Below are positions 1-64,000 of a stretch of 64,000 nt of DNA, piece after piece (position 1 is the first letter of the stretch; each line of letters starts with the position of its first letter). A program made the translations under genes and the position numbers. Source of the stretch: Mycolicibacterium cosmeticum. Its GTDB lineage: Bacteria; Actinomycetota; Actinomycetes; Mycobacteriales; Mycobacteriaceae. The stretch covers positions 620,001-684,000 of the forward strand of contig NZ_CCBB010000002.1 in NCBI RefSeq assembly GCF_000613185.1, read 5' to 3'. The notes under the pieces are model-generated. The model was not told the DNA's origin. It was given only the letters and a program-made list of their open reading frames with translations, and ran no database searches.

Positions 1-227
1 CGACTAAGCACCCACTCCGCCGTCGCAGCCGGGCTGCGAAGACACCGAGCGCCGGACGGTCTCACTGCGCAGACGGCAGTGCGTCCAGCCCGCATTCATA
101 GAACGGCCCCGCTCGTGCAGCCGAGTCTGTCGCCATACGGAAGTGACAACTTCATTGAGACAGATCAGACCAAGAACGTCTCAGTTAAGCTGGCAGCTTC
201 GCAGGTGGCGGATGCCAACCTGACTGA

Positions 228-536
228 GGCCGGACAGTCTTCACCCATCACTTCCAAAGGTTTATCTCCTTGGAGCAAGCTGACTTTCGCGTCAGTCCTC
301 GCTATCCCGATTTGCAGAAACCTCGCACGGACGATGTCCTGATGATCGAAGCCGTGCCTTCGTCAGGGACCGCCGAAGACAGGAAGCGCTCGCTGCTCTC
401 TGCAATCGTGACTCACCTGCAGACGGCTGGAATCAACCCCGACGACGTCATGGTCTTCTTCGGCGAGATCGACCGGGCCAACAGTTCCTTTGGTGGTGGC
501 AGCCCCGCCCTGCCCGTCGAGGTAGTTCCTGACTAG
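228..536 (+). pseudogene. Tautomerase-family remnant (5' truncated)
   Basis: The reading frame opens after a TGA at 225-227 and ends at TAG 534-536. It carries the C-terminal half of a tautomerase-superfamily protein (4-oxalocrotonate tautomerase-like). The recognisable parts are PRYPDLQKPRTDD, the helix KRSLLSAIVTHLQ, the strand PDDVMVFFGEID and an FGGG turn near the end. Family members of about 125-130 residues begin with a conserved Pro1 module that supplies the catalytic proline, and none is found upstream in any frame. A TTG at 270 could start an 88-residue product, but it would lack Pro1 and so probably be inactive. The 227 bases before it show nothing recognisable. Confidence 0.6.
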
Positions 537-567
537 GGGCGCGCGCGACAACGGCTCAGCCGTGTGT

Positions 568-1646
568 TCAGTAGCGGGCCGCGTTGGCGTGCAACAACGG
601 CGAGACGGACGAAGGGATTCCGTCCACCGTGGCCCCGGCGAACTGCAGCGACCGCGATAGCATTCGGTTGTTGTGTGCCGGGAAGTTCAACGACGGCGTT
701 GACACCTCGTCCAGCGTGGCTCTCTGGGTATCGGTGAGCGTCAAGTCGAGGGCGGCGAGATTGGCTTGGAGTTGGTCCAAGCGGCGTGCGCCGAGCAGGG
801 TCGAGGTGATCCCTGGCCGACCCAGTATCCACGCCAGGGCCACCGCGGCAGAGCTGGCGCCTACCTCGTGGGCAACCTCGTTGAGAACGTCGATTACGGC
901 GTAGTCGGCAGTGCTTGGCGCGCCGACCAACTGGGCGCGGGTGGTGTCCACCGCGCCGGTGGTGCTGCTGGAGTACTTGCCCGATAGAAATCCGCTTCGC
1001 AGCGGACCCCACGCCATCACCCATACCCATCGCCCGGGCCATGGGTATCAACTCTCCTTCCGAGGTCCGTTCGAGAAGGTTGTACTCGAGCTGCAGTGCG
1101 ATGACGGGAGCCCAGCCCGGGTGCGCGCAATAGTGGCCGCCTCCGCCGTCGCCCACGCGGGGACGTCGGAGAAACCGACATAGCGGATCTTGCCGTCGCT
1201 GACCAGATCGTCCAGCGCTCGCAGGGTCTCCTCCACTGGCGTGGTCGGATCGAAATTGTGCATCCAATAGACGTCGACGTAGTCGGTGCGCAAACGGCGC
1301 AACGAGTTTTGCAGCTGTTGCACGATCGCCTTACGGCCGGGTCCACCCCGTTCGGGTCGTTCTCGTAGAGGTTGGCGAAGAACTTCGTGCCGATGACGAC
1401 CCGGTCGCGTAGCGCGGACTTGCCGTAGAAGTATTCGCCGACGATCGCCTCGGCATGGCCGTTGGTGTAGATGTTGGCCGTGTCGATCGAGTTGCCTCCT
1501 TGGTCTAGGTAGGCCGCCAGGATCGACTTGGAATCCTCCGGGCTGCTACCCCAGCCGTGATCTTCGCCGAAGGTCATGGTGCCGAGGGTGAAGGGGCTGA
1601 TTCGCAATCCCGAGCGGCCGAGTGTGGCGTAGGAACTCAGCGACAT
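568..1646 (-). pseudogene. Aldo/keto reductase, three frameshifts
   Basis: Conceptually a single aldo/keto reductase of about 345 residues similar to the intact copies at 18.7 and 23.9 kb. It starts MSLSSYATLGRSGLRISPFT at 1646. The frame changes near 1325-1335 (into [19 protein letters not shown]), again near 1125-1140 (into [17 protein letters not shown]) and again near 1020-1030 (into VMAWGPLRSGFLSGKYS), ending at TGA 570-568. The catalytic Asp/Tyr region ([10 protein letters not shown]), the Lys strand (VVIGTKF) and the C-terminal NADPH-binding part (STLLGARRLDQLQANL) are all still readable, so decay is recent or the assembly has indels. It is divergent from the broken AraC gene at 1820. 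Confidence 0.8.
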
Positions 1647-1819
1647 GGTGGGTCCTCAACCTTCGAGTCATGGAGCCGGTGGACACGTTGTGTGGCATCT
1701 GAAGTCAACTACCTTGAGCCTCGGTGACCTAGACAGATGTGTGCAGATCGTTGAACGATCCGCTCAACTTTGTTCGAATCGTGCACCGCACCGGCAGGTG
1801 CCCATGCATCACTGGGCCG

Positions 1820-2700
1820 ATGGACCACCTGGGCAAACTGCGTGCGCGTATCGCGCGACTAGCCGCGACGGGCGACGGGCCGGTGTGCGTCGAGGGAATC
1901 ACGGTCTTGTCGACTGAGCACCCGACTGAACCAGTGGGCTCGATCAACGAACCGGTGTTCGCCCTCGTTGCCCAAGGGGTGAAGCGGGTCGTCGTCGGCG
2001 AGCACGTCTTCGACTTCCGTGCGGGCCAATATCTCACCGTCACCGTTGATCTTCCGGTGACATCGCAAATCACCCATGCCTTCGCGCCGAGCCGTACCTG
2101 GTGTTCGGGCTGCCCCTCGAACCCGCCGTCATTACCGCGCTGCTGGTGGAAGCTGGTCCCGGTCTGGCCCGCCGGCACAGTGGACCCGCCATCGCGGTCA
2201 CCTACGCCGACCACGATCTGATCGACGCCGTCGTCCGACTTCTTCGCCTCGTCGACCAGCCACGCGATTTCGCAGTCCTGTCGCCCGGCGTGCGTCGTGA
2301 AATCCACTGGCGCCTGCTCAACGGTCCCCAGGCGTCACTCGTCAGAGAAATCGGGCTGGTCCAGAGCCCTCTAGCCGTCGTCACTCACGCGATCGAATGG
2401 CTCAAGGCGCAATTCGACGAGGTCATCCGCATCGACGACCTTGCAGACGCTGTAGGCGTAAGTGTGTCGTCACTCAACCGGCATTTCGGAGCAACGACGG
2501 CAATGAGCCCGCTGCAGTACTAAAAGCACCTCCGACTCCAACGGGCACGCATCGAGCTGATGACCTCACCGCGCGATGTCGCCGCCATCGGACACTCCGT
2601 GGGCTATGACAGCCCGTCGCAGTTCAGCCGCGAATACCGGCGTATGTTCGGCATTCCGCCAGGACGGGACGCCATGCGCCAGCAGACCACGTCACTCGCC
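1820..2700 (+). pseudogene. AraC-family regulator, frameshift plus nonsense
   Basis: An AraC-type regulator with an N-terminal AraC_N-like sensor domain. From the ATG at 1820 it reads MDHLGKLRARIARLAATGDG and continues to the strand YLTVTVDLPV. The frame is lost near 2080-2090 and resumes one frame over at EPYLVFGLPLEPAVITALL. The first helix-turn-helix (IDDLADAVGVSVSSLNRHFG) is intact, then a TAA at 2521-2523 interrupts the linker where relatives have Gln (SPLQY-stop-KHLRLQRAR). The second helix-turn-helix (SVGYDSPSQFSREYRRMFG) follows in the same frame. The original stop is unclear; the frame stays open to 2919. AraC_N proteins often sit divergent to the oxidoreductase they control, as here with the broken aldo/keto reductase. 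Confidence 0.8.
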
Positions 2701-3080
2701 ACGGAACAAACGCCCTGTGGAGCACGGTGCGTCTCGGGAGCGCCCCGCGGACCGTCTCGAACACCTTCGCCTTCCTGCCCTCCGCCAAATGCACATGCCT
2801 CTCTGACCCCGCAGACTACGACACGATCCTGCATCGGCTCTGAGACAGCGACCGCCCGCCAGCGGGGACAACGCACGGTACCTTCGCATGACAGCAAATC
2901 ACCGGTAAGCATCGCCTGAGCCGGTAGCCGCGGACCCGCACAGAGGTGAAGTGCGCCCCGGCACATCCAAAAGGCAGAACGTTGATCGGTAGCTATAGGA
3001 ATACCGCGGAATCGGATACAGCGGGTGACCAGTATCTCCTTTATTTGCGTTGCCGCCCAGGGCTGTTCAGCGTCTCCGCC
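2701..3080. other. No recognisable gene
   Basis: About 380 bases between the decayed AraC gene and vapC. Open frames exist on both strands, but none has a recognisable domain or a convincing ribosome binding site. It probably includes the eroded 3' end of the AraC gene. Confidence 0.4.
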
Positions 3081-3503
3081 CTATCGGCGGTGCGGGTGTG
3101 TGACTGACCGTAGTTCCAGTCGAGGGATTCCTGCGAAGTCGGAGGGATTGCACGTGTACAGCGGCACTGCATGTGCGATTGCGGTCGCCGCGATGAGCGC
3201 GTCGTAGGCGCGCGCGGCTGGCTTGCGTCCCGACGCGCGCAGCGCAGCCGCTACAGCTCCAAACGTCCGGGCGCAATCTCCATCGAACGGCAGGACGTCG
3301 AAGTCCGCCTCGGCTTGCTGTAGGTGCTGCTGCCGGGCACTGCGCTCTGCATCGTCGTTGGCGACGTGTGTACCTACGGACAGCTCGGCCAGCGTGATCG
3401 CGCTGATCACCGATTCATCGGGAAGCTCGGCTGGGTCAGATAGCTGACCCAAAAGGATCACAGTGGAGGTATCCAGCATCCCCCGACTTTGGCTTTGTGT
3501 CAC
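3081..3503 (-). CDS. vapC: VapC-type PIN-domain toxin
   Basis: A PIN-domain ribonuclease toxin of the VapBC type. The first acidic residue lies in MLDTSTVILL; the next is in AITLAELSVG; the C-terminal acids lie in AYDALIAATAIAH. These are the usual metal-binding positions of a PIN active site. The GTG at 3503-3501 overlaps the antitoxin stop by four bases (GTGA), so it is the preferred start (140 residues). An ATG at 3479 would give the shorter form that starts directly at MLDTS. The family cleaves RNA, commonly tRNA or rRNA, when freed from its antitoxin. The RNA target here is unknown. Confidence 0.85.
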   Translation of the reverse strand: MTQSQSRGMLDTSTVILLGQLSDPAELPDESVISAITLAELSVGTHVANDDAERSARQQHLQQAEADFDVLPFDGDCARTFGAVAAALRASGRKPAARAYDALIAATAIAHAVPLYTCNPSDFAGIPRLELRSVTHPHRR

Positions 3504-3736
3504 AGCGACGGGTCGATGAGGTTGTCTATGTCGCGTCGGAAGGCATCCGGGTCCACTGGCGGAAAATTCTTGCGGCGACGAATAAGTTCCGCAGGTCCTG
3601 CGCTCGAACGAGGCAGCGGCCGTAGCTCGGCAACGGGCGTCCCGTCCCGAGTAATGACGATGCGCTCGCCATGCTCGACGCGGCGCAGAACGTCTCCTCC
3701 ACTGTTGCGTAGTTCGCGCACTGTGACCGCATCCAT
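3500..3736 (-). CDS. Phd/YefM-type antitoxin
   Basis: A 78-residue antitoxin translated just before the toxin. The N-terminus (MDAVTVRELRNSGGDVLRRV) is the DNA-binding Phd/YefM fold, followed by ERIVITRDGTPVAEL. The C-terminal tail (FPPVDPDAFRRDIDNLIDP) is the kind of extended segment that wraps a PIN toxin. Its stop overlaps the toxin's GTG start, which implies translational coupling. In this family the complex normally represses its own promoter, here in the 100 bases between 3737 and 3836. No strong operator palindrome was picked out. Confidence 0.85.
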   Translation of the reverse strand: MDAVTVRELRNSGGDVLRRVEHGERIVITRDGTPVAELRPLPRSSAGPAELIRRRKNFPPVDPDAFRRDIDNLIDPSL

Positions 3737-3836
3737 GTTTGCAGTGTATCACCGGTGAGACGCCCAGGAGCAGCACTCATAGCGCCCGTTCACCAGACAG
3801 GAGCAGCAGGATCTCTTCGATCACGCGCCTCGAGGC

Positions 3837-4988
3837 TTACCTCGCCGGCGGCGCGGGTAGCGAGATGAGCTGGCTTTCGCATGGCGTCGAGTGGGCGGTC
3901 AGTTCCTCCAGCGGTACCCACGGGTGGTCAATTCCGAATGCGTGCGGCCCCCACACCGCCAGCGCCTCCGGCGTGTGCATGATCTGCGGGGTGGCGATGC
4001 CGACGACGCGTACCCGCTGACCGAATCGCAGTGCTTCGCTGGTGATCGCCGTGCAGGTCTCCAGGTCGAGCACCGTGATCAGATCGGGGACGACCGCGAC
4101 GACGCGCTCGCCGCGGCGCGCGACGACGTTCTCGTTGCGGAAGTCGATGGTGAGCAGTTCACCCCCGTCGAACGGGGCCAACGTGACCCGGCCCTGGGTG
4201 AAGCCCCCGACCACCGACCGCTCGACATCGACGATCTTGCCTTCCAGCAGCGACGTCGCGTAGCCGTAGATCGAGTCGCGAACCGCAGCGACCAGCGCCG
4301 CGAACGGGTCGGCGTGCGCTGCCTTTGCCTCCCGGATCGCGCGGCCGATCTGCGCTGCCAGCGACAGCGTGCGCGGGATGCCCGTGCGCTTGAGGTCGGC
4401 ACCGCTCATCGGGTACTCGGCGATGAACGAGGCACCGCCCATCTCGACGGTGACCACCCGGGCCAAGCGCTCCATCCGGACGTTGTCGTCGCCGGTGTCG
4501 ACGAGGACCGTGTCGCCTTTCTCGTCGGCGATCACCAGCGGTGACCCGGCGATGCCGTAGACGCCGAACGTCTCCATCTGCAGTTCGGGGAACGCCCGGC
4601 CCATCCCGTCGGCGTCGACCACCGGAATACCGGCCCGGGCGGCCACCAGCAGCGGGATCATCGAGTTCAGCCCGCCGCACTCCATCGGCACCGTCGCGTC
4701 GGCGGTCCGGCCGAGATGCGCCTCCAGCGTCCGCAACGACGTCACCGCCTCGCTGCCGTTCGACAGCTTCTCGACGACCACGCTGGGGGCGCCCATCATC
4801 GCGGTCGAGATGACGAAGTCGTCATCGTCCAACTCGTCCGGGTCGACGATCTCGACCGTCAGTCCCTCGTCGAGTGCCTGCTGCACCAACAACCGGCCCA
4901 CCAGGGGGTCTCCCCCGCCGCCGGTCGCCATGATCGCCGCGCCGGCCGCCATGTCCGCCAACATCTCCGGCGTCAGCTTGCGGCTCAC
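3837..4988 (-). CDS. DUF917 family (S-Me-thiohydantoin desulfurase-like)
   Basis: A 383-residue DUF917 protein. The Pfam family carries the name S-methyl-thiohydantoin desulfurase (S-Me-THD). The N-terminal domain has the glycine-rich MATGGGGDPLVG motif, then VPMECGGLNSM and PVVDADGMGRAFPELQM. The C-terminal domain contains ITVLDLETCTAITSEAL. The GTG start at 4988 overlaps the upstream hydantoinase stop (GTGA), so the two are coupled. A longer upstream extension of the frame lies inside the hydantoinase gene and is rejected. DUF917 genes are typically next to HyuA-type genes, which fits a shared role in opening hydantoin- or thiohydantoin-like rings. The true substrate is unproven. Confidence 0.85.
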   Translation of the reverse strand: MSRKLTPEMLADMAAGAAIMATGGGGDPLVGRLLVQQALDEGLTVEIVDPDELDDDDFVISTAMMGAPSVVVEKLSNGSEAVTSLRTLEAHLGRTADATVPMECGGLNSMIPLLVAARAGIPVVDADGMGRAFPELQMETFGVYGIAGSPLVIADEKGDTVLVDTGDDNVRMERLARVVTVEMGGASFIAEYPMSGADLKRTGIPRTLSLAAQIGRAIREAKAAHADPFAALVAAVRDSIYGYATSLLEGKIVDVERSVVGGFTQGRVTLAPFDGGELLTIDFRNENVVARRGERVVAVVPDLITVLDLETCTAITSEALRFGQRVRVVGIATPQIMHTPEALAVWGPHAFGIDHPWVPLEELTAHSTPCESQLISLPAPPAR

Positions 4989-6550
4989 GCCTGAGCTCCC
5001 ATCGGCAGATCCCCGACAGCCTTGACGCGGATCCGCACCGCGTTGCCCGGCAAGTAGGCCAACGGCACCTCGTCCACCTCCACGATCTGAATGGACGCCG
5101 GGGCCGCGCCCGCCGCCATTGCCCGGTCGACCGCCTCCTGTTTGGCGGTGTCGAGCACCGCCTCGCGTCGGCCGGCAGGCACGCTGAAGATCCGGTCGAC
5201 CTCGCCGCCGACCTGCGCGATGGCCGCGCCGATGGCGTTGGCGACCGCGAAGTTCTCCGGCCGGTGCACGCTGCGTGCGCAATCCAGTTGCGCCGGAACG
5301 AGAATCGAGCCGCCGCCGACAGCCACCACGTCGACCGGGTCGGCGGAGGTCCGCATCCGGTCGACGGTGTCGGTCAGGATCCGCCGCACGGCGGCCAGTG
5401 CCGCCCCGATCTGTGCGTCACCGATACCGGCCACCAGCGTCGCGTCACCGATGTCGGCCAATCCGGCGGCGACCACGATGTCGGTGGCCGTCAACGTCGA
5501 ACCGCCGAACACCACCGCCTCGGAGCCGATGCGGTAGCCGACCGAATCGGGGCCCACCGTGATGCCGTCAGGGCCACCGTGACCGCCCTCGCGTACCCGC
5601 GACCCGCCGCCCAGCCCGACCGAAAGTACGTCCGGCATCCGGAAATTCGTGCGGATGCCCTCGACCTCGACCTCGAGGGCGGCTTCCCGCGGATAGCCAT
5701 TCTGCAGTACCCCGACGTCGGTGGTGGTGCCGCCGACATCGACGACGACGCATTCGGCGAGTCCGGACAGGAACGCCGCACCGCGCATCGAGTTGGTCGG
5801 CCCCGAGGCGAACGTGTTCACCGGATACCGGCGGGTGAAATCCAGGTCCATCACCGTGCCGTCGTTCTGCGAGACGAACAGTGGTGCATCGATGCCCAGG
5901 TCGCGCATGGCCTTCGTCAACGCCGCACTGATGTCGCGCGCCAGCCCGCGCAGCGCGGCGTTGATGACCGCGGCGTTCTCGCGCTCCAGCAGCCCCAGCC
6001 GGCCGATCTGATGGGACAGGGTGACCGGCACACCGGGATGTTTCTGAGCGATCAGATCCTCGGCGAGCAACTCGAACTCCGCGTTGACAGGCGAGTAGAT
6101 CGACGAAATCGCGATGCTCTGCGCGCCGTTGGACAACGCCTTGTCGACCGCGTCGAGCAGTTCGTTCGGTCGCAGGTCGCTGATCACCCGGCCGTCGAAT
6201 TCGTGGCCGCCGTGCACCATGTAGGCCTGACCGGCGATCGCCCCGACCATCCGGGCCGGCCACCCCACCAGCGGTGGCAGACCGGAGCCGGCGGGTAAGC
6301 CCAGCCGGATGACCGCGGTCGGACTCAGCCGCTGCCCCTCGACGAGTGCGTTGACGAAGTGGGTGGTGCCGATCATCACCGCGGTGGCGGTGCCGACATC
6401 CGCACCGGAGAGCTCCCGCAACCGGCCCACGGCGGCAGTGATACCCGAGGTGACATCGGCGGTGGTCGGGGTCTTCGTGCCGGCAATCACGACGCCGTCG
6501 TCGAGCAGGACAGCGTCGGTGTTGGTGCCGCCGACGTCGATGCCGATCAT
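4985..6550 (-). CDS. Hydantoinase/oxoprolinase (HyuA-type)
   Basis: A 521-residue member of the ATP-dependent hydantoinase/oxoprolinase family with an ASKHA-type fold. It starts at the N-terminal phosphate-binding loop MIGIDVGGTNTDAVLLDDG. The second nucleotide-binding block is CVVVDVGGTTTDVGVL, and the C-terminal block contains VDVVAVGGGSILVP. It is shorter than classical HyuA (about 690 residues), matching the compact type that pairs with DUF917 proteins. The ATG at 6550 overlaps the upstream permease stop by one base (TGATG), and the 3' end overlaps DUF917. A partner HyuB is absent. A likely role is ATP-driven opening of a five-membered cyclic imide or lactam; the substrate is inferred from the operon. 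Confidence 0.88.
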   Translation of the reverse strand: MIGIDVGGTNTDAVLLDDGVVIAGTKTPTTADVTSGITAAVGRLRELSGADVGTATAVMIGTTHFVNALVEGQRLSPTAVIRLGLPAGSGLPPLVGWPARMVGAIAGQAYMVHGGHEFDGRVISDLRPNELLDAVDKALSNGAQSIAISSIYSPVNAEFELLAEDLIAQKHPGVPVTLSHQIGRLGLLERENAAVINAALRGLARDISAALTKAMRDLGIDAPLFVSQNDGTVMDLDFTRRYPVNTFASGPTNSMRGAAFLSGLAECVVVDVGGTTTDVGVLQNGYPREAALEVEVEGIRTNFRMPDVLSVGLGGGSRVREGGHGGPDGITVGPDSVGYRIGSEAVVFGGSTLTATDIVVAAGLADIGDATLVAGIGDAQIGAALAAVRRILTDTVDRMRTSADPVDVVAVGGGSILVPAQLDCARSVHRPENFAVANAIGAAIAQVGGEVDRIFSVPAGRREAVLDTAKQEAVDRAMAAGAAPASIQIVEVDEVPLAYLPGNAVRIRVKAVGDLPMGAQA

Positions 6551-7887
6551 CACGCGGCGGCCCCGAATCGCGACGGCTGAATCGAAAGGGGTTTCAGCAG
6601 ACCGACTTTGGCGAACAGAAAGTAGCCCACCATCGCGACGACCAGCGAGTTGAGCGAGGAGATACCCCAGGTGACGTAGTAGCCCACGGCGGCGGCAAGC
6701 AACCACACCACCAGCGTCCCGATGATGAGGGTCGGCTCCTGGGCGGGCAGGCCGGCGGCGCTGCGGTCGAGTTCGGCGCGCCATGTCCGCACCAGGAAGT
6801 ACTCGGTGGCCATGATGCCGGCGATCGGCGGGATGACCACGCCGAGCACGGTGAGGAAGTCGATGAAGTGGTCGAGGATGCCGAGCGCTGCGAGCACGGA
6901 TCCGGCGATCCCGACGATGATCGTGACGATGCGACGGTTCACCACCACGCCGAAGGAGGTCTGCAGGGCGTTGACGATCCCGAGAGTCGACGAGTAGAGA
7001 TTCCAGTCGTTGATCTTGAGCGTGCCGGACACGATGATCAGTGTGCCGACGAAACCCGAACTACTGGTGACGATGTCCACCACGCTGTCGGTGCGCAGCG
7101 CATGTGCGAGCAGCACCCCGGCCAGGCACATGACCAGCTCCCCCAGTGTCACGCCCAGCAGGGTCTGCTTCACCACGTCGCGGGCGCTGCGGTTGAACCG
7201 CGTCATGTCCGGGGTGGTGACCATGCCGACGATGAAGCCGCCGGCCACCAGGGTCGCCCCGGCGCCCAGCGACAGTACCGGCCCGGCCGGCTGACCCGAG
7301 ACCAGCGAATGGAGGTCGTACTCGGTGAGCTTCGCGATCACCAGGTAGCCGGCCAGCAGGATGAACGCCGGCACGGTCACGTACGCCACCCACGCCATGG
7401 AGTTGAAGCCGTAGATCACGATGGCGGTGACCGCCAGCCCGAACAACAGCGACCACAGCCAGATCGGCCCCACGGGGATGATGGTCTTGAGGCTTTCGGC
7501 CGAGACCGCGGTCTGCACGCCGAACCAGCCGGTGAGACTGAGCGCGATGACAATACCGATGAGCCCCGACCCCCACCGGCCGAAACCCGTCCAGCGGGCG
7601 ATGACCGATGTCGACAAGCCTTCGCGCTGCCCGATGATGCCGGTGAAGACGCCGACGACTTCGAGGATGACCGCGCCGAGCACGACGGCCAGGATCGCGT
7701 TGGTGAAGGTCATCCCGAAGCCGAGCGCGGCGCCGAGCATGAATTGCGACAGGCAAGACAGCTGCCCGAAGCGCTGGATGCACACACTGAACCAGTGATG
7801 GCGCGCCTCGGCGGGCACGCGGGTGAGCGCATAGTCGTCACCGTGCTCCGACACGGGCGCGACGACCGAGACGTTTCCGGTGGTCAT
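6550..7887 (-). CDS. NCS1 nucleobase/hydantoin permease
   Basis: A 445-residue integral membrane transporter of the nucleobase:cation symporter-1 (purine-cytosine permease, CodB/Mhp1-like) family. After a soluble N-terminus the first membrane segment begins at QLSCLSQFMLGAALGFGMT. About twelve hydrophobic segments follow, with VVTTPDMTRFNRSARD in the middle as in cytosine permeases, and IAGIMATEYFLVRTWR near segment 10. NCS1 members import cytosine, allantoin or hydantoins. Its place between a PucR regulator and HyuA makes uptake of a cyclic ureide or hydantoin-like compound the best guess. Confidence 0.9.
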   Translation of the reverse strand: MTTGNVSVVAPVSEHGDDYALTRVPAEARHHWFSVCIQRFGQLSCLSQFMLGAALGFGMTFTNAILAVVLGAVILEVVGVFTGIIGQREGLSTSVIARWTGFGRWGSGLIGIVIALSLTGWFGVQTAVSAESLKTIIPVGPIWLWSLLFGLAVTAIVIYGFNSMAWVAYVTVPAFILLAGYLVIAKLTEYDLHSLVSGQPAGPVLSLGAGATLVAGGFIVGMVTTPDMTRFNRSARDVVKQTLLGVTLGELVMCLAGVLLAHALRTDSVVDIVTSSSGFVGTLIIVSGTLKINDWNLYSSTLGIVNALQTSFGVVVNRRIVTIIVGIAGSVLAALGILDHFIDFLTVLGVVIPPIAGIMATEYFLVRTWRAELDRSAAGLPAQEPTLIIGTLVVWLLAAAVGYYVTWGISSLNSLVVAMVGYFLFAKVGLLKPLSIQPSRFGAAA

Positions 7888-8009
7888 GACGGCTGAGGTT
7901 ACGACGCCGGAGCGGTGCCGTCAGTGGGCACAGTGCACACCCGGCGTGCACTTCCGAGTGCGGGTCGGACGTGGTGCGTTACCGGCGGTGACGTCGGTGT
8001 TGCGGCGAA

Positions 8010-9452
8010 TCACAGGGCCCGGCAGGCGATGCGCAGGGCCAGCCGGGTGTCGTCGTCGTCGAGGTCGACGCCGAGCAGCGACCGGATGCGGTCGAGCCGC
8101 TTGAGCACCGAGTTGCGGTGCACACCCAGCCGTCGCGCCGCCGCCGCCGTGGAGCATTCCGACAACAGGTACACGTTGAGCGTGTCGAGCAGGGCATCGT
8201 CGGCCGCCGACCGCAGCGGCTCCAGCAGCAACTGCGCGCGGTGCCGGGCCTGCTCATCGGTCACCGCAGTCAGCAGGTATTGGCGCGGGTTCGCGTCGCT
8301 GGCGGTTTCGACCGGACGCCGGCCGGGGGCGTGCCCGGCGATCCGGCACAGCCGTGCCGCATCGTCGATGGCGCGCACCAGCCCGGCGATGCCGTAGTCC
8401 GCGCCGGCCACACCCGCCGCGATGTCGTGCTCGGCCAGGTCTGCGACGATCTGGCGAACCTCGTTGGCCCGCAGTGCCTGCTGCGCGTCGGTGGGCCGAG
8501 CCGGGGTGCTGGTCCACCAGACCCAGCCCTCCGCCATCGGCACCGCGGGCACCGTCAGGCCGGCGGCGACGAGCGCGTTCTGCAGCGCGGTCAAGACCAG
8601 GGAGCGGTCGACCCTGGCGTCCTCGGGTCGCACCATGACCGCGGTGTGGAACCCTTCCAGCTGCCAACCGAGCGCGACCGCCTGCTCGGCGCGGGGGCCG
8701 TCGAGGGCCCCGGTGGTGAGCAGGTGGGTGAGCAGCGCGCCCTGGCTCGCCTGGTCCCAGGCCGCCGACAACGACGACCGGGCCGCCCACGCCGACAACC
8801 GCAACAGTCCGAGACCGGCCACCGCACGGATGGTCTCGACGTGGCTGTCGGACAGGCCACTCGGTGCATGTACCGCGCAGGTGAGCCGCGAACCGCCCTC
8901 GCGACCCGGCGGTGTGGATGCCGTGATGGTGCCGTCCGGTTCACCGCCCGGCCCAGCGAGTACGACACCCGACGGTCCCAGCACGCTGACCGGGTGACCG
9001 AGCACACCGGCCAATGTCGTCGCCACACTCGACGGGGTGTCGGCCAGCGCCAACCGCGCCGCCGCGTCCGCACACTTGAGGCCGCGCTCGGCCAGCGGCC
9101 GGCGCAGGTGGACGCGAACGGCCAGGGCGGTTTCCCAGCGGTCGGCCGGCAGTCGCACCAGCGGTAAGCCGAACCGATCGGCCAGCCAGCGGGTGGAGAC
9201 CAGGACGTCGTGGTCGACGATGACGGCGGCCGTCTGGCGTTCGGCGAGGCCGGGCAGCGACAGCTCGGTGGCGAGGCTGTCGCCGGAGGTGAGGAACGCG
9301 ACGCTGCGCTCGGGCACCGTGCGCTCGGCGTGCGGGGCGATGATGTGGGCATCGTGCGCGGGCCGGTCCAATCCCGTTGCACCGCCCAGTATCTCGGCAC
9401 CAGCAAGGTCAGATAGGGCGAGCACGTCCCGCACGGTCGCGATGTCAGACAC
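8010..9452 (-). CDS. PucR-family transcriptional regulator
   Basis: A 480-residue regulator. Residues about 1-120 form the PucR ligand-sensing domain (TVRDVLALSDLAGAEILGG), the middle resembles the GGDEF-like PucR/CdaR region, and the C-terminus is the PucR helix-turn-helix (CSTAAAARRLGVHRNSVLKR). PucR-type proteins activate purine, allantoin and hydantoin catabolism, so it is the obvious regulator of the flanking permease, hydantoinase and DUF917 genes. Its ATG overlaps the end of the upstream DUF917 gene by eight bases, so it is translated from the same message. A gap of 122 bases separates it from the permease and could hold a further promoter. Confidence 0.9.
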   Translation of the reverse strand: MSDIATVRDVLALSDLAGAEILGGATGLDRPAHDAHIIAPHAERTVPERSVAFLTSGDSLATELSLPGLAERQTAAVIVDHDVLVSTRWLADRFGLPLVRLPADRWETALAVRVHLRRPLAERGLKCADAAARLALADTPSSVATTLAGVLGHPVSVLGPSGVVLAGPGGEPDGTITASTPPGREGGSRLTCAVHAPSGLSDSHVETIRAVAGLGLLRLSAWAARSSLSAAWDQASQGALLTHLLTTGALDGPRAEQAVALGWQLEGFHTAVMVRPEDARVDRSLVLTALQNALVAAGLTVPAVPMAEGWVWWTSTPARPTDAQQALRANEVRQIVADLAEHDIAAGVAGADYGIAGLVRAIDDAARLCRIAGHAPGRRPVETASDANPRQYLLTAVTDEQARHRAQLLLEPLRSAADDALLDTLNVYLLSECSTAAAARRLGVHRNSVLKRLDRIRSLLGVDLDDDDTRLALRIACRAL

Positions 9453-10488
9453 CGATGACCCCGAAAGCCGCCGGTGTCACCTTGTGGTGGAACCGCGGCT
9501 CCCGCCAGCGCGGCGGGGCGGGCAGCGCCACGACGTCAACCTCGGTCCCGGTGGCCAGCACCGTCTCGGCCTGCAGCGGGCGGCCGTCCCTGGTACGCAT
9601 CAGACAGATGATCTCCGGTGTGCTGGCGACGATTTCGCCGTCGACCACGACGATCAGGAACTCGTTGCGCGCCTCCACGCGTACCACCGCGGCATCGCCG
9701 GAACCCCGGATCACCACCGAGCCGATACCGCCGTCGCTGATCCGTCGCCAGCGGGCGTCGGCAACGCGACCGGTCGCGACGCGGCGGGCGCCGTGCTGGT
9801 CGATCAAGGCGTCGACGACGACGCGCGATTCGGCGTCGTCGACCGTGCGGCCCAGTGCCAGTGCCCGGCGCAGGGTGCCAGGGATGCCGGCGGTGCGCAG
9901 CCGCTCGAGCGTCGCCGGATAGCCGGCGAACGCACACCAGCCGCCCATGGAAACCGCTGCAGCGCGGATGAATTCCTCGGCGGTGCGCCCCCGGACGTCT
10001 TCGTAGAGCACGGTGCGCCCGTAGCTGTCGGTGCACACGAACGGCGCGATGGACACCCCGTCGACGTCATAGGTCGTCTGGTCCAGCCAGGACAGCGCCC
10101 GCCCCATCCCGTCGCAGTCCACCAGCGGCAGCGCACCGGCCGCCGCGACCACCAGGGCGGCGAAGATGTTGGCACCCGCGCTCTCATAGTTGGTGACACA
10201 CGCTGGTACATCAGCGAATTCGCGGCGGACCCGGTCGACGGCCCGGGTGAACTCGGCGCCCTGAGGTGAGCGTTCGTGGAACGACAGCAGCGATCCGACC
10301 AGGCCGGTGGCGATGGCGAGCGCGTCAGCAGGCAGGTCGTCGATATCGTGCACCGGCAGCTCCTCGCGCTCGCCGAAGGCATGGGCTGCCAACGCCCGGA
10401 ACCAGTACGGCTGGCCGCCGCCTCCCGAGCCCAGCAGCGCAGCGCCGGTGGCAAGGGTGTCCAAATCGTCCCGCCGCAGGTGCCACAT
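9445..10488 (-). CDS. DUF917 family protein, second copy
   Basis: A 347-residue DUF917 protein, divergent from the copy at 3837-4988. It shares the glycine loop (ALLGSGGGGQPYWF), the central LPLVDCDGMGRALSWLDQ and the C-terminal ICLMRTRDGRPLQAE where DUF917a has VLDLETCTAITSEA. Two different DUF917 paralogues at the two ends of one operon suggest a heteromeric enzyme or two steps on related substrates. Its ATG lies 13 bases downstream of the stop of a truncated gene remnant (10502-10616), so it was once an internal operon gene and may now lack its original promoter. Confidence 0.85.
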   Translation of the reverse strand: MWHLRRDDLDTLATGAALLGSGGGGQPYWFRALAAHAFGEREELPVHDIDDLPADALAIATGLVGSLLSFHERSPQGAEFTRAVDRVRREFADVPACVTNYESAGANIFAALVVAAAGALPLVDCDGMGRALSWLDQTTYDVDGVSIAPFVCTDSYGRTVLYEDVRGRTAEEFIRAAAVSMGGWCAFAGYPATLERLRTAGIPGTLRRALALGRTVDDAESRVVVDALIDQHGARRVATGRVADARWRRISDGGIGSVVIRGSGDAAVVRVEARNEFLIVVVDGEIVASTPEIICLMRTRDGRPLQAETVLATGTEVDVVALPAPPRWREPRFHHKVTPAAFGVIGV

Positions 10489-10501
10489 GGTTTCCGCCCG
10501 A

Positions 10502-10616
10502 TCAGTTCTCCGCGACGGTCAGCCGCAGCGCGACGATGTCGCCGTCGTCGATGCCCCAACCGTAGGCGACCTCGACGGCGCCGTCCTGCGAGAGCTCGGC
10601 GCGCGGGGCTTGAGCA
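10502..10616 (-). pseudogene. 3' stub of a truncated operon gene
   Basis: On the minus strand one frame reads AELSQDGAVEVAYGWGIDDG and then DIVALRLTVAEN before a TGA at 10504-10502, just 13 bases before the DUF917 start. The composition and the tidy stop look like a real protein C-terminus, but the frame has no start and runs directly into the end of the LLM gene at 10620. It is best read as the last 35-40 codons of a gene whose front was lost when the LLM gene became its neighbour. The family is not recognised. Confidence 0.45.
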
Positions 10617-10619
10617 CAC

Positions 10620-11642
10620 TCACCGCCAACCCAACCCCGGCGCGACATGCGTCAGCAGGCTCTCGATCACGTGAGCGTTGTAGTCGACACCGAGCTGGTT
10701 GGGGACAGTCAGGAGAAGGGTGTCGGCTGCGGCGATGGCCTCGTCCTGTGCGAGTTGCGCAATGAGCTTGTCGGGCTCCCCCGCATAGGTCTTGCCGAAG
10801 CGAGCTGTTCCGCCGTCGAGAAAGCCGACCTGGTCGGTACTGTCCTGGTTGTGCCAGAACAGCTGCTTATCCAGGTCGCTGACGATGGGAAAGATGCTGC
10901 GGCTCACCGAGACTCGCGCATCGCGCTGGTGGCTGGCTGCCTTCCAGGTGTCACGGAAACGCTGGATCTGCTCGGCCTGCAGTTGATGAAAAGGTACGCC
11001 CGTATCTTCGGCCAGCAACGTGGAACTCATCAGGTTCATGCCTTGCTGCGCCGCCCACTCGGCGGTGGCGCGGCTACCCGCGCCCCACCAGATCCTCTCG
11101 CGCAGTCCCGGAGAGTGCGGCTCGACCCTCAACAAGCCTGGCGGGTTGGGAAACATCGGGCGCGGGTTGGGCCGCGCGAAGCCCTCCCCCTTCAGCACAT
11201 CGAGAAACTGCCGTGTGTGGTCGCGCGCCATCGTGCCGCCGTCGGCGTCGTCCGCGCTGGGTGCGTAACCGAAGTATCGGTATCCCGCAATCACCTGCTC
11301 GGGCGATCCGCGGCTGATGCCCAGCTGCAATCGCCCGCCCGAGATCAGGTCCGCCGCGCCCGCGGTCTCTGCCATGTAGAGCGGGTTCTCGTAGCGCATG
11401 TCGATGATGCCGGTTCCGAGCTCGATGCGATGGGTGCGGGCAGCGGCCGCGGACAGCAACGGGAACGGCGAGCCGAGTTGCTGGGCGAAGTGGTGCACGC
11501 GAAAATAGGCCCCGTCGGCACCGATCTCCTCCGCGGCGACGGCGAGTTCGATCGACTGCAGCAGGGCATCCGCCGCAGAGCGGACCCGCGAATGCGGACT
11601 GTCTGACCAGTGGCCGAACGAGAGGAAGCCGATGTTCTTCAC
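10620..11642 (-). CDS. LLM-class flavin-dependent oxidoreductase
   Basis: A 340-residue luciferase-like monooxygenase from a GTG at 11642 (VKNIGFLSFGHWSD). The frame is open to 11966, but that extension overlaps the divergent isochorismatase and is rejected. Typical motifs are IGADGAYFRVHHF, RIELGTGIIDMRYENPLYM and the phosphate-binding GGRLQLGISRGSPEQV. The C-terminus (VGFLDGGTARFGKTYAGEPD) has the usual GTP-like insertion seen in alkanal monooxygenase-type proteins. The flavin (FMN or F420) cannot be told from sequence alone, and the substrate is unknown. It is divergent from the isochorismatase at 11851, with 208 bases between them. Confidence 0.88.
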   Translation of the reverse strand: MKNIGFLSFGHWSDSPHSRVRSAADALLQSIELAVAAEEIGADGAYFRVHHFAQQLGSPFPLLSAAAARTHRIELGTGIIDMRYENPLYMAETAGAADLISGGRLQLGISRGSPEQVIAGYRYFGYAPSADDADGGTMARDHTRQFLDVLKGEGFARPNPRPMFPNPPGLLRVEPHSPGLRERIWWGAGSRATAEWAAQQGMNLMSSTLLAEDTGVPFHQLQAEQIQRFRDTWKAASHQRDARVSVSRSIFPIVSDLDKQLFWHNQDSTDQVGFLDGGTARFGKTYAGEPDKLIAQLAQDEAIAAADTLLLTVPNQLGVDYNAHVIESLLTHVAPGLGWR

Positions 11643-11850
11643 GTGTGTGGTAACGAGCGGCAGCAAAGGTGAGTTCCTGACCGGAACGTGCCTGCTCCCG
11701 AGCACTGAAGTCTCCCGCGTTGGCGTCAGAGCATCACCGCGGTGGTCCGCGTTGCCGCCGGCCTCTGGTGTTGCGGATCCGGCAACCTTTCCCTGAAGCC
11801 GCTGGTCTGGTTGGCGATTCGCGCAGAGAGAGAAACGGAGACTGCTGAAC

Positions 11851-12405
11851 GTGAGCACATTCGAGGGACGCCAGGGCTCGGCACTGGTCGTCATCGATCT
11901 ACAGAATGACGTTGTGGCCAAAGCGCATGCGCGGGAGGCTGTGCTCGCCAACGTCGTTCGACTCATCGAACGGGCACGACGTGAGTCGGTCCCGGTGATC
12001 TGGATTCAGCATCACGACGACGACGTGCTACGCGGCACACCAGGGTGGGAGTTGGTACCCGAGTTGACCCGAAGCCAGGGTGAGCCCCTGGTGGAGAAGA
12101 GCCATGGCGATTCTTTCGAAGGTACCGACCTCAGCACCGTTCTTGCTCATCTCGGTGTGGGGCACCTCGTGGTCGTGGGCGCGCAGACAGACTTCTGCAT
12201 AAGGTCGACCCTGCACGGGGCGTTCACTCGCGGCTATGACGTCACCCTGGTCGCCGACGCGCACACCACCGACGATTCCACAGCGCTGGGCGCTCCACCG
12301 CCCGCCCAGCTGATCAACCACACAAACCTCTACTGGGATCAGCAAACTGCCCCCGGCCGCAGCGCAGACGTAGTCCAGACAGCGCAGGTCACGTTTCGCC
12401 GCTAG
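11851..12405 (+). CDS. Isochorismatase-family cysteine hydrolase
   Basis: A 184-residue hydrolase starting at a GTG. The catalytic triad of the family is visible: Asp in ALVVIDLQNDVV, Lys in PLVEKSHGDSFEGTD and Cys in VVVGAQTDFCIRSTLHGAF. YDVTLVADAHTTDDS follows as usual. Members hydrolyse isochorismate, nicotinamide, ureidoacrylate or N-carbamoyl compounds. The absence of partner genes prevents a finer call. It is divergent from the LLM gene and convergent with the secreted protein at 12444. Confidence 0.9.
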   Translation: MSTFEGRQGSALVVIDLQNDVVAKAHAREAVLANVVRLIERARRESVPVIWIQHHDDDVLRGTPGWELVPELTRSQGEPLVEKSHGDSFEGTDLSTVLAHLGVGHLVVVGAQTDFCIRSTLHGAFTRGYDVTLVADAHTTDDSTALGAPPPAQLINHTNLYWDQQTAPGRSADVVQTAQVTFRR

Positions 12406-12443
12406 ATATGTAGTCCAGCGGCCATTCGGCCCGCACGCGTCGC

Positions 12444-12863
12444 TCACGCGGGCGTGAACGTGAACCGTGTCTCGCCCACCGGGCCGCTGTTGCCACAGGG
12501 ATTGGGGCCGTTGAGGGTGTAGAGCCCGTTCGCACCGTCGAGGTCGAAGGTGTAGCGCGTGACCACGTCGACCGGACGCCCGTCGGTGCAGAACGCGCCG
12601 GCGGGAACGAACTGGTCGAGCACGTACTGGTTGCCCTGAATGTGCGCCTGCCCCTGGTCGGTGTTCAAGGTGAGATTGAAGACCGAGATGCAGCCGGGGC
12701 CACAGCTCGTCACCCGCACCAAGTTGTCCGTGACAGTCCCATTGGCCATGATGCTGCGGTAGTGGTAGTCGCCCGGAGCGAGTTCCGCATTGGCCGGTGC
12801 CGCCAGGGCGAGGCCGACCGCGGCCGAGCCTGCCGTGACCGCGCAGATGATGGTGTTCTTCAT
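12444..12863 (-). CDS. Small secreted protein of unknown function
   Basis: A 139-residue protein with a clear signal peptide: a short positive start (MKNT), a hydrophobic core (VTAGSAAVGLALAAP) and an ANA cleavage site before ELAPGDYHY. The mature part has four cysteines (TSCGPGCIS, FCTDG, NPCGNSG), which could form two disulfides. It resembles short secreted mycobacterial proteins of unknown function. No domain is recognised. Confidence 0.8.
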   Translation of the reverse strand: MKNTIICAVTAGSAAVGLALAAPANAELAPGDYHYRSIMANGTVTDNLVRVTSCGPGCISVFNLTLNTDQGQAHIQGNQYVLDQFVPAGAFCTDGRPVDVVTRYTFDLDGANGLYTLNGPNPCGNSGPVGETRFTFTPA

Positions 12864-12953
12864 GGCGACAAGTGAATACCGTCCGAGCGCCTACCGGTCC
12901 CAACTTCACAGAACCGACCCGTGTTGATCAGAGGGCGCACCGATGCCGAGTGA

Positions 12954-13931
12954 TCATAGTCCGCCGGCAGGCCCGGCCAGGTCGATGACGACCTTTCCGT
13001 GCACGTGCCGGCCGCCCTGCAGCTCGACCGCTGCGCGGATCTCGTCCACCGGGAAGGTCGCCGCGATGGGCACGCGCAGCCGACCCGCCGCGACCAGCCC
13101 GGCGATCTCCTCGACGGCGCCGGGAGCGGCGTCGGCGCCGTTGGCTGGAGTGATGCCGTCGACCTGGGCTGCGACCGCGGTAATCCGCTCGTCGGGCACG
13201 CCCAGTTCCCGGGCCGCGTACACCGTCTCGGTTCCGTAGAGGTCGATTGCGGCGGAGACGCCGGCGGGCGCGAGCGCGCGCACCCGCTCGGCCAGGCCCT
13301 CCCCATAGGCAACAGGTTCGGCCCCGAGTGCGCTCAGTGCGTCGGCTGACGACGCGGATCCTGTCCCGATGACACGCGCGCCCGCCATGCGTGCCAACTG
13401 GACCGCGAACACACCGACACCACCACCCGCACCGCCGATGAGCAAGGTGTCACCCCGGCCAGGTCTGACGACGGCGAGCGCGGCGGCGGCCGTGGACCCA
13501 GCGATGGCGAGGGTGGCGGCGGTGCGATCGTCGACGCCGTCTGGTGTGTGGTGGGCGTCGCCGCCCGATGCGACGGTTCCGGCGAGGTCGATGGTCACGT
13601 AGTCGGCGACAGCTCGGGACAGCGCACCGCCGAAAACCCGGTCACCGACCGCGAAGCCAGTGACACCGCCACCAACCTGGTCGACGACGCCGGCGTAATC
13701 GGTGCCGAATCCGCAGGGCAGGCGCAAACCGAATCGGGCGGCGGTGTCCGCGTCAGCGGTGATGATCCAGTCCATCGGGTTCAGCCCCGCGGCCGTGACC
13801 CGCACGCGGATCTGTCCCACGCCGGCGTGAGGTGCCGGCACTTCGCGAAGAGTCAGCACCTCGGGGCCGCCGTACGACTCGAGCAGGACTGCTCGGCTGG
13901 TGGGCGTGGATACCTCGCGCTGTTCCGGCAT
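12954..13931 (-). CDS. NADP-dependent quinone oxidoreductase-like MDR protein
   Basis: A 325-residue medium-chain dehydrogenase/reductase of the zinc-free quinone reductase type. The N-terminal GroES-like domain contains SYGGPEVLTLREVPAP and GTDYAGVVDQVGGGVTGF. The nucleotide-binding motif is LLIGGAGGGVGVFAVQLAR (about residues 150-168). The ATG at 13931 is preferred over the longer open frame because the conserved N-terminus starts there. The gene is divergent from a TetR at 14017, and the palindrome between them makes direct repression likely. Substrate unknown. Confidence 0.88.
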   Translation of the reverse strand: MPEQREVSTPTSRAVLLESYGGPEVLTLREVPAPHAGVGQIRVRVTAAGLNPMDWIITADADTAARFGLRLPCGFGTDYAGVVDQVGGGVTGFAVGDRVFGGALSRAVADYVTIDLAGTVASGGDAHHTPDGVDDRTAATLAIAGSTAAAALAVVRPGRGDTLLIGGAGGGVGVFAVQLARMAGARVIGTGSASSADALSALGAEPVAYGEGLAERVRALAPAGVSAAIDLYGTETVYAARELGVPDERITAVAAQVDGITPANGADAAPGAVEEIAGLVAAGRLRVPIAATFPVDEIRAAVELQGGRHVHGKVVIDLAGPAGGL

Positions 13932-13975
13932 GCCCGCGTGCCTCTCCGTGGGACTCGACAGAATAAATGGACTAT

Positions 13976-14016
13976 GCTCCGTTTCGTGCAGATCGCCAGG
14001 GTAACACAAACGGAGC
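13976..14016. promoter_or_regulatory. Inverted repeat, likely TetR operator
   Basis: Arms GCTCCGTTTCGTG (13976-13988) and CACAAACGGAGC (14005-14016) are inverted copies with one extra base, separated by 16 bases. They lie between the divergent oxidoreductase and tetR, right up to the GTG start at 14017. This is the expected place for an autoregulatory TetR operator. Confidence 0.6.
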
Positions 14017-14598
14017 GTGATCCGTTTGCCTGAATCGGGGCATCGGCAACCGCGAGCAGACGCGACTCGCAACCGCGACCAACTCCTGGAGGTCGCGACG
14101 CGGGTGTTCGCCTCGGCCGACAACGAGCTTTCGATGCGCGCTATCGCCCGCGAGGCGGGCGTCGGCATCGCCACCCTCTATCGGCATTTCCCTACCCGCG
14201 AATCCCTGGTCGACGCGGTCTACCGCGACCAAGTCGACCGGCTCACCACAGGAGCACGCGAGTTGCTTGCACAGCATCCACCGCCCGTGGCGTTGCGTCG
14301 CTGGATGGACCTATTCGGAGACTGGGTAGCGACCAAGAACGGCATGCTCGACACCCTGGTCACGATGATCGAATCCGGTCAGATCCCCCACGCCCGCACC
14401 AGGACTGAACTGCTCGCCGCTGTCGACAGCATCCTCGTCGCCGGTCGGCTCACGGGTGAGCTCCGTGCCGACGTCAGTGCCGAGGACATCGCCGCGGGCC
14501 TCATCGGGATCTTCACCGTCGCCAAACCCCCCGAGCACGACGCCCGAGCGAGCCGCCTGTTGGACGTCCTCGTAGCCGGGCTGCGTCCCACACCCTGA
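14017..14598 (+). CDS. TetR-family repressor
   Basis: A 193-residue TetR regulator. The DNA-binding domain spans about residues 10-60: RNRDQLLEVATRVFA, then ELSMRAIAREAGVGIATLYR and HFPTRESLVDAVY. The C-terminal half is the variable ligand domain and resembles the SbtR-type C-terminus (AGLIGIFTVAKPPEHDARAS). The GTG start directly abuts the inverted repeat at 13976-14016. It most likely represses itself and the divergent quinone-reductase-like gene. Confidence 0.9.
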   Translation: MIRLPESGHRQPRADATRNRDQLLEVATRVFASADNELSMRAIAREAGVGIATLYRHFPTRESLVDAVYRDQVDRLTTGARELLAQHPPPVALRRWMDLFGDWVATKNGMLDTLVTMIESGQIPHARTRTELLAAVDSILVAGRLTGELRADVSAEDIAAGLIGIFTVAKPPEHDARASRLLDVLVAGLRPTP

Positions 14599-14679
14599 GC
14601 ACGCGGAGACATCCACCGGGACGACGCGTTTCGAGCGCTCGAGCAGATCGGTTACCTCGGTCGCGCCAGTCGCCGATCC

Positions 14680-14715
14680 TGTAGCACTCTGCTACCCTCG
14701 TAGCAGAGTGCTACA
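14680..14715. promoter_or_regulatory. Double palindromic operator of the TA module
   Basis: A 15-base arm TGTAGCACTCTGCTA (14680-14694) and its perfect inverse TAGCAGAGTGCTACA (14701-14715) flank six bases. Each half is itself a palindrome of the form GTAGCA-N3-TGCTAC (14681-14695 and 14700-14714). The two sites are 19 bases apart centre to centre. They lie just ahead of the antitoxin ribosome binding site (GAAGG, 14716-14720). This fits cooperative autorepression by an antitoxin dimer pair. Confidence 0.75.
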
Positions 14716-14727
14716 GAAGGGCTCGAA

Positions 14728-15114
14728 ATGGCAGAGATCGCAGATCGGGTGACGCGGGTCGCCGCGGACCTGATGGACAGCGCCGCGGTCGAGGGGTCGC
14801 GCCAGAGCCGATCAGCCAAGCAGCAGCTCGACCACTGGGCCCGGGTAGGGCGCGCGGTCTCCAGCCAGCACAGCGCCGCCCGCCGCAAAGTCGAAGCCGC
14901 GTTGGCCGGCGAAACTCCCCTGCGCGATCTCACGGCCGAAGAAGGCGCGGTGTTCAACGCCGAGATAGCCGTCGCCATCGAGGAAAACCTCGCCAAGGCC
15001 GACTATGGCGCGACACTGGCGGCGCGCGGGATCACCACCGTCGCTCTCGATGAGAACGGCGATATGGTGCAGTACCGCCCGGATGGCAGCACGGCGGTGT
15101 TGGCACGCCGGTGA
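14728..15114 (+). CDS. ParD-like antitoxin
   Basis: A 128-residue protein resembling the ParD-like antitoxin family (TA_system_antitoxin-like). The N-terminal part (RQSRSAKQQLDHWARVGRA) fits a ribbon-helix-helix protein with a helical extension, ending in VALDENGDMVQYRPDGSTAV. An ATG at 14728 has a GAAGG ribosome binding site 7 bases upstream. It precedes the zeta-type toxin by 37 bases, and the strong palindromes at 14680-14715 would be its operator. Pairing of this antitoxin type with a zeta-like kinase is an inference from adjacency. Confidence 0.75.
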   Translation: MAEIADRVTRVAADLMDSAAVEGSRQSRSAKQQLDHWARVGRAVSSQHSAARRKVEAALAGETPLRDLTAEEGAVFNAEIAVAIEENLAKADYGATLAARGITTVALDENGDMVQYRPDGSTAVLARR

Positions 15115-15151
15115 CCGGCCACCTTATGGGAACCACTCACCAACCGTCGCC

Positions 15152-15739
15152 GTGAACCGACTCGACCTGGTCGTCGGATCCAACGGGGCCGGCAAGTCCA
15201 CCTTCATCGAACTCACCTTGGCGCCGTTGCTACCTGGCAGCGTCGTCGTCAACGCCGACGACATCGCCAAGCACCGCTGGCCGGAGGCGGCCGCCGAGCA
15301 TTCCTACGAGGCCGCGCGTATCGCCGCGCAGACTCGAGCCCAGCTGATCGAGCTCGGCGAGTCCTTTATCGCCGAGACGGTGTTCTCCCATCCCTCCAAG
15401 CTCGAACTGATCGATACTGCGCAGGCTGCCCACTACACCGTGATCCTGCATGCAGTCTTGATCCCTGAACACCTGGCCGTACAGCGTGTGCGCCACCGCG
15501 CGGCCGCCGGAGGTCACGACGTTCCCGAGCGGAAGATCCGCGAACGCTACCAACGGCTTTGGAGCCTCGTCGTGCTCGCCGCGCAGCGGGCCGACGCCGC
15601 AACGTTCTACGACAACAGTGCTTCTCGCGGCCCTCGCGTGGTCACACAGATGAGCTCAGGATTCGTGGTCGGCTCCCCCGCGTGGCCCTCCTGGACACCA
15701 GACGTCCTCACCGCGCAATGGCCGGGGACTGCCGGCTAG
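15152..15739 (+). CDS. Zeta toxin-family P-loop kinase
   Basis: A 195-residue P-loop protein starting at a GTG (VNRLDLVVGSNGAGKSTFIE). The Walker A loop GSNGAGKST is at about residues 9-17. VVVNADDIAKHRWP supplies the zeta-type acidic/substrate segment, and ESFIAETVFSHPSK is also typical. The zeta family phosphorylates UDP-N-acetylglucosamine or related sugar nucleotides and so poisons cell-wall synthesis; this is known for the family and not shown here. The upstream 37 bases contain no other start in this frame. It is downstream of the ParD-like antitoxin and probably co-transcribed. Confidence 0.85.
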   Translation: MNRLDLVVGSNGAGKSTFIELTLAPLLPGSVVVNADDIAKHRWPEAAAEHSYEAARIAAQTRAQLIELGESFIAETVFSHPSKLELIDTAQAAHYTVILHAVLIPEHLAVQRVRHRAAAGGHDVPERKIRERYQRLWSLVVLAAQRADAATFYDNSASRGPRVVTQMSSGFVVGSPAWPSWTPDVLTAQWPGTAG

Positions 15740-15942
15740 CGAAGACTGCCGACCACAGTCCGGTTTGCTGGAGTTGAATGTACAACTCGCTCGTCTAATC
15801 TGCCTCGAATCCCCGTCTGAACAGCGTCTAGCTCGGCGCAGGACACCTTTGGCGTCACCAGATTGATCGGCGGGTTATCGAACGTGACCCGCCAGAGACA
15901 CTCATTTTCGACGACGACTGAAAAATGTGTCCACTGTTCCAT
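15736..15942 (-). pseudogene. Enoyl-CoA hydratase N-terminal fragment
   Basis: The 68-codon frame begins MEQWTHFSVVVENECLWRV and TFDNPPINLVTPKV, which is how many crotonase-family proteins start (a beta strand followed by the NPPINL turn). After about residue 40 the similarity stops and a stop codon follows. A plausible ribosome binding site (GAGGAAGC) precedes the ATG at 15942. The rest of the gene (about 200 codons, with the oxyanion-hole motif) is missing, apparently replaced by the toxin-antitoxin module. Confidence 0.5.
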
Positions 15943-16093
15943 GTCATCCCGCTTCCTCGAAGCCGAGTGCGAACGTACGCCCGCCTTGGTGGGTTAACAA
16001 CTCCACTTCCGGGCCGCCCGTCGCGTGGTATGCGACGGTAATCCTGTCGCATGCATGATTGAGACTGGGTCTTTCCCGTACGACACTGGGAGG

Positions 16094-16663
16094 ATGAGGT
16101 TCTCGCGACTCAACGTGTCGCTCGCCGTTGCCATCGCGCTGACCGCCTGTGGGACCCACGACGGCACCCCGTCATCCACTGTCTCCTCCCGACTCTCCAC
16201 CGGCGAGACGGCAGCGTCGAGCCCGGGAGGCACCGTCGCACCGACAGCCACCCCAGCGCCCGAGGACGAGGTGCGGGCGGCGGATCCCGCCGACTACACC
16301 GTGTCGGATGCGGGCGTATTCTTCGTCACCCCGAGCCGGAATATTGCCTGCGGCCTGGATCACCGCATCACGGGCTGTCAGGTATTCGACTCGACCGCGA
16401 TACCGCCGGGGGCGGACTGCGATCACGCCAGCATGCCCCGCGACGAGCTGTCCAAGGGTTACTACGTCGAGGACAGCGGCATCATCACGCCGTCGTGCTT
16501 CAACCAGGGGCTCTTCAACGCGACTGCCGATCAGAAGGTGCTCCCCTACGGACACAGCCTCATCGCCGCGGGCACACTGTGCGTCTCACGGATTGACGGC
16601 GTCACCTGCACCCGTGGCGAGCACGGCTTCTTCGTCTCGGCTCAGAGCTTCAGGCAGTGGTGA
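16094..16663 (+). CDS. Putative lipoprotein
   Basis: A 189-residue predicted lipoprotein from an ATG at 16094 with a GGGAGG ribosome binding site. The signal sequence MRFSRLNVSLAVAIALTAC ends in a lipobox (LTAC), so Cys19 would be lipidated. A Ser/Thr/Pro-rich linker follows to about residue 60. The globular part contains FFVTPSRNIACGLDHRITGC and CTRGEHGFFVSAQSF, with several paired cysteines. Similar domains occur in mycobacterial lipoproteins of unknown function. The earlier ATG at 16025 would bury the signal peptide and is rejected. Confidence 0.8.
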   Translation: MRFSRLNVSLAVAIALTACGTHDGTPSSTVSSRLSTGETAASSPGGTVAPTATPAPEDEVRAADPADYTVSDAGVFFVTPSRNIACGLDHRITGCQVFDSTAIPPGADCDHASMPRDELSKGYYVEDSGIITPSCFNQGLFNATADQKVLPYGHSLIAAGTLCVSRIDGVTCTRGEHGFFVSAQSFRQW

Positions 16664-16957
16664 TCCCCATCCGCGGCGCGGACCCGGCCTCCAAGTGCGG
16701 GTTACCAGGACGCGGTTATCCAGGTGGACCAACATCTTTCGCGTTTGCCCGTGTCCAGATTCATCGGTCCTCTGCTCCTATCGGTGGCCCAAGTGGTGAC
16801 CGAGTCGCATCTCATAGTCGCCAGGCTGAACGCGAACAGCTCCGCCGAAACCTAGGGCCAGCATTTGAGTTCGGCGGCGATCGACGGTGGTGCTCGATGG
16901 GCATCCATTGATTTCTCCGCCCTCTCCATTGGATGGATGTCTACAACGACGAGGTCA
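16664..16957. other. Non-coding stretch before the displaced marR tail
   Basis: No supported gene, RNA or repeat was recognised between the lipoprotein stop and the displaced end of marR. Confidence 0.4.
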
Positions 16958-17012
16958 CTATCTTTCTGCAGGATCCAATGACCCTGGTGTAGCACAGTGC
17001 TTTTCGCCTTGA
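16958..17012 (-). other. Displaced 3' end of marR
   Basis: If the insertion sequence and one target copy are removed, the marR frame continues from here: after RDSL it reads VQGEKHCATPGSLDPAER and stops at TAG 16960-16958. These bases are therefore the original C-terminal codons and stop of the MarR gene at 18097-18546, now cut off from it by the IS481 element. Confidence 0.7.
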
Positions 17013-17018
17013 ACTAGG
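17013..17018. repeat. Target-site duplication, left copy
   Basis: ACTAGG, a perfect direct repeat of 18110-18115. It matches the NCTAGN target and 6-base duplication known for IS481. Confidence 0.85.
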
Positions 17019-17044
17019 TGTACTGACCATGGACGTTAGGTACG
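17019..17044 (+). repeat. Left terminal inverted repeat
   Basis: Begins TGTACTGACC and ends GTTAGGTACG. The outer 10 and inner 10 bases match the right end exactly; four of the six middle bases differ. Confidence 0.88.
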
Positions 17045-17062
17045 GCGTGGCGTGGTGACATG

Positions 17063-17126
17063 ACGAAGACCTCCGAGTGGAGTGCGAGCTGTCTAGGAAC
17101 GCTCCCCACGACTCGGAGGTCTTCGT
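17063..17126 (+). promoter_or_regulatory. Hairpin masking the transposase start
   Basis: ACGAAGACCTCCGAGT (17063-17078) pairs perfectly with ACTCGGAGGTCTTCGT (17111-17126) across a 32-base loop. The 3' arm contains the GGAGG ribosome binding site (17115-17119) and the first two bases of the GTG start at 17125. In any message that reads in from outside the element this stem would hide the start, which would limit transposase made by read-through. Confidence 0.65.
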
Positions 17127-18114
17127 GTCTCACCGTAATGCCCCTTTGTCAGAAACCGGTCGTCTGAGGTTGGCTCGTTGTGTTGTCGAGGAAGGGTGGT
17201 CGCTGCGCCGGGCGGCCGAGCGATTTCAGGTCGCGGTTACCACGACCCAGCGGTGGGCCTCGCGGTATCGCGAACTCGGGCCGGCCGGCATGGCTGACCG
17301 CAGTTCACGACCGCACCGCAGTCCGAATCAAACGCCAACTCGCACCGAGCGGCGAATCATCAAGGTGCGTGTCATCCGGCGTTGAGGGCCTGCACGGATC
17401 GGCTATCTACTGGGCCTTCACCCCTCCACTGTGCACCGGGTGCTGACCCGCTACGGCCTGGCCCGCCTGCGCTGGCTGGACCGCCCCACCGGCCGGGTCA
17501 TCCGCCGGATTGAATCCGCATCCGCCGGAGACCTGGTCCATATCGATGTCAAAAAGTTGGGCAAGATCCCCACCGGCGGCGGCTGGCGCATGCTGGGCCG
17601 CGCTGCCGGGCGACGCAACACCCAGGCCGACAAAAGCAGCGGGGTGATGAGCAAGTACCACAATCCCACTCGGGGCTATCACTTCCTGCACACCGCTATC
17701 GATGGATACTCGCGACTGGCCTACAGCGAGTTACTGCCCGACGAGCGCAAAGAGACCGCAGCTGGGTTCTGGAACCGGGCCAACACCTGGTTCACCGAGT
17801 GCGGTATCACCGTACGGAAAGTGTTGACCGACAACGGCTCTTGCTACAGGTCGCACACATTCCGCGATGCACTGGGCGACATCGAACACCGCCGAACCCG
17901 ACCCTACCGACCGCAAACCAACGGCAAAGTAGAGCGCTTCCATCGCACTCTGGCCGACGAATGGGCCTACGCCCGGCTCTACACCAACGACGCCGAACGC
18001 TGCGCCGAGTACCCCCGCTGGCTGCACACCTACAATCACCACCGCGGCCACACCGCACTCGGCGGCCAACCACCCGCCACCCGCGTACCTAACCTCTCAG
18101 GTCAGTACAACTAG
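17125..18114 (+). pseudogene. IS481 transposase with in-frame TGA
   Basis: The 329-residue transposase frame has an N-terminal helix-turn-helix (EEGWSLRRAAERFQVAVTTT) and a DDE catalytic domain: Asp in GDLVHIDVKKLG, Asp in KVLTDNGSCYRS and Glu in TNGKVERFHRTLADEW. A TGA at 17383-17385 sits where relatives have Trp (KVRVIRR-stop-GPARIGYLLG), and the frame continues unchanged beyond it, so this is a TGG-to-TGA change and not a frameshift. The final stop TAG (18112-18114) is not in the element at all: it is supplied by the CTAG of the target duplication. The second part alone, from a later start, would lack the DNA-binding domain. Confidence 0.88.
18084..18109 (-). repeat. Right terminal inverted repeat
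   Basis: Read on the minus strand it begins TGTACTGACC and ends GTTAGGTACG, matching the left end in 22 of 26 bases. It also supplies new C-terminal codons and a stop to the interrupted marR gene. Confidence 0.88.
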
Positions 18115-18546
18115 GCTGTCGCGAAGCCGTTTGAGCAGGTCGCGCAATTGCGCGCGTTGTTTCGTCGTGAGAGCCAACAAGAGTTGGTCCTCGGCGTCAC
18201 GCTGCGCCTGTGAAGCGGCCTGCAGACGCGATCTCCCCTTCCCGGTGAGGGCGACGACGTGCTTACGGCGGTCGTGGGGGTCGCGTCGGCGTGTGATGAG
18301 TTGTGCCTCTTCGAGGGGATTGAGGTAGCTCACCAGAGCGCTGGCCACGATACCGGTCAGCGCGCCCAACTCCCCTTGCCCCACGGGTCCGCGTTCGTAC
18401 AGGATGCCGAGCAGCTCAAACTGCCGCGGACTCAGACCGTTTTGGGTGTGAGCGTCCCGGAGGCGACGCATCGCCTCTTGACCGAGAAGAGCAAGCATCA
18501 ACCCGGGTTCGTCGCGGTGAACCGTGAGGATCGATTCCGTAGGCAC
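18097..18546 (-). CDS. MarR regulator with IS-altered C-terminus
   Basis: A 149-residue MarR-family regulator with winged helix NGLSPRQFELLGILYERG, GELGALTGIVASALVSYLNP and the wing RRRDPHDRRKHVVALTGKG. It starts at a GTG. The last codons are chimeric: after RDSL the frame enters the target duplication and then the IS481 end, giving VVLT and a TGA at 18099-18097. The pre-insertion tail (18 residues, still present at 16958-17012) is lost. Since MarR C-terminal helices help dimerise, activity may be reduced, although most of the helix is retained. It is divergent from the aldo/keto reductase at 18723, its probable target. Confidence 0.88.
   Translation of the reverse strand: MPTESILTVHRDEPGLMLALLGQEAMRRLRDAHTQNGLSPRQFELLGILYERGPVGQGELGALTGIVASALVSYLNPLEEAQLITRRRDPHDRRKHVVALTGKGRSRLQAASQAQRDAEDQLLLALTTKQRAQLRDLLKRLRDSLVVLT
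18110..18115. repeat. Target-site duplication, right copy
   Basis: ACTAGG, identical to 17013-17018. The TAG inside it serves as the transposase stop codon. Confidence 0.85.
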
Positions 18547-18571
18547 CCGGATAGTCTAACGCGAAGAGATA

Positions 18572-18584
18572 GTATGCTCCATAC
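18572..18584. promoter_or_regulatory. Palindrome in marR/AKR promoter region
   Basis: GTATG-CTC-CATAC, a perfect 13-base palindrome 26 bases upstream of the marR start and in the region divergent to the aldo/keto reductase. Position and form fit a MarR operator, but a short palindrome like this could be chance. Confidence 0.4.
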
Positions 18585-18722
18585 AATCGTTCAGTGTTAT
18601 AAATGATTTTTCGTGTGTAACCACAGTGATGCTGGAGCTCAACGGCCGGCTCGGCTTGGCCTGCCGCATCCACGTCGGAAATTCGCACCTGCCGGTGCGC
18701 AACGAGAGATAGAAGGTGGTCT

Positions 18723-19748
18723 GTGCAATACCGACTCTTCGGTACTCGAAGCAGCCTGCGTGTCTCCGAACTATGCCTTGGCACAGGGTTTTTCGGAGGG
18801 ATAGTGGACCGCAGTACCGCGCTGGACACACTCGCTGCCTATGCCGACGCCGGCGGTCGGTTCATCGACACCGCCGAAAGCTACCAAGGGGGCGAGTCCG
18901 AAAAGGTCGTCGGCGACTTCGTGGCCGGGGATCGCGACGACTACATCATCGCCACCAAGTACGGCGTAGGGATTCGACGTTCAGAGGGATTCTCCCGCAG
19001 AGGCAACGGCAGGAAGGCGATGATCACTGCTGTCGAGGGAAGCTTACGTCGCCTGCGCACGGACTACATCGACTTGTATTGGACACACGGCAACGATCCG
19101 GACGTTCCCGTCGACGAAGTGATGGCCGCACTGGACAATCTGGTTCGAAGCGGCAAAGTGCTCCATATTGGACTCGGCAACTACCCTGCCTGGCGTAACG
19201 CGCGTGCCGCTACCGTCGCCGAGTTGCGGAATTCGGCGCCACTGACCGCCGTCACCTTCGAGTACGGCGTCGCCGAGCGCGATGCCGAACGCGAGCTACT
19301 GCCCTGCGCCGAGGCGCTCGGTCTAGGGGTGGCAGCGTGGTCACCGCTGGGAGGCGGATTCCTTGCCCGCAACGACCCCAACCCGACTTCGCATCTCGTT
19401 CATTGGACGGACAGGGGACGTCCGGGCACCCGCGACATGAGCGTGCACCGAGCAGTCCACAACGTTGCGCGCGAGGCCGGCGTCGCCCCCGCGGTCATCG
19501 GCTATGCGTGGGTGTTGGATCGCGCGCGGCGATCTTCGACGACAATTGCGCCGATCATCGGCGCCAGTTCACCTCTCCAAGTTACCGTCAGCTTGGACGC
19601 GCTGCAGCTCACCCTCACCGAACGGCAGATTGACACTCTCGACGGAGCCAGCGGCTTCGACCTCGGCGAGCCACACAACCACAACGATCACAGCGCACAC
19701 TTGATGACCGCAGGCACGTCACACCGCTCGCAGACGCTCGCCGTCTGA
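18723..19748 (+). CDS. Aldo/keto reductase
   Basis: A 341-residue NADPH-dependent aldo/keto reductase of the TIM-barrel fold. The family residues are seen: Asp and Tyr in RFIDTAESYQGGESE, Lys in YIIATKYGVG, and His in IDLYWTHGND. The nucleotide-binding C-terminus contains APIIGASSPLQVTVSLDAL. The start is a GTG at 18723. It is one of four such genes in the window (one decayed) and is divergent from the MarR gene, so MarR control is likely. The physiological carbonyl substrate is unknown. Confidence 0.88.
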   Translation: MQYRLFGTRSSLRVSELCLGTGFFGGIVDRSTALDTLAAYADAGGRFIDTAESYQGGESEKVVGDFVAGDRDDYIIATKYGVGIRRSEGFSRRGNGRKAMITAVEGSLRRLRTDYIDLYWTHGNDPDVPVDEVMAALDNLVRSGKVLHIGLGNYPAWRNARAATVAELRNSAPLTAVTFEYGVAERDAERELLPCAEALGLGVAAWSPLGGGFLARNDPNPTSHLVHWTDRGRPGTRDMSVHRAVHNVAREAGVAPAVIGYAWVLDRARRSSTTIAPIIGASSPLQVTVSLDALQLTLTERQIDTLDGASGFDLGEPHNHNDHSAHLMTAGTSHRSQTLAV

Positions 19749-19911
19749 GACCCGGGGGCCGGGACCGGCATCCAGGCCGGGATGGAATCGTTGCCGGCAG
19801 CTTCCGGTTGTCACTGACAGCCGGCAACTCGCCGAACGGCGGGATCACCGAAAAGCGGGTGTGTCCATCCGGCTTTCTGTAGCCAGATCACTTCATTTCC
19901 GGGAGGCAAGA

Positions 19912-20933
19912 GTGCTGCGTTGGGAGCTGGATGGCATCGGTCGCGAAAACCTCGCCCTGCGAGACGTAGCAGTCCCAGAGCCGTCATTTGGGCAAGTACT
20001 CGTGGAAGTGGCAGCCGTATCACTGAACTACCGCGACAAGATGGTGATCGAGTCCGGGCGCGGGTTGCCGCTGAAATTCCCCTTCACACCTGGCTCGGAC
20101 CTCGCCGGCACAGTGGTCGCCTCGGCGAGGCGGTGACCCGGTTCCAGGTCGGCGATCGCGTTATCTCCACCTTCACCCCCGATTGGATCGACGGTGAGCG
20201 CGGCGGCGACGCCCGTACGCCGGCCTATCGCACCCTCGGCGGTTACTATCCCGGTGTCCTCGCGGAATACGTTGCACTTCCGCAGGACTGGCTCGTGGAG
20301 GCGCCGAGGACGCTGACACCCACCGAGGCCAGCACACTGCCGTGCGCGGGGGTTACCGCGTGGTTCGCCCTCGTCGAACGCTCCCGGGTGCGCCCCGGGC
20401 AGATCGTGCTGATCGAAGGTACCGGCGGGGTATCCCTCTTCGGTGTGCAGATCGCCAAGATGCAGGGGGCTCAGGTCATCGTGTCCGGAAGTCCGGACAA
20501 GTTGGACACAGCGCGGGCGATGGGGGCCGACCATCTCATCGATCGCCACCGAGAGGACTGGGTGCAGGCGATCTACACCCTCACTCACGACCACGGCGCC
20601 GACCATGTCCTCGAGATCGTCGGAGGAGCCCACCTCGGTCAGGCCGTTGAGGTGGCCGCCGTCGGCGGAACCATCCTGCAAATTGGCGCCCTGGCAGGAT
20701 TCGACGTCAGCGCTCCTGCCATGCCGCTCATGCTCAAAGACGTCACCATCCACGGCATCGGCACCGGTCACCGCCGCTCACTCGAACGCCTCATCACCGC
20801 AATCGATCGGGCAGAAATGAAACCGGCCATCGACACCCGTTACCCGATGGCCGACCTCCCAGCTGCACTCGATCACCTCGACCGCGGGCCGATCGGCAAG
20901 ATCGTCATCGACCTCACCCCACGAACCCCTTAA
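19912..20933 (+). pseudogene. Zinc-type alcohol dehydrogenase, one frameshift
   Basis: A medium-chain dehydrogenase/reductase split by a single frameshift. From a GTG at 19912 (ribosome binding site GGGAGG) it reads VLRWELDGIGRENLALRDVA to PGSDLAGTVVA, where the frame breaks near 20120-20130. The next frame resumes with EAVTRFQVGDRV and runs to the end (about 340 residues in total). The cofactor loop is IEGTGGVSLFGVQIAK. The loss looks like one missing base, consistent with a young pseudogene or a sequence error. Both halves otherwise look under protein-coding constraint. Confidence 0.82.
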
Positions 20934-21011
20934 CCCACGTATCGCAGGGTGTCGGGCACGAACCGACGTTGCCGCGGCCGCGACCCGGTTACCACTTCTC
21001 CGCCCCTGGTC

Positions 21012-21725
21012 TCAGAGGGCGAAGGCCTGCGGGGGTCCGGCCAGCGTGGCCTTGGCCTGCAACCCGATCGCATCGGCGATCTCGATCTCGCCCGCCTCCA
21101 GCCCGTCGAGGGCCAACTCGACAAGTGCCGCCGGTTCGGTGACCGCGCCGTCGGGGAACTCGATCCCGGCCTTTTGGGCGAAGTCGTACAGGGTCTGAGT
21201 ACCAATGAGACCGGGCATGAGGCCGACGACTTGTGTTCCCTGCTCGGCCAATTCGAGGCGCACACCGTTGGTCAGCCCCCACTCGGCCGACTTGGCCGCG
21301 GCGTAGGCGGTGTTGCCGTCGACCGTGAGCCACGCGGCTGCTGACAGCACGTTGACGATGGCTCCCCCGCCGTTGCGCGCAAGAATCGGCGCGAACGCCC
21401 GGATGACATTCAGCGTGCCGAAGTAGTTCGACTCCATCACGTGCCTGATGGCCTGGATGTCGCCGGTCACGAGGTTGCCGCCCGCGGTGTCGGCCGCATT
21501 GTTTATCAGGATGTCGACGTCACCGGCGATCTCGGCGGCGTCCCGCACCGAGTCCGGGTCAAGGATGTCCAGGCGCAGCACCTCGGCCCCCGGAAGGTCG
21601 ACGAGTTCGGGCCGGCGCGCCGTGGCGTACACCTTGGCCCCGCGACGCCGGAGTTCGGTGGCGAACGACGCTCCGATCCCGCGATTGGAGCCGGTAACCA
21701 ACGCTGTGGCGCCTGCCAGTTTCAT
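21012..21725 (-). CDS. Short-chain dehydrogenase/reductase
   Basis: A 237-residue SDR. The cofactor motif is TGSNRGIG (residues 11-18), with NNAAD in the middle strand. The catalytic residues are Ser in VNVLSAAAWL and the YAAAK motif (Tyr-x-x-x-Lys). The ATG at 21725 places the Rossmann motif at the usual position; the longer frame to 21791 would run through the operators and is rejected. It is divergent from a TetR gene with two operator palindromes between them, so it is very likely that regulator's target. Confidence 0.9.
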   Translation of the reverse strand: MKLAGATALVTGSNRGIGASFATELRRRGAKVYATARRPELVDLPGAEVLRLDILDPDSVRDAAEIAGDVDILINNAADTAGGNLVTGDIQAIRHVMESNYFGTLNVIRAFAPILARNGGGAIVNVLSAAAWLTVDGNTAYAAAKSAEWGLTNGVRLELAEQGTQVVGLMPGLIGTQTLYDFAQKAGIEFPDGAVTEPAALVELALDGLEAGEIEIADAIGLQAKATLAGPPQAFAL

Positions 21726-21758
21726 CTGTCCTCCGCAGTACTCGAGCCTAGTCAAAGA

Positions 21759-21809
21759 TGACCGATCGGTCATGTTGGCCAGGGTAGGCACAAGATGACC
21801 ATGCGGTCA
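21759..21809. promoter_or_regulatory. Two TetR-type operators
   Basis: TGACCGATCGGTCA (21759-21772), a perfect 14-base palindrome, and TGACCATGCGGTCA (21796-21809), the same arms with a different core. Centres are 37 bases apart. They occupy the whole promoter region between the SDR and tetR genes, so one protein probably represses both. Confidence 0.75.
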
Positions 21810-21827
21810 ACTTGGTAGCATGCGAGG

Positions 21828-22430
21828 GTGCCATCGCCCCCTCGCACCCTGCGTGCCGATGCTGCGCGCAACCGCGAATCACTCCTGGCCGCCGCCGAGG
21901 AGGTGTTCGCCGAGCGCGGCGTGGAGGCCTCGGTGGCGGATATCGCTCGTCGCGCAGGGGTCGCCAAGGGCACGGTGTTCCGGCACTTCGCCTGCAAAGA
22001 CGATCTGATCGCCGCACTGGTCTGCGAGCGCCTGGTTACCCTCACCGATGCCGCGCACAGGTTGGCCGACGCCCCTGATCCCGGTGCGGCGCTGCTGGAA
22101 TTCCTCACCATCGCCGCGGATCAGCGACGCCAGCACGATCTGACCTACCTGCAGACGTACAGCGCGAGCGACGCCCGGGTGGTCGCCATCCGCGACGAGG
22201 TGCATGCCGGCGTGGAGACGCTCGTGGCCAACGCCCGCGCCGCCGGCGCGATCCGCCCGGATGTCACCGGAACCGACGTCTTCCTGTTGATGTGCGCACC
22301 GGTGCACGTGATGGACGGTCTCCCCGATCCGCCCCCCGACTTGTGGCGGCGCTACCTGGCGATCATCTTCGACGGGCTGCGCCCGGAAGGCGCGAGCGTG
22401 TTGCCGCTGCCTGCGCCCGAATTGTCCTGA
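21828..22430 (+). CDS. TetR-family repressor
   Basis: A 200-residue TetR regulator: RNRESLLAAAEEVFAERGV, SVADIARRAGVAKGTVFRHF and CKDDLIAALVCERL form the DNA-binding domain (about residues 14-60). The rest is a ligand domain of the SbtR-like type, ending in APVHVMDGLPDPPPDLWRRY. It starts 18 bases after a TGACC-N4-GGTCA palindrome. Autoregulation plus repression of the divergent SDR is the natural model. Confidence 0.9.
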   Translation: MPSPPRTLRADAARNRESLLAAAEEVFAERGVEASVADIARRAGVAKGTVFRHFACKDDLIAALVCERLVTLTDAAHRLADAPDPGAALLEFLTIAADQRRQHDLTYLQTYSASDARVVAIRDEVHAGVETLVANARAAGAIRPDVTGTDVFLLMCAPVHVMDGLPDPPPDLWRRYLAIIFDGLRPEGASVLPLPAPELS

Positions 22431-22467
22431 GCCGTCGGGGTTCCCGCTCCCGGCGCACCGCGGCTTC

Positions 22468-23436
<969 letters not shown>

Positions 23437-23497
23437 GATCGTTCCTTTCCACGTTGCGACACTGTGTTGTCAAAGATAATCAGGGAATGTGCGTACA

Positions 23498-23520
23498 CAC
23501 TGGGTGCGGTACACCCAGTG
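23498..23520 (-). terminator. Hairpin downstream of the EthD-like gene
   Basis: CACTGGGTG and CACCCAGTG form a perfect 9-base stem with a 5-base loop, three bases after the stop of the leftward EthD-like gene. There is no T-run, which is common for actinobacterial hairpin terminators. It could alternatively be an operator for the gene at 22468-23436. Confidence 0.4.
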
Positions 23521-23523
23521 ACG

Positions 23524-23835
23524 TCACGAGGCGGCAGCCGCGATGATGGTCCTCATCGGCGTGATATCGGTGAACGACGCGATGTCGGCCACGACGGACT
23601 CCGACTCGGCGGCCGCCAGCGCACGGTCCAGGCCTGCACGGTCGGCGAAGTGACACAGACACATCACCACCACATCCGGGTACTGACCGGCATCCACGGC
23701 GTAGAACACTTCGGTGCGCTGCAGACCGAACTGACCCCATGCCTGCTGCACGAGCGAAATATGCTGCGTGTCATAATATTTCCGGTCGAACCGGCTGGTG
23801 CTGTCACCAACGTAGGTGACCATCAGAATGGACAT
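23524..23835 (-). CDS. EthD-like small protein
   Basis: A 103-residue ferredoxin-like (dimeric alpha/beta barrel) protein resembling EthD-family reductases: MSILMVTYVGDSTSRFDRKY with an YDTQHISLV segment, as in EthD proteins that carry a conserved His after Tyr-Asp. The ATG at 23835 is chosen because AGAGG lies 8 bases upstream. EthD relatives accompany oxidoreductases and often bind or process ring compounds. It lies between two aldo/keto reductases. Confidence 0.7.
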   Translation of the reverse strand: MSILMVTYVGDSTSRFDRKYYDTQHISLVQQAWGQFGLQRTEVFYAVDAGQYPDVVVMCLCHFADRAGLDRALAAAESESVVADIASFTDITPMRTIIAAAAS

Positions 23836-23898
23836 CGAACCCACCTCTCTTTCGTCGATCCTGCTCGCCGTGCACTACGGCGACCGTTCCTGCGATGA

Positions 23899-24972
23899 CT
23901 AGAACGGGATACGCGCCGCGGGGCGGCTGAAGTCGATCGCGGTCGCACCGAAGATCAACTTCTTCGTCATGGATCTCGCCAGGAACTTGCCGGGGAAGAT
24001 CGCGCCGGGGTCACTGGCCTTGTCGAGACGAGCCAACTGGTCATCTCCGAGGGTGATGTCGAGCGCCTGGAGGTTCTGCACGGCCTGGGACACCGTGCGC
24101 GCCCCGATGATCGGCGAGGTGACGGCCGGTTGCTGCAACACCCAGGCCAGTGCCACCTGCGCCGGGGTCGCGTCGATCTCGGTTGCGATCGATCGGACGA
24201 CGTCGGCGATGCCCAGTGCGCGTCGCGTCATGTTCCCGCTGGAGGCGATCACGCCGGGGCGGGTACCCGCTGCCGAGTCGGTGGCCTGGTGTTCGAGGTG
24301 GTCCTCGGTGTACTTGCCGGTCAACACGCCTCCGCCGAGCGGTGACCATGGCATGATGCCGAGACCCAATTCGGCTGCCATCGGGATCAATTCATGCTCG
24401 ACGGTGCGCTGCACGAGGCTGTATTCGATCTGCAGGGCGACGAGTGGCGTCCACCCGCGCAGATCGGCGAGGGTCTGCATCTGGGCTATGCGCCAGGCCG
24501 GCGTGTCGGAGATGCCGACGTACACCACCTTGCCGGAGCGGACCAGGTCGTCGAGGCCGCGCATGACCTCGTCTGGCGAGGTGGTGAAGTCCCACGCGTG
24601 CACGTACAGCAGATCGATGCGATCGGTGGCCAACTGCCGCAGACTGGTCTCGACCGACCGGATCATGTTCAGTCGGTGGTTTCCGCCGGAGTTGGCGTCA
24701 TCGGGCCTGCGCGACATGGTGTATTTCGTCGATAGGACGAGTTGCTCGCGGCGGGGAGCGATGAGTTCACCGACCAGTTGTTCGGATTCGCCATCGGTGT
24801 AGTTGACCGCGGTGTCGATCAGATTACCGCCGCGCTCGACGTAGGCGTCGAAGATCTGTTCGGCGGTGTCGCGGTCGGCGCCCCACCCCCATCGCGTACC
24901 GAAGGTCATCGTCCCCAGCGATAGGGGGTGTACGCGAAGCCCCGACCGTCCGACAAGCCGGTAACTGACCAT
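23899..24972 (-). CDS. Aldo/keto reductase
   Basis: A 357-residue aldo/keto reductase. Key segments: LSLGTMTFGTRWGWG, Asp and Tyr in LIDTAVNYTDGESE, Lys in LVLSTKYTMS and His in IDLLYVHAWD. The C-terminus has TSPIIGARTVSQAVQNL. It is very like the decayed gene at 568-1646 and less like 18723-19748. It is divergent from an XRE-type regulator at 25116, which may control it and the EthD-like gene 63 bases downstream. Confidence 0.9.
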   Translation of the reverse strand: MVSYRLVGRSGLRVHPLSLGTMTFGTRWGWGADRDTAEQIFDAYVERGGNLIDTAVNYTDGESEQLVGELIAPRREQLVLSTKYTMSRRPDDANSGGNHRLNMIRSVETSLRQLATDRIDLLYVHAWDFTTSPDEVMRGLDDLVRSGKVVYVGISDTPAWRIAQMQTLADLRGWTPLVALQIEYSLVQRTVEHELIPMAAELGLGIMPWSPLGGGVLTGKYTEDHLEHQATDSAAGTRPGVIASSGNMTRRALGIADVVRSIATEIDATPAQVALAWVLQQPAVTSPIIGARTVSQAVQNLQALDITLGDDQLARLDKASDPGAIFPGKFLARSMTKKLIFGATAIDFSRPAARIPF

Positions 24973-25115
24973 TGAGTGTGATCCTTCCTCCCACTTCGTC
25001 GTTCGCCCACCGACGCTAGTCAGTCAGCGCGAGAACAGGGTGGCCGCAGCGCACCCACCATCGTGGACGACGCAGCCAGGAATCGACCGGTCAACGCGAC
25101 ACTTAGACTGTCGGC

Positions 25116-25931
25116 ATGGGCAGCGACGGTCTCGGGCAGTACTTGCGAGCACGCCGCGCCGAGGTGTCCCCGGCCGATGTCGGTCTTCCCAGCGCGGGCG
25201 TGCGCCGAGTCAGTGGACTGCGCCGAGAAGAAGTCGCGCTGCTCGCCGGGATGAGCGTCGATTACTACATGCGGCTCGAGCAGGGCCGGGAGCGTCACCC
25301 GTCGCCGCAGGTCGTCGACGCGTTGTCCGTTGTCCTGCAGCTCGCCGACGACGCTCGCGAACACCTGTTCCGGCTGGCAGGTCTGAGCCCTCAAGAACGT
25401 GGCAGCGTCAGCTCTCGGGTCGACCCAGCACTACTCGACCTCCTCGACATGTGGCCGCTCAATCCCGCGTTCGTCTACAACCGAGCCTTCGACGTCCTCG
25501 CCAGTAATCGGATCGCTGATGCCATGTTCCTGCAGTGGACGCACTCCAGGAACCTGATGCACGTCATCTTCACCGAACCCGACGCCCACACCTTCTACTG
25601 CAACTGGTCGGTCGTCGCCGAGGACGCGGTGGCCAGTTTCCGGCATGGTTTCGGGCTGGCGCCCAACGACGTCCGCCTTCGAACCGTGCGCGACGAATTG
25701 CTGGCGGCCAGTCCGGAATTCGCACAGCTGTGGACTCGCCACGATGCTCGACGGAAATCGCTGCAGCAAAAGACCTTTCGACATCCCGTGGTCGGAAAGA
25801 TGACGTTGACGATGCAGACGTTCGACGTACGCTCAAGCCCCGGTCAGGAATTGGTCGTGTACCACGCCGACGCGGGCTCTGCGAGCGCCGAGTCGCTGTC
25901 GTTGCTGTGCTCGTGGGCCGCCGCAGAATGA
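25116..25931 (+). CDS. XRE/MmyB-like transcriptional regulator
   Basis: A 271-residue regulator of the helix-turn-helix plus MmyB-like ligand-binding type. The DNA-binding domain (about residues 8-80) includes RRVSGLRREEVALLAGMSVD, YYMRLEQGRERHPSPQVVDA and LARLS-like repeats. The C-terminal domain has NPAFVYNRAFDVLASNRIAD and ends HPVVGKMTLTMQTFDV. This family commonly sits divergent to an NAD(P)-dependent oxidoreductase that it controls, which matches the aldo/keto reductase at 23899-24972. Confidence 0.88.
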   Translation: MGSDGLGQYLRARRAEVSPADVGLPSAGVRRVSGLRREEVALLAGMSVDYYMRLEQGRERHPSPQVVDALSVVLQLADDAREHLFRLAGLSPQERGSVSSRVDPALLDLLDMWPLNPAFVYNRAFDVLASNRIADAMFLQWTHSRNLMHVIFTEPDAHTFYCNWSVVAEDAVASFRHGFGLAPNDVRLRTVRDELLAASPEFAQLWTRHDARRKSLQQKTFRHPVVGKMTLTMQTFDVRSSPGQELVVYHADAGSASAESLSLLCSWAAAE

Positions 25932-25978
25932 CGCAACAACCTCACTCAGCTATCGAACAACCCTCGATACAATGAGCC

Positions 25979-26827
25979 ATGGCCGACGCCCACGCCCTTC
26001 CGCTGCCGCCGCCGGGACACACTCCCCATCGGGTCATGACGATCGCCGGGTCCGATTCCGGCGGCAGCGCAGGTCTGCAGGCCGACCTACGCGCTTTCGC
26101 GATGCTGGGTGTTCATGGATGCGCGGCGGTGACAGCCGTCACGGTGCAGAACACGTTGGGTGTCAAGAAGTTCCACGAGATTCCCGTGGACATCGTCGCC
26201 GGGCAGATCAGTGCGGTGGCCTCTGATATCGGTATCGAGGCGGCCAAGACCGGCATGCTGCCGTCCAGCGAGATCATCGAGACCATCGTGGCGACCTGGA
26301 GGTCCGAAGGGCTCGACACAACGGTGCCGTTGGTCGTCGATCCGGTCTGCGCGTCCAACGTCGGTGAGCCACTTCTGCACCCCAGTGCGCTCGACGCCAT
26401 CCGCGATGACCTGATCCCGTTGGCCACGTTGGTGACACCCAACCTCGACGAAGTGCGCCTGCTCGTGGGCATCGATGTCGTCGACGACGACAGCCAACAC
26501 GACGCGGCTCGGGCGCTGCACGCGCTGGGACCGCGGTGGGCGCTCGTCAAGGGTGGGCACCTGCGGGCCTCGCGCACCAGTTGCGATCTTCTCTTCGACG
26601 GCTCGCAGTTCCACGAGTTCACCGCCACCCGCGTCGACACCCCGCACGATCATGGCGCCGGCGACAACCTTGCCGCGGCGATCACCGCAGCACTGGCCCA
26701 CGGCTATTCCGTTCCCGAAGCGGTCCGCTTCGGGAAGCTCTGGGTCACCGACTGTATCCGCGCCGCCTACCCGCTGGGCCGGGGGCACGGTCCGGTCAAC
26801 GGCATGGCCAGATTGACGCTCGCATGA
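25979..26827 (+). CDS. ThiD-like HMP/pyridoxine-type kinase
   Basis: A 282-residue ribokinase-superfamily kinase most similar to ThiD. The N-terminus MTIAGSDSGGSAGLQADLRA is textbook ThiD. The later site differs: canonical ThiD has VVDPVM..KSG and a HGTGC anion-hole motif, while here it is VVDPVCASNVGEPLL and DHGAGDNLAAAI. GAGD with a catalytic Asp is the ribokinase/pyridoxal-kinase version, so the substrate may not be hydroxymethylpyrimidine. The gene overlaps the GMC oxidoreductase by ATGA and so is coupled to it. No other thiamine genes are nearby. Confidence 0.8.
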   Translation: MADAHALPLPPPGHTPHRVMTIAGSDSGGSAGLQADLRAFAMLGVHGCAAVTAVTVQNTLGVKKFHEIPVDIVAGQISAVASDIGIEAAKTGMLPSSEIIETIVATWRSEGLDTTVPLVVDPVCASNVGEPLLHPSALDAIRDDLIPLATLVTPNLDEVRLLVGIDVVDDDSQHDAARALHALGPRWALVKGGHLRASRTSCDLLFDGSQFHEFTATRVDTPHDHGAGDNLAAAITAALAHGYSVPEAVRFGKLWVTDCIRAAYPLGRGHGPVNGMARLTLA

Positions 26828-28509
26828 CCCCTGCCGCCGAGTTCGACTTCGTCATCGTGGGAGCGGGCAGTGCGGGCTGCCTGCTCGCCAATCGCCTCAG
26901 CGCCAACCCGGATCACCGGGTGCTGCTGATCGAGGCCGGCGGCAAGGACGACTGGTTCTGGATCAAGGTGCCGGTGGGCTACCTGTACACCATCGCCAAC
27001 CCGCGCACGGACTGGTGTTTCACGACCGAACCCGACCCTGGTCTGGCCGGCCGCAGCATCATCTACGCACGCGGCCGCGTGATCGGCGGCTGCTCCTCGA
27101 TCAACGCCATGATCCACATGCGCGGCCAGGCCACCGACTACGACCTGTGGGCACAGGCCACCGGCGACGAACGCTGGCGCTGGGGTGGTCCGGACATGCC
27201 CGGCGAGACGCTGACGATCTACAAGCAGTTGGAGGACTACTTCGGCGGAGCCGACGACTGGCACGGTGTGGGTGGCGAGATCCGTGTGGAGCGGCCGCGG
27301 GTGCGCTGGAAGATCCTGGATGCCTGGCAGGCCGCCGCTGCTCAGGTGGGCATCTCCCCGATCGACGAGTTCAACAGGGGCGACAACTCCGGCAGCGCGT
27401 ACTTCCACGTCAATCAACGACGTGGCCGGCGCTGGTCGATGGCCGATGCTTTCCTGCATCCCATCGCCCACCGACCCAACCTCACCGTCTACACCCGCAC
27501 CCAGGCCATCGCGCTGCTGCTCGACGACCAGGTCCCCGAGCATCAGCGCAGCGGTGCGTGGACCACGGCCGCGCACCGCGCCACGGGGGTGCGGCTGCTC
27601 AAAGACGGCCGGCTGCTCGACGTTCGTGCCCGCAACGAAGTGATCCTCAGCGCCGGAGCGATCGGGTCGCCGCACCTCATGCAGGTCTCGGGTCTGGGGC
27701 CGGCGGAGCTACTCGCCCGGCATCACGTGCCGGTTGCCGTCGACCTGCCCGGTGTGGGGGAAAATCTCCAGGACCATCTGCAGCTGCGCACCGTGTACCG
27801 GATTCGGGGTGCCCGGACCGTCAACACGCTGTACCGAAACTGGATCACCCGTGGTGGCATGGGGCTTCAATACGCGATGCTGCGCTCGGGACCGCTGACC
27901 ATGCCGCCGTCCACCTTGGGGGCCTTCGCCAAGAGCGATCCGGCACTGGCCAGTCCCGATCTGGAGTGGCATGTGCAGCCGTTGTCCTTACCCAAGTTCG
28001 GCGACCCGCTGCACCCCTTCGCAGCGATCACGCCCTCGGTGTGCAATCTGCGCCCCACCTCACGTGGCCACGTGCGGCTGGCCGGCGCGGACCCGTTGAC
28101 CAACCCGAAGATCTCCTGCAATTACCTGTCCACCGACAGCGATCGTCGCGTCGCCGTGCAAGGCCTCCGGATGACCAGGCAGATCATGGCGGCCACTCCG
28201 CTGGCCCGGTACGGCCCGCAAGAGCTGCTCCCCGGTCCACAACTGGTGAGCGACGAGGACCTGCAGCAGGCGGCCGGCGAACTCGGTACGACGATCTTCC
28301 ACCCGGTGGGTACCTGCGCCATGGGAGCCTTTGACAGCAAGGGTGTTCCGCGCTCGGCCGCCACGGTGCTCGATACCGATTGCCGCGTGTACCGCGTCGC
28401 CGGCCTGCGGGTGGTCGACGCCTCGGCGATGCCCACCATCACCTCCGGGAACACCAACGCGCCGGTCATGCTGGTCGCGGAACGGGCAGCACGGGCGATC
28501 CTGGGATAG
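26824..28509 (+). CDS. GMC-family FAD oxidoreductase
   Basis: A 561-residue GMC (glucose-methanol-choline) oxidoreductase. The FAD Rossmann motif is FVIVGAGSAGCLLANRLS, the second GMC signature is ARGRVIGGCSSINAMIHMRG, and the C-terminal active-site region has HPVGTCAMG and SAMPTITSGNTNAPVMLVAE (catalytic His and Asn). The family oxidises primary alcohols, including choline, and pyridoxine in the case of pyridoxine 4-oxidase. The ATG overlaps the stop of the ThiD-like kinase. The longer open frame upstream lies inside the kinase gene. Co-translation with the kinase suggests both act on the same hydroxymethyl compound. Confidence 0.9.
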   Translation: MTPAAEFDFVIVGAGSAGCLLANRLSANPDHRVLLIEAGGKDDWFWIKVPVGYLYTIANPRTDWCFTTEPDPGLAGRSIIYARGRVIGGCSSINAMIHMRGQATDYDLWAQATGDERWRWGGPDMPGETLTIYKQLEDYFGGADDWHGVGGEIRVERPRVRWKILDAWQAAAAQVGISPIDEFNRGDNSGSAYFHVNQRRGRRWSMADAFLHPIAHRPNLTVYTRTQAIALLLDDQVPEHQRSGAWTTAAHRATGVRLLKDGRLLDVRARNEVILSAGAIGSPHLMQVSGLGPAELLARHHVPVAVDLPGVGENLQDHLQLRTVYRIRGARTVNTLYRNWITRGGMGLQYAMLRSGPLTMPPSTLGAFAKSDPALASPDLEWHVQPLSLPKFGDPLHPFAAITPSVCNLRPTSRGHVRLAGADPLTNPKISCNYLSTDSDRRVAVQGLRMTRQIMAATPLARYGPQELLPGPQLVSDEDLQQAAGELGTTIFHPVGTCAMGAFDSKGVPRSAATVLDTDCRVYRVAGLRVVDASAMPTITSGNTNAPVMLVAERAARAILG

Positions 28510-28606
28510 GTCGGCCGAATACGAGCACTCCCCCGGTCGGGCCGGAATAAATTTTCGCCCGGTGAGCTTGCGCCAAGAGTCGCCCTCCCCCGACCCAGGA
28601 GTATTC

Positions 28607-29416
28607 ATGACCCGTCCCGTCCGCGTCGCCGTACAGATCCAGCCCGGCGGTACGCCTGACTACCGCACGTGGCGCGACGCCGTCCTGGCCGCCGACGACC
28701 TCGGTGTCGACGTGATCTTCGGTTACGACCACTTCCACCGCCCGGCGCTGGAGGCCATCGTCGACGGCAAGCCGATCCTGTCCGACCAACAGCCCGACGT
28801 CGCCAACTTCGAGGGTTGGACCGCGCTCGCGTCGTGGGGTGAGATCACCTCACACGCCGAGATCGGGCTCCTCGTCACCGGCGTCGGCTACCGCAACGCG
28901 GACCTGCTCGCCGACATGGCACGCACTGTCGACCACATCAGCGGCGGCCGGCTCATCCTCGGCCTCGGCGCGGGATGGTACGAAAAGGACTACACCACCT
29001 ATGGTTACGACTTCGGCACCTTCGGCTCCCGGTTCGACCTGTTCGACGAGAGTTTGATCCGCATCGAGAACCGGCTCGCGGCCCTGATCCCACCGCCCGT
29101 GCGCAAGCTGCCGATCCTGATCGGCGGCACGGGCCCGAAACGCTCGCTGCCCGCCGTCGCACGGCACGCCGACATCTGGCACGCGTTCCAGGAACTCGAT
29201 GCCTTCCGCAAGTCCAGCGACCGCGTCGACGAGCTGGCGGCGTCGTTCGGCCGCAACGGCGCCGACATCGAGCGTTCCACGCTGTGGGAAAACCCCGACA
29301 GTGCCGATGCCTTTCGCGAGGCCGGAGTCACCTTGTTCCAGACCGAGCTGACCTCCGACAATGGTTACGACCTCACGTCCCTCAAGCAGATACTCACGTG
29401 GCGGGACAACGGCTGA
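28607..29416 (+). CDS. LLM-class F420-type oxidoreductase
   Basis: A 269-residue luciferase-like oxidoreductase of the mycobacterial F420-dependent type. ATG 28607 has an AGGAG ribosome binding site 5-6 bases upstream. Motifs: VIFGYDHFHRP, EIGLLVTGVGYRNADLLADM and SGGRLILGLGAGWYEKDYTT. F420 use is typical for this subfamily but not proven. It follows the GMC gene by 97 bases in the same direction and may share its transcript. Confidence 0.88.
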   Translation: MTRPVRVAVQIQPGGTPDYRTWRDAVLAADDLGVDVIFGYDHFHRPALEAIVDGKPILSDQQPDVANFEGWTALASWGEITSHAEIGLLVTGVGYRNADLLADMARTVDHISGGRLILGLGAGWYEKDYTTYGYDFGTFGSRFDLFDESLIRIENRLAALIPPPVRKLPILIGGTGPKRSLPAVARHADIWHAFQELDAFRKSSDRVDELAASFGRNGADIERSTLWENPDSADAFREAGVTLFQTELTSDNGYDLTSLKQILTWRDNG

Positions 29417-29425
29417 GGACGGTAC

Positions 29426-30184
29426 CTACAAGCTCTGGCCGCCGGACGCCTCGATGCGCTGCGCAGTGATCCAACCGGCCGACCTGGCCGTGATGGCACA
29501 TATCGCATCTCCGATGTCGGTCGGCTCGCCGACCCGGCCGAAGGCATGGTTGCGTGTGACCAGCGCGCGATAGTCGTCGTCATCGCGGATCATCCCGCCA
29601 CCGAAGTCCGTCGCCGTCGCCCCTGGAGCAAGGGCATTTACGGTGATGCCCCGACCGCCGAGGGCTTTGGCCGCGTACTTGGTGTACACCTCGATCGCTC
29701 CCTTCATGGATGCGTAGACCGAATACACCGGATTGGCCACGTACCGGGTGAGCCCGGTGGAGATGAACAGGATTCGGCCGCCGTCGCGAAGGTAGGGCTC
29801 GAGTAGTTCGGTCAGCAGGATCGGACCCTTGACGTGCACGCTGTAAAGCGCATCGAGGGTGGCGGCTTCGGTTTGTCCGAACGGTGTCCGACCGTCGAAT
29901 CCGGCATTGTTGACCAAGATATCGAATTTCGCCTGTGTTGACATTTCACGCAGTGCCACGAGCAGGTTGTCACGGAACTGGCCAAAGCTGTTGTGCTGGG
30001 TAGTATCCAAGTGCAGCGCAGCCGCATGGCAGCCGTGTTTCCGCAAGTCGTTCACCACTGCGTGAGCCTCGTCGCGATCGGAATGGTACGTGAGGATCAC
30101 ATCGGTGCCGGTGGCGGCGAGCGCCTCTGCCGCCGCGCGACCGATGCCGCGGTTTCCTCCGGTGATGAGTGCGATTCGCCTCAT
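29426..30184 (-). CDS. Short-chain dehydrogenase/reductase
   Basis: A 252-residue classical SDR. The cofactor motif is TGGNRGIG (residues 8-15), NNAG follows in the middle strand, and the catalytic part is FISTGLTRYVANP with YSVYASMKGAIEVYTK (Ser, Tyr-x-x-x-Lys). The ATG at 30184 has a GGAGG site 5-6 bases upstream and overlaps the stop of the darcynin-like gene by ATGA. A GTG at 30196 is a weaker start. The pair is translationally coupled. Substrate unknown. Confidence 0.9.
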   Translation of the reverse strand: MRRIALITGGNRGIGRAAAEALAATGTDVILTYHSDRDEAHAVVNDLRKHGCHAAALHLDTTQHNSFGQFRDNLLVALREMSTQAKFDILVNNAGFDGRTPFGQTEAATLDALYSVHVKGPILLTELLEPYLRDGGRILFISTGLTRYVANPVYSVYASMKGAIEVYTKYAAKALGGRGITVNALAPGATATDFGGGMIRDDDDYRALVTRNHAFGRVGEPTDIGDAICAITARSAGWITAQRIEASGGQSL

Positions 30185-30567
30185 GATGTCCTCCACGAGT
30201 CGGAACGGGCGCTACCAATCGCGCTTCTCCCGTAGTTGTCGGCATAGGCATTCAGCACACCCGGGAGAATCTCGACGACGCTGAAATAGCGGTCCCACAG
30301 CGGTGTTTCGCGCAACTCCTCCACCACGAGCTCGTACTCATGGGCGTCGGACGTCTCCCACATCCACGTGTCCGTCACCCGTGCGCTGTAGAACTCGGTG
30401 TCATACCAACGCAACTGGACAGTTGGGTGCGCGTCGAGTGCCGGCTGCAGGTGCTCGAGTAGCTCGGCGTAACGCTGCTCCACCGGCAACGCCAACCATT
30501 CCGCGTTGGTCTTCACCAACATGAATACCGTCAGCACCGACCGCGACTCGGCTGGTTTCTCAAACAT
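30181..30567 (-). CDS. Darcynin-family protein
   Basis: A 128-residue protein resembling darcynin: TVFMLVKTNAEWLALPVEQR, VQLRWYDTEFYSARVTDTWM and ETPLWDRYFSVVEILPG are the recognisable parts. The fold is a ferredoxin-like dimeric barrel. Darcynins have no established enzymatic role in general. It is the first gene of a two-gene operon with the SDR. Confidence 0.75.
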   Translation of the reverse strand: MFEKPAESRSVLTVFMLVKTNAEWLALPVEQRYAELLEHLQPALDAHPTVQLRWYDTEFYSARVTDTWMWETSDAHEYELVVEELRETPLWDRYFSVVEILPGVLNAYADNYGRSAIGSARSDSWRTS

Positions 30568-30598
30568 GATCTCGCTCTCTTCATATCGACTGTCTCGA

Positions 30599-30640
30599 CA
30601 GCGAAGAGAAACGAGAACAGGCCAACGAATCTCTTCGCTG
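30599..30640. promoter_or_regulatory. Inverted repeat upstream of the darcynin gene
   Basis: CAGCGAAGAG (30599-30608) and CTCTTCGCTG (30631-30640) are perfect inverted copies with a 22-base spacer, 32 bases upstream of the darcynin start. It could be an operator; no obvious regulator gene adjoins it. Confidence 0.4.
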
Positions 30641-30789
30641 ACCTGTGAGGTTGTCACCACCGCACGCGTTGTCGCATGCATGGTCAAGGTAACCCGCACG
30701 CTCGGCGGACGTCAACCCTTACACCGGCGCGGCGATGGGACGTTGTGGTGAACGATCGGATCGTCGACGTGTCAATCACCGATCGATAC

Positions 30790-30805
30790 GTTAACGATTA
30801 TTCAC
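30790..30805. promoter_or_regulatory. GTKAAY-N4-ATTMAC palindrome upstream of MFS
   Basis: GTTAAC-GATT-ATTCAC, flanked by TAC and GTA so that the palindrome extends to 22 bases. It lies about 375 bases upstream of the MFS start and matches the motif found at three other promoters of this locus (34265, 43888, 44021). The gap between 30568 and 31181 otherwise contains no recognised gene. Confidence 0.55.
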
Positions 30806-31181
30806 GTACTGGAAACGGCGGCGACTTCGTTCGGCGGTCAGATAGTAAGCGCCAGTAAGGCGCCGCAACCAGCAGAACAACTGGACTACAAGAACTTCTG
30901 GCACCTCACAGCGCGGCCAAGACCCGTGCGGCCGACAAACTGTTGACAACATCACATCGCAGTCCTAGGTTAACGGTGAATCACACTTGGAAGGGGTCAC
31001 CCTAAGCTCGCACCATCAGCCTCTGCGTCGCAGCACTGCTGCCATTGCGGGGCGCCTTTCAGGCTTGCCGGATAAGCCGGACGTCGACCACCTGTCGACA
31101 ACTCAGGAAACAACCGTGGCCGGGTCGGCCTCAGCAGCCCCCGACCCGGCTGATCTGCATACCCCAGAGAGGACCAACCCG

Positions 31182-32618
31182 ATGTCCCTGCGTGATTCCC
31201 GTGTCTCGCGTGTTGCACCGGCCGACCGACGCGCACGCGCGGGTGCCATTCTCGCCGCAGTGATTTCATGCGTCGCCGCGTTCAAGGGCCTGAACGAATC
31301 GGTCACGCCGCCTGCGCTTCCGATCTTGCAAGAACAATTCCACGTCCCCGGATCGACGATCTCGTGGGTCCTCACGGGCATGCTACTCACCGGCACCATC
31401 GCGACGCCCATCGCGAGCCGACTGGGCGAGGTATGGGACAAACGCCGCACCCTGCTGTGCGTACTTGCCATCGTGGCGACCGGAACTCTGATGTCGGCAC
31501 TATCGGTATCCATCGAGATGCTGATCATCGGGCAGCTGTTGCAAGGTGTAGGCCTCAGCACCGTCCCACTCGCCATCGGCATCATCAGGGACACCCAGAG
31601 CGAGGCCCGGACGAAATCGGCGAACGGCATGTTGGTCGGCGCGATCTACGGCAGCACCGCAGCCGGAACAATGGTGGCGGGGCCGATCGCCGACCACCTC
31701 TCGTACCGATGGTTGTTCTGGGTGCCCTTCATCGCACTGGCCGGCTGCATGGCGGCGGTGTGGCGCTTCGTGCCCCGCTCCGTGGGCACCGGTGGCGAGC
31801 GACCGAGTATCGACGTCGCCGGCAGCGTCCTGCTAGCCACCGGGCTGGCGTGCATTCTGCTGGCCCTCACGTTCGCGCCCGAATGGGAGTGGCGGTCGGC
31901 GCCACTGCTGCTGCTGGTCGGAGCCGGGCTGGTGGCCCTCATCGCCTTCGTCCGCGTCGAGCTCACCGCCGACGACCCGCTGATCGATCTGCGGCTCATG
32001 CGCAGTTTCACCGTCATCGCGTCGTCAGGCCTGATGTTCCTCGCCGGCTACTGCATCAACGCCACACTCATCAACGTTCCCATTCAGACACAGTTGCCGG
32101 CCTCCACGGGTTACGGCCTGGGTGGGTCAGCCACCCTCACCTCGGTCATCCTGGTGACGACCACCCTGATCGGGCTCACTGCGCCGCTCATCTCGGTGCT
32201 GGACAGATTGATCGGGTCCCGGTTGGCCTCGTCCATCGGACCGATCTCGATCCTGGGTGGCACGGTACTGATGCTGGCAGCCGGACACCGCGGCAGCATC
32301 GCCATCGTCTTCATGGCGACCTTGTTCGTCATCTTCGGTCTGACGGTGTCCATGACTCAATCGCTGAACCTCGTGGTCACCGGTGTCCCGGCGAACAAGG
32401 TGACCGAGTTCAACGGTCTGAACTTCGCGATCCAGGCGGTGGCCGGCACGATCGGCGCCCAAGTGTCCGGCGCCGCCCTCACCGTCGACGGAGGCGATGC
32501 CGCCGCGCCACCGCCCTGGAGCGGATTCGCCGTCTCCTGGGGACTGGCCGGTGTGATCGCCCTTGCCGCCCTGATCCTCGTGCTGGCCGTCCGAACCCCG
32601 AAAGTGCAGGCGGCGTAA
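31182..32618 (+). CDS. MFS transporter (DHA2/EmrB-like, 14 segments)
   Basis: A 478-residue major facilitator protein with about fourteen hydrophobic segments, as in the DHA2 subfamily. Motif A-like RLGEVWDKRRTLL follows segment 2, and the antiporter-type LLQGVGLSTVPLAIG is in segment 4. ATG 31182 has AGAGAGGA upstream; an in-frame extension to 30987 is rejected as it has no conserved features. Most relatives are drug exporters, but it lies at the edge of a catabolic locus and shares its operator motif, so substrate uptake or efflux of an intermediate is equally possible. Confidence 0.9.
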   Translation: MSLRDSRVSRVAPADRRARAGAILAAVISCVAAFKGLNESVTPPALPILQEQFHVPGSTISWVLTGMLLTGTIATPIASRLGEVWDKRRTLLCVLAIVATGTLMSALSVSIEMLIIGQLLQGVGLSTVPLAIGIIRDTQSEARTKSANGMLVGAIYGSTAAGTMVAGPIADHLSYRWLFWVPFIALAGCMAAVWRFVPRSVGTGGERPSIDVAGSVLLATGLACILLALTFAPEWEWRSAPLLLLVGAGLVALIAFVRVELTADDPLIDLRLMRSFTVIASSGLMFLAGYCINATLINVPIQTQLPASTGYGLGGSATLTSVILVTTTLIGLTAPLISVLDRLIGSRLASSIGPISILGGTVLMLAAGHRGSIAIVFMATLFVIFGLTVSMTQSLNLVVTGVPANKVTEFNGLNFAIQAVAGTIGAQVSGAALTVDGGDAAAPPPWSGFAVSWGLAGVIALAALILVLAVRTPKVQAA

Positions 32619-32636
32619 TCATGTCTTCCCGCACCA

Positions 32637-33398
32637 TCAAGTGATGGTCAGCCCCCCGTCGACGGCGAGTGTCTGCCCGGTGACGTAAGCACCGGCGGGC
32701 GATGCCAACCAGACTGCGGTCGCCGCGAGCTCGGCCGGGTCGCCGGTGCGCCCGAGGATCACCCGGGTCAGCTGAGAGTCGAGGTAGCCAGGCTTATAGG
32801 CGTCGGTCATCTCCGATTCGAAGAAGCCGGGTGCCAGCGAGTTGACCCGGATTCCCTTGCGGGATCCCCACTGCTGGGCGAGATCTCGGGTCAAACCGAT
32901 CACCGCCGCTTTCGATGCGGAATAGGCTGCCTGCGGCAGTCCGGCTGTGGTGATGCCGAGGACACTGGCGATGTTGATCACCGATGAACCGGGCTGCATG
33001 ACCCGACCGCAGGCTTGTGCCATCCAGTAGGACCCGTGCAAGTTCACCTCGACCACCTGACGGAACTCGTCGGGAGTCTCGCGGGTTGCCGGCACCGCGG
33101 TGCCCACACCGGCGTTGTTGACCAACACATCGACCTTGCCGAACTCGGCGACGGTCGCGTCGACCAGATTCTGGCAGGAAGCCGGGTCGGCCACATCGGT
33201 CCCCACGGGCAGTGCCCGGCGACCGGCTGCCGTTACCAGCTCTGCTGTGCGCGCCAACTTCTCGGTGCGGCGTGCACCGAGTGCGACATCTGCCCCGGCT
33301 TCCGCGAACGCCTGCGCGAAGGCCACTCCGAGCCCCGAGGAGGCACCGGTGACGATGACAACCTTGCCGTCGAGCCGAAACAGATCGAGAACACTCAC
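32637..33398 (-). CDS. Short-chain dehydrogenase/reductase (3-oxoacyl reductase-like)
   Basis: A 253-residue SDR: VIVTGASSGLGVAFAQAF (cofactor), NNAG and the catalytic YSASK in QAAYSASKAAVIGLTRDLA with Ser in INIASVLG. The C-terminus YVTGQTLAVDGGLTIT is typical of FabG/3-hydroxyacyl dehydrogenase-type SDRs. The GTG at 33398 overlaps the tetR stop (GTGA), so it is translated with that regulator. It may carry out an alcohol/ketone step in the adjoining pathway. Confidence 0.9.
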   Translation of the reverse strand: MSVLDLFRLDGKVVIVTGASSGLGVAFAQAFAEAGADVALGARRTEKLARTAELVTAAGRRALPVGTDVADPASCQNLVDATVAEFGKVDVLVNNAGVGTAVPATRETPDEFRQVVEVNLHGSYWMAQACGRVMQPGSSVINIASVLGITTAGLPQAAYSASKAAVIGLTRDLAQQWGSRKGIRVNSLAPGFFESEMTDAYKPGYLDSQLTRVILGRTGDPAELAATAVWLASPAGAYVTGQTLAVDGGLTIT

Positions 33399-34090
33399 GA
33401 TATCTCCTGCGGTTCGTGGAGGCCGGCTTTCACTTGTCGGGCAGTCAAGCCACCGGCGCCGGTGGGTCGGTGGCAGGTCAGGGCTTGCATCGCCGCGGTC
33501 GACATCGTCGCGACGATCTCTTCTCGGTCCAGCCCCTTGTTGAGCGTGGCCACCGAGTTGAGCATGGCGAACACCGCCTGCGTGACCAGGCGGACCTGGG
33601 GTTCGGATAGATCTGGACGGAGTTGTTGCACAACCAAAACCCATTCCTGCGCATATTGATTCATCTCGCGGCGGATCCGTCGCCGATCGGATTCGAGAAG
33701 CGCGTGCTCGTTCTTCAGGAAAATCAGAGTCCGCGGTGGATCGGCGATCACGGATCTCACATGGAAGTCGATCATCGTTGCCAGTGCGGCACGCGGATCG
33801 GGTTCCGCGTCGACGGTCGACCGGGCGAACCGATGCAGCTCCTGCAGCCCTTCCTCGACCACGGCCGTCAGCAGCGCCTGCTTGTTCTGAAAGTGGCGGT
33901 ACAGCCCCGGTCCCGATATCCCCGCTTCGGTGGCCACCATGCCGACCGTCACCGCGTCGTATGGATGGTGCAGGAAAAGTTCCGCGGCGGCATCGACGAG
34001 CAGCTTCCGCCGGGAACCACGCGTGTGCGGTTCGCCCTTGCCTGCGGTCGCCGTCTCTGCGGTGATCGATGCTGTCGCCGAGGACGCCAT
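33395..34090 (-). CDS. TetR-family regulator, paralogue 1
   Basis: A 231-residue TetR regulator with RGSRRKLLVDAAAELFLHHP, DAVTVGMVATEAGISGPGLY and RHFQNKQALLTAVV as the DNA-binding domain. It is plainly paralogous to the TetR at 44120-44713 over the whole length (HHPYDAVTVGMV versus EHPYDSVTVGMV, RHFQNKQALL shared, RTLIFLKNE versus TPLIFLKNE). It has a long N-terminal extension. It sits upstream of the coupled SDR and divergent to the LLM operon whose promoter carries the shared palindrome. Confidence 0.92.
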   Translation of the reverse strand: MASSATASITAETATAGKGEPHTRGSRRKLLVDAAAELFLHHPYDAVTVGMVATEAGISGPGLYRHFQNKQALLTAVVEEGLQELHRFARSTVDAEPDPRAALATMIDFHVRSVIADPPRTLIFLKNEHALLESDRRRIRREMNQYAQEWVLVVQQLRPDLSEPQVRLVTQAVFAMLNSVATLNKGLDREEIVATMSTAAMQALTCHRPTGAGGLTARQVKAGLHEPQEIS

Positions 34091-34121
34091 AGGCGCCCAC
34101 CATACACCGTCTTCGGCCTCA

Positions 34122-34148
34122 CCCCGACGTCGCTCATTAACGTCGGGG
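34122..34148. promoter_or_regulatory. Perfect 9-bp inverted repeat upstream of tetR
   Basis: CCCCGACGT (34122-34130) and ACGTCGGGG (34140-34148) with a 9-base spacer that includes an ATTA-C half of the locus motif. It lies 32 bases upstream of the tetR start and could be its own operator or a hairpin in its leader. Confidence 0.5.
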
Positions 34149-34238
34149 ACAGCACGACGGATTCGGCTCCGACGACCCTACTTTCGGTTTGAACATGCTG
34201 TACCCCAGCGTTATTGAGCCATCAGGCGCCCCTGCGTC

Positions 34239-34284
34239 TTGACAGTGACCACCACCCGTTCTATGTTAATGCTCATTCACATAG
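34239..34284 (+). promoter_or_regulatory. Promoter with overlapping palindromic operator
   Basis: TTGACA (34239-34244) and TATGTT (34262-34267) are spaced by 17 bases, a good sigma-A type promoter. A near-perfect 24-base palindrome (34261-34284), with core GTTAAT-GCTC-ATTCAC at 34265-34280, covers the -10 box. A repressor bound here would block RNA polymerase, so the LLM operon is probably induced by pathway substrate. Confidence 0.75.
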
Positions 34285-34291
34285 CCGCGAG

Positions 34292-35506
34292 ATGGAGAAG
34301 ACCTTGAGATTCATATTCATGAGCGAAGGCGAGACGGCCCCGGGAGCCTCGTACGAGCACCGCTATCGCGAACTCATCGACGAGGTACTCCTGGCCGAAG
34401 AGGTGGGATTCGACGCATTCGGCACCTCCGAACAGCATCTGGCCATCGGTACCGCCACCACGTCCGCGCCCGAGGTTCTGTACCCGTACCTGATGGCGCT
34501 GACCAGCCGGATTCGGTTCGTCCACCTGGTCACCCTGCTTCCCACCCGGATCAACCACGCCATCCGTGTCGCCGAGCGATTGGCCACCGAGGACGTGCTG
34601 TCTCACGGTCGCGTCGAACTCGGCGTCGGGCGGGGGAACACCACGCTCGCACTGCGCGCATTCGAGGTGTCCCCCTCGGAGAACAAGTCACAGCAACTCG
34701 AAGGGATCGAAGTCATCCGTCGCGCGCTGCACGACGACGTCTTCTCCTTCGTCGGCGAGCACTACAAGATCCCGCCCCGCAGCCTGGTGCCCCGAAGCGT
34801 CCAAACGCCCTACCCCCCGATCCACATGGCGACCGGCAGCCCGGAATCCGTCCGCGCAGCAGCCGAACTCGGCATCGGCGCGATCGTGGGCGGGTTCTAT
34901 CTCGGCTTCGAGTTCGTCGAGAACATGATCCGCCTTTACGACGACGCACTGGCCTCGGCGACGCACACCTATCCGCTGCAGGCCGAGCGACTGGTGGCGA
35001 TCGGCGGCGGCATGCACTGTGCGGAGACCCGCGAGGAGGCCCGTACGTGGGCGCGGGGCCTCAAGGAGACGGTCGGCCTGTCCACCGACGCCTACGAGCG
35101 ACTGTCGAAGCTGTCCAGCGACTACCAGTACATGGGCGCGGTGAAACACCTCGACTTCAACGACGAGCGTTACATGTTCGAAGACTCGTCCGGATTCATC
35201 GTCGGCGACCCCGACGATTGCATCGCCCAAGTCCAGCGGTTCGCCGATCTGGGAGCGGATTCCCTGGTCATGCGGATCGACGGACTGCCACACAAGGAGC
35301 TCATGAAGTCGATCGAACTCTTCGGGAAGTACGTCATCCCGAAGTTCAAGAATCCGCGTGGCGTCGCACGCACTCCGGAGGCCATCCTGGCCGACATCCG
35401 CGCCGCCCGTCCCGCTCACTATGCCGAACGAGAAGCCTTCGAGGAGAACATGAAACAGAAGCAACCAGCAGTCAGTGGCGTCGGCGCGGGCGCGGGTGAG
35501 GCGTGA
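34292..35506 (+). CDS. LLM-class flavin monooxygenase
   Basis: A 404-residue luciferase-like monooxygenase, first gene of the operon. FIFMSEGETAPGASYEHRY, FDAFGTSEQHLAIGT, RIRFVHLVTLLPTRINHAI and GRVELGVGRGNTTLAL are typical. A flavin reductase gene lies in the same operon (39927), so it may be the oxygenase part of a two-component FMNH2-dependent system, able to do Baeyer-Villiger, ring-hydroxylating or ring-cleaving oxidation. Start choice is uncertain: ATG 34292 lacks a clear ribosome binding site, while TTG 34304 has GGAG 6 bases upstream and would begin exactly at the conserved RFIFMSEGE. Its TGA overlaps the next gene (TGATG). Confidence 0.9.
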   Translation: MEKTLRFIFMSEGETAPGASYEHRYRELIDEVLLAEEVGFDAFGTSEQHLAIGTATTSAPEVLYPYLMALTSRIRFVHLVTLLPTRINHAIRVAERLATEDVLSHGRVELGVGRGNTTLALRAFEVSPSENKSQQLEGIEVIRRALHDDVFSFVGEHYKIPPRSLVPRSVQTPYPPIHMATGSPESVRAAAELGIGAIVGGFYLGFEFVENMIRLYDDALASATHTYPLQAERLVAIGGGMHCAETREEARTWARGLKETVGLSTDAYERLSKLSSDYQYMGAVKHLDFNDERYMFEDSSGFIVGDPDDCIAQVQRFADLGADSLVMRIDGLPHKELMKSIELFGKYVIPKFKNPRGVARTPEAILADIRAARPAHYAEREAFEENMKQKQPAVSGVGAGAGEA

Positions 35507-36363
35507 TGAGCACCCGCAACGGCAACGACATCTTCGCGCGCTATCCGGAAGAGTTCCTCATCGAACGCAAGCCCAACGGCGTGCTCTTGGTGACCCTCAA
35601 CCGGCCGGAGCACCTGAACGCACTGACCATGCCGATGTTCGAGATGATGGGTGATCTGCTGATCGACATCGACCGCGACCCGCAGACCCGGGTGGCCGTC
35701 TTCACCGGTGCCGGCCGCGGCTTCTGCACGGGCATGGATGTCGCGCAACCCGATCCATCGCTGGAAGACGCGATCGCGCTCATGGAAACCGAACGCAAGC
35801 GCATCATGACAACGCTGAACATGGACAAGCCGATCATCTCGGCGATCAACGGACCGGCCGTCGGTTGGGGTCTGTCGCTGGGATTGCTCGCCGACATCAG
35901 CATCGCGGCCGAAGACGCCGTTCTCATGGACGGACACACCCGCATCGGGGTCGTCGCGGGAGACCACTCGTCCCTCATCTGGCCGCTGCTGGTCGGCATG
36001 GCGAAGGCCAAGTACTACCAGCTGACCTCGGCACGCTTGACGGGGATCGAGGCCGAACGCATCGGACTGGTCAGCCTGGTCGAGCCCCGAGACAAGGTGC
36101 TCGAACGGGCCCTGGCGATCGCCGACGATCTCGCCCTGGGTTCGCAGCGCGCCATCCAGTGGACCAAACGGTCGCTGAACACCGGCTGGCTGACCAACGC
36201 GCTTCCGCAGCAGGAGCTCTCGGCCGCGTTGGAAACCCTCAACTTCGCCGGCGCCGACTATCTCGAGGCGCGGCAAGCCTTCCGAGAGAAGCGCCCGACG
36301 CGCTTTCCCTCGGCACACGGCGATCATGCCGCACCGTCGCCGGAGACAGTCAGCAACGCATGA
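35506..36363 (+). CDS. Enoyl-CoA hydratase/isomerase family, copy 1
   Basis: A 285-residue crotonase-fold protein. The oxyanion-hole strands are AVFTGAGRGFCTGMDVAQP and ISAINGPAVGWGLSLGLLAD. The usual acids of a true hydratase (Glu in the GxGxE stretch) are not evident: the equivalent position reads GHTRIGVVAGDHSS. It might therefore be an isomerase, hydrolase or C-C lyase. It starts within the LLM stop (TGATG) and ends overlapping the second crotonase (ATGA). Confidence 0.88.
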   Translation: MSTRNGNDIFARYPEEFLIERKPNGVLLVTLNRPEHLNALTMPMFEMMGDLLIDIDRDPQTRVAVFTGAGRGFCTGMDVAQPDPSLEDAIALMETERKRIMTTLNMDKPIISAINGPAVGWGLSLGLLADISIAAEDAVLMDGHTRIGVVAGDHSSLIWPLLVGMAKAKYYQLTSARLTGIEAERIGLVSLVEPRDKVLERALAIADDLALGSQRAIQWTKRSLNTGWLTNALPQQELSAALETLNFAGADYLEARQAFREKRPTRFPSAHGDHAAPSPETVSNA

Positions 36364-37166
36364 CCGAGATCGCCACCGGTGCGCTCCCCGGACTGACCTG
36401 GACCGACCATTCCGGCGTCCTGGTCGTCACCATGGACCGACCGCCCGCGAACGCGTTGAATCACAGCCTCGTGGCCAGCCTGCGCACGCTCTTCACCGAG
36501 TTGGCCGCCCAAGCCGTACCTGCACCGGTGGTCCTCACCGGTGCAGGTACCCGCTTCTTCACCGCCGGCGGTGACATCAAGGAACTGGAGGGCACGGGGC
36601 CGGCGGAGATCGAGGGAAGGATGCGCAACTTCCACGGCGTGCTCGTGGCGCTGGATCGATTCCCGCGCCCACTCATCGCGGCCATCAACGGGCATTGCGT
36701 CGGGGGCGGCATGGAACTCGCGCTTTTCGCCGACACCGTCTTGGCGACCCCGAACGCCAGGTTCGGCTTCCCCGAGATCAACCACGGTCTGCTGCCCGCG
36801 GACAAGGGCATCCAGCGAGCCGAGCGCCTCATCGGAGCCCGCGCCGTCCGGTCGATGGTGTTGTCCGGGGACCTGTTCTCGGCGGAGGAGGCGGTCAGGA
36901 TCGGGTTGGTGGACCGCCTCGAGGAGCCCGACACCTTGCTCACTTCGGCCATCACTGTGGCGCGCGCCGCCGGCGCGAAGGCTCCGGTTCTGTACAGCGC
37001 GCTCAAACGCAGCGTCAACGACCCGGACGACGCCCGGGATGAACGGTCGCTGGCCGACACGATCGCTGCCGCGAAGAACTACTTCGAGGATCCGGTCGCG
37101 GCAGGACTTCGCACCGGATGGAATCGAGACAAGGTGTCCTCGAGCCGCCAATCGACAGACCGCTAA
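36360..37166 (+). CDS. Enoyl-CoA hydratase/isomerase family, copy 2
   Basis: A 268-residue crotonase-fold protein, only distantly related to its neighbour. Oxyanion-hole segments: VVLTGAGTRFFTAGGDIKEL and AAINGHCVGGGMELALFADT. It has a better hydratase-like active-site stretch (ARFGFPEINHGLLPADKGIQ, with the Glu of FPE) than copy 1. Start overlaps copy 1 (ATGA). It probably hydrates or cleaves a CoA ester made by the ligases of the locus. Confidence 0.9.
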   Translation: MTEIATGALPGLTWTDHSGVLVVTMDRPPANALNHSLVASLRTLFTELAAQAVPAPVVLTGAGTRFFTAGGDIKELEGTGPAEIEGRMRNFHGVLVALDRFPRPLIAAINGHCVGGGMELALFADTVLATPNARFGFPEINHGLLPADKGIQRAERLIGARAVRSMVLSGDLFSAEEAVRIGLVDRLEEPDTLLTSAITVARAAGAKAPVLYSALKRSVNDPDDARDERSLADTIAAAKNYFEDPVAAGLRTGWNRDKVSSSRQSTDR

Positions 37167-37199
37167 CACCAACGAGCTCGCCGAGGACGAAGGCAGACA

Positions 37200-39110
37200 A
37201 TGGTCGCAGAGAGAACTTCCCGGACAGCCACGCCGAACGCCAACAGCGCCGGCACAATCCCTGTCCTGCAGAGTGTCCACAACTTCGAGGCCCTGCCCCG
37301 AACCTTCGCCCAACTGCTGGTCGATCGGGCGGCGCACGAACCCGATACCGTGGCCTTCGCCTCCTGGCAGGACGGCATCGCGCGTCCCACGACGTGGGGC
37401 GAGTACCTCACCGAGGTCCAGCAGATCGCCGTCGGTCTGTACGAACTCGGTGTCCGGGCCGGTGACCGAGTCGCGATCATCTCCACCACGCGCCGCGAAT
37501 GGGTCATCGCCGCGCTGGCGATCCACAGCCTCGGCGCGGTGCTCGTGGGCGTCTATCCGACCAGCTCGGTCCCCGAACTGGCACGGGTGCTCCAGATCAG
37601 CGAAGCCACGGCGATCTTCGCCGAGACCGAGTCGGATCTGCGCAAAGTTGCCGAGGTGGCCGGGGACGCACCGCACCTGCGCATCGCGATCGGAATCGAC
37701 TGTCCCCCGGCCGGACTTCCGGCCGACGTGCAATCAACGGACTGGCGAGCGTTGCAGAAGATGGGGTGGGCACGTACGGCCGCCGAGCCGGGCCTGTTCG
37801 GCGTCCTCGTCGCGGACGGTCACATCGATCAGCCCGCGGTCCTGTTCTGGACGTCGGGGTCCACCGGAGACCCCAAGGGCGTGGTCCACACCCACCGTTC
37901 GCTGCAGTACTCGGTGTTGGCGTTCGCGATGGCGTATCCGGACATCGGCCGGGTGCAGCACGACGCCGTTGCGTTCCTGGGGCTGTCACATGTGGCGCCG
38001 GCGTTGGTGAACGTCTTCGTGCCGATCATGACCAGGCTCGTCGTCACCTACTGCACGATGGAAGAGCGCCTGGCCGTGCTCACCGCCGTTCGGCCCACCG
38101 CGATCGTCTGGCCGCCGCGCATGTACGAGAAACTTGCCGGCGAATTGCTGGACCAGCTCCGGCGGTCCGGGCCGCTGTTCCGGGCGCGTTACGCTGCGGC
38201 CATGACGGTGGCCCGCGCCGTCTGCGCCCGTCGCTGGGACGGAAAGACGCTGCCCGGATTCCTCGATGCGCTGTACCGCTTCTGTCTACGAACGGTTTTC
38301 ACACCGCTGCGGGCGACCTACGGCATGGATCGCATTGCCGTCAGCTGGACCTCGTCGGGTGCCATGACACCCGAGCTCGCCGCGTTATGGCAGATGTGGG
38401 GTGTCGACCTCCGCGAGATGTACGGGACGACCGAAACCTGCGGTCCTGTCCTCGTGCAATGGGAGAAGACCTTCTATCCGCCGGGCACGATCGGCAAATC
38501 CCTGCCCGATGCCCGCTGGTCCGTCCGGGTCGGCGACGACGGTGAGTTCCAGGTCAAGGGCCCCTGCCTGTTCACCGGCTACTGGCAAGACCCCGCGGCC
38601 ACCGAGGCGACCCTCGCCGGCGGTTGGTACGGAACGGGGGATCTGGTCGAGATCCGTCCCGACGGCGAGGTGGCGATCATCGGCCGCATCAAGGATGTCC
38701 TCAAGACCAGCGGCGGAAAATCCGTCAGTCCGCAACCCATCGAGGTGCGGCTCAAGGCCAGTCCGTTGATCGACGAGGCGATCGTGGTGGGTGAAGGCCG
38801 CAAATACCTGACGGTCCTGCTCGGCGTCAGCGACGACGCCAGGTCGATGCCGGCGCCGGAGCTGCGCGCCGCCCTGGACGCATGGATTCAACAGGTGAAC
38901 GCCGAACTGGCCCGGCCGTTGCAGCTCAAGGATTTCCGCGTGCTGCCACGCGCCCTGTCGGCCGAGCTCGGCGAGCTCACCCTGAAATCGACCATCAGGC
39001 GCGGTGTCGTTCTCACCTCGTTCGCCGACCTCATCGACGAGATGTACCCGGCACGGGAACAGGTTCAGATCTCGAGCCAAGCTCGGCTGCCGGGGCGGAA
39101 CAATGGCTGA
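37200..39110 (+). CDS. Long-chain-type acyl-CoA synthetase (AMP-forming)
   Basis: A 636-residue ANL-superfamily ligase of the FAA1/FadD15-like long type. ATP-binding loop FWTSGSTGDPKGVVHTHRS, adenylate motif REMYGTTETCGPVL, hinge GWYGTGDLVEI and IGRIKDVLKTSGGKSVSPQP, and the C-terminal motif LTLKSTIRRG that supplies the catalytic lysine region. It activates a carboxylic acid as its acyl-CoA. It is a paralogue of the ligase at 41869-43758 along its whole length. Thirty-three bases separate it from the crotonase upstream. Confidence 0.92.
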   Translation: MVAERTSRTATPNANSAGTIPVLQSVHNFEALPRTFAQLLVDRAAHEPDTVAFASWQDGIARPTTWGEYLTEVQQIAVGLYELGVRAGDRVAIISTTRREWVIAALAIHSLGAVLVGVYPTSSVPELARVLQISEATAIFAETESDLRKVAEVAGDAPHLRIAIGIDCPPAGLPADVQSTDWRALQKMGWARTAAEPGLFGVLVADGHIDQPAVLFWTSGSTGDPKGVVHTHRSLQYSVLAFAMAYPDIGRVQHDAVAFLGLSHVAPALVNVFVPIMTRLVVTYCTMEERLAVLTAVRPTAIVWPPRMYEKLAGELLDQLRRSGPLFRARYAAAMTVARAVCARRWDGKTLPGFLDALYRFCLRTVFTPLRATYGMDRIAVSWTSSGAMTPELAALWQMWGVDLREMYGTTETCGPVLVQWEKTFYPPGTIGKSLPDARWSVRVGDDGEFQVKGPCLFTGYWQDPAATEATLAGGWYGTGDLVEIRPDGEVAIIGRIKDVLKTSGGKSVSPQPIEVRLKASPLIDEAIVVGEGRKYLTVLLGVSDDARSMPAPELRAALDAWIQQVNAELARPLQLKDFRVLPRALSAELGELTLKSTIRRGVVLTSFADLIDEMYPAREQVQISSQARLPGRNNG

Positions 39111-39930
39111 GTCGGCGTCGGTGGACCACACCGGCCGCGAAGTGCGGATCGAGCGGATGACCAGCAACGAGGTGGCGGCCGCGATCGAAAAGGGAGCGTG
39201 CACCGCGATTCTGCCCCTCGCCGCCGTGGAACAGCACGGCCCACATCTGCCGCTGTCGATGGACGCCGATCATGCCGACGAGCTCGCGATCCGGGTGGCC
39301 CGCGAACTCGGGGATGCGCTGGTACTGCCGACGGTCCGGGTCGGGTACTCGCCACATCACCTCGGCTTCCCGGGAACCCTGTCGCTGCGCGCCTCGACAC
39401 TGGAAGCCATCTGTACGGACTACGGTGCGAGCGTGGCGGATTCGGGGTTTCGCACCCTGGTGCTCTTCTCCGGGCATATCGGGAACTATCCGGTGATGCG
39501 CGAGTTCGAAGCGCGGCTGGCGGCCACACTGGCACCGCTGTCGGTGCTCGTCTACACCGGCAGCCAGGCGATCCTCGACGCCTGGCGTGCGGCGGCAGAG
39601 CCGTCCGGACACGGCGCCAGTGTCGGCGGCCATGCCGATATCGCCGAAACGTCGGTCATGCTCGCGCTGCATCCCGAACGGGTGCGCGCCGACCGGTTGG
39701 TTCCCGGATACCAGGTCAGTATCGACGACGCATTTCTGGCTCGCGTGCTCAGCGATGGCCTCAAGGCGTTCTCCCCCAACGGCATTCTCGGCAACCCCAT
39801 CGGAGCCAACCCTACGATCGGCCATGCCTGCCTGGACGCGGTGACCGGGCTGATCACCGACTACATCCGCAGCCGGACAGGATCGTCTGCTGCACACGAC
39901 CGTGCGTCCCGTGAGGAAGAGGAAACATGA
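39103..39930 (+). CDS. Creatininase-family amidohydrolase
   Basis: A 275-residue creatininase-like protein. Metal-binding motifs: AAVEQHGPHLPLSMDADHAD (Glu, His and Asp), LFSGHIGNYPVMREFEA (His) and GGHADIAETSVMLAL (Glu). The fold hydrolyses cyclic amides such as creatinine and also acts in lactone opening and cofactor maturation. The ATG at 39103 overlaps the end of the ligase; the longer frame to 39004 lies within that gene. In this operon a ring-opening hydrolysis of a lactam, lactone or cyclic amide is the natural hypothesis. Confidence 0.88.
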   Translation: MAESASVDHTGREVRIERMTSNEVAAAIEKGACTAILPLAAVEQHGPHLPLSMDADHADELAIRVARELGDALVLPTVRVGYSPHHLGFPGTLSLRASTLEAICTDYGASVADSGFRTLVLFSGHIGNYPVMREFEARLAATLAPLSVLVYTGSQAILDAWRAAAEPSGHGASVGGHADIAETSVMLALHPERVRADRLVPGYQVSIDDAFLARVLSDGLKAFSPNGILGNPIGANPTIGHACLDAVTGLITDYIRSRTGSSAAHDRASREEEET

Positions 39931-40439
39931 ACGCTTTCACCGAAATAAGATCCGGTGACGCCGTCCACGACATGTCCCGGCTGCGTAGGCTCTACGGCCG
40001 CTACCCGACCGGCGTGGCGGCGGTCTGCGCGTTGCGCGACGGTCAACCGGTGGGAATCGTGGCCACCTCGTTCACCCCGGTGTCGATGGAGCCCGCCTTG
40101 GTGTCGATCTGTGTGCAGCACACCTCGACCACGTGGCCCCAGTTGTCGCGACAAGATCACGTCGGAATCTCGGTGCTCGCCGAAGGACACGCACAACTGT
40201 CTCGTCAGCTGGCGGCCAAGAACGCCGATCGCTTTGCCGGACTGACGTGGTTCACCAGCGATTCCTCCGCGGTGTTCCTCGCCGACGCGGCCGCCTGGCT
40301 CGACTGTCGGATCAGCACATCGATCACCGCAGGCGATCACGATGTCGTGCTGATGGAGGTCGTCAGTGCCGCCGACGACGAAAACGTATCCCCACTGATC
40401 TTCCACGACAGCCGATTCCGGACGATGTTCACCGAATGA
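39927..40439 (+). CDS. Flavin reductase-like protein
   Basis: A 170-residue flavin reductase of the HpaC/ActVB-like split-barrel family: RRLYGRYPTGVAAVCAL, VGIVATSFTPVSMEPALVSI and WLDCRISTSITAGDHDVVLM. It supplies reduced FMN or FAD to a partner monooxygenase; the only candidate in the operon is the LLM protein at 34292. It overlaps the genes on both sides by ATGA, so stoichiometric expression is likely. Confidence 0.9.
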   Translation: MNAFTEIRSGDAVHDMSRLRRLYGRYPTGVAAVCALRDGQPVGIVATSFTPVSMEPALVSICVQHTSTTWPQLSRQDHVGISVLAEGHAQLSRQLAAKNADRFAGLTWFTSDSSAVFLADAAAWLDCRISTSITAGDHDVVLMEVVSAADDENVSPLIFHDSRFRTMFTE

Positions 40440-41857
40440 CTTGCCCGAGTAAGGTCCGATTGCCCGCCGAGTACCTGCCCCGCAGGAACAGGCCGGCCTG
40501 GCGGATCGCGGAAGTCGCCGCCGATCCCGCCGCGGTGTCGACCGAGGTCAGGGCCATGGTGATCAACCGCATCATCGACAATGCCGCGGTCGCCGCCGCC
40601 GCGGCGCGCCGGCGCCCCGCCACGCTCGCGCGGGCCCAGGCCCGGGCACACCGGAGGACGCCAGGTGCGGCGATCTTCGGTGTCGACGGCGCCTACTCCG
40701 CCGAATGGGCCGCCTTCGCCAACGGTGTCGCGGTCCACGATCTCGATCTGCACGACGTGTTTCCGGCCGCTCCTGACGCGCATCCCGGCGCTGCCATTCC
40801 GGCGCTGACGGCCGTCGCCCAGCAGGCGGGGCTACGCGGCGCCGATCTGGTCAACGGCATCGCGACCGCCTACGAGGTGCACCTCGCGCTGGCTCAGCGG
40901 ACCCATCCGCGCCAGCGGACGGTCGGTCATCCCGAACCGCTGAGCACCGCGGTGACGGCGGGCCTGGGCACCATGCTCCGGTTGTCCCCCGCGACGATCT
41001 ACACCGCCCTCACCCGCACGGTGCAGTTGACCGCCGCCGGCCGCAGCGGCTACTCGGCCGCCTACGCCGGCAAGGTGGCCATCGAAGCCGTCGACCGCGC
41101 CGTGCACGGCGAACGTCACCCCGAACCACCCGGGGGCCACGACGACGGACCCGACTGGCTGCTGACCGAGCATGACCGCCGGACACGACTCCCGGAACCC
41201 GGCGACCCCAAGACGGCGATTCTCGACAGCTGTCCCAGAAGGCATTCCGCGGCCTACGGCGGTCAAGCCTGGATCGATCTGGCTTTGAAGATGCGGGACC
41301 GGATCGGCCGGGTCGAGGCGATCGAGTCCGTTGTCCTGCACACCCGGCAGGACACCGACGTGACGGCCGGACCGGCGGATCCATGCCGGTCTGGTTCCCC
41401 GGCGCCCCGCGACACGCTCGCTGGATCGGTGGACTACCTGTTCACCGTCGCGCTGCAGGACGGTGCCGTGCATCACGACCAGTCCTACACCTCGGAGCGA
41501 GCGCAGCGGGCCGACACGGTGTACCTTCGCCGGCAGATCTCGTTCGTCGAGGATGCGGCCGAACGGATGCCGGGTGCACGCGCGACGATCACGATGAAGT
41601 CCGGCGCGGTGATCATCGATGAGCTCGCCGTGCCCGACGCGCACCCGCAGGGCGCGCGCCCCTTCCGGCGCAACGATTACGTCGCGAAGTTCACCGAACT
41701 TGCCGAGGGGATCATCGACAGGAGGGAGCAGCAGCGCTTCCTCGATGTCGTCACCTGTCTGGGCGACCTGAAACGGGGATCGCTGGGCATGCTGAATCCC
41801 TTGATCAGTCAGCACATCCTGGATGCGGCACCCAACACACATGGCATCTTCGCCTGA
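40436..41857 (+). CDS. MmgE/PrpD-family protein
   Basis: A 473-residue MmgE/PrpD family member (2-methylcitrate dehydratase-like fold; some members are cis-aconitate decarboxylase or iminodisuccinate epimerase). Recognisable parts are RAMVINRIIDNAAVAAAAAR, EWAAFANGVAVHDLDLHDVF and CPRRHSAAYGGQAW. The catalytic role is probably lyase, dehydratase or isomerase on a tricarboxylate-like or CoA-free acid. The start overlaps the flavin reductase (ATGA). It is the last gene of the operon and converges on the ligase at 41869 with 11 bases between stops. Confidence 0.88.
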   Translation: MTCPSKVRLPAEYLPRRNRPAWRIAEVAADPAAVSTEVRAMVINRIIDNAAVAAAAARRRPATLARAQARAHRRTPGAAIFGVDGAYSAEWAAFANGVAVHDLDLHDVFPAAPDAHPGAAIPALTAVAQQAGLRGADLVNGIATAYEVHLALAQRTHPRQRTVGHPEPLSTAVTAGLGTMLRLSPATIYTALTRTVQLTAAGRSGYSAAYAGKVAIEAVDRAVHGERHPEPPGGHDDGPDWLLTEHDRRTRLPEPGDPKTAILDSCPRRHSAAYGGQAWIDLALKMRDRIGRVEAIESVVLHTRQDTDVTAGPADPCRSGSPAPRDTLAGSVDYLFTVALQDGAVHHDQSYTSERAQRADTVYLRRQISFVEDAAERMPGARATITMKSGAVIIDELAVPDAHPQGARPFRRNDYVAKFTELAEGIIDRREQQRFLDVVTCLGDLKRGSLGMLNPLISQHILDAAPNTHGIFA

Positions 41858-41868
41858 CTGCGCGTGAC

Positions 41869-43758
41869 CTACCGCTTGCGGTTCGGTCCCGCATAGCGGG
41901 CCTCGCGGGCGATCGCGTCGAGATCTCCGGCGTCATACATCTCGTCGACGAGATCGCTGAACGCCGCCAGGATGGCTGCCCGCCGGATGGTGCCCTTGGC
42001 CGTGAGCTCGCCGGCTGCGGCCGAAAGCTCGCGCGGAAGGACCCGGTACTTCTTCAGTTGACAGGGTCGCGCGAGCTCGGCGTTGACCTCCTCGAGCAAC
42101 GCGCTCAGCGCGTGGTCCCGGTCCCGTGCGGTCAGCCTCTTGGCCTCGTGGCTCACGCACAACAACACCGAGAGATACTTGCGTCCGTCGCCCACGACGA
42201 TGGCGTCGTCGATGAGCGGGCTGGCCTTCAGGCGCACCTCGATAGGTTGCGGGCTCACCATCTTGCCGCCGCTGGTCTTCAGGACATCCTTCAACCGGCC
42301 GATGATCCGCACTTCGCCGTCGGGTGCGAGCTCCACCAGATCCCCGGTGCGGTACCAACCGTCCGACCTGGCCGCCGCGGACGCCTCGGGATTCTGCCAA
42401 TAGCCGACGAATAAGGAGGGACTGCGAAGCAGCAGTTCCCCCTCGGTGGAAACCCGCAGTTGCCAGCGCGGATCCGGCAGACACTTGCCGATGGTGCCAG
42501 GCGCCGGAAAGGACCGATCCCATTGCGCCAGCACCGATCCGCACGTTTCGGTGGTGCCGAACAGCTCTCGTAGGTCAAGGCCCCACATGTGCCACAGCGC
42601 CGCCACATCGGGGGTCATGCTTCCCGAGGCCGTCCAGGTCACCTCGATGCGGTCCATGCCCACCTTCGCCAGCAGCGGGGCGAATACCGTTGTGCGGGCG
42701 ACCGCGTCGGCAGCCCGCAGATACCAGGGCAGTTCGCGTTGCTGCCAGCGCCGTGCGCTGACCGGCCGGGCCACCGACATCGCCAGGCGGTAGCAGAATC
42801 GGAACGCCCGGCCGGTACCGGACAGTGCCTGCAGCGCCTCGGCGGCCAGCTTCTCGTGCATGCGTGGAGGCCACAGCACCGCGGTCGGCCGCACGCCGAT
42901 CAGCGCTGGGAGCCGTTCCTCGATGCTGCAGTGGGTGACGACCAGTCGGGTCATGATCGGCGTGTACACCGCGATGAGAGCCGGGGCAACGTGTGACAAC
43001 CCGAGGAAGCCGACGAGATCGTGACGGGTGCGCCCGATCTCGGGATACGACATGGCGAAGCCGAGCACGGAGTACTGGATGGTCCGGTGGGTGTGCGTGA
43101 CGCCCTTGGGCGCGCCCGTTGAGCCGGAGGTGTAGAACAGTCCCGCCGGTTGGTCGACGTCGCCGGCCTCGACCAGCTTCTCGAAGAGCATGGGGTCCGC
43201 GGCGGCCAGCCGGCGGCCATCGGTGCGCAATTGCTGCCAGGTGTGGACGTCCAGACCGCCCGCTGCGAACGTCGGACTTGCCTCCAGCCCGACGGCGATC
43301 CGGAGTTGCTCGAGATCGGTGCCCAGCGCCGCCACGTTGGCCGCGTCGTCGCCGGTTTCGACGAAAATCGCGGTGGCTCCGCTGTTTTCCAGGACGTGCC
43401 GGACCTCTGGGCGCGAACTGGTCTGGTGGACACCGACCGGGATGCCTCCGACGCTCAGGATGGCCAGCGCCGCGATCACCCATTCGGGGCGGGGGCCGGC
43501 CAGGATGGCCACGCGGTCACCCGCGGTGATGCCCAACGCGTGCAGACCGAGCGCAATCGCGCGGACTTCGTCGAGATAGCTGCGCCAGGTGGTCGGGCGC
43601 ATCGCACCACCGGCCCACCTCTGGAAGGCGACGGTGTCCGGCTCGACTCGTTCCCGGTCGCAGAGCATTTGCGGAAAGGTCCGATCGACGGCCTCGAAGT
43701 CCGTCAGCGCCGAAAGCACCGGACTACCACCACTTCTACCGGTACCCGACGGTGTCAT
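41869..43758 (-). CDS. Long-chain-type acyl-CoA synthetase, paralogue
   Basis: A 629-residue AMP-forming ligase closely paralogous to 37200-39110: FYTSGSTGAPKGVTHTHRT, RELFGTTETCGSVLAQW, GWYRTGDLVEL and GRLKDVLKTSGGKMVSPQP match segment for segment. It is transcribed alone and leftward from a promoter at 43901-43930 that carries the same operator as the LLM operon. Having two such ligases under one regulator suggests two acids in one pathway, or one ligase for the substrate and one for the ring-cleavage product. Confidence 0.92.
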   Translation of the reverse strand: MTPSGTGRSGGSPVLSALTDFEAVDRTFPQMLCDRERVEPDTVAFQRWAGGAMRPTTWRSYLDEVRAIALGLHALGITAGDRVAILAGPRPEWVIAALAILSVGGIPVGVHQTSSRPEVRHVLENSGATAIFVETGDDAANVAALGTDLEQLRIAVGLEASPTFAAGGLDVHTWQQLRTDGRRLAAADPMLFEKLVEAGDVDQPAGLFYTSGSTGAPKGVTHTHRTIQYSVLGFAMSYPEIGRTRHDLVGFLGLSHVAPALIAVYTPIMTRLVVTHCSIEERLPALIGVRPTAVLWPPRMHEKLAAEALQALSGTGRAFRFCYRLAMSVARPVSARRWQQRELPWYLRAADAVARTTVFAPLLAKVGMDRIEVTWTASGSMTPDVAALWHMWGLDLRELFGTTETCGSVLAQWDRSFPAPGTIGKCLPDPRWQLRVSTEGELLLRSPSLFVGYWQNPEASAAARSDGWYRTGDLVELAPDGEVRIIGRLKDVLKTSGGKMVSPQPIEVRLKASPLIDDAIVVGDGRKYLSVLLCVSHEAKRLTARDRDHALSALLEEVNAELARPCQLKKYRVLPRELSAAAGELTAKGTIRRAAILAAFSDLVDEMYDAGDLDAIAREARYAGPNRKR

Positions 43759-43887
43759 AGCGGAATTCTCACCCTTCAGATCGGCTTCTCAGCGAGGTTT
43801 TGACGGACAGTTTCGGTCAGCGCGGGTCGAGGCGCTCCGTCGATGGTCGGCAGTCGATTGACCGAGAACCGGCAGCACCGCCACGAA

Positions 43888-43930
43888 GTGAATATCGATT
43901 AACATAATCCTGTCGCGTGGTCGGTGTCAA
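43888..43930 (-). promoter_or_regulatory. Promoter with palindromic operator for the ligase
   Basis: On the minus strand TTGACA (43930-43925) and TATGTT (43906-43901) are spaced by 18 bases. The palindrome GTGAAT-ATCG-ATTAAC (43888-43903, plus strand) overlaps the -10 box, exactly as at 34261-34284. Confidence 0.7.
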
Positions 43931-44020
43931 CGGATACCGCTTCTGCCCGGCACCCGCCGGCCCCGACGTGCGCGGCCTTCGTCGACGCGACCGCGCTCAT
44001 GCCCTGATCCGCGCATCGAT

Positions 44021-44036
44021 GTTAATATCCGGTAAC
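44021..44036 (+). promoter_or_regulatory. Operator-like site upstream of second tetR
   Basis: GTTAAT-ATCC-GGTAAC, a weaker member of the same palindrome family, over a TAATAT (44023-44028) that could be a -10 box. Suggests autoregulation of the TetR gene at 44120. Confidence 0.5.
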
Positions 44037-44119
44037 TGAACACTTCGATGACGCCCGTTCGAGTGATGCAGATTGGCGCACCACCGAACGGCGCGGGCGA
44101 GCGGGATATCGTGACGAGC

Positions 44120-44713
44120 ATGACTGAAGACCGACCATCCGCCAGGGGTTCTCGGCGAGAGCTCCTGTTGAAGGTCGCGGCCGAGCTTTTCCTGGAGCAT
44201 CCCTATGATTCGGTCACCGTCGGAATGGTATGTGCGAAGGCGGGCATCTCGGCACCAGGTCTGTATCGTCACTTCCAGAACAAGCAGGCCCTGCTGATCG
44301 CCGTCGTGGAGAATCCCATCGGATCGCTGCACGAGTTCGCCCGCAAGGTTGCCGAGGAACAGGATGATCCGCACGCCGCGCTGACGGCCATGGTGGAGTT
44401 CCATATCCGCAGCGTCGTGGAAGGACCTCCGACCCCGCTGATCTTCCTCAAGAACGAGTACGCATTTCCCGAGGCGGATCGACGACGAATCCGTCGCGCC
44501 ATGAATCTTTATGCCGAAGAATGGATCTCGGTCGTGTCGGTGCTGCGCCCCGATTTGTCGGACCCGGCGGTGCGGCTACTGACCCAGACCGTCTTCTCGA
44601 TGCTCAACGCAGCCGCGACGCTGCACAAGGGGCTCGACCACGAGACGATCATCGCCACCATGTCCACCGCCGCCTATCACGCGCTGACGGCATCCACCCG
44701 ACCGCACATCTGA
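44120..44713 (+). CDS. TetR-family regulator, paralogue 2
   Basis: A 197-residue TetR regulator: RGSRRELLLKVAAELFLEHP, DSVTVGMVCAKAGISAPGLY and RHFQNKQALLIAVVE. It is a paralogue of the TetR at 33395-34090. The ATG at 44120 is chosen because MTEDRPSARGSRR begins near the domain; an in-frame ATG at 44048 would add 24 residues, more like the longer paralogue. The palindrome at 44021-44036 precedes it. It is the second candidate for binding the shared motif. Confidence 0.9.
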   Translation: MTEDRPSARGSRRELLLKVAAELFLEHPYDSVTVGMVCAKAGISAPGLYRHFQNKQALLIAVVENPIGSLHEFARKVAEEQDDPHAALTAMVEFHIRSVVEGPPTPLIFLKNEYAFPEADRRRIRRAMNLYAEEWISVVSVLRPDLSDPAVRLLTQTVFSMLNAAATLHKGLDHETIIATMSTAAYHALTASTRPHI

Positions 44714-44718
44714 TTCGG

Positions 44719-45873
44719 TCAATTCAGCAGCGCGCGGCTCATCACCACCCGCTGGATCTGGTTCGTGCCCTCGTAGATCTGCGTGATCTTGGCATCACGC
44801 ATCATCCGCTCGACCGGAAAGTCGGCGGTATAACCGGCGCCGCCGAACAACTGGACGGCGTCGGTGGTGACCTCCATCGCGATATCCGAGGCGAAGCACT
44901 TCGACGCCGCCGAGATGAATCCGAGGCCGTCTTCGCCTCGCTCGGCGCGGGCTGCGGCGTTGTACACCATCAACCGTGCCGCCTCGACCTTCATCGCCAT
45001 GTCAGCCAGCATGAACTGCACTCCTTGAAAATCACTGATCGCCCGCCCGAACTGTCTCCGGCCCCGTGTGTACTCGATCGCGGCATCCAAGGCGCCCTGG
45101 GCGATGCCGACCGCCTGTGCTCCGATGGTCGGGCGGGTGTGGTCCAACGTTGCCAACGCCATCTTGAAGCCGGTGCCCGGCTCGCCGATGATCCGGTCCC
45201 CCGGGATTCGGCAGTGCTCGAAGTACAACTCGACGGTCGGTGAGCCCTTGATGCCGAGCTTGCGCTCCTTGGCGCCGACGGTGAAGCCCTCGTCATCGAT
45301 ATGGACCGCGAATGCGGAGATGCCATTGGCGCCCTTATCGGGGTCGGTCACCGCCATCACCGTGTACCACGTCGATTCTCCCCCGTTGGTGATCCATGCC
45401 TTGGTGCCGTCGAGGATCCAGTCGTCGCCGTCTGCCCTGGCGCGCGTTCGCATCCCGGCTGCGTCGCTGCCCGCATCGCGTTCGGACAGCGCATACGAGG
45501 CCAGTCGCCCGTTGACGAGATCGGGGAGCACCCGCTTCTTCAAATCCTCGGAGCCGTGCAGGATCAACCCCATGGTGCCCAACTTGTTGACGGCCGGGAT
45601 CAGGGACGCCGATGCGTCGACGCGGGCCACCTCTTCGATGACGATGCAGGTCGCCACTGAATCGGCACCCTGACCGCCGTACTGCTCGGGCACGTGCACC
45701 GCGTTGAAACCCGAGGCAGTCAGCGCATCGAGCGCCTGCCGCGGGAACCGCGAGTTCGCGTCGACATCTGCTGCGTGCGGAGCGATCTCCTTCTCGGCAA
45801 GCCCACGGACTGCCGTACGCAAGTCGTGGTGCTCCTCCGGCAGGGTGAACAGATTGAACGATGGTCGAGCCAT
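44719..45873 (-). CDS. Acyl-CoA dehydrogenase
   Basis: A 384-residue acyl-CoA dehydrogenase of the short/branched-chain type. It has the FAD/substrate signatures YALSERDAGSDAAGMRTRAR and QLFGGAGYTADFPVERMMRD, and the C-terminal ITQIYEGTNQIQRVVMSRAL, in which the Glu of YEGT is the usual base of short-chain enzymes. It is third in the leftward E1-E2-ACD operon, 73 bases after E2. The likely substrate is the acyl-CoA produced by the E1/E2 complex, needing an electron-transfer flavoprotein from elsewhere. Confidence 0.9.
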   Translation of the reverse strand: MARPSFNLFTLPEEHHDLRTAVRGLAEKEIAPHAADVDANSRFPRQALDALTASGFNAVHVPEQYGGQGADSVATCIVIEEVARVDASASLIPAVNKLGTMGLILHGSEDLKKRVLPDLVNGRLASYALSERDAGSDAAGMRTRARADGDDWILDGTKAWITNGGESTWYTVMAVTDPDKGANGISAFAVHIDDEGFTVGAKERKLGIKGSPTVELYFEHCRIPGDRIIGEPGTGFKMALATLDHTRPTIGAQAVGIAQGALDAAIEYTRGRRQFGRAISDFQGVQFMLADMAMKVEAARLMVYNAAARAERGEDGLGFISAASKCFASDIAMEVTTDAVQLFGGAGYTADFPVERMMRDAKITQIYEGTNQIQRVVMSRALLN

Positions 45874-45946
45874 GGGTTCTCCTTCAGCGATGGGCGGCTG
45901 TGGTGGACTCCGATGCGGAGGCGGCGGCCTTGGCCGGCACTCCGCT

Positions 45947-47047
45947 TCACCCCGACTCCAAGCGAGTCCGGACCGAGGTCAGGTAGCGCGCCGCGTCGGC
46001 ACCGTCGATCAGCCGATGGTCGTAGGTCAGGGACAGGTACACCATGGGCCGGATGCGGATGAGCAAGGCACCATCGGTGTCGCGCTCGGGCACAAGCCGT
46101 TCGGTCACAGCACCCACGCCCAGGATTGCGGACTGCGGCTGGTTGATGATCGGAGTGTCGAACAATGCCCCTCGACTCCCCGTATTGGTGATGGTGAAGG
46201 TGCCACCGCTCAGGTCATCCGGCGCTATCGATCCGTCGCGCACGGCCGCGGCCGCCGACGCGATGGCCGTACCCATCTCGACGACACCCCGGTGCTGCGC
46301 ACCACGGATGACCGGCACCATGAGGCCCTTCGGGCCGTCCACCGCCATTCCCAGATGCACTGAGCCGTGGTAGGTCACCTCAGAACAATCGGCGTTCACC
46401 GTGGCGTTGACGATGGGGTGCTCGGCCAGCGCATCGACCGCGGCCACGGCGATGAAGGGCAGATAGGACAGCCGAGCACCGGTCCGCTCATGAAACTGTT
46501 CTTTCATCTCCGCGCGCCGCATCGCGACCAGCGTGAGGTCGGCCTCGACCACCGTGGTCAGTTGTGCTGCCGTGTGCAGTGATTCCACCATTCGGCGCGC
46601 AATCGTCCGGCGAATCCGTGGCAGCTTCTCCACCCGGTCGACCCCGGCACCGGGGTCGGGCTGCGCGGCCGGCGCCGGGCGCTCGACCGCGGGGCTGACC
46701 GCGTCCACCGTCGCCGGCGCCGGAGCCGGGTCGGGTGCCGGAGCCGGCACGGGCGGGGGCGGTGCCGACGCCGGCGTATCCGCGCTCGTCGGGGCCGCGA
46801 TGCCGAGTCTCGCGACGACGGCACCCACCGCCACGACGGCATCCTCGGGTTCGACGATCTGCACCAAGACGCCGGCTGTGGGAGCCGGAATCTCGGTGTC
46901 GACCTTGTCGGTGGCCACTTCGAGCAGTGCTTCGTCCGATTCGACGGGATCACCCACCGCCTTGAGCCATCGGGTGACGGTCGCCTCCGTGACGCCTTCG
47001 CCCAGACCGGGCAGCGTCACCGTAATCTCACTGTCGGCAGTGCTCAT
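45947..47047 (-). CDS. 2-oxoacid dehydrogenase E2 (lipoyl acyltransferase)
   Basis: A 366-residue dihydrolipoyl acyltransferase. The lipoyl domain (residues about 8-80) has the lipoylated Lys in LLEVATDKVDTEIPAPTAG. A long Ala/Pro linker (about 85-135) follows. The acyltransferase domain contains RIRRTIARRMVESLHTAAQL and the active-site SLTYDHRLIDGADAARYL (His and Asp-Gly). A peripheral-subunit binding domain, normally between linker and catalytic domain, is not seen. It starts one base after the E1 stop. No E3 gene is nearby, so it must use a housekeeping dihydrolipoamide dehydrogenase. Confidence 0.88.
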   Translation of the reverse strand: MSTADSEITVTLPGLGEGVTEATVTRWLKAVGDPVESDEALLEVATDKVDTEIPAPTAGVLVQIVEPEDAVVAVGAVVARLGIAAPTSADTPASAPPPPVPAPAPDPAPAPATVDAVSPAVERPAPAAQPDPGAGVDRVEKLPRIRRTIARRMVESLHTAAQLTTVVEADLTLVAMRRAEMKEQFHERTGARLSYLPFIAVAAVDALAEHPIVNATVNADCSEVTYHGSVHLGMAVDGPKGLMVPVIRGAQHRGVVEMGTAIASAAAAVRDGSIAPDDLSGGTFTITNTGSRGALFDTPIINQPQSAILGVGAVTERLVPERDTDGALLIRIRPMVYLSLTYDHRLIDGADAARYLTSVRTRLESG

Positions 47048-47048
47048 G

Positions 47049-49388
47049 TCACACCGTCCCCACCAGATCGAGTGCCGCACCGACGATGCTGTCGGTGTCG
47101 ATGCCGTGATACCGATACACGTCCTCCAACGAGCCGACCTGACCGAATCTGCTGACGCCCAGCTGAATTCCCGCGACACCGTTGACTGCGGGAAGAAACG
47201 CCAGGGTGTGCGGATGGCCGTCGAGCACGGTCAACATCGGTGCGGCCCGGCCCGCCGGGAACAGCTGATCCAGGATCCATGTCGGTCCGTCGCCGCGTCC
47301 CTGTCGGGCCTGCAACGCCTCGAACAACAAGCCGGGGCTGGTGACGCAGACAACGTCGGCCTCGACACCCTGCTGGGCGAGCCGGTCGGCCGCGGCCAGG
47401 GTCTCGGTCATCACGGCGCCCATCCCGACCAGCGTCAGCGCCGGCTGAGCGGCCCGGCGCAGCACGTATCCCCCAGCCAGGACGTGGCGGCGACGGCGTT
47501 CCCGACCCGCTGCATCCTCCGGGACCGCGGCCAGTGACTGGTCCACCGGTCGGGTCGACAAGCGGATGTAGGCCGACGTGCCGTCGGGACGCCCGAGGCG
47601 GCCGATGCACGACAGCAGCGTCCATTCGACGTCGATGGCGAACGCCGGCTCGTAGCTGACGCAGCCGGGCTGTTCCAGGCCGATGGAGGGTGTCTTGATG
47701 GACTGGTGGGCGCCGCCTTCTGCGGCCAACGTCACGCCGGACGGGGTGCCGACCAGGATCGACTGGCCACCGGCATAGATCCCGTACGACCACGGTTCCA
47801 AAGCGCGCTCGACGAACGGGTCGTACAGCACGCCGATGGGCAGCAGCGGTTGTCCCCACCGGCTCCAGGTGGCGCCGAGCTCCCCCATCAGCCCCACCAG
47901 ATTGGTCTCGGCGATGCCCAGCTCCATGTGCTGACCACTCGGCCGTTCACGCCAGTGCATGATGGTTTCGGGATCGTCGTCGAACCAGTTGCGCCGTTCG
48001 CTCGGAGACCACACACCGACCTTGTTGAGCCAGCCGGCCAGATTCGTCGTGGAGCTCACATCGGGGCTGACGGTCACCACGCGCTTGGCAGCCTCCGGCG
48101 CCTGCCGGCTCAAATCGAGCAGCGCGCGCCCCAATGCGGCTTGCGTGGTCGCGGTACCTGAAGGGGTGCGGCCGAGGTCGCCGGGTATCGGTGGAGGGGT
48201 GATCATCTGCACCGGTTCGCGTTTGAGCCGCAGCGCCGTCTGCACACAGAGCCGGCCCGCCGGGGTGTCGGGGTCGAATCGCGGCCAGGGCTCGTCGACG
48301 TGCACACCGAGTTCGGTGGCCAGCTGTTCGTACTGCTCGGCGGTGAGCAACGAGGAGTGGTTCTGCGGATGTCCCTGAGTCGGGAGCCCTCGGCCCTTGA
48401 TCGTGTAGGCAATGATCGCCGTGGGGCGCGTGTCGTCGATCTGCCCGTACGCCGCACGCAGCGCGGAAAGATCGTGACCGCCGAGATTACGGATCGCCTG
48501 GAGCAAGTCGGCATCCTCCAACTCGGCCACCAGAGCGGTGATGGCCGGCGCGTCGGAACCCGATCCCGGCAGTCGCTGACGGAGTTCGTCTGCGCTGCAC
48601 CGCAACAACCGCTGATACTCCGGATTGGGCATGTCCAGAATCCTGTTGCGCAGCGCGGCACCGCCCGGACGGGCGAACAGTGACTCCAGCAGGGCGCCGA
48701 ACTTGACGGTGATGACCTGCCATCCCGCAGCGGTGAACATGGCTTCCAACCGTCCGGCGGCGATATTCGGCACCACCCGGTCCAGCGATTGCCTGTTGAG
48801 GTCGATGATCCAGACGATCTCGCCCAAGTCGGCCACCGACGGGTCCAGAATCGCCTCCCACACCGCACCCTCGTCCAGCTCCGCGTCGCCGACCAGCGAG
48901 TACTGCCTGCCCTTGCCGACCGCGCCGATCTGCGTGTCGACGTATCGGCGTGCGATCGCACCCCAGATCGGTGCGGTGGCACCGATTCCCACCGATCCGG
49001 TCGAATAGTCGACCGGATCGGGGTCCTTGGTGCGGCTGGGGTAGGACTGCAGACCGCCGAACTCCCGCAGCCTGGGCAGATAGGAGGCGTCGAGTTCACC
49101 GATGAGGTAGTTGATCGCGTGCAGAACCGGCGAGGCGTGCGGTTTGACCGAGACCCGGTCGCCGGGCTGCAGGTGTTCGAACCACAGGGACGTCATGATC
49201 GACACCATGGAAGCGCTGGACGCCTGGTGCCCCCCGACCTTCATGCCGCTGGTGTTGGGTCGAATCCTGTTGGCGTGGTGAATGATCGCGGTCGACAACC
49301 ACAGGACCCGCCGTTCGATCTCGTGAAGCGGCGTCGCGGTTGTGTCGACATGGTGGGCAGTGTTGTGCACTGCGACGTGGCCGGGCAT
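47049..49388 (-). CDS. Pyruvate dehydrogenase-like E1 (homodimeric, AceE type)
   Basis: A 779-residue thiamine-diphosphate enzyme of the single-chain E1 type (transketolase-like). N-terminal part: NTSGMKVGGHQASSASMVSI and the ThDP motif SLVGDAELDEGAVWEA leading to IIDLNRQSLDRVV. The pyrimidine domain has HMELGIAETNLVGLMGELGA, with the catalytic Glu. It is shorter than the about 900-residue AceE. ATG 49388 has AAGGA 7 bases upstream; the open frame to 49541 has no conserved features. With E2 and the acyl-CoA dehydrogenase it would convert a 2-oxoacid to an acyl-CoA and then enoyl-CoA. Substrate is inferred, not known. Confidence 0.88.
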   Translation of the reverse strand: MPGHVAVHNTAHHVDTTATPLHEIERRVLWLSTAIIHHANRIRPNTSGMKVGGHQASSASMVSIMTSLWFEHLQPGDRVSVKPHASPVLHAINYLIGELDASYLPRLREFGGLQSYPSRTKDPDPVDYSTGSVGIGATAPIWGAIARRYVDTQIGAVGKGRQYSLVGDAELDEGAVWEAILDPSVADLGEIVWIIDLNRQSLDRVVPNIAAGRLEAMFTAAGWQVITVKFGALLESLFARPGGAALRNRILDMPNPEYQRLLRCSADELRQRLPGSGSDAPAITALVAELEDADLLQAIRNLGGHDLSALRAAYGQIDDTRPTAIIAYTIKGRGLPTQGHPQNHSSLLTAEQYEQLATELGVHVDEPWPRFDPDTPAGRLCVQTALRLKREPVQMITPPPIPGDLGRTPSGTATTQAALGRALLDLSRQAPEAAKRVVTVSPDVSSTTNLAGWLNKVGVWSPSERRNWFDDDPETIMHWRERPSGQHMELGIAETNLVGLMGELGATWSRWGQPLLPIGVLYDPFVERALEPWSYGIYAGGQSILVGTPSGVTLAAEGGAHQSIKTPSIGLEQPGCVSYEPAFAIDVEWTLLSCIGRLGRPDGTSAYIRLSTRPVDQSLAAVPEDAAGRERRRRHVLAGGYVLRRAAQPALTLVGMGAVMTETLAAADRLAQQGVEADVVCVTSPGLLFEALQARQGRGDGPTWILDQLFPAGRAAPMLTVLDGHPHTLAFLPAVNGVAGIQLGVSRFGQVGSLEDVYRYHGIDTDSIVGAALDLVGTV

Positions 49389-49639
49389 CGAGCATCCTTG
49401 TCGGTGAGCGAGGGGTGGAAACGGTGTCGCTGCACTGGACTCAGGTCGTGAGTCTGCGAGCCTGCTCGTGCGGGAACCCTGGATAAGGGACCCGACATCG
49501 TGGTGACGAATCGTCAGCCGAGGTACGGTTCGCTCGTGCAAAAAGTCATCTTGAGTGGACCATCAGCGCCACGTATGCGCAACAAGCACCGTGACGGATA
49601 TGCAATCTGCTCATCAGCCGGCACTCGGGTGTCGTCAGG

Positions 49640-50137
49640 ATGGGCATTGTGACCAACAAAACGCGTGTCGACGCGATCGATGCCAGGATCATCAGGGCGC
49701 TCAACGACGATCCGCGGGCAACCGTGATCGCCCTTGCCGATGCCACCAGGCTGTCCCGCAATACCGTGCAAGCCCGGCTGGGCAAGCTGGAAAGCCAGGG
49801 CGTACTGCGCTCGCTCGAACGCCGGATCGATCCTGCCGCACTCGGATACCCGCTCACCGCTTTCATCCTGACCCGGGTGACACAGCGCAAACTAGCCAGC
49901 ATCGCCGCGTCCCTTGAGCAGGTCCCCGAGGTGATCGAAGTGCACGGGTTGGCCGGCGTCACCGACTTGATGGTCCATGTGGTGGCGCGCGAAGCCGATG
50001 ATCTCTACCGGATAGCCGGGCAGATCCTGGACATCGACGGTGTCGAGCAGACCACCACGTCACTGGTGATGCGAAAACTGGTCGATTACCGGATCACCCC
50101 GCTGCTCGACGACCTCATCGACCGGACCCGAAGCTGA
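49640..50137 (+). CDS. Lrp/AsnC-family regulator
   Basis: A 165-residue Lrp/AsnC regulator: DARIIRALNDDPRATVIALA, TRLSRNTVQARLGKLESQGV (helix-turn-helix) and a C-terminal RAM domain (VHGLAGVTDLMVHVVAREAD). Lrp-like proteins sense amino acids or related acids. It is divergent from the E1-E2-acyl-CoA dehydrogenase operon, a likely target, and upstream of the ligase at 50305. A GTG at 49651 is an alternative start. Confidence 0.9.
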   Translation: MGIVTNKTRVDAIDARIIRALNDDPRATVIALADATRLSRNTVQARLGKLESQGVLRSLERRIDPAALGYPLTAFILTRVTQRKLASIAASLEQVPEVIEVHGLAGVTDLMVHVVAREADDLYRIAGQILDIDGVEQTTTSLVMRKLVDYRITPLLDDLIDRTRS

Positions 50138-50304
50138 TCGATCTGCCCACGGGTGGACACCCGCCACTCGGCAGTGTTGGCAGATTGCGCGATCTCACCG
50201 ACGTCCGTTGCCCGATGGAGTACGACGGTGTTCACTCGGCCGCACACCAGCCGGTGCTGCGCCGGTCGGTCCCGACGCCATCGATCCCGAGGAGCGACGC
50301 CGCG

Positions 50305-51888
50305 ATGAACACCAGTGGCCAATTTGTGCAACCTCCGTCGATGAGTTACGAACCGTTGACACCTACCGCATACCTCGATCGGGCGGCCAGCTGTCATGGA
50401 GACCGACTTGCCGTGGTCGACGGCGAACACCAATGGACGTACGCAGAGCTCAATCAACGGTCCGCGCAGCTCGCCGGGGCATTGGCGCAGCTGTCGGCGG
50501 GCCGGCCCGTCGCGGTGTTGGCACCGAACTCGCATGTTCTGCTGGAAGCCCATTTCGGTGTGCCGTGGTCCGGTTCCCCACTCATCGCACTCAACACACG
50601 GCTCTCGGCAACCGAGATTGCCTACATGCTCAACCACTCTGAGACGTCCGTACTGGTCTATGACCCGGTTCACGCGGAGGTCGTCGAACGCGTGTGCACC
50701 CAGATGAGCACGCCACCCATCCTGGTGCGCGCCGACGATGACCGGCACGGAGACTACGAGCAGATGTTGACGGCAGCCGCACCGGTACGTCGCACACCGA
50801 GAAACGAGATGGAGCTGCTGTCCGTCAACTACACATCGGGGACCACGGGAAAACCCAAGGGCGTCATGTACTCTCATCGTGGCGCGTATCTGCAGGCGTT
50901 GGCCATGGTCGGTCACACCGGATTGTCCCCATCCTCCGTCTATCTCTGGACACTCCCGATGTTTCACTGCAACGGATGGTGCTTCCCGTGGGCCGTCGCA
51001 GCCGCGGCCGGCACCCATGTGTGCTTGCGCAAGGTCGACCCCGCCGAGATCTGGCGATTGATCCGCCAGCGGGGTGTCACTCACCTCAACGGCGCTCCGA
51101 CGGTGCTGTCCATGCTGGCGTACGCGGACATGGCGGACACCATTCAGGGCATCCCGGTGCGGGTCGCCACCGGCGGCGCACCGCCCTCGCCGGCGATCCT
51201 ACGGCGCATGACGGCACTCGGATTCGACGTCACACATCTCTACGGGTTGACGGAGACCTATGGACCTGCCGCTATCTGCGACTGGCGCCCCGAATGGGAT
51301 GAGCTCGATCTTGACGCGCGCGCAAAGATGAAGGCCCGGCAGGGCGTCGCGAACATGATCTCCTGCGATATTCGCGTTCTCGACGGCGCCGGCACCGACG
51401 TGCCGCCGGACGGCATCAGCATCGGCGAGATCGCGCTGCGCGGAAACAACGTGATGCTCGGGTACTTGCACGACCCGGAAGCCACCGAATCGGCGGCACC
51501 AGACGGCTGGTTCAGAACCGGCGACCTGGGTGTGCGCCATCCCGACGGATACATCGAACTACGTGATCGCAGCAAAGACGTGATCATCTCAGGTGGAGAG
51601 AACATCGCCTCGGTAGAGGTCGAGCTGGCGATCATGGAACATCCGGCCGTCCTCGACGTTGCGGTCATCGGTGTACCGGATGCTCAGTGGGGTGAAGTGC
51701 CGGCCGCGCACGTCACACTCAAGCCGGGCTGTGAGGCGACGGCCGACGACATCATCGATCACGTGCGGTCCACCCTCGCGCGTTTCAAAGCGCCCAAGCA
51801 CGTCTTTTTCGGTGACCTACCGAAAACATCCACCGGCAAGACGCAGAAGTACCTTCTACGCGAACGCGCCCGGCAAGGGCAGGGATAG
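50305..51888 (+). CDS. Acyl-CoA synthetase (AMP-forming, medium-chain type)
   Basis: A 527-residue ANL ligase, a different subgroup from the two long-type ligases here. Motifs: NYTSGTTGKPKGVMYSHRG, HLYGLTETYGPAAIC, DGWFRTGDLGVRHPDGYIEL, RSKDVIISGGENIASVEVE and the C-terminal Lys in LPKTSTGKTQKYLLRERA. Relatives act on short, medium or aromatic acids (for example dimethylsulfoniopropionate or cinnamate-like acids). It shares the flank with the Lrp regulator and the E1/E2 operon. Start at ATG 50305; the longer frame is not conserved. Confidence 0.9.
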   Translation: MNTSGQFVQPPSMSYEPLTPTAYLDRAASCHGDRLAVVDGEHQWTYAELNQRSAQLAGALAQLSAGRPVAVLAPNSHVLLEAHFGVPWSGSPLIALNTRLSATEIAYMLNHSETSVLVYDPVHAEVVERVCTQMSTPPILVRADDDRHGDYEQMLTAAAPVRRTPRNEMELLSVNYTSGTTGKPKGVMYSHRGAYLQALAMVGHTGLSPSSVYLWTLPMFHCNGWCFPWAVAAAAGTHVCLRKVDPAEIWRLIRQRGVTHLNGAPTVLSMLAYADMADTIQGIPVRVATGGAPPSPAILRRMTALGFDVTHLYGLTETYGPAAICDWRPEWDELDLDARAKMKARQGVANMISCDIRVLDGAGTDVPPDGISIGEIALRGNNVMLGYLHDPEATESAAPDGWFRTGDLGVRHPDGYIELRDRSKDVIISGGENIASVEVELAIMEHPAVLDVAVIGVPDAQWGEVPAAHVTLKPGCEATADDIIDHVRSTLARFKAPKHVFFGDLPKTSTGKTQKYLLRERARQGQG

Positions 51889-51962
51889 TCGCGTCCGGTA
51901 GCGCCGACGAAAACGCCGGGCCTGGGAGGACCTCAGGCGACGCAGATCACCCAGGGGTACGT

Positions 51963-52388
51963 ATGCGCTTTCATCGTGACCGGCATCGCTCGATCTCGGT
52001 ACCTGACAACCCGACCGGGAACAACACCGTGACCGCCGATGAGCTGGCGTGGCGTCTGGCCGACCTGCTGCCGCCGGTGTTGCCCGACATGGACCGGCAC
52101 GCCATCTACGTCGCCCTGGGATGCCGGCACTTCCGTTCCGCCATTGCCCTGTCGCTGCGTGCGGTGATCGAGCACCGCCTCCGCCTGCCCGCCGTGACGA
52201 TCGACGCCCTGCGAACCTGGATGACCGTTCTGCACGATGACGGCGAGCGCGCTTCCCTCGAGGACCTGCTGCAGATGGTGATCCAGCGCGAAGCCGCGCG
52301 GACCATACAGCCCTTGGGGCCCGGCCGGCGCCCACAGTTCGGCATGCCATCCGCGGACGCGGGTGCCCGGTCGCGCCACCACCAGTAG
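51963..52388 (+). CDS. Hypothetical protein
   Basis: A 141-residue protein with no recognised domain. The conserved-looking core is TADELAWRLADLLPPVLPDM and HAIYVALGCRHFRSAIALSL, predicted mostly helical. A GTG at 52029 (VTADELAWRL) is an equally good start and removes a charged, probably non-conserved leader. No membrane segment or signal peptide. It lies ahead of an ECF sigma factor but 273 bases away. Confidence 0.6.
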   Translation: MRFHRDRHRSISVPDNPTGNNTVTADELAWRLADLLPPVLPDMDRHAIYVALGCRHFRSAIALSLRAVIEHRLRLPAVTIDALRTWMTVLHDDGERASLEDLLQMVIQREAARTIQPLGPGRRPQFGMPSADAGARSRHHQ

Positions 52389-52661
52389 TCGGTCGGTCAT
52401 CGTCACCGCAGTGCGGGGGCATCGAGTACGGCGGGGACGGCGGTTGTCACCTTGCCGTCAAAGGCGATGCTGCACAGACCAATCCACGTCGGTACGCCCT
52501 CGTGAAGGTAAGCAAGGCCACACGACGGAGCTCACTGAATTCATCCCATGTTTGAGACACTCATGTGGTGCGCCGACGGTGAGCAAGCGTCCCCGGCGCC
52601 GCGCCCGAACGATCGATCCGCATCGACCGCGTCTCGATGCCGCAGCTGAGCAAGGAATGAG
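52389..52661. other. Intergenic region before the sigma factor
   Basis: Contains no supported gene. A small palindrome (TGAG-ACA-CTCA) lies near 52552-52562. No clear ECF-type promoter was picked out by eye. Confidence 0.3.
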
Positions 52662-53330
52662 ATGCCCACCAACCCTGTCGCAGCCGCGACCTCCGATACG
52701 ACCGAGAACACCTGCGCAGCAAGCACATCGGAGTGCTTCGCACGGGAGGTGATGCCCTACGCGTATGCCTTGCTGCGAAAGGCACGCCAGCTGACATGCA
52801 ACGATGCCGACGCCGAGGACTTGACACAGGAAACGCTGCTGCGGGCTTATGCCGGCTTCGGGCGGCTGCGTCCCGACAGCAACGTCCGTGCCTGGCTCTA
52901 CCGCATCCAGACCAACACGTGGATCAGCACCTACCGTGCCCGCCGCTGCCGTCCGACGGAAAGCCTGACCGGCCGCATCACCGACGATCAACTGGCGCAC
53001 GATTGGCCGTGCGGCTCGGCGACCTGCGCGTCGGCCGAAGTCGCCGCGCTCGAACATCTGCCGCACAACCAGATCACGGCCGCGCTGCACCATATCGACG
53101 AGGCGCAGCGCACGGTCGTCTACCTCGCCGACGTGGAAGGCTTGCCCTACAAGGCCATTGCCCAGATGACCGGGATGCCCCTGGGCACGGTGATGTCGCG
53201 AATCCACCGCGGCCGTCGCGCTTTACGTGGGCTGCTCACCGATTACGCGCACCGTTGCGGCTATCTACGTTCGGCCGAGCTCATCTGCGCGGCCGGCCGG
53301 GAATGCGCCGGGCGCGCTCGTGGCGAGTGA
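52662..53330 (+). CDS. ECF sigma factor (SigH/SigR-like)
   Basis: A 222-residue extracytoplasmic-function sigma factor. Region 2: ALLRKARQLTCNDADAEDLT, QETLLRAYAGFGRLRPDSNV and RAWLYRIQTNTWISTYRARR. Region 4: EAQRTVVYLADVEGLPYKAI and AQMTGMPLGTVMSRIHRGRR. The C-terminus ends with extra cysteines (HRCGYLRSAELICAAGREC). SigH/SigR types are normally followed by a zinc anti-sigma gene; here a convergent WYL regulator follows and no anti-sigma gene is seen. It is therefore likely controlled in another way or by a distant anti-sigma factor. Confidence 0.9.
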   Translation: MPTNPVAAATSDTTENTCAASTSECFAREVMPYAYALLRKARQLTCNDADAEDLTQETLLRAYAGFGRLRPDSNVRAWLYRIQTNTWISTYRARRCRPTESLTGRITDDQLAHDWPCGSATCASAEVAALEHLPHNQITAALHHIDEAQRTVVYLADVEGLPYKAIAQMTGMPLGTVMSRIHRGRRALRGLLTDYAHRCGYLRSAELICAAGRECAGRARGE

Positions 53331-53349
53331 CCAGAATGCTGCTGGTGGC

Positions 53350-54042
53350 TCACCCGAGCCGCCGAGTGCGCCAACGTGACAGATCTTCCTCCAGCACCGC
53401 AGGATCTCGCTCCGGGAAGACCTCGTCCGCGATATCCAGGCTGCGGATGCGATCCAGGTGAAACCCGCGGATGCCTTCCCGCAGCCGACACCATCCCACG
53501 AACATCCATGAATCACCTCCGCGCAGCAGGCCCATCGGCTCCACCTCACGGCGGGTGTGTGTCCCGCCGTCCTCGGAGGTGTAGTCCAACCGTACGACCC
53601 GGCGCGCGGCGATCGCCTCGGGAATCAGCGAGATGGCCGCCTCCGACGGCGACGCCGCGTCGATGACGAACATCGACGCCAACGCCTGACCGACCTGTGC
53701 GAGCTGATCCTCCCGGCTGATCGCGAGAACCTTGGCCCGTGCCCGCCGCGCCGCCGCCCCGTACGGCGAGGTCTCCAGCAGGCCGAGCCCCGCGAGCACC
53801 GCGAGCGACTCCGGCACCGTGAGATTCAGCGGCGGCAGGGAGTGTTCCCGCAGGATCGAATACCCGCCCGACGCGCCGTGGTCGGCATAGATCGGGACCC
53901 CGGCGAGCTGCAGCGACCGGATGTCACGTTCGACCGTGCGCTTGGACACCTCGAACTCCTGCGAGAGCCGAGCGGCCGACAACGGCCGGCGCGATCCCCG
54001 CAGCAGATCGACCAGCGCGTACAACCGCTCAGCCCTGCGCAT
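53350..54042 (-). CDS. WYL-domain transcriptional regulator
   Basis: A 230-residue helix-turn-helix plus WYL-like regulator (YafY type). DNA binding: RRAERLYALVDLLRGSRRPL and SQEFEVSKRTVERDIRSLQL. The sensor part has VVRLDYTSEDGGTHTRREVE and SWMFVGWCRLREGIRGFHLD, where the canonical W-Y-L residues lie. It ends shortly after that, lacking the longer C-terminal extension of bigger members. The likely partner is the SnoaL-like gene 19 bases away (54062-54466). Confidence 0.88.
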   Translation of the reverse strand: MRRAERLYALVDLLRGSRRPLSAARLSQEFEVSKRTVERDIRSLQLAGVPIYADHGASGGYSILREHSLPPLNLTVPESLAVLAGLGLLETSPYGAAARRARAKVLAISREDQLAQVGQALASMFVIDAASPSEAAISLIPEAIAARRVVRLDYTSEDGGTHTRREVEPMGLLRGGDSWMFVGWCRLREGIRGFHLDRIRSLDIADEVFPERDPAVLEEDLSRWRTRRLG

Positions 54043-54061
54043 GGTGTCAGTCTCCCCCGCC

Positions 54062-54466
54062 TCAGGTCAGGTGCACGCGTGTTCCGTTCACCGACCACAC
54101 CTCGCGGATCAGTCCATCCTCGGTGAAGTCGAAGACGTCGATGCCGCCCGCAGCAATGTCCCGGGCCTGCATGTTCCACAACATCCGCCCGTGCGCGCCG
54201 TCCACGGCCCGCGCCACCTCGGTGAACACCACATCCGGATGCTGTTCGCGATACCGATGCAGGAACCGGGCGAAACTGTGAGCGCCCAGCACGGCGTCGC
54301 CCGGGTTGGACCCATCCGACTCGGAGACCAAGAAGTGGATCCGGAAATCCTCACTGCATATCCGACGCGCGATCTCAGGATCTCCGTTCCACATCTGCAA
54401 CCACACCGCCAGCGCCGCGTCCGCAGCAGCCGGGTCCGTACCAACCGTGTTCGTGTTCTCGTTCAT
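54062..54466 (-). CDS. SnoaL-like/NTF2-fold protein
   Basis: A 134-residue nuclear transport factor 2-fold protein (SnoaL-like): AALAVWLQMWNGDPEIARRI, FARFLHRYREQHPDVVFTEV and FDFTEDGLIREVWSVNGTRV. The ending resembles polyketide-cyclase-like proteins of about 130 residues. It lies upstream of the WYL regulator gene in the same direction, with 19 bases between them, and is probably co-transcribed with it. Function unknown. Confidence 0.8.
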   Translation of the reverse strand: MNENTNTVGTDPAAADAALAVWLQMWNGDPEIARRICSEDFRIHFLVSESDGSNPGDAVLGAHSFARFLHRYREQHPDVVFTEVARAVDGAHGRMLWNMQARDIAAGGIDVFDFTEDGLIREVWSVNGTRVHLT

Positions 54467-54534
54467 GGCCCCAGCGTCCGACACGGGTGCGACAACGGTG
54501 TGTCGGTATTCGCGCCGGTGAACGTGGAACCGAG

Positions 54535-55368
54535 TCAGAACGCGTAGCGGAGAATCCGCGCCTTGCGCGCCCCGGATCTGGTCCGCCCCATCAGCTTCGT
54601 CGCGACACGTATCCAGCCGGGGAAGAGGTCGACCTCTGGTTGGTGCGCCAGGCTGGCCTCCTCGATCAACCTGATCCGCGGATTCCAGGTCTGTGGATGA
54701 CGCGCATCCTTGAAACCCGCATAGCCCCACTGGGTTCCGACATCCTTGAACATCTTCTGCGGTGCCAGCTTGATCGCGACCCGGCTGGCCAACCCGATGC
54801 CGCCGTAGTCGTTGAACGCGAGTTCGCCGGACCGGAAGCGCTCGGTGAGACGGCGAAAAACGTCGACGATCGTGTGTTCGGGCAAGAACGCGAAGAGCCC
54901 GTCGGCCACCAGCATGGCCGGCCGGTCGCCCGGGATGCTCTCGGCCCAACGATTGTCGGCCAGGGACACGGGCACCCGACGCACCTGTGGGTGGGCCGGT
55001 AGAACTTCGGCGCGGACCGCCAAGATTCCCGGCAAGTCCACGTTGTACCAGTCCACCGACGGAGGTGGGCTGACCCGGTAGAAACCGCTGTCGAGGCCCG
55101 CCCCGAGATCGACCACCACGGCGTCCGGATGCCGACCGACGAAATCGCGTATCCGGTCGTCGAGCATCTTTGCGCGCAGCGCAGTCTGGCAGACCACGCC
55201 GGTCTGCACACCGAGGCCGGCGAAGTCGTAGTCGATCTTGCCCACCACCTCGTCGGCGAGCGTGTCACCGAGGATCGGTTGTGGCCGGCGACTGTCGAGC
55301 GCCCTGGCGTACACGGTCAGCAGCGCCGTCTGCTCGACGGGACTCAGTTCGGTGGTGTCGACCCCCAT
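54535..55368 (-). CDS. SAM-dependent methyltransferase (LCM-like)
   Basis: A 277-residue class I methyltransferase of the leucine carboxyl methyltransferase-like type. The SAM site includes DAVVVDLGAGLDSGFYRV, the acidic DWYNVDLPGILAVRAEVL and VADGLFAFLPEHTIVDVFRR. ATG 55368 (MGVDTTELSPVEQ) is preferred to the longer frame, which extends upstream with no conserved features. O-methylation of a small acid is the usual activity of relatives; the substrate here is unknown. Confidence 0.85.
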   Translation of the reverse strand: MGVDTTELSPVEQTALLTVYARALDSRRPQPILGDTLADEVVGKIDYDFAGLGVQTGVVCQTALRAKMLDDRIRDFVGRHPDAVVVDLGAGLDSGFYRVSPPPSVDWYNVDLPGILAVRAEVLPAHPQVRRVPVSLADNRWAESIPGDRPAMLVADGLFAFLPEHTIVDVFRRLTERFRSGELAFNDYGGIGLASRVAIKLAPQKMFKDVGTQWGYAGFKDARHPQTWNPRIRLIEEASLAHQPEVDLFPGWIRVATKLMGRTRSGARKARILRYAF

Positions 55369-55549
55369 GGCCGCGAACTCTACACCCGATCTCGGATTGA
55401 ACATTTCACCCAAATCGTTCAGCCCCTTGCGATTACGCGCCCAGCGGGCCCCGCCGGTCCCGTGCACGGACATTGGGTTCGGCGCCCGCGGTTGGACCCG
55501 CCGGCAACGGGGTATCGGACGTACTGCCCGTCAAGCAAAGGAGCGCGAA

Positions 55550-56011
55550 ATGGCCACCCACACCGCGTCGATCGACGTCGAACGTCCCATCCGCACGGTC
55601 TATGACCAATGGACTCAGTTCGAGTCCTTCCCCGAGTTCATGGAAGGCGTCGAGCGCATCGAGCAGCGCGACGACACCCATTTGCACTGGGTCATCAAGA
55701 TCGGTGGCGTCGAGCGGGAGTTCGACGCGACGGTCACCGAGCAGCATCCCGACGAGCGGGTCGCCTGGAAGTCCGACAACGGACCCGATCATGCGGGTGT
55801 GGTCACCTTCCACCGCCTCGACGATGACAAGACCCGCGTCACCACCCAGATGGACGTCGACCCCGAAGGCTTCGTCGAGAACGTCGCCGACAAGCTCGGG
55901 GTTCTGCAGACGCGGGTGAAGGGCGACCTCGAGCGTTTCAAGAAGTTCATCGAAGACCGGCCCGCCCCGACCGGCGCGTGGCGTGGTGACGTGCCCCGGC
56001 CGGACGCCTGA
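55550..56011 (+). CDS. SRPBCC-family protein
   Basis: A 153-residue protein of the START/SRPBCC (polyketide cyclase/dehydrase-like) fold: HTASIDVERPIRTVYDQWTQ, FPEFMEGVERIEQRDDTHLH and a C-terminal helix RVKGDLERFKKFIEDRP. ATG 55550 has AAGGAG 6-7 bases upstream. The pocket can bind hydrophobic ligands. Similar proteins occur singly in mycobacteria and function is unassigned. Confidence 0.85.
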   Translation: MATHTASIDVERPIRTVYDQWTQFESFPEFMEGVERIEQRDDTHLHWVIKIGGVEREFDATVTEQHPDERVAWKSDNGPDHAGVVTFHRLDDDKTRVTTQMDVDPEGFVENVADKLGVLQTRVKGDLERFKKFIEDRPAPTGAWRGDVPRPDA

Positions 56012-56117
56012 GCGGATCGACGTGGGTGCTCGGCACGGTGATCGGCCGCATGCGCGGTAGGGCGCAAGCGCGGTAGAACTGCGTGCAGACAACACCGACC
56101 GCATCGAGAGGATCAGC

Positions 56118-56507
56118 ATGGCCACCGTCCCCGAGGGTTATGAATCGCTGCTCGTCCGCCCGTTGTACGGGCACCTCGCCACCGTGCGTCCCGATGGCAC
56201 GCCGCAGGTCAACGCGATGTGGTTCGTGTGGGACGGCGAGTTGCTGCGGTTCACCCACACCACCAAGCGGCAGAAGTACCGCAACGTGACCGCCAATCCG
56301 GCGGTGGCGATGTCGGTCATCGATCCCGACAACCCGTACCGCTTCTTGGAGGTCCGTGGCGTCGTGGAGGAGATTGTCCCCGACCCGACCGGGGCGTTCT
56401 ATCTGCAACTCAACGATCGGTACGACGGACCGCTGACCGAACCACCCGCCGACAAGGCCGACCGGGTGATCCTGGTGGTCCGCCCGACCGCGTTCAGCAA
56501 GCAGTAG
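56118..56507 (+). CDS. PPOX-class F420-dependent oxidoreductase
   Basis: A 129-residue split-barrel flavoprotein, F420-type: [40 protein letters not shown] and [16 protein letters not shown]. It probably reduces an unsaturated or quinone-like compound with F420H2, as relatives do. Five bases separate it from the thiamine-binding protein gene. Confidence 0.9.
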
Positions 56508-56512
56508 ACGCC

Positions 56513-56812
56513 ATGCTGGTGGCATTCAGCGTCAGCCCGTCGGGCGGAGACGAGGACGGCGGCGTCGGCGCGGCCGTCGCAGAAGCGGTCAGGGTGGTCC
56601 GGGCGTCGGGCCTGCCGAATGAGACCAACGCCATGTTCACCAACATCGAAGGTGAGTGGGACGAGGTCATGGCCGTGGTCAAACAGGCCGTGGAGGCCGT
56701 CGCGGCCGCTTCCCCCAGGGTCAGCCTGGTACTCAAGGCCGACATCCGGCCCGGGTACCACGGACAACTGTCGGCGAAGGTGCAACGCATCGAGGATGCC
56801 TTGCGGGACTGA
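56513..56812 (+). CDS. MTH1187/YkoF-like thiamine-binding protein
   Basis: A 99-residue protein of the MTH1187 family, a ferredoxin-like fold that binds thiamine or thiazole-like ligands: [40 protein letters not shown] and [20 protein letters not shown] are the family segments. It starts 5 bases after the F420 enzyme and is probably co-transcribed. Confidence 0.85.
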
Positions 56813-56851
56813 GCGACTCGGGTTGGCTCGGTACCGCTCGGGCCCGCTGGG

Positions 56852-57418
56852 TCAGTGGCGTCTCGCCTCGTACCGGAGCAGGACCGTGCCGCCCGGGAAG
56901 GTGCGGGTCTCCACCAGACGCAGCGCCATCCAGGACGGCAGCGTCGGGAAGAACGGCGTGCCGCCGCCCACCGCGGTGGGCGTGACCACCATGCGGTACT
57001 CGTCCACCAGTCCGGCCCGCACGATCGGGGCTGCCAATGTCGCGCCGGCCAGTTCCAGCCGCCCCGCGGTTTCCGCTTTCAGTCGCCGCACCACATCGAC
57101 CGGGTCACCGCGTTCCAGGCGGCAGTTCGAGCCCACGGACTCCAGGCTGCGCGAGAACACGACTTTGGGCATCGCGCACCAGATGCGGGCGAAGTCGACC
57201 GTCAACGGGGTGGCGTCCGGGGCCTGCTCGGCCGTCGGCCAGTACGCCGACATCAGGTCGTAGAGCCGCCTGCCGTAGAACGACAGGGCGGTCTCGCGCG
57301 CGAAGTCGTTCCAGTATTGATGCAGTTCGTCGCTCGGCTCAGACCAGTCGATATTGCCGTGTGCATCGGCGATGTAGCCGTCCACCGACACGTTGAACCC
57401 GTAGATGAGCTTGCCCAT
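56852..57418 (-). CDS. Dihydrofolate reductase/RibD-like reductase
   Basis: A 188-residue protein of the DHFR/RibD C-terminal fold: KLIYGFNVSVDGYIADAHGN, FYGRRLYDLMSAYWPTAEQA and EYRMVVTPTAVGGGTPFFPT. Proteins of this type (YwjB-like) are widespread and their substrate is generally unknown. ATG 57418 is chosen at the conserved MGKLIYGFNVS. Confidence 0.85.
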   Translation of the reverse strand: MGKLIYGFNVSVDGYIADAHGNIDWSEPSDELHQYWNDFARETALSFYGRRLYDLMSAYWPTAEQAPDATPLTVDFARIWCAMPKVVFSRSLESVGSNCRLERGDPVDVVRRLKAETAGRLELAGATLAAPIVRAGLVDEYRMVVTPTAVGGGTPFFPTLPSWMALRLVETRTFPGGTVLLRYEARRH

Positions 57419-57511
57419 GAGGATCAGACCGCAGCCGAAGGCAGAACTCACCGCGCCGCGCGCACGTGATCAAGGTCACATCCTGGGTGACCTGGAATCC
57501 TCCGGTTCCGT

Positions 57512-57537
57512 AACCGTAGGTTGACCGACCTACGGTT
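57512..57537. promoter_or_regulatory. Palindrome upstream of fadE-like gene
   Basis: AACCGTAGGT (57512-57521) and ACCTACGGTT (57528-57537) are perfect 10-base arms with a 6-base spacer. They lie 36 bases before the acyl-CoA dehydrogenase start, a typical position for a lipid-responsive TetR-family operator. The regulator is not adjacent. Confidence 0.6.
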
Positions 57538-57572
57538 GCGTACCCTTCCGGACGCGGCGGATCGTGTCGCGC

Positions 57573-59405
57573 GTGAGCCACTACATCGCCAATGTCCGCG
57601 ACGTGACCTTCAACCTGTTCGAGGTGCTGCCGGTCGGCGACGTCCTCGCCGCCGGCGGGTACGGCGACCTCGACGTCGACACCGTGCGCGCCATGCTCGA
57701 CGAGGTCGCGCGGCTCGCCGAGGACGTCATCGCCGACTCCTTCGTCGACGGTGACCGCAATCCCCCGGTGTTCCTGCCCGACGAGCACCGCATCACCGTC
57801 CCCGACCCGCTGGCCAAGACGGTGCAGATCGTGAAGGACGCCCAATGGTGGCGGGTGGGGCTCGACGAGCGCGCCGGCGGTACGGCGGCACCCGCGGCGC
57901 TGGTCTGGGCGATCCAGGAAATGGTCATCTGCGCCAACCCGTCCGCCATGTTCTTCTACGGTCTGGGCCCGGCGATGGCGCACACGCTGGCCGAGGTCGG
58001 TACCGACGAGCAACGGCATTGGGCGCGTACGGCGATGGACAAGGGCTGGTCGGCGACCATGGTGCTGACCGAGGCCGACGCCGGGTCCGACGTGGGGGCC
58101 GGCCGGACCAAGGCGATCGCGCAGGACGACGGCACGTGGCACATCGAAGGCGTCAAACGGTTCATCTCCGGCGGCGACGTCGGCGACACCGCCGAGAACG
58201 TCTTCCATCTCGTCCTGGCTCGGCCGGAGGGCGCCGGACCCGGCACCAAGGGGTTGAGCCTGTTCTTCGTGCCCAATTACCTGTTCGACTCTGACAGCCT
58301 CGAGCTGGGCGAGCGCAACGGCGTGTTCGTGACGGGCGTGGAACACAAGATGGGGATCAAGTCCTCACCCACGTGTGAGGTCAGCTTCGGCGTGCACGGT
58401 ACCCCCGCGGTCGGATACCTGGTCGGCGATGTGCACAACGGCATCGCCCAGATGTTCAAGGTGATCGAGAACGCCCGCATGACGGTCGGGGTGAAGGCCG
58501 CCGGAACCCTGTCGACCGGATACCTCAACGCACTGGCCTACGCCAAGGAGCGCATCCAGGGACCCGACCTGACCCAGATGGCCGACAAGACCGCCCCGCG
58601 GGTCGCCATCATCGAACATCCCGACATCCGGCGCAGCCTGATGACGCAGAAGGCCTACGCCGAGGGGCTGCGCTCGCTGTACCTCTACACGGCCGCGTAC
58701 CAGGATCCCGATGTGGCGCAGCTGGTTTCGGGTGCGGACCCCGACATGGCGCACCGCGTCGAGGACCTGCTGCTGCCCATCGTCAAAGGGGTCGGCTCCG
58801 AGCGGGCCTATGAGATGCTCTCCGAATCCCTGCAAACGCTCGGCGGCTCGGGGTTCCTGCAGGATTACCCGATCGAGCAGTACGTCCGGGATGCCCGCAT
58901 CGACGCCCTCTACGAGGGCACGACGGCCATCCAGTCCCTGGACTTCTTCTTCCGCAAGATCATCAAGGACCAAGGGTCGGCCCTGGCGCACGTCTCCAAC
59001 CAGATCTCGGCCACGATCGACACCGCCGACACCCGGTTGGCCGCCCAAATCGGGTATCTGGCAGCGGCATTGGCCGATGTCCAAGCCATGGCCGCCGCGC
59101 TGACCGGCTACCTGATGGCGGCCCAGGACAAGCCCGAGCAGCTGTACAAGGTGGGTCTGAGCTCGGTGCGCTTCCTGATGGCGGTCGGGGACCTGCTGAT
59201 CGGCTGGCGGTTGTTGGTGTCGGCGGACAAGGCACTGCAAGCACTCGAAAAGGGCCCCGCGGAACGGGACCTGCCCTTCTACACCGGCAAGGTCGCGGTC
59301 GCCAAGTTCTTCGCCGAGAACATGCTGCCGTTGCTGGCCTCGGTGCGTTCGGTGATCGAATCCGTCAACACCGATGTCATGGAGCTCGAGCCGGCAGCCT
59401 TCTGA
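57573..59405 (+). CDS. Acyl-CoA dehydrogenase, large type (FadE5-like)
   Basis: A 610-residue acyl-CoA dehydrogenase with the extended C-terminal domain of the mycobacterial FadE5-like group. N-terminus [23 protein letters not shown]/substrate part [40 protein letters not shown] and [17 protein letters not shown] near the active site; helical C-terminal domain from about residue 460. GTG 57573 places the conserved SHY at the start; a GTG at 57564 is an alternative. Such enzymes oxidise medium to long acyl-CoA. It is alone in its transcript apart from the gene at 59464. Confidence 0.9.
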
Positions 59406-59463
59406 GGAAGCGATCGCATCGGAACTGCTCCCCACGCAGCACCCGTTCTCTAGGGTGGAAGCC

Positions 59464-60180
59464 GTGGAGTGGGAGTTCGAGGCCGAGGTCTTCCAGTGGC
59501 GTGGCCCCGCACCGTACTTCTTCGTCGCCACCCCACCCCATGTCGATGATTTCTTGCACGCCCATCACGGCGAGCTGACCTACGGCTGGGGAGTGATCCC
59601 GGCGCACGTGCGCATCGGAGAGACCGAGGTGACCACATCGCTGATCCCGAAGGACGGCGGGTATCTGGTACCGCTGAAGATCGCGCTACGCCGCCCGGAA
59701 GGCGTCGACGACGGTGACCACGTGCGAGTACGGCTGACGGTGGGCCGGCACGACGTGGATGAACCGAAGGCAACGGGGTTGAACACTTTCGTCATCGATG
59801 CCCCCGTGACGATCGCCCTTGCCACCGACGGGGTCACCATTCCGCCACAGCGCAGTCTGACCGCTCCCACGCTACTGCGCTCGCAGGTGCTGGCCCTCGT
59901 GTACGACTCGGTGCGCCGGGGGCAGATCGAGGAATCGGCCGGCCGACGAGTGCTCGACGGTGTCCGCCGGCTCGGGATCCGGTTTCTCGGCGACCGGTCG
60001 CTGGAAGACCACGCGTGGCGCCTCGCCACCGAATTGAACTGGCCCGACGTCCATCAAGCCCACTACATCGCGCTGACCCAACTCCAAGCCGACGCGTTGG
60101 TGACGGCGGACGACGATTTGGCCGCAGTCGCAGGTTCGCTCGTCAAAACCGCATCCGTCGCCGATATCCTGCGGGGGTAG
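59464..60180 (+). CDS. DUF1905 domain fused to PIN-like domain
   Basis: A 238-residue two-domain protein. Residues about 1-95 form a DUF1905 beta-barrel ([60 protein letters not shown]). Residues about 103-238 look like a PIN-type nuclease domain: [15 protein letters not shown] (first Asp), [40 protein letters not shown] and [20 protein letters not shown]. The second acid of classical PIN domains appears to be replaced (Gln at RSQV). GTG 59464 is the preferred start. No antitoxin partner is seen. Function unknown. Confidence 0.75.
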
Positions 60181-60207
60181 TCCCGAGGTTCATTGTTCGG
60201 CTCTGCC

Positions 60208-60413
60208 GATCAAAGCCATCTGGATTGGAACACCCGCGATCAGTATCGCGTCAGCCTGGCGTACAACCCGGACAGCGTGTGGCGTTCGACGAGAACGGAT
60301 TGATGCGCCGCCGCGAGACCAGCATCAACGATGTCGCCATCGAGGAGTCGCAGCGGCGCTACTTCGGCCCGCGACCGCTCGAGGAGCATGGTCAGGAGTT
60401 CCCCCTGCGCTGA
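60208..60413 (+). pseudogene. DUF1348 (NTF2-like) gene with internal deletion
   Basis: Two pieces of one protein lie side by side in different frames. The first ([20 protein letters not shown], from 60208) is the N-terminal helix and first strand of DUF1348 proteins. The second ([20 protein letters not shown], from 60285, ending TGA 60413) is their C-terminal strand and tail. About 70 codons between are gone, and the join falls at a TGG in both expected flanks (SVW and WEFDE), which suggests deletion between short repeats. It cannot make the full fold. Confidence 0.65.
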
Positions 60414-60423
60414 CGCCTGCGGA

Positions 60424-61362
60424 TCAGGCCTTGGTGTGGCGGAGGTGGTCATGCTGGGTGACCCAACCCGGCGGCACGTCGACCGACAGGGCCAGGTCGA
60501 CGAAGCGGCCCACCGCCGCGCTGGCCGCCCGGATCGGGCACCACTGCAGCGTGTAGGGCACGTGCAGGCTCGGCGAGACGGGGATCAGCGGAGTCGACAC
60601 GTGGCTTCCGGCAACGGATTTGGTGGTGAGAATCCAGTCGACTTCGTGTTGGGCTGCCCAGCGGCCGGCCGACAGGTCGGTGTCGGTGAGCTCTACCGTC
60701 GGCGGTGCCACGCCGGCTGCCTCCAACACCTGGCGTAGCGCCAAAACCCACGCCGGGAACAACGCCGCGCTGTGCAGGCCCAGGGTTTCGCCGGCCAACT
60801 CGGCCAGCTCGATCCCGTGCCGGCCGGCGAGCCGATGGTCGGGGCGCAACGTCACGAACAGTGGTTCCGCGCAGAAGATCTCGCTGATGATCCCCGGCGG
60901 GTCCGGAACCTTCGCACAGGTGATCGCCAGGTCCAGTTCACCATCGATATCGGCGACGGTCCGTTCCAGGTCCGGCAACCACATCCGGCGAATCGTCACG
61001 TCGACGTCGGGGGCCAGCGCTTTGAAGGCCGCCGCGAGATGCGGCGCCAAGATGGGTGCGACGGGCGGTGTGATGCCGATCCGGACACGTCCCGCGCCAC
61101 CTTCGGCGACCCGCCGTACCGCGGCGGTTGCTCCCTCCACCGAGTCGATGATGAACTTGGCGCGGCCCAGCAGTTCGGTGCCGGCTTGGGTCAGCGCCAC
61201 CCGTCTTGTGGTTCTGGTCAGCAGCGTCGCGCCGAGCTCGCGTTCCAGCCGTCGTACCAAGTCGCTGAGCGTCGGCTGCCCCATATGCAACTTCTCCGCC
61301 GCGCGCCCGAAGTGCAATTCGGTCCCCACGGCGACGAAAGCTTCCAGCTGACGTAATTCCAC
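60424..61362 (-). CDS. LysR-family regulator
   Basis: A 312-residue LysR regulator: VELRQLEAFVAVGTELHFGR, AAEKLHMGQPTLSDLVRRLE and RELGATLLTRTTRRVALTQA form the winged helix-turn-helix. The effector domain begins at RVRIGITPPVAPILAPHLAA. GTG 61362 is used because the family begins ELRQLEAF. LysR genes commonly regulate a neighbour; the MOSC-reductase gene lies upstream in the same direction with a 99-base gap, so it may be a target. Confidence 0.9.
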   Translation of the reverse strand: MELRQLEAFVAVGTELHFGRAAEKLHMGQPTLSDLVRRLERELGATLLTRTTRRVALTQAGTELLGRAKFIIDSVEGATAAVRRVAEGGAGRVRIGITPPVAPILAPHLAAAFKALAPDVDVTIRRMWLPDLERTVADIDGELDLAITCAKVPDPPGIISEIFCAEPLFVTLRPDHRLAGRHGIELAELAGETLGLHSAALFPAWVLALRQVLEAAGVAPPTVELTDTDLSAGRWAAQHEVDWILTTKSVAGSHVSTPLIPVSPSLHVPYTLQWCPIRAASAAVGRFVDLALSVDVPPGWVTQHDHLRHTKA

Positions 61363-61461
61363 CGACCGATCATACGATTCAGCGACCACGTGATCGGCAA
61401 TCCCGCTACGCCCCGGCGCTCGGACGTCCCTCGGCCACAGCTGGTTTGCGCCGTGCGCTCG

Positions 61462-63228
61462 TCACAGGTCCAACACAAGCGGCTCAGCGGGTTTCGCGAT
61501 GCACAGCAACACATTTCCCGGCGCGGGCGGCTCCAGCGGGTCGAGGTCATAGCTGACCTGTCCGGCGAGCAATCCCGTCTCACAGGTGTGGCACACCCCG
61601 GTGCGGCACGACCACCGCGTCGGCACGTCGCACGCTTCGGCGAATTCCAGGATGCTGCCGTACGAGGAACCCCATGGCGCGGAGAGGGCGCTGCGGGCGA
61701 ACGCGATGGTCGGCCCCGTCCCGGCCGGGCCGTCGGGCCGGTGCGGTGGCCCCGACTCCCCGTCTCCGGTGATTCCGGGGGTGATCGCCGAGCGGGCGCC
61801 GAACGTCTCGGCGTGAATCTTCGCCGGGTCCAGCCCACAGGCTTGCAGCGCAGCACCCAGTTGATCCATGAACGACGCCGGCCCGCACAGATACGCCGAC
61901 CCGTCACGCGGCAGCCGTAGCGCGGTCACCGCGTCCGGGTCGAGATGACCTTGCTGGTCATAATCCGTGCCGATCCGATCCGTCGCCGACGGACGGCTGT
62001 AGAAGACCCGTGCCCGGCTGTTCGGCAGCTGATCCAGCAGTGCTCTGGCCTCCGCGGCGAAGGGATGCTCAGCACCGTTGCGTGCGCCGTGCAGCCACCA
62101 CACGGTCCGGGTCGGCTGAGTCTGCCGGAGATGATGCAGCATGGAGAGAACCGGTGTCACCCCGACGCCGGCAGACAGCAGCAGGATCGGCTCGGCACCG
62201 GCCGTCAGGCAGAAGGAGCCGCGTGGGGCCGCGACGTCGACGACATCACCCACATCGAGATGCTCGTGGACGTAGGTGCTCACCGTGCCGGCGGATTCCC
62301 GCTTGACGGCGATGCGGTAACCACTCGTCCCTGGGCCGTTGGACAGCGAGTAATTGCGCACCAGGGGCGCCCGGTCGGGCCCGGCCGGCAGGCGCACGGT
62401 GATGGACTGGCCGGCGGCCCATTCCGGTAATGGGGTGCCGTCGGGGTTCACCAACAGCAGCGACCGCACATGCCGGCTCTCGGCATGGGTTGCGGCGACA
62501 CGCAACGGCCGGAACCCGGGCCAATCGGGTGCACGCACCGGCACTCCGGTCAACCCACTGTTGCCGAGCACCTCCGTCGTCCCGTCGGCCTGATCGAGCA
62601 GGCTCTGCAGGGACTGCTGCCATCCGGGGCTCAACGCCGGGATCCGGAGGGCGCGTCGCAGATCCTCCGGGGAATGGCCCGGCAGGTACAACAACCCATC
62701 CATCTCGGCGACGGTGACGCCTTCGGGTCCGTCGGCGATCTTGACGATGTCCTGGCCGGCTTCGATCTCGCCTTCGGTGAGCACCCGGCAATAGAAGCCG
62801 GTGCGGCGGTGCGCCACGAGTAGCGCGGCCATTCTCGGCTCACCGATACGCAGCCCCGCGCGATAACACGTCACCCGGGGCTGGGTGACTTCGACGACGG
62901 CGTCGCCGATGCGGTAACGATCACCGATGCACACTTCGTCGTCGGCCATGCCGTCGACGGTGAGGTTCTCCCCCAGCATGCCCGGGGCCAGATCGTCGCG
63001 TCCGAACTCGCGTGCCCAATGCCGATACGACGCCAGCTGGTACACCAGAACGGCACGGTTCTCACCACCGTGGCCGGCCGTGTCGCCCTGCCCGTCACCG
63101 TCGATGTTGAGCCGGCGCAACAGGCGCGGACCGGTGACCGGCTCCTTCCACGCCCCGGTGTGCACGGTGCGGCCCTTCCATGGAACGTCTTTGGGCATAC
63201 CGACGTTCACCGATACCAGTGTGGCCAT
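61462..63228 (-). CDS. MOSC-ferredoxin reductase-[2Fe-2S] fusion
   Basis: A 588-residue fusion. Residues about 1-230 are a MOSC domain with 3-alpha extension (YiiM type: TGPRLLRRLNIDGDGQGDTA, GENLTVDGMADDEVCIGDRY, TCYRAGLRIGEPRMAALLVA). Residues about 235-480 are a ferredoxin-NADP reductase (LVRNYSLSNGPGTSGYRIAV, LLLSAGVGVTPVLSMLHHLR). The C-terminus is a plant-type [2Fe-2S] domain (TRWSCRTGVCHTCETGLLAG with a final Cys in NVLLCIAKPAEP). Such fusions are thought to pass electrons to molybdenum-type thiol chemistry, for example in N-hydroxylated or xenobiotic reduction. ATG 63228 has GAGAGGG upstream. Confidence 0.9.
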   Translation of the reverse strand: MATLVSVNVGMPKDVPWKGRTVHTGAWKEPVTGPRLLRRLNIDGDGQGDTAGHGGENRAVLVYQLASYRHWAREFGRDDLAPGMLGENLTVDGMADDEVCIGDRYRIGDAVVEVTQPRVTCYRAGLRIGEPRMAALLVAHRRTGFYCRVLTEGEIEAGQDIVKIADGPEGVTVAEMDGLLYLPGHSPEDLRRALRIPALSPGWQQSLQSLLDQADGTTEVLGNSGLTGVPVRAPDWPGFRPLRVAATHAESRHVRSLLLVNPDGTPLPEWAAGQSITVRLPAGPDRAPLVRNYSLSNGPGTSGYRIAVKRESAGTVSTYVHEHLDVGDVVDVAAPRGSFCLTAGAEPILLLSAGVGVTPVLSMLHHLRQTQPTRTVWWLHGARNGAEHPFAAEARALLDQLPNSRARVFYSRPSATDRIGTDYDQQGHLDPDAVTALRLPRDGSAYLCGPASFMDQLGAALQACGLDPAKIHAETFGARSAITPGITGDGESGPPHRPDGPAGTGPTIAFARSALSAPWGSSYGSILEFAEACDVPTRWSCRTGVCHTCETGLLAGQVSYDLDPLEPPAPGNVLLCIAKPAEPLVLDL

Positions 63229-63270
63229 CAGCACCCTCTCACTTGCACTCCCCGATCGATCGGGCTCCGC

Positions 63271-63906
63271 TCAGTGCGCGCCGGTGAGGCGGCGACGCAG
63301 CTCGGCGTTCTCGGCTTCCAGCGTTTCGATCCGGCCCTGCAGCCCGGCGAGGGCGTGCTCGAGCTCGGCGACACTGAAGCGCGGGGTGATGTGTTGCGGG
63401 CAGTTCCAGTCGTATGCGTCGACGGACACCACGACGGAGCGTTCGACCACCGCGTCGTAGGCCGGATCGGCCAACGAGCGGGCCAACTCGGGGTCGGCCT
63501 CCGCCGAGGCGATGCGCGCGTGGCCGAAGAGCTTCAGACGGGTGCGCCGCGCATAGTCCACGGCGATGACGGCCACCCTGCCGTCACCGCTCAGATTGCC
63601 TGTGCTGATGTACTGCAGGTTGCCCCTGAAATCCGCCCACGCGATCGTGTGCTCATCCAGGATGTGCACGAATCCCTTTGAACCGCCGCGGAATTGCACG
63701 TACGGCCACCCGGTTTGGCTGACCGTGGCCAGGTAGAAGCTGTCCCGCTGCCGCAGGAATTCCTGCTCGTCATCGGTCAGGGGATCCGGCCCGGCGGACG
63801 CGCCGCCGGCGACCGCCTTGCGCCGGTAGAAGGTGTCGCTGCCGTGTTCACTTTGAGCTTGCTGGACGTCGGCGGTGAAAGCGATGGCCGGGTAGTGCTT
63901 GCTCAT
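63271..63906 (-). CDS. PNPOx-family flavoprotein
   Basis: A 211-residue protein of the pyridoxamine-phosphate oxidase-like split-barrel fold: SFYLATVSQTGWPYVQFRGG, FVHILDEHTIAWADFRGNLQ and VAVIAVDYARRTRLKLFGHA. A C-terminal coiled helix (LQGRIETLEAENAELRRRL) is a likely oligomerisation element. ATG 63906 has AAGGAG 7 bases upstream. It lies 42 bases before the MOSC fusion in the same direction, as often found, so the two may act together on a flavin-dependent redox step. Confidence 0.88.
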   Translation of the reverse strand: MSKHYPAIAFTADVQQAQSEHGSDTFYRRKAVAGGASAGPDPLTDDEQEFLRQRDSFYLATVSQTGWPYVQFRGGSKGFVHILDEHTIAWADFRGNLQYISTGNLSGDGRVAVIAVDYARRTRLKLFGHARIASAEADPELARSLADPAYDAVVERSVVVSVDAYDWNCPQHITPRFSVAELEHALAGLQGRIETLEAENAELRRRLTGAH

Positions 63907-63948
63907 GACCCACTCCTTGGCGTGGCTGCAGGTCACTCACCTTACGGG

Positions 63949-64000
63949 TCACAACCTTCCCATGAAGTCGCGAATGTAGCCGCTGATTTCCTCGCCATGC
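63949..64000 (-). CDS. 3' end of a gene entering the window (partial)
   Basis: On the minus strand the window edge reads HGEEISGYIRDFMGRL to a TGA at 63951-63949. This looks like a real C-terminus, possibly of an alpha/beta hydrolase, but too little is present to assign it. The start is outside the window. Confidence 0.35.
   Translation of the reverse strand, partial: HGEEISGYIRDFMGRL

What the first reader, a model, noticed from the sequence alone, without database searches (positions are those of the whole stretch)
30790..44713. Probable undescribed catabolic regulon built round a two-component LLM monooxygenase
One operon of seven genes joined by overlaps or short gaps pairs an LLM monooxygenase with a flavin reductase, two crotonases, an acyl-CoA ligase, a creatininase-like ring hydrolase and an MmgE/PrpD protein. 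An MFS transporter, SDR, second ligase and two paralogous TetRs border it. Family knowledge supports oxygenation, hydrolysis, CoA activation and hydration; the order and substrate are inference. I know of no named pathway with this set.
Basis: partly seen in the sequence, partly recalled or inferred. Interest (0 to 1): 0.72.

Follow-up and report, generated by a model that had tools for sequence, protein, structure and literature searches.

The report
Bacterial pyridine-type ring-breaking gene cluster
A switchable set of genes in a soil mycobacterium, kept together in very distant bacteria, probably breaks open a nitrogen-containing ring acid (perhaps the fungal toxin fusaric acid) and turns the pieces into food.

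Summary
In detail: seven genes (34292-41857) overlap or lie 33 bp apart. One palindromic operator lies before the MFS gene, the LLM operon and LIG2/TetR2; its 19-base core, written from these sites, has no other exact copy in the 6.46-Mb genome. A similar site lies just upstream of the LLM in 25 of 28 relatives.

LLM, two crotonases, ligase, creatininase-like hydrolase and flavin reductase occur together in 32 of 37 loci of two phyla. PrpD is not core. Twelve loci add an AceE-type E1 and 14 a further acyl-CoA synthetase, so the unit probably reaches 51.9 kb.

Among sequences fetched, the LLM is nearest to TpdA- and PyrA-type N-heteroaromatic ring openers (37%, 32%; RutA 19%, SsuD 22%). Molybdenum hydroxylase genes lie nearby in Bradyrhizobium and Azospirillum; one relative runs on to acyl-CoA carboxylase and methylmalonyl-CoA mutase.

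Best reading: a CoA-dependent, FMNH2-driven ring-opening pathway for an N-heteroaromatic acid, yielding a 2-oxo acid, probably 2-oxobutyrate (class 0.6). 5-Alkylpicolinates such as fusaric acid fit best, unproven (0.35). A 2023 fusaric-acid paper could not be read and may overlap.

The parts
30787..30808 (+). operator palindrome, between the SDR/ABM pair and the MFS gene
   Evidence: TACGTTAACGATTATTCACGTA, 0 mismatches
30966..30987 (+). weak second operator-like site before the MFS gene
   Evidence: 2 mismatches to the 19-base core, 4 to the 22-base pattern
31182..32618 (+). MFS transporter (478 aa, my reading), probable substrate transporter
   Evidence: ORF; relatives of 62-91% in 6 of 37 loci; no NCBIfam hit at 1e-30
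32640..33398 (-). SDR oxidoreductase, overlaps TetR1 by 4 bases
   Evidence: 94% and 86% in L009 and L010 at the same place
33395..34090 (-). TetR1 regulator, divergent from the LLM operon
   Evidence: Pfam TetR_N; a TetR of this type in 29 of 37 loci
34262..34283 (+). operator palindrome, 8 or 20 bases before the LLM start
   Evidence: TATGTTAATGCTCATTCACATA, 0 mismatches; site with up to 4 mismatches in 25 of 28 relatives
34292..35506 (+). LLM: luciferase-like oxygenase, probably FMNH2-dependent ring opener
   Evidence: PF00296; 37% to the presumed TpdA of R. opacus 1CP, 32% to the PyrA-type protein of Arthrobacter 68b
35503..36363 (+). ECH1: crotonase with a His...Asp pair as in 6-oxocamphor hydrolase
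   Evidence: DGHTRIGVVAGDH; 6-OCH H145/D154; pair kept in 13 of 15 compared
36360..37166 (+). ECH2: crotonase that keeps both hydratase glutamates
   Evidence: GGGME and PEINHG motifs
37200..39110 (+). LIG1: acyl-CoA/aryl-CoA ligase (AMP-binding, 636 aa)
   Evidence: PF00501 + PF23562; this type in 33 of 37 loci
39103..39930 (+). CRE: creatininase-family amidohydrolase
   Evidence: PF02633, 214.7 bits; below the cut-offs of the three NCBIfam models hit; 34 of 37 loci
39927..40439 (+). FRED: flavin reductase, probable partner of the LLM
   Evidence: PF01613; best PDB matches are flavin reductases; a flavin reductase in 36 of 37 loci
40436..41857 (+). MmgE/PrpD-family protein, accessory; sits where most Mycobacteriales relatives have a RibBA-like gene
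   Evidence: 490 bits to NF042438, cut-off 950
41869..43758 (-). LIG2: paralogue of LIG1 (59%)
43885..43906 (-). operator palindrome between LIG2 and TetR2
   Evidence: TATGTTAATCGATATTCACTTC: 19-base core exact, 2 mismatches to the 22-base pattern
44048..44713 (+). TetR2 regulator (67% to TetR1)
44719..45873 (-). acyl-CoA dehydrogenase, possible chain beta-oxidation
   Evidence: 85% and 84% in L011 and L017, next to a LIG3-type gene
45947..47047 (-). E2 acyltransferase of a 2-oxo acid dehydrogenase
   Evidence: 410 bits to SucB_Actino, cut-off 423
47049..49541 (-). AceE-type E1, distinct from a second AceE-like gene elsewhere in the genome
   Evidence: an AceE-type E1 in 12 of 37 loci
49640..50137 (+). 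Lrp/AsnC-type regulator (my reading)
   Evidence: conserved beside AceE in relatives; no NCBIfam hit at 1e-30
50185..51888 (+). LIG3: acyl-CoA synthetase, PRK08162-like; likely start inside the ORF
   Evidence: 658 bits, cut-off 677; 47% to the synthetase of the Burkholderia cepacia cluster

Best explanation
A substrate-induced catabolic regulon for an N-heteroaromatic carboxylic acid. Two TetR repressors share one palindromic operator before the transporter, the LLM operon and the second ligase (sites shown; binding and repression inferred). FRED supplies FMNH2 to LLM, which with O2 opens the N-heteroaromatic ring as TpdA and PyrA do (inferred from kinship). LIG1 makes a CoA thioester of the ring acid or of an early product; ECH2 hydrates; ECH1 cleaves a carbon-carbon bond by hydrolysis (retro-Claisen, from its His/Asp pair); CRE removes the N-formyl or other amide group. 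The carbon ends as a 2-oxo acid, oxidised by the AceE-type E1/E2 complex under an Lrp regulator, and as a free acid activated by LIG3 (or LIG2) for beta-oxidation. All enzymatic steps are inferred. A concrete route that uses nearly every gene: 5-alkylpicolinate (fusaric acid, alkyl = butyl) to its CoA ester; C5-C6 opening to N-formyl-2-amino-5-oxoalk-2-enoyl-CoA; hydrolysis at C4-C5 to valerate and N-formyl-2-aminocrotonyl-CoA; deformylation and deamination to 2-oxobutyrate; then propionyl-CoA. Class of pathway 0.6; this substrate about 0.35.
For: Operator: the core pattern, written from the three sites, has no other exact copy in 6.46 Mb, backward control 0; with up to 4 mismatches the window has four sites, all in the three promoter regions; 25 of 28 relatives carry a site within 90 bp of the LLM start, reversed-pattern control 0 of 28. 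All five core partners in 32 of 37 loci, each in 33-36. LLM identities: TpdA-type 37%, pYKAM101 36%, PyrA-type 32%, RutA 19%, SsuD 22%; TpdA context annotated tpdB; 68b context amidohydrolase, flavin reductase, RidA, succinate-semialdehyde dehydrogenase. ECH1 His/Asp pair as in 1szo and 2j5g. Molybdenum hydroxylase genes 8-13 kb from the LLM in Bradyrhizobium and Azospirillum, and perhaps Pseudonocardia L025 (my reading of a cut gene about 10 kb away). E1-E2-E3, two acyl-CoA carboxylase subunits and methylmalonyl-CoA mutase follow in Bradyrhizobium 195. The E1s of the window and B. cepacia are only 29% alike and the Lrps 20% (E 0.07), so the function seems recruited twice. Flavin supply: intact DHBP-synthase motifs in RibBA-type neighbours of five clusters. 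FUSC-type efflux genes precede the Azospirillum cluster.
Against: No metabolite, transcript or enzyme datum. TpdA/PyrA kinship is only 32-37%, was sought mainly among plasmid records, and the deep tree is unresolved; the best solved structure is 7bip (88 bits), an LLM whose function I do not know. The AceE-like family is common in Mycobacteriaceae (70 of 251 genomes; LLM 3 of 251), so its linkage is weaker evidence, and no operator site with up to 5 mismatches lies near it in the window. EchA15 enzymes of unknown function share the His...Asp pair, so it does not prove retro-Claisen activity. The Bradyrhizobium nic-like genes could be a separate module. The operator is absent from the proteobacterial clusters without the TetR (none in L080, L088, L089, L093; one 4-mismatch site in L105). 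This genome shows no canonical prpD or prpB, so PrpD is probably not a methylcitrate enzyme here. Proteobacterial LLMs are 40-72% identical to the window's, and one Bradyrhizobium strain has two versions (L031 and L080), so substrates may differ.
Confidence: 0.6

Rival explanations
1. The LLM is a type II Baeyer-Villiger monooxygenase and the operon degrades an alicyclic ketone (terpenoid or steroid-like); ECH1 is a beta-diketone hydrolase and CRE opens a lactone.
For: ECH1 carries the 6-oxocamphor hydrolase His/Asp pair. LLM-type BVMOs exist in camphor and progesterone catabolism (PMC8706424, start of abstract in the listing; PMC12239570, passages).
Against: Nearest LLM kin fetched are N-heteroaromatic ring openers; amide-type hydrolases, RidA and a molybdenum hydroxylase in kin clusters. 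No diketocamphane monooxygenase is among the 25 PDB matches at E 0.001, but neither is RutA, so that point decides little; no such monooxygenase sequence was compared directly.
Confidence: 0.15
2. The AceE/E2/Lrp/LIG3/dehydrogenase block is an independent amino-acid catabolic unit that happens to lie beside the LLM regulon.
For: AceE-like genes occur in 70 of 251 family genomes, LLM in 3; no operator site near the block in the window.
Against: All 3 LLM genomes of that sample have it, about 9-15 kb away; an AceE-type E1 in 12 of 37 loci; non-orthologous E1-E2-E3-Lrp genes stand by the module in Burkholderia and Bradyrhizobium, and E2-E3-Lrp in the Paraburkholderia annotation; operator-like sites (4 mismatches) at the LIG3/RibBA promoters of L024 and L029.
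Confidence: 0.2
3. The LLM opens the free heteroaromatic acid; CoA ligases act only on the aliphatic products, so the pathway is an ordinary PyrA/TpdA-type one with beta-oxidation attached.
For: TpdA/PyrA pathways need no CoA step (recalled); several ligases are present.
Against: LIG1 is in the core operon in both phyla while a LIG3-type synthetase stands apart; two crotonases in the core.
Confidence: 0.25

Closest known systems
tpd pathway (tetramethylpyrazine), Rhodococcus jostii TMP1; kin cluster on R. opacus 1CP plasmid pR1CP1
   Same: LLM-type oxygenase first, flavin reductase, amidase, SDR nearby; LLM 37% identical; that this LLM is TpdA is presumed from the tpdB annotation
   Different: No ligase or crotonase in the region shown, a TpdB subunit and a LuxR regulator; amidase instead of creatininase
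pyr pathway (pyridine), Arthrobacter sp. 68b plasmid p2MP (gene names recalled; the record has two LLM places)
   Same: LLM 32% identical, flavin reductase, amidohydrolase, a flavin-supply gene (riboflavin kinase)
   Different: No CoA ligase or crotonase in the region shown
rut pathway (uracil), E. coli
   Same: LLM plus RutF flavin reductase plus amidohydrolase logic
   Different: LLM only 19%, FRED 23% to RutF; no CoA chemistry
6-oxocamphor hydrolase / beta-diketone hydrolase (1szo, 2j5g)
   Same: His145...Asp154 pair and GD...WP context in ECH1
   Different: ECH1 is closer to EchA15 of unknown function; other 6-OCH residues not tested
Fusaric acid catabolism, Burkholderia ambifaria T16 (Vinacour et al. 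2023, not read)
   Same: Possibly the same gene set: related clusters occur in Burkholderia; title known from a reference list
   Different: Cannot be judged; the paper is not held

Membership tests
Two-component (group C) flavin monooxygenase, LLM type | Bac_luciferase fold oxygenase | tested here: met
   PF00296 152 bits, gathering 27.9
Two-component (group C) flavin monooxygenase, LLM type | Separate flavin reductase encoded with it | tested here: met
   FRED in operon; a flavin reductase in 36 of 37 loci
Two-component (group C) flavin monooxygenase, LLM type | FMNH2 used, not F420H2 | not testable with these tools
   Only indirect support
TpdA/PyrA-type N-heteroaromatic ring-opening oxygenase | Sequence groups with TpdA and PyrA apart from SsuD and RutA | tested here: inconclusive
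   32-37% against 19-22%, but deep forks are open in the tree
TpdA/PyrA-type N-heteroaromatic ring-opening oxygenase | Opens an N-heteroaromatic ring | not testable with these tools
   Needs enzyme assay
TpdAB system | TpdB-type small subunit next to the LLM | tested here: not met
   ECH1 overlaps the LLM end; no gene between them
Creatininase | Scores above the creatininase equivalog | tested here: not met
   103.5 bits, cut-off 235; MftE 135.5, cut-off 172
Creatininase superfamily (PF02633) | Family profile | tested here: met
   214.7 bits, gathering 31.3
Canonical enoyl-CoA hydratase (ECH2) | Two catalytic glutamates (which residues: recalled) | tested here: met
   ECH2 keeps both
Canonical enoyl-CoA hydratase (ECH1) | Two catalytic glutamates (which residues: recalled) | tested here: not met
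   Ser (Thr in the Burkholderia form) and His instead
Crotonase-type beta-diketone hydrolase (ECH1) | His145/Asp154 pair | tested here: met
   13 of 15 ECH1; His122 and Glu244 (recalled) not tested
2-methylcitrate dehydratase PrpD | Equivalog score and a prpB partner | tested here: not met
   489 bits, cut-off 950; no canonical prpD found; only PrpB-like hit 39% over part, on another contig
AceE equivalog (homodimeric pyruvate dehydrogenase E1) | Equivalog score | tested here: not met
   214 bits, cut-off 860; another AceE-like gene at C1:1377566

The most novel reading that the evidence does not exclude
An aerobic pathway, shared by Actinomycetota and Proteobacteria, in which a pyridine-2-carboxylate is first made a CoA thioester and the LLM oxygenase opens the aromatic ring on that thioester, after which a crotonase of the beta-diketone hydrolase type splits the chain to 2-oxobutyrate and a fatty acid. 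Oxidative ring opening of a pyridine as its acyl-CoA would, as far as I know, be new chemistry for this enzyme class, and fusaric acid or other 5-alkylpicolinates would be the natural substrates.
Probability: 0.3. Interest if true: 0.75.

Novelty: new variant of a known kind. Interest (0 to 1): 0.6.

Why it matters
If right, it gives a cross-phylum marker set for degradation of N-heteroaromatic acids, a new use of CoA chemistry in opening pyridine-type rings, and a cheap test: induction and growth on a handful of compounds. If the substrate is fusaric acid, it points to soil and rhizosphere actinobacteria that may remove a major Fusarium phytotoxin.

Tried and rejected
Literature: searches (gene terms, 0 papers; 6-oxocamphor hydrolase, LLM, pyridine, tetramethylpyrazine and RutA terms) gave nothing on this set; (fusaric acid) gave only citations of the key paper. 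All 10 paper searches are used. Passages only were read in PMC6099782, PMC7356986, PMC12239570, PMC4647570, PMC13400623, PMC10293998, PMC10728271 and PMC12636432; no paper was read whole.

Rejected: PrpD as the methylcitrate enzyme. Mycofactocin MftE and true creatininase for CRE. An F420 LLM. RibBA-type neighbours as a universal part: 20 of 37 loci; in the 13 distinct Mycobacteriales genomes (G095 and G311 taken as one, from identical coordinates) a specific RibBA-like gene lies on the same contig as the module in 10, within about 11 kb, and the other 3 have PrpD in that slot. It has lost motif residues in the two Mycolicibacterium proteins aligned.

Dropped or mixed rows: L037-L039 (LLM 30-34%, no partner found) were left out of the 37 loci; of 24 plasmid records only 8 loci were counted there. 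The rest are duplicates, records not fetched, or distant kin (H16, H18-H22 were fetched for comparison only). In one search L010's ligase is its LIG2 orthologue, and four of the 14 LIG3 hits (L012, L016, L019, L020) are of a second synthetase type used as a query. The L019 E2 hit is weak (31%), though a 64% one lies in its extension. The site lists were cut at seven per locus; one search repeats the scan uncut for the window and 15 loci.


Full report
Observation. The seven-gene operon is real and open throughout. LLM 34292-35506, ECH1 35503-36363, ECH2 36360-37166, LIG1 37200-39110, CRE 39103-39930, FRED 39927-40439 and PrpD-like 40436-41857 are joined by five overlaps and one 33-bp gap. MFS, SDR, TetR1, LIG2 and TetR2 border it as stated. 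The window lies in a 6.46-Mb genome; its closest named relative found is Mycolicibacterium canariasense, with an LLM 95% identical.

Regulon. A search of the promoter regions gave a palindrome, TAYGTTAAYNNNNATTCACRTA, before the MFS gene (30787), before the LLM (34262) and between LIG2 and TetR2 (43885; this one departs at 2 of the 22 positions). The 19-base core was written from these three sites, so finding them is by construction. What is informative: no other exact copy of the core exists in the genome and the backward control has none; shuffled windows give 0.05 matches at up to 2 mismatches against 5 observed (four places, one read on both strands); with up to 4 mismatches to the 22 bases the whole window has four sites, all in these promoter regions, and the reversed pattern none; and 25 of 28 relatives carry a site of up to 4 mismatches within 90 bp upstream of the LLM match, out of 48 sites in 541,540 bases, while the reversed pattern gives 2 sites and none there. 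The three misses are L028 (a 5-mismatch site stands before its LLM), L032 (none) and L033 (a site stands before its first gene, the flavin reductase). The six relatives with the MFS gene have a site of 2-4 mismatches within about 0.5 kb of it. In L024 and L029 4-mismatch sites stand at the LIG3/RibBA promoters. Against: no site lies by the AceE block in the window, and the proteobacterial clusters without the TetR lack the operator, save one 4-mismatch site in L105.

Synteny. The search for related loci gave 31 loci, 28 of them with LLM identity of 58% or more, in Mycolicibacterium and Mycobacterium, Rhodococcoides, Nocardia, Saccharopolyspora, Pseudonocardia, Amycolatopsis, Prauserella, Streptomyces and Bradyrhizobium. 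With one further Bradyrhizobium locus and eight plasmid loci, 37 in all, the partner counts are: ECH1 35, ECH2 35, LIG1 type 33, CRE 34, FRED 36, all five 32; RibBA-type 20, LIG3 14, AceE 12, E2 13, Lrp 11, VOC 8, TetR 29, PrpD 2 besides the window (the queries include several versions of each protein, and presence means a match in the fetched stretch, up to about 40 kb). Some loci are cut by contig ends (L027 for one), so these are lower bounds. The LLM is rare: 3 of 251 family genomes at E 1e-120, against 70 of 251 for the AceE-like E1 at E 1e-200; all three LLM genomes have that E1, about 9, 13 and 15 kb away. The Burkholderia cepacia plasmid carries the set in another order: E1-E2-E3, Lrp, ribB, synthetase, ECH2, CRE, LLM, ECH1, ligase, flavin reductase.

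Independent recruitment. Between the window and B. cepacia, CRE is 47%, LIG3 47%, LLM 40%, ECH1 37% and LIG1 34% identical, but FRED is only 25%, the E1 29% and the Lrp 20% with E 0.07. The B. cepacia E1 passes the TIGR03186 cut-off (1836 bits), the window's does not (192). The flavin reductases of the Pseudonocardiaceae loci are 27-30% identical to the window's. The same roles seem to have been filled by different lineages of proteins, which argues that the LLM needs a flavin reductase and that a 2-oxo acid is a true product.

What the LLM is like. It is 37% identical to the LLM beside tpdB in R. opacus 1CP, 36% to that of plasmid pYKAM101 and 32% to that of the Arthrobacter 68b plasmid, against 19% to RutA and 22% to SsuD. 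These kin come from a plasmid collection; a characterised nearer relative outside it cannot be excluded. In the PDB the best match is 7bip (88 bits), of function unknown to me. A tree of 20 proteins joins the window's clade with the Burkholderia/Azospirillum/Bradyrhizobium clade (94/98, just short of the tool's star) and leaves the deeper order open. That TpdA opens tetramethylpyrazine and PyrA opens pyridine is recalled; the passages read say only that tpdABC holds the genes for initial tetramethylpyrazine degradation and that tpdA is a putative flavin monooxygenase gene (PMC6099782). The name PyrA for the 68b protein is mine, from memory, and fits its neighbours: amidohydrolase, flavin reductase, RidA, riboflavin kinase, succinate-semialdehyde dehydrogenase. 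Kin clusters also carry amidases and RidA, or deformylases.

Supporting chemistry. In ECH1 the two hydratase glutamates are replaced by Ser (Thr in the Burkholderia form) and His, and an Asp stands nine residues on; 6-oxocamphor hydrolase has H145 and D154 in the same spacing, and so has the 2j5g hydrolase. The pair is kept in 13 of 15 ECH1 compared; the two others (Arthrobacter sulfonylureivorans, Pseudonocardia EC080625-04) are ECH2-like. EchA15 of mycobacteria has the pair as well, so this is a hint. ECH2 keeps both glutamates. A creatininase-family enzyme that removes a formyl group (ArfB) is known to me from memory only.

Ring and products. In two Bradyrhizobium loci extended (L034+L074, L036+L075) a molybdenum hydroxylase and genes that I read as nicC-, nicF-, nicD- and nicX-like follow the module (the hydroxylase subunits and a flavoprotein monooxygenase were matched to families below their cut-offs, the others gave no NCBIfam hit at 1e-20). 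In Azospirillum a cytochrome c / 2Fe-2S / molybdopterin set and an FAD monooxygenase lie about 11-15 kb downstream of the LLM, and FUSC, DUF1656 and HlyD genes precede the cluster. In Bradyrhizobium sp. 195 the E1-E2-E3 genes are followed by two acyl-CoA carboxylase subunits (one annotated acetyl/propionyl/methylcrotonyl) and methylmalonyl-CoA mutase, and in Rhodococcoides carboxylase-like genes follow E2 (my reading). This points to 2-oxobutyrate and propionyl-CoA. RibBA-type neighbours keep the DHBP-synthase motifs (recalled) in B. cepacia, Azospirillum, Bradyrhizobium 195, Saccharopolyspora and Prauserella but not in two Mycolicibacterium.

Substrate. A 5-alkylpicolinate explains the ligase, the ring opener, an N-formyl hydrolase, a vinylogous retro-Claisen step, a 2-oxo acid of four carbons and a released fatty acid needing its own synthetase. 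Fusaric acid is the common natural one (recalled). This is inference. A 2026 paper, read in passages, cites Vinacour et al. 2023 for a methylcitrate-cycle kinase (VadK) in Burkholderia ambifaria (PMC13400623), which agrees with propionyl-CoA formation but says nothing on these genes. A Burkholderia fusaric-acid degrader is reported, in passages read, to hold nicABCDFXT and fus genes (PMC10293998).

PrpD. The window's PrpD-like protein is the only one found in its genome, scores 489 against a cut-off of 950, and shares little with E. coli PrpD (24% over 112 aa). It takes the slot after FRED that a RibBA-like gene holds in relatives. Its role is open. Five of the 12 genomes show no PrpD match at all, so the cycle is not general in these bacteria.

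Verdict. A real, conserved, operator-marked catabolic regulon, probably larger than described, most likely for an N-heteroaromatic acid. New variant of a known kind, subject to the unread fusaric-acid paper.

Noticed in passing
window 40436-41857: The PrpD-like gene stands where relatives have a RibBA-like gene: PrpD in 3, RibBA-like in 10 of 13 Mycobacteriales genomes (G294 not checked for PrpD).
   Followed up: partly
G000 and G308, whole genomes: No canonical prpD and no clear prpB was found, so the methylcitrate cycle may be missing here.
   Followed up: partly
L080 4869-15731 (Bradyrhizobium sp. RD5-C2): A second, diverged copy of the module (flavin reductase, branched-chain-type ABC genes, ECH2, CRE, LLM, ECH1, ligase) in a strain that also has the first.
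   Followed up: partly
L086 9690-21030 and L087 12007-19634: Variant clusters on plasmids of Arthrobacter sulfonylureivorans and an ant-associated Pseudonocardia: amidase, RidA and aldehyde dehydrogenase in place of creatininase and ECH1.
   Followed up: no
L096 9007-14707 (plasmid pYKAM101) and L099 7157-17044 (Aminobacter MSH1): Related LLM clusters with Lrp and RibBA, or with deformylases, possibly further N-heterocycle pathways.
   Followed up: no
window 26818-30567: GMC oxidoreductase, a short LLM that I read as F420-type, SDR and an ABM-like gene next to the regulon; GMC, short LLM and ABM-like gene are conserved in L009.
   Followed up: no
L017 16162-17280 and L016 16108-17223: RibBA-like proteins that have lost the DHBP-synthase acidic loop and a histidine of the GHTEA motif yet stay beside the operon.
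   Followed up: partly
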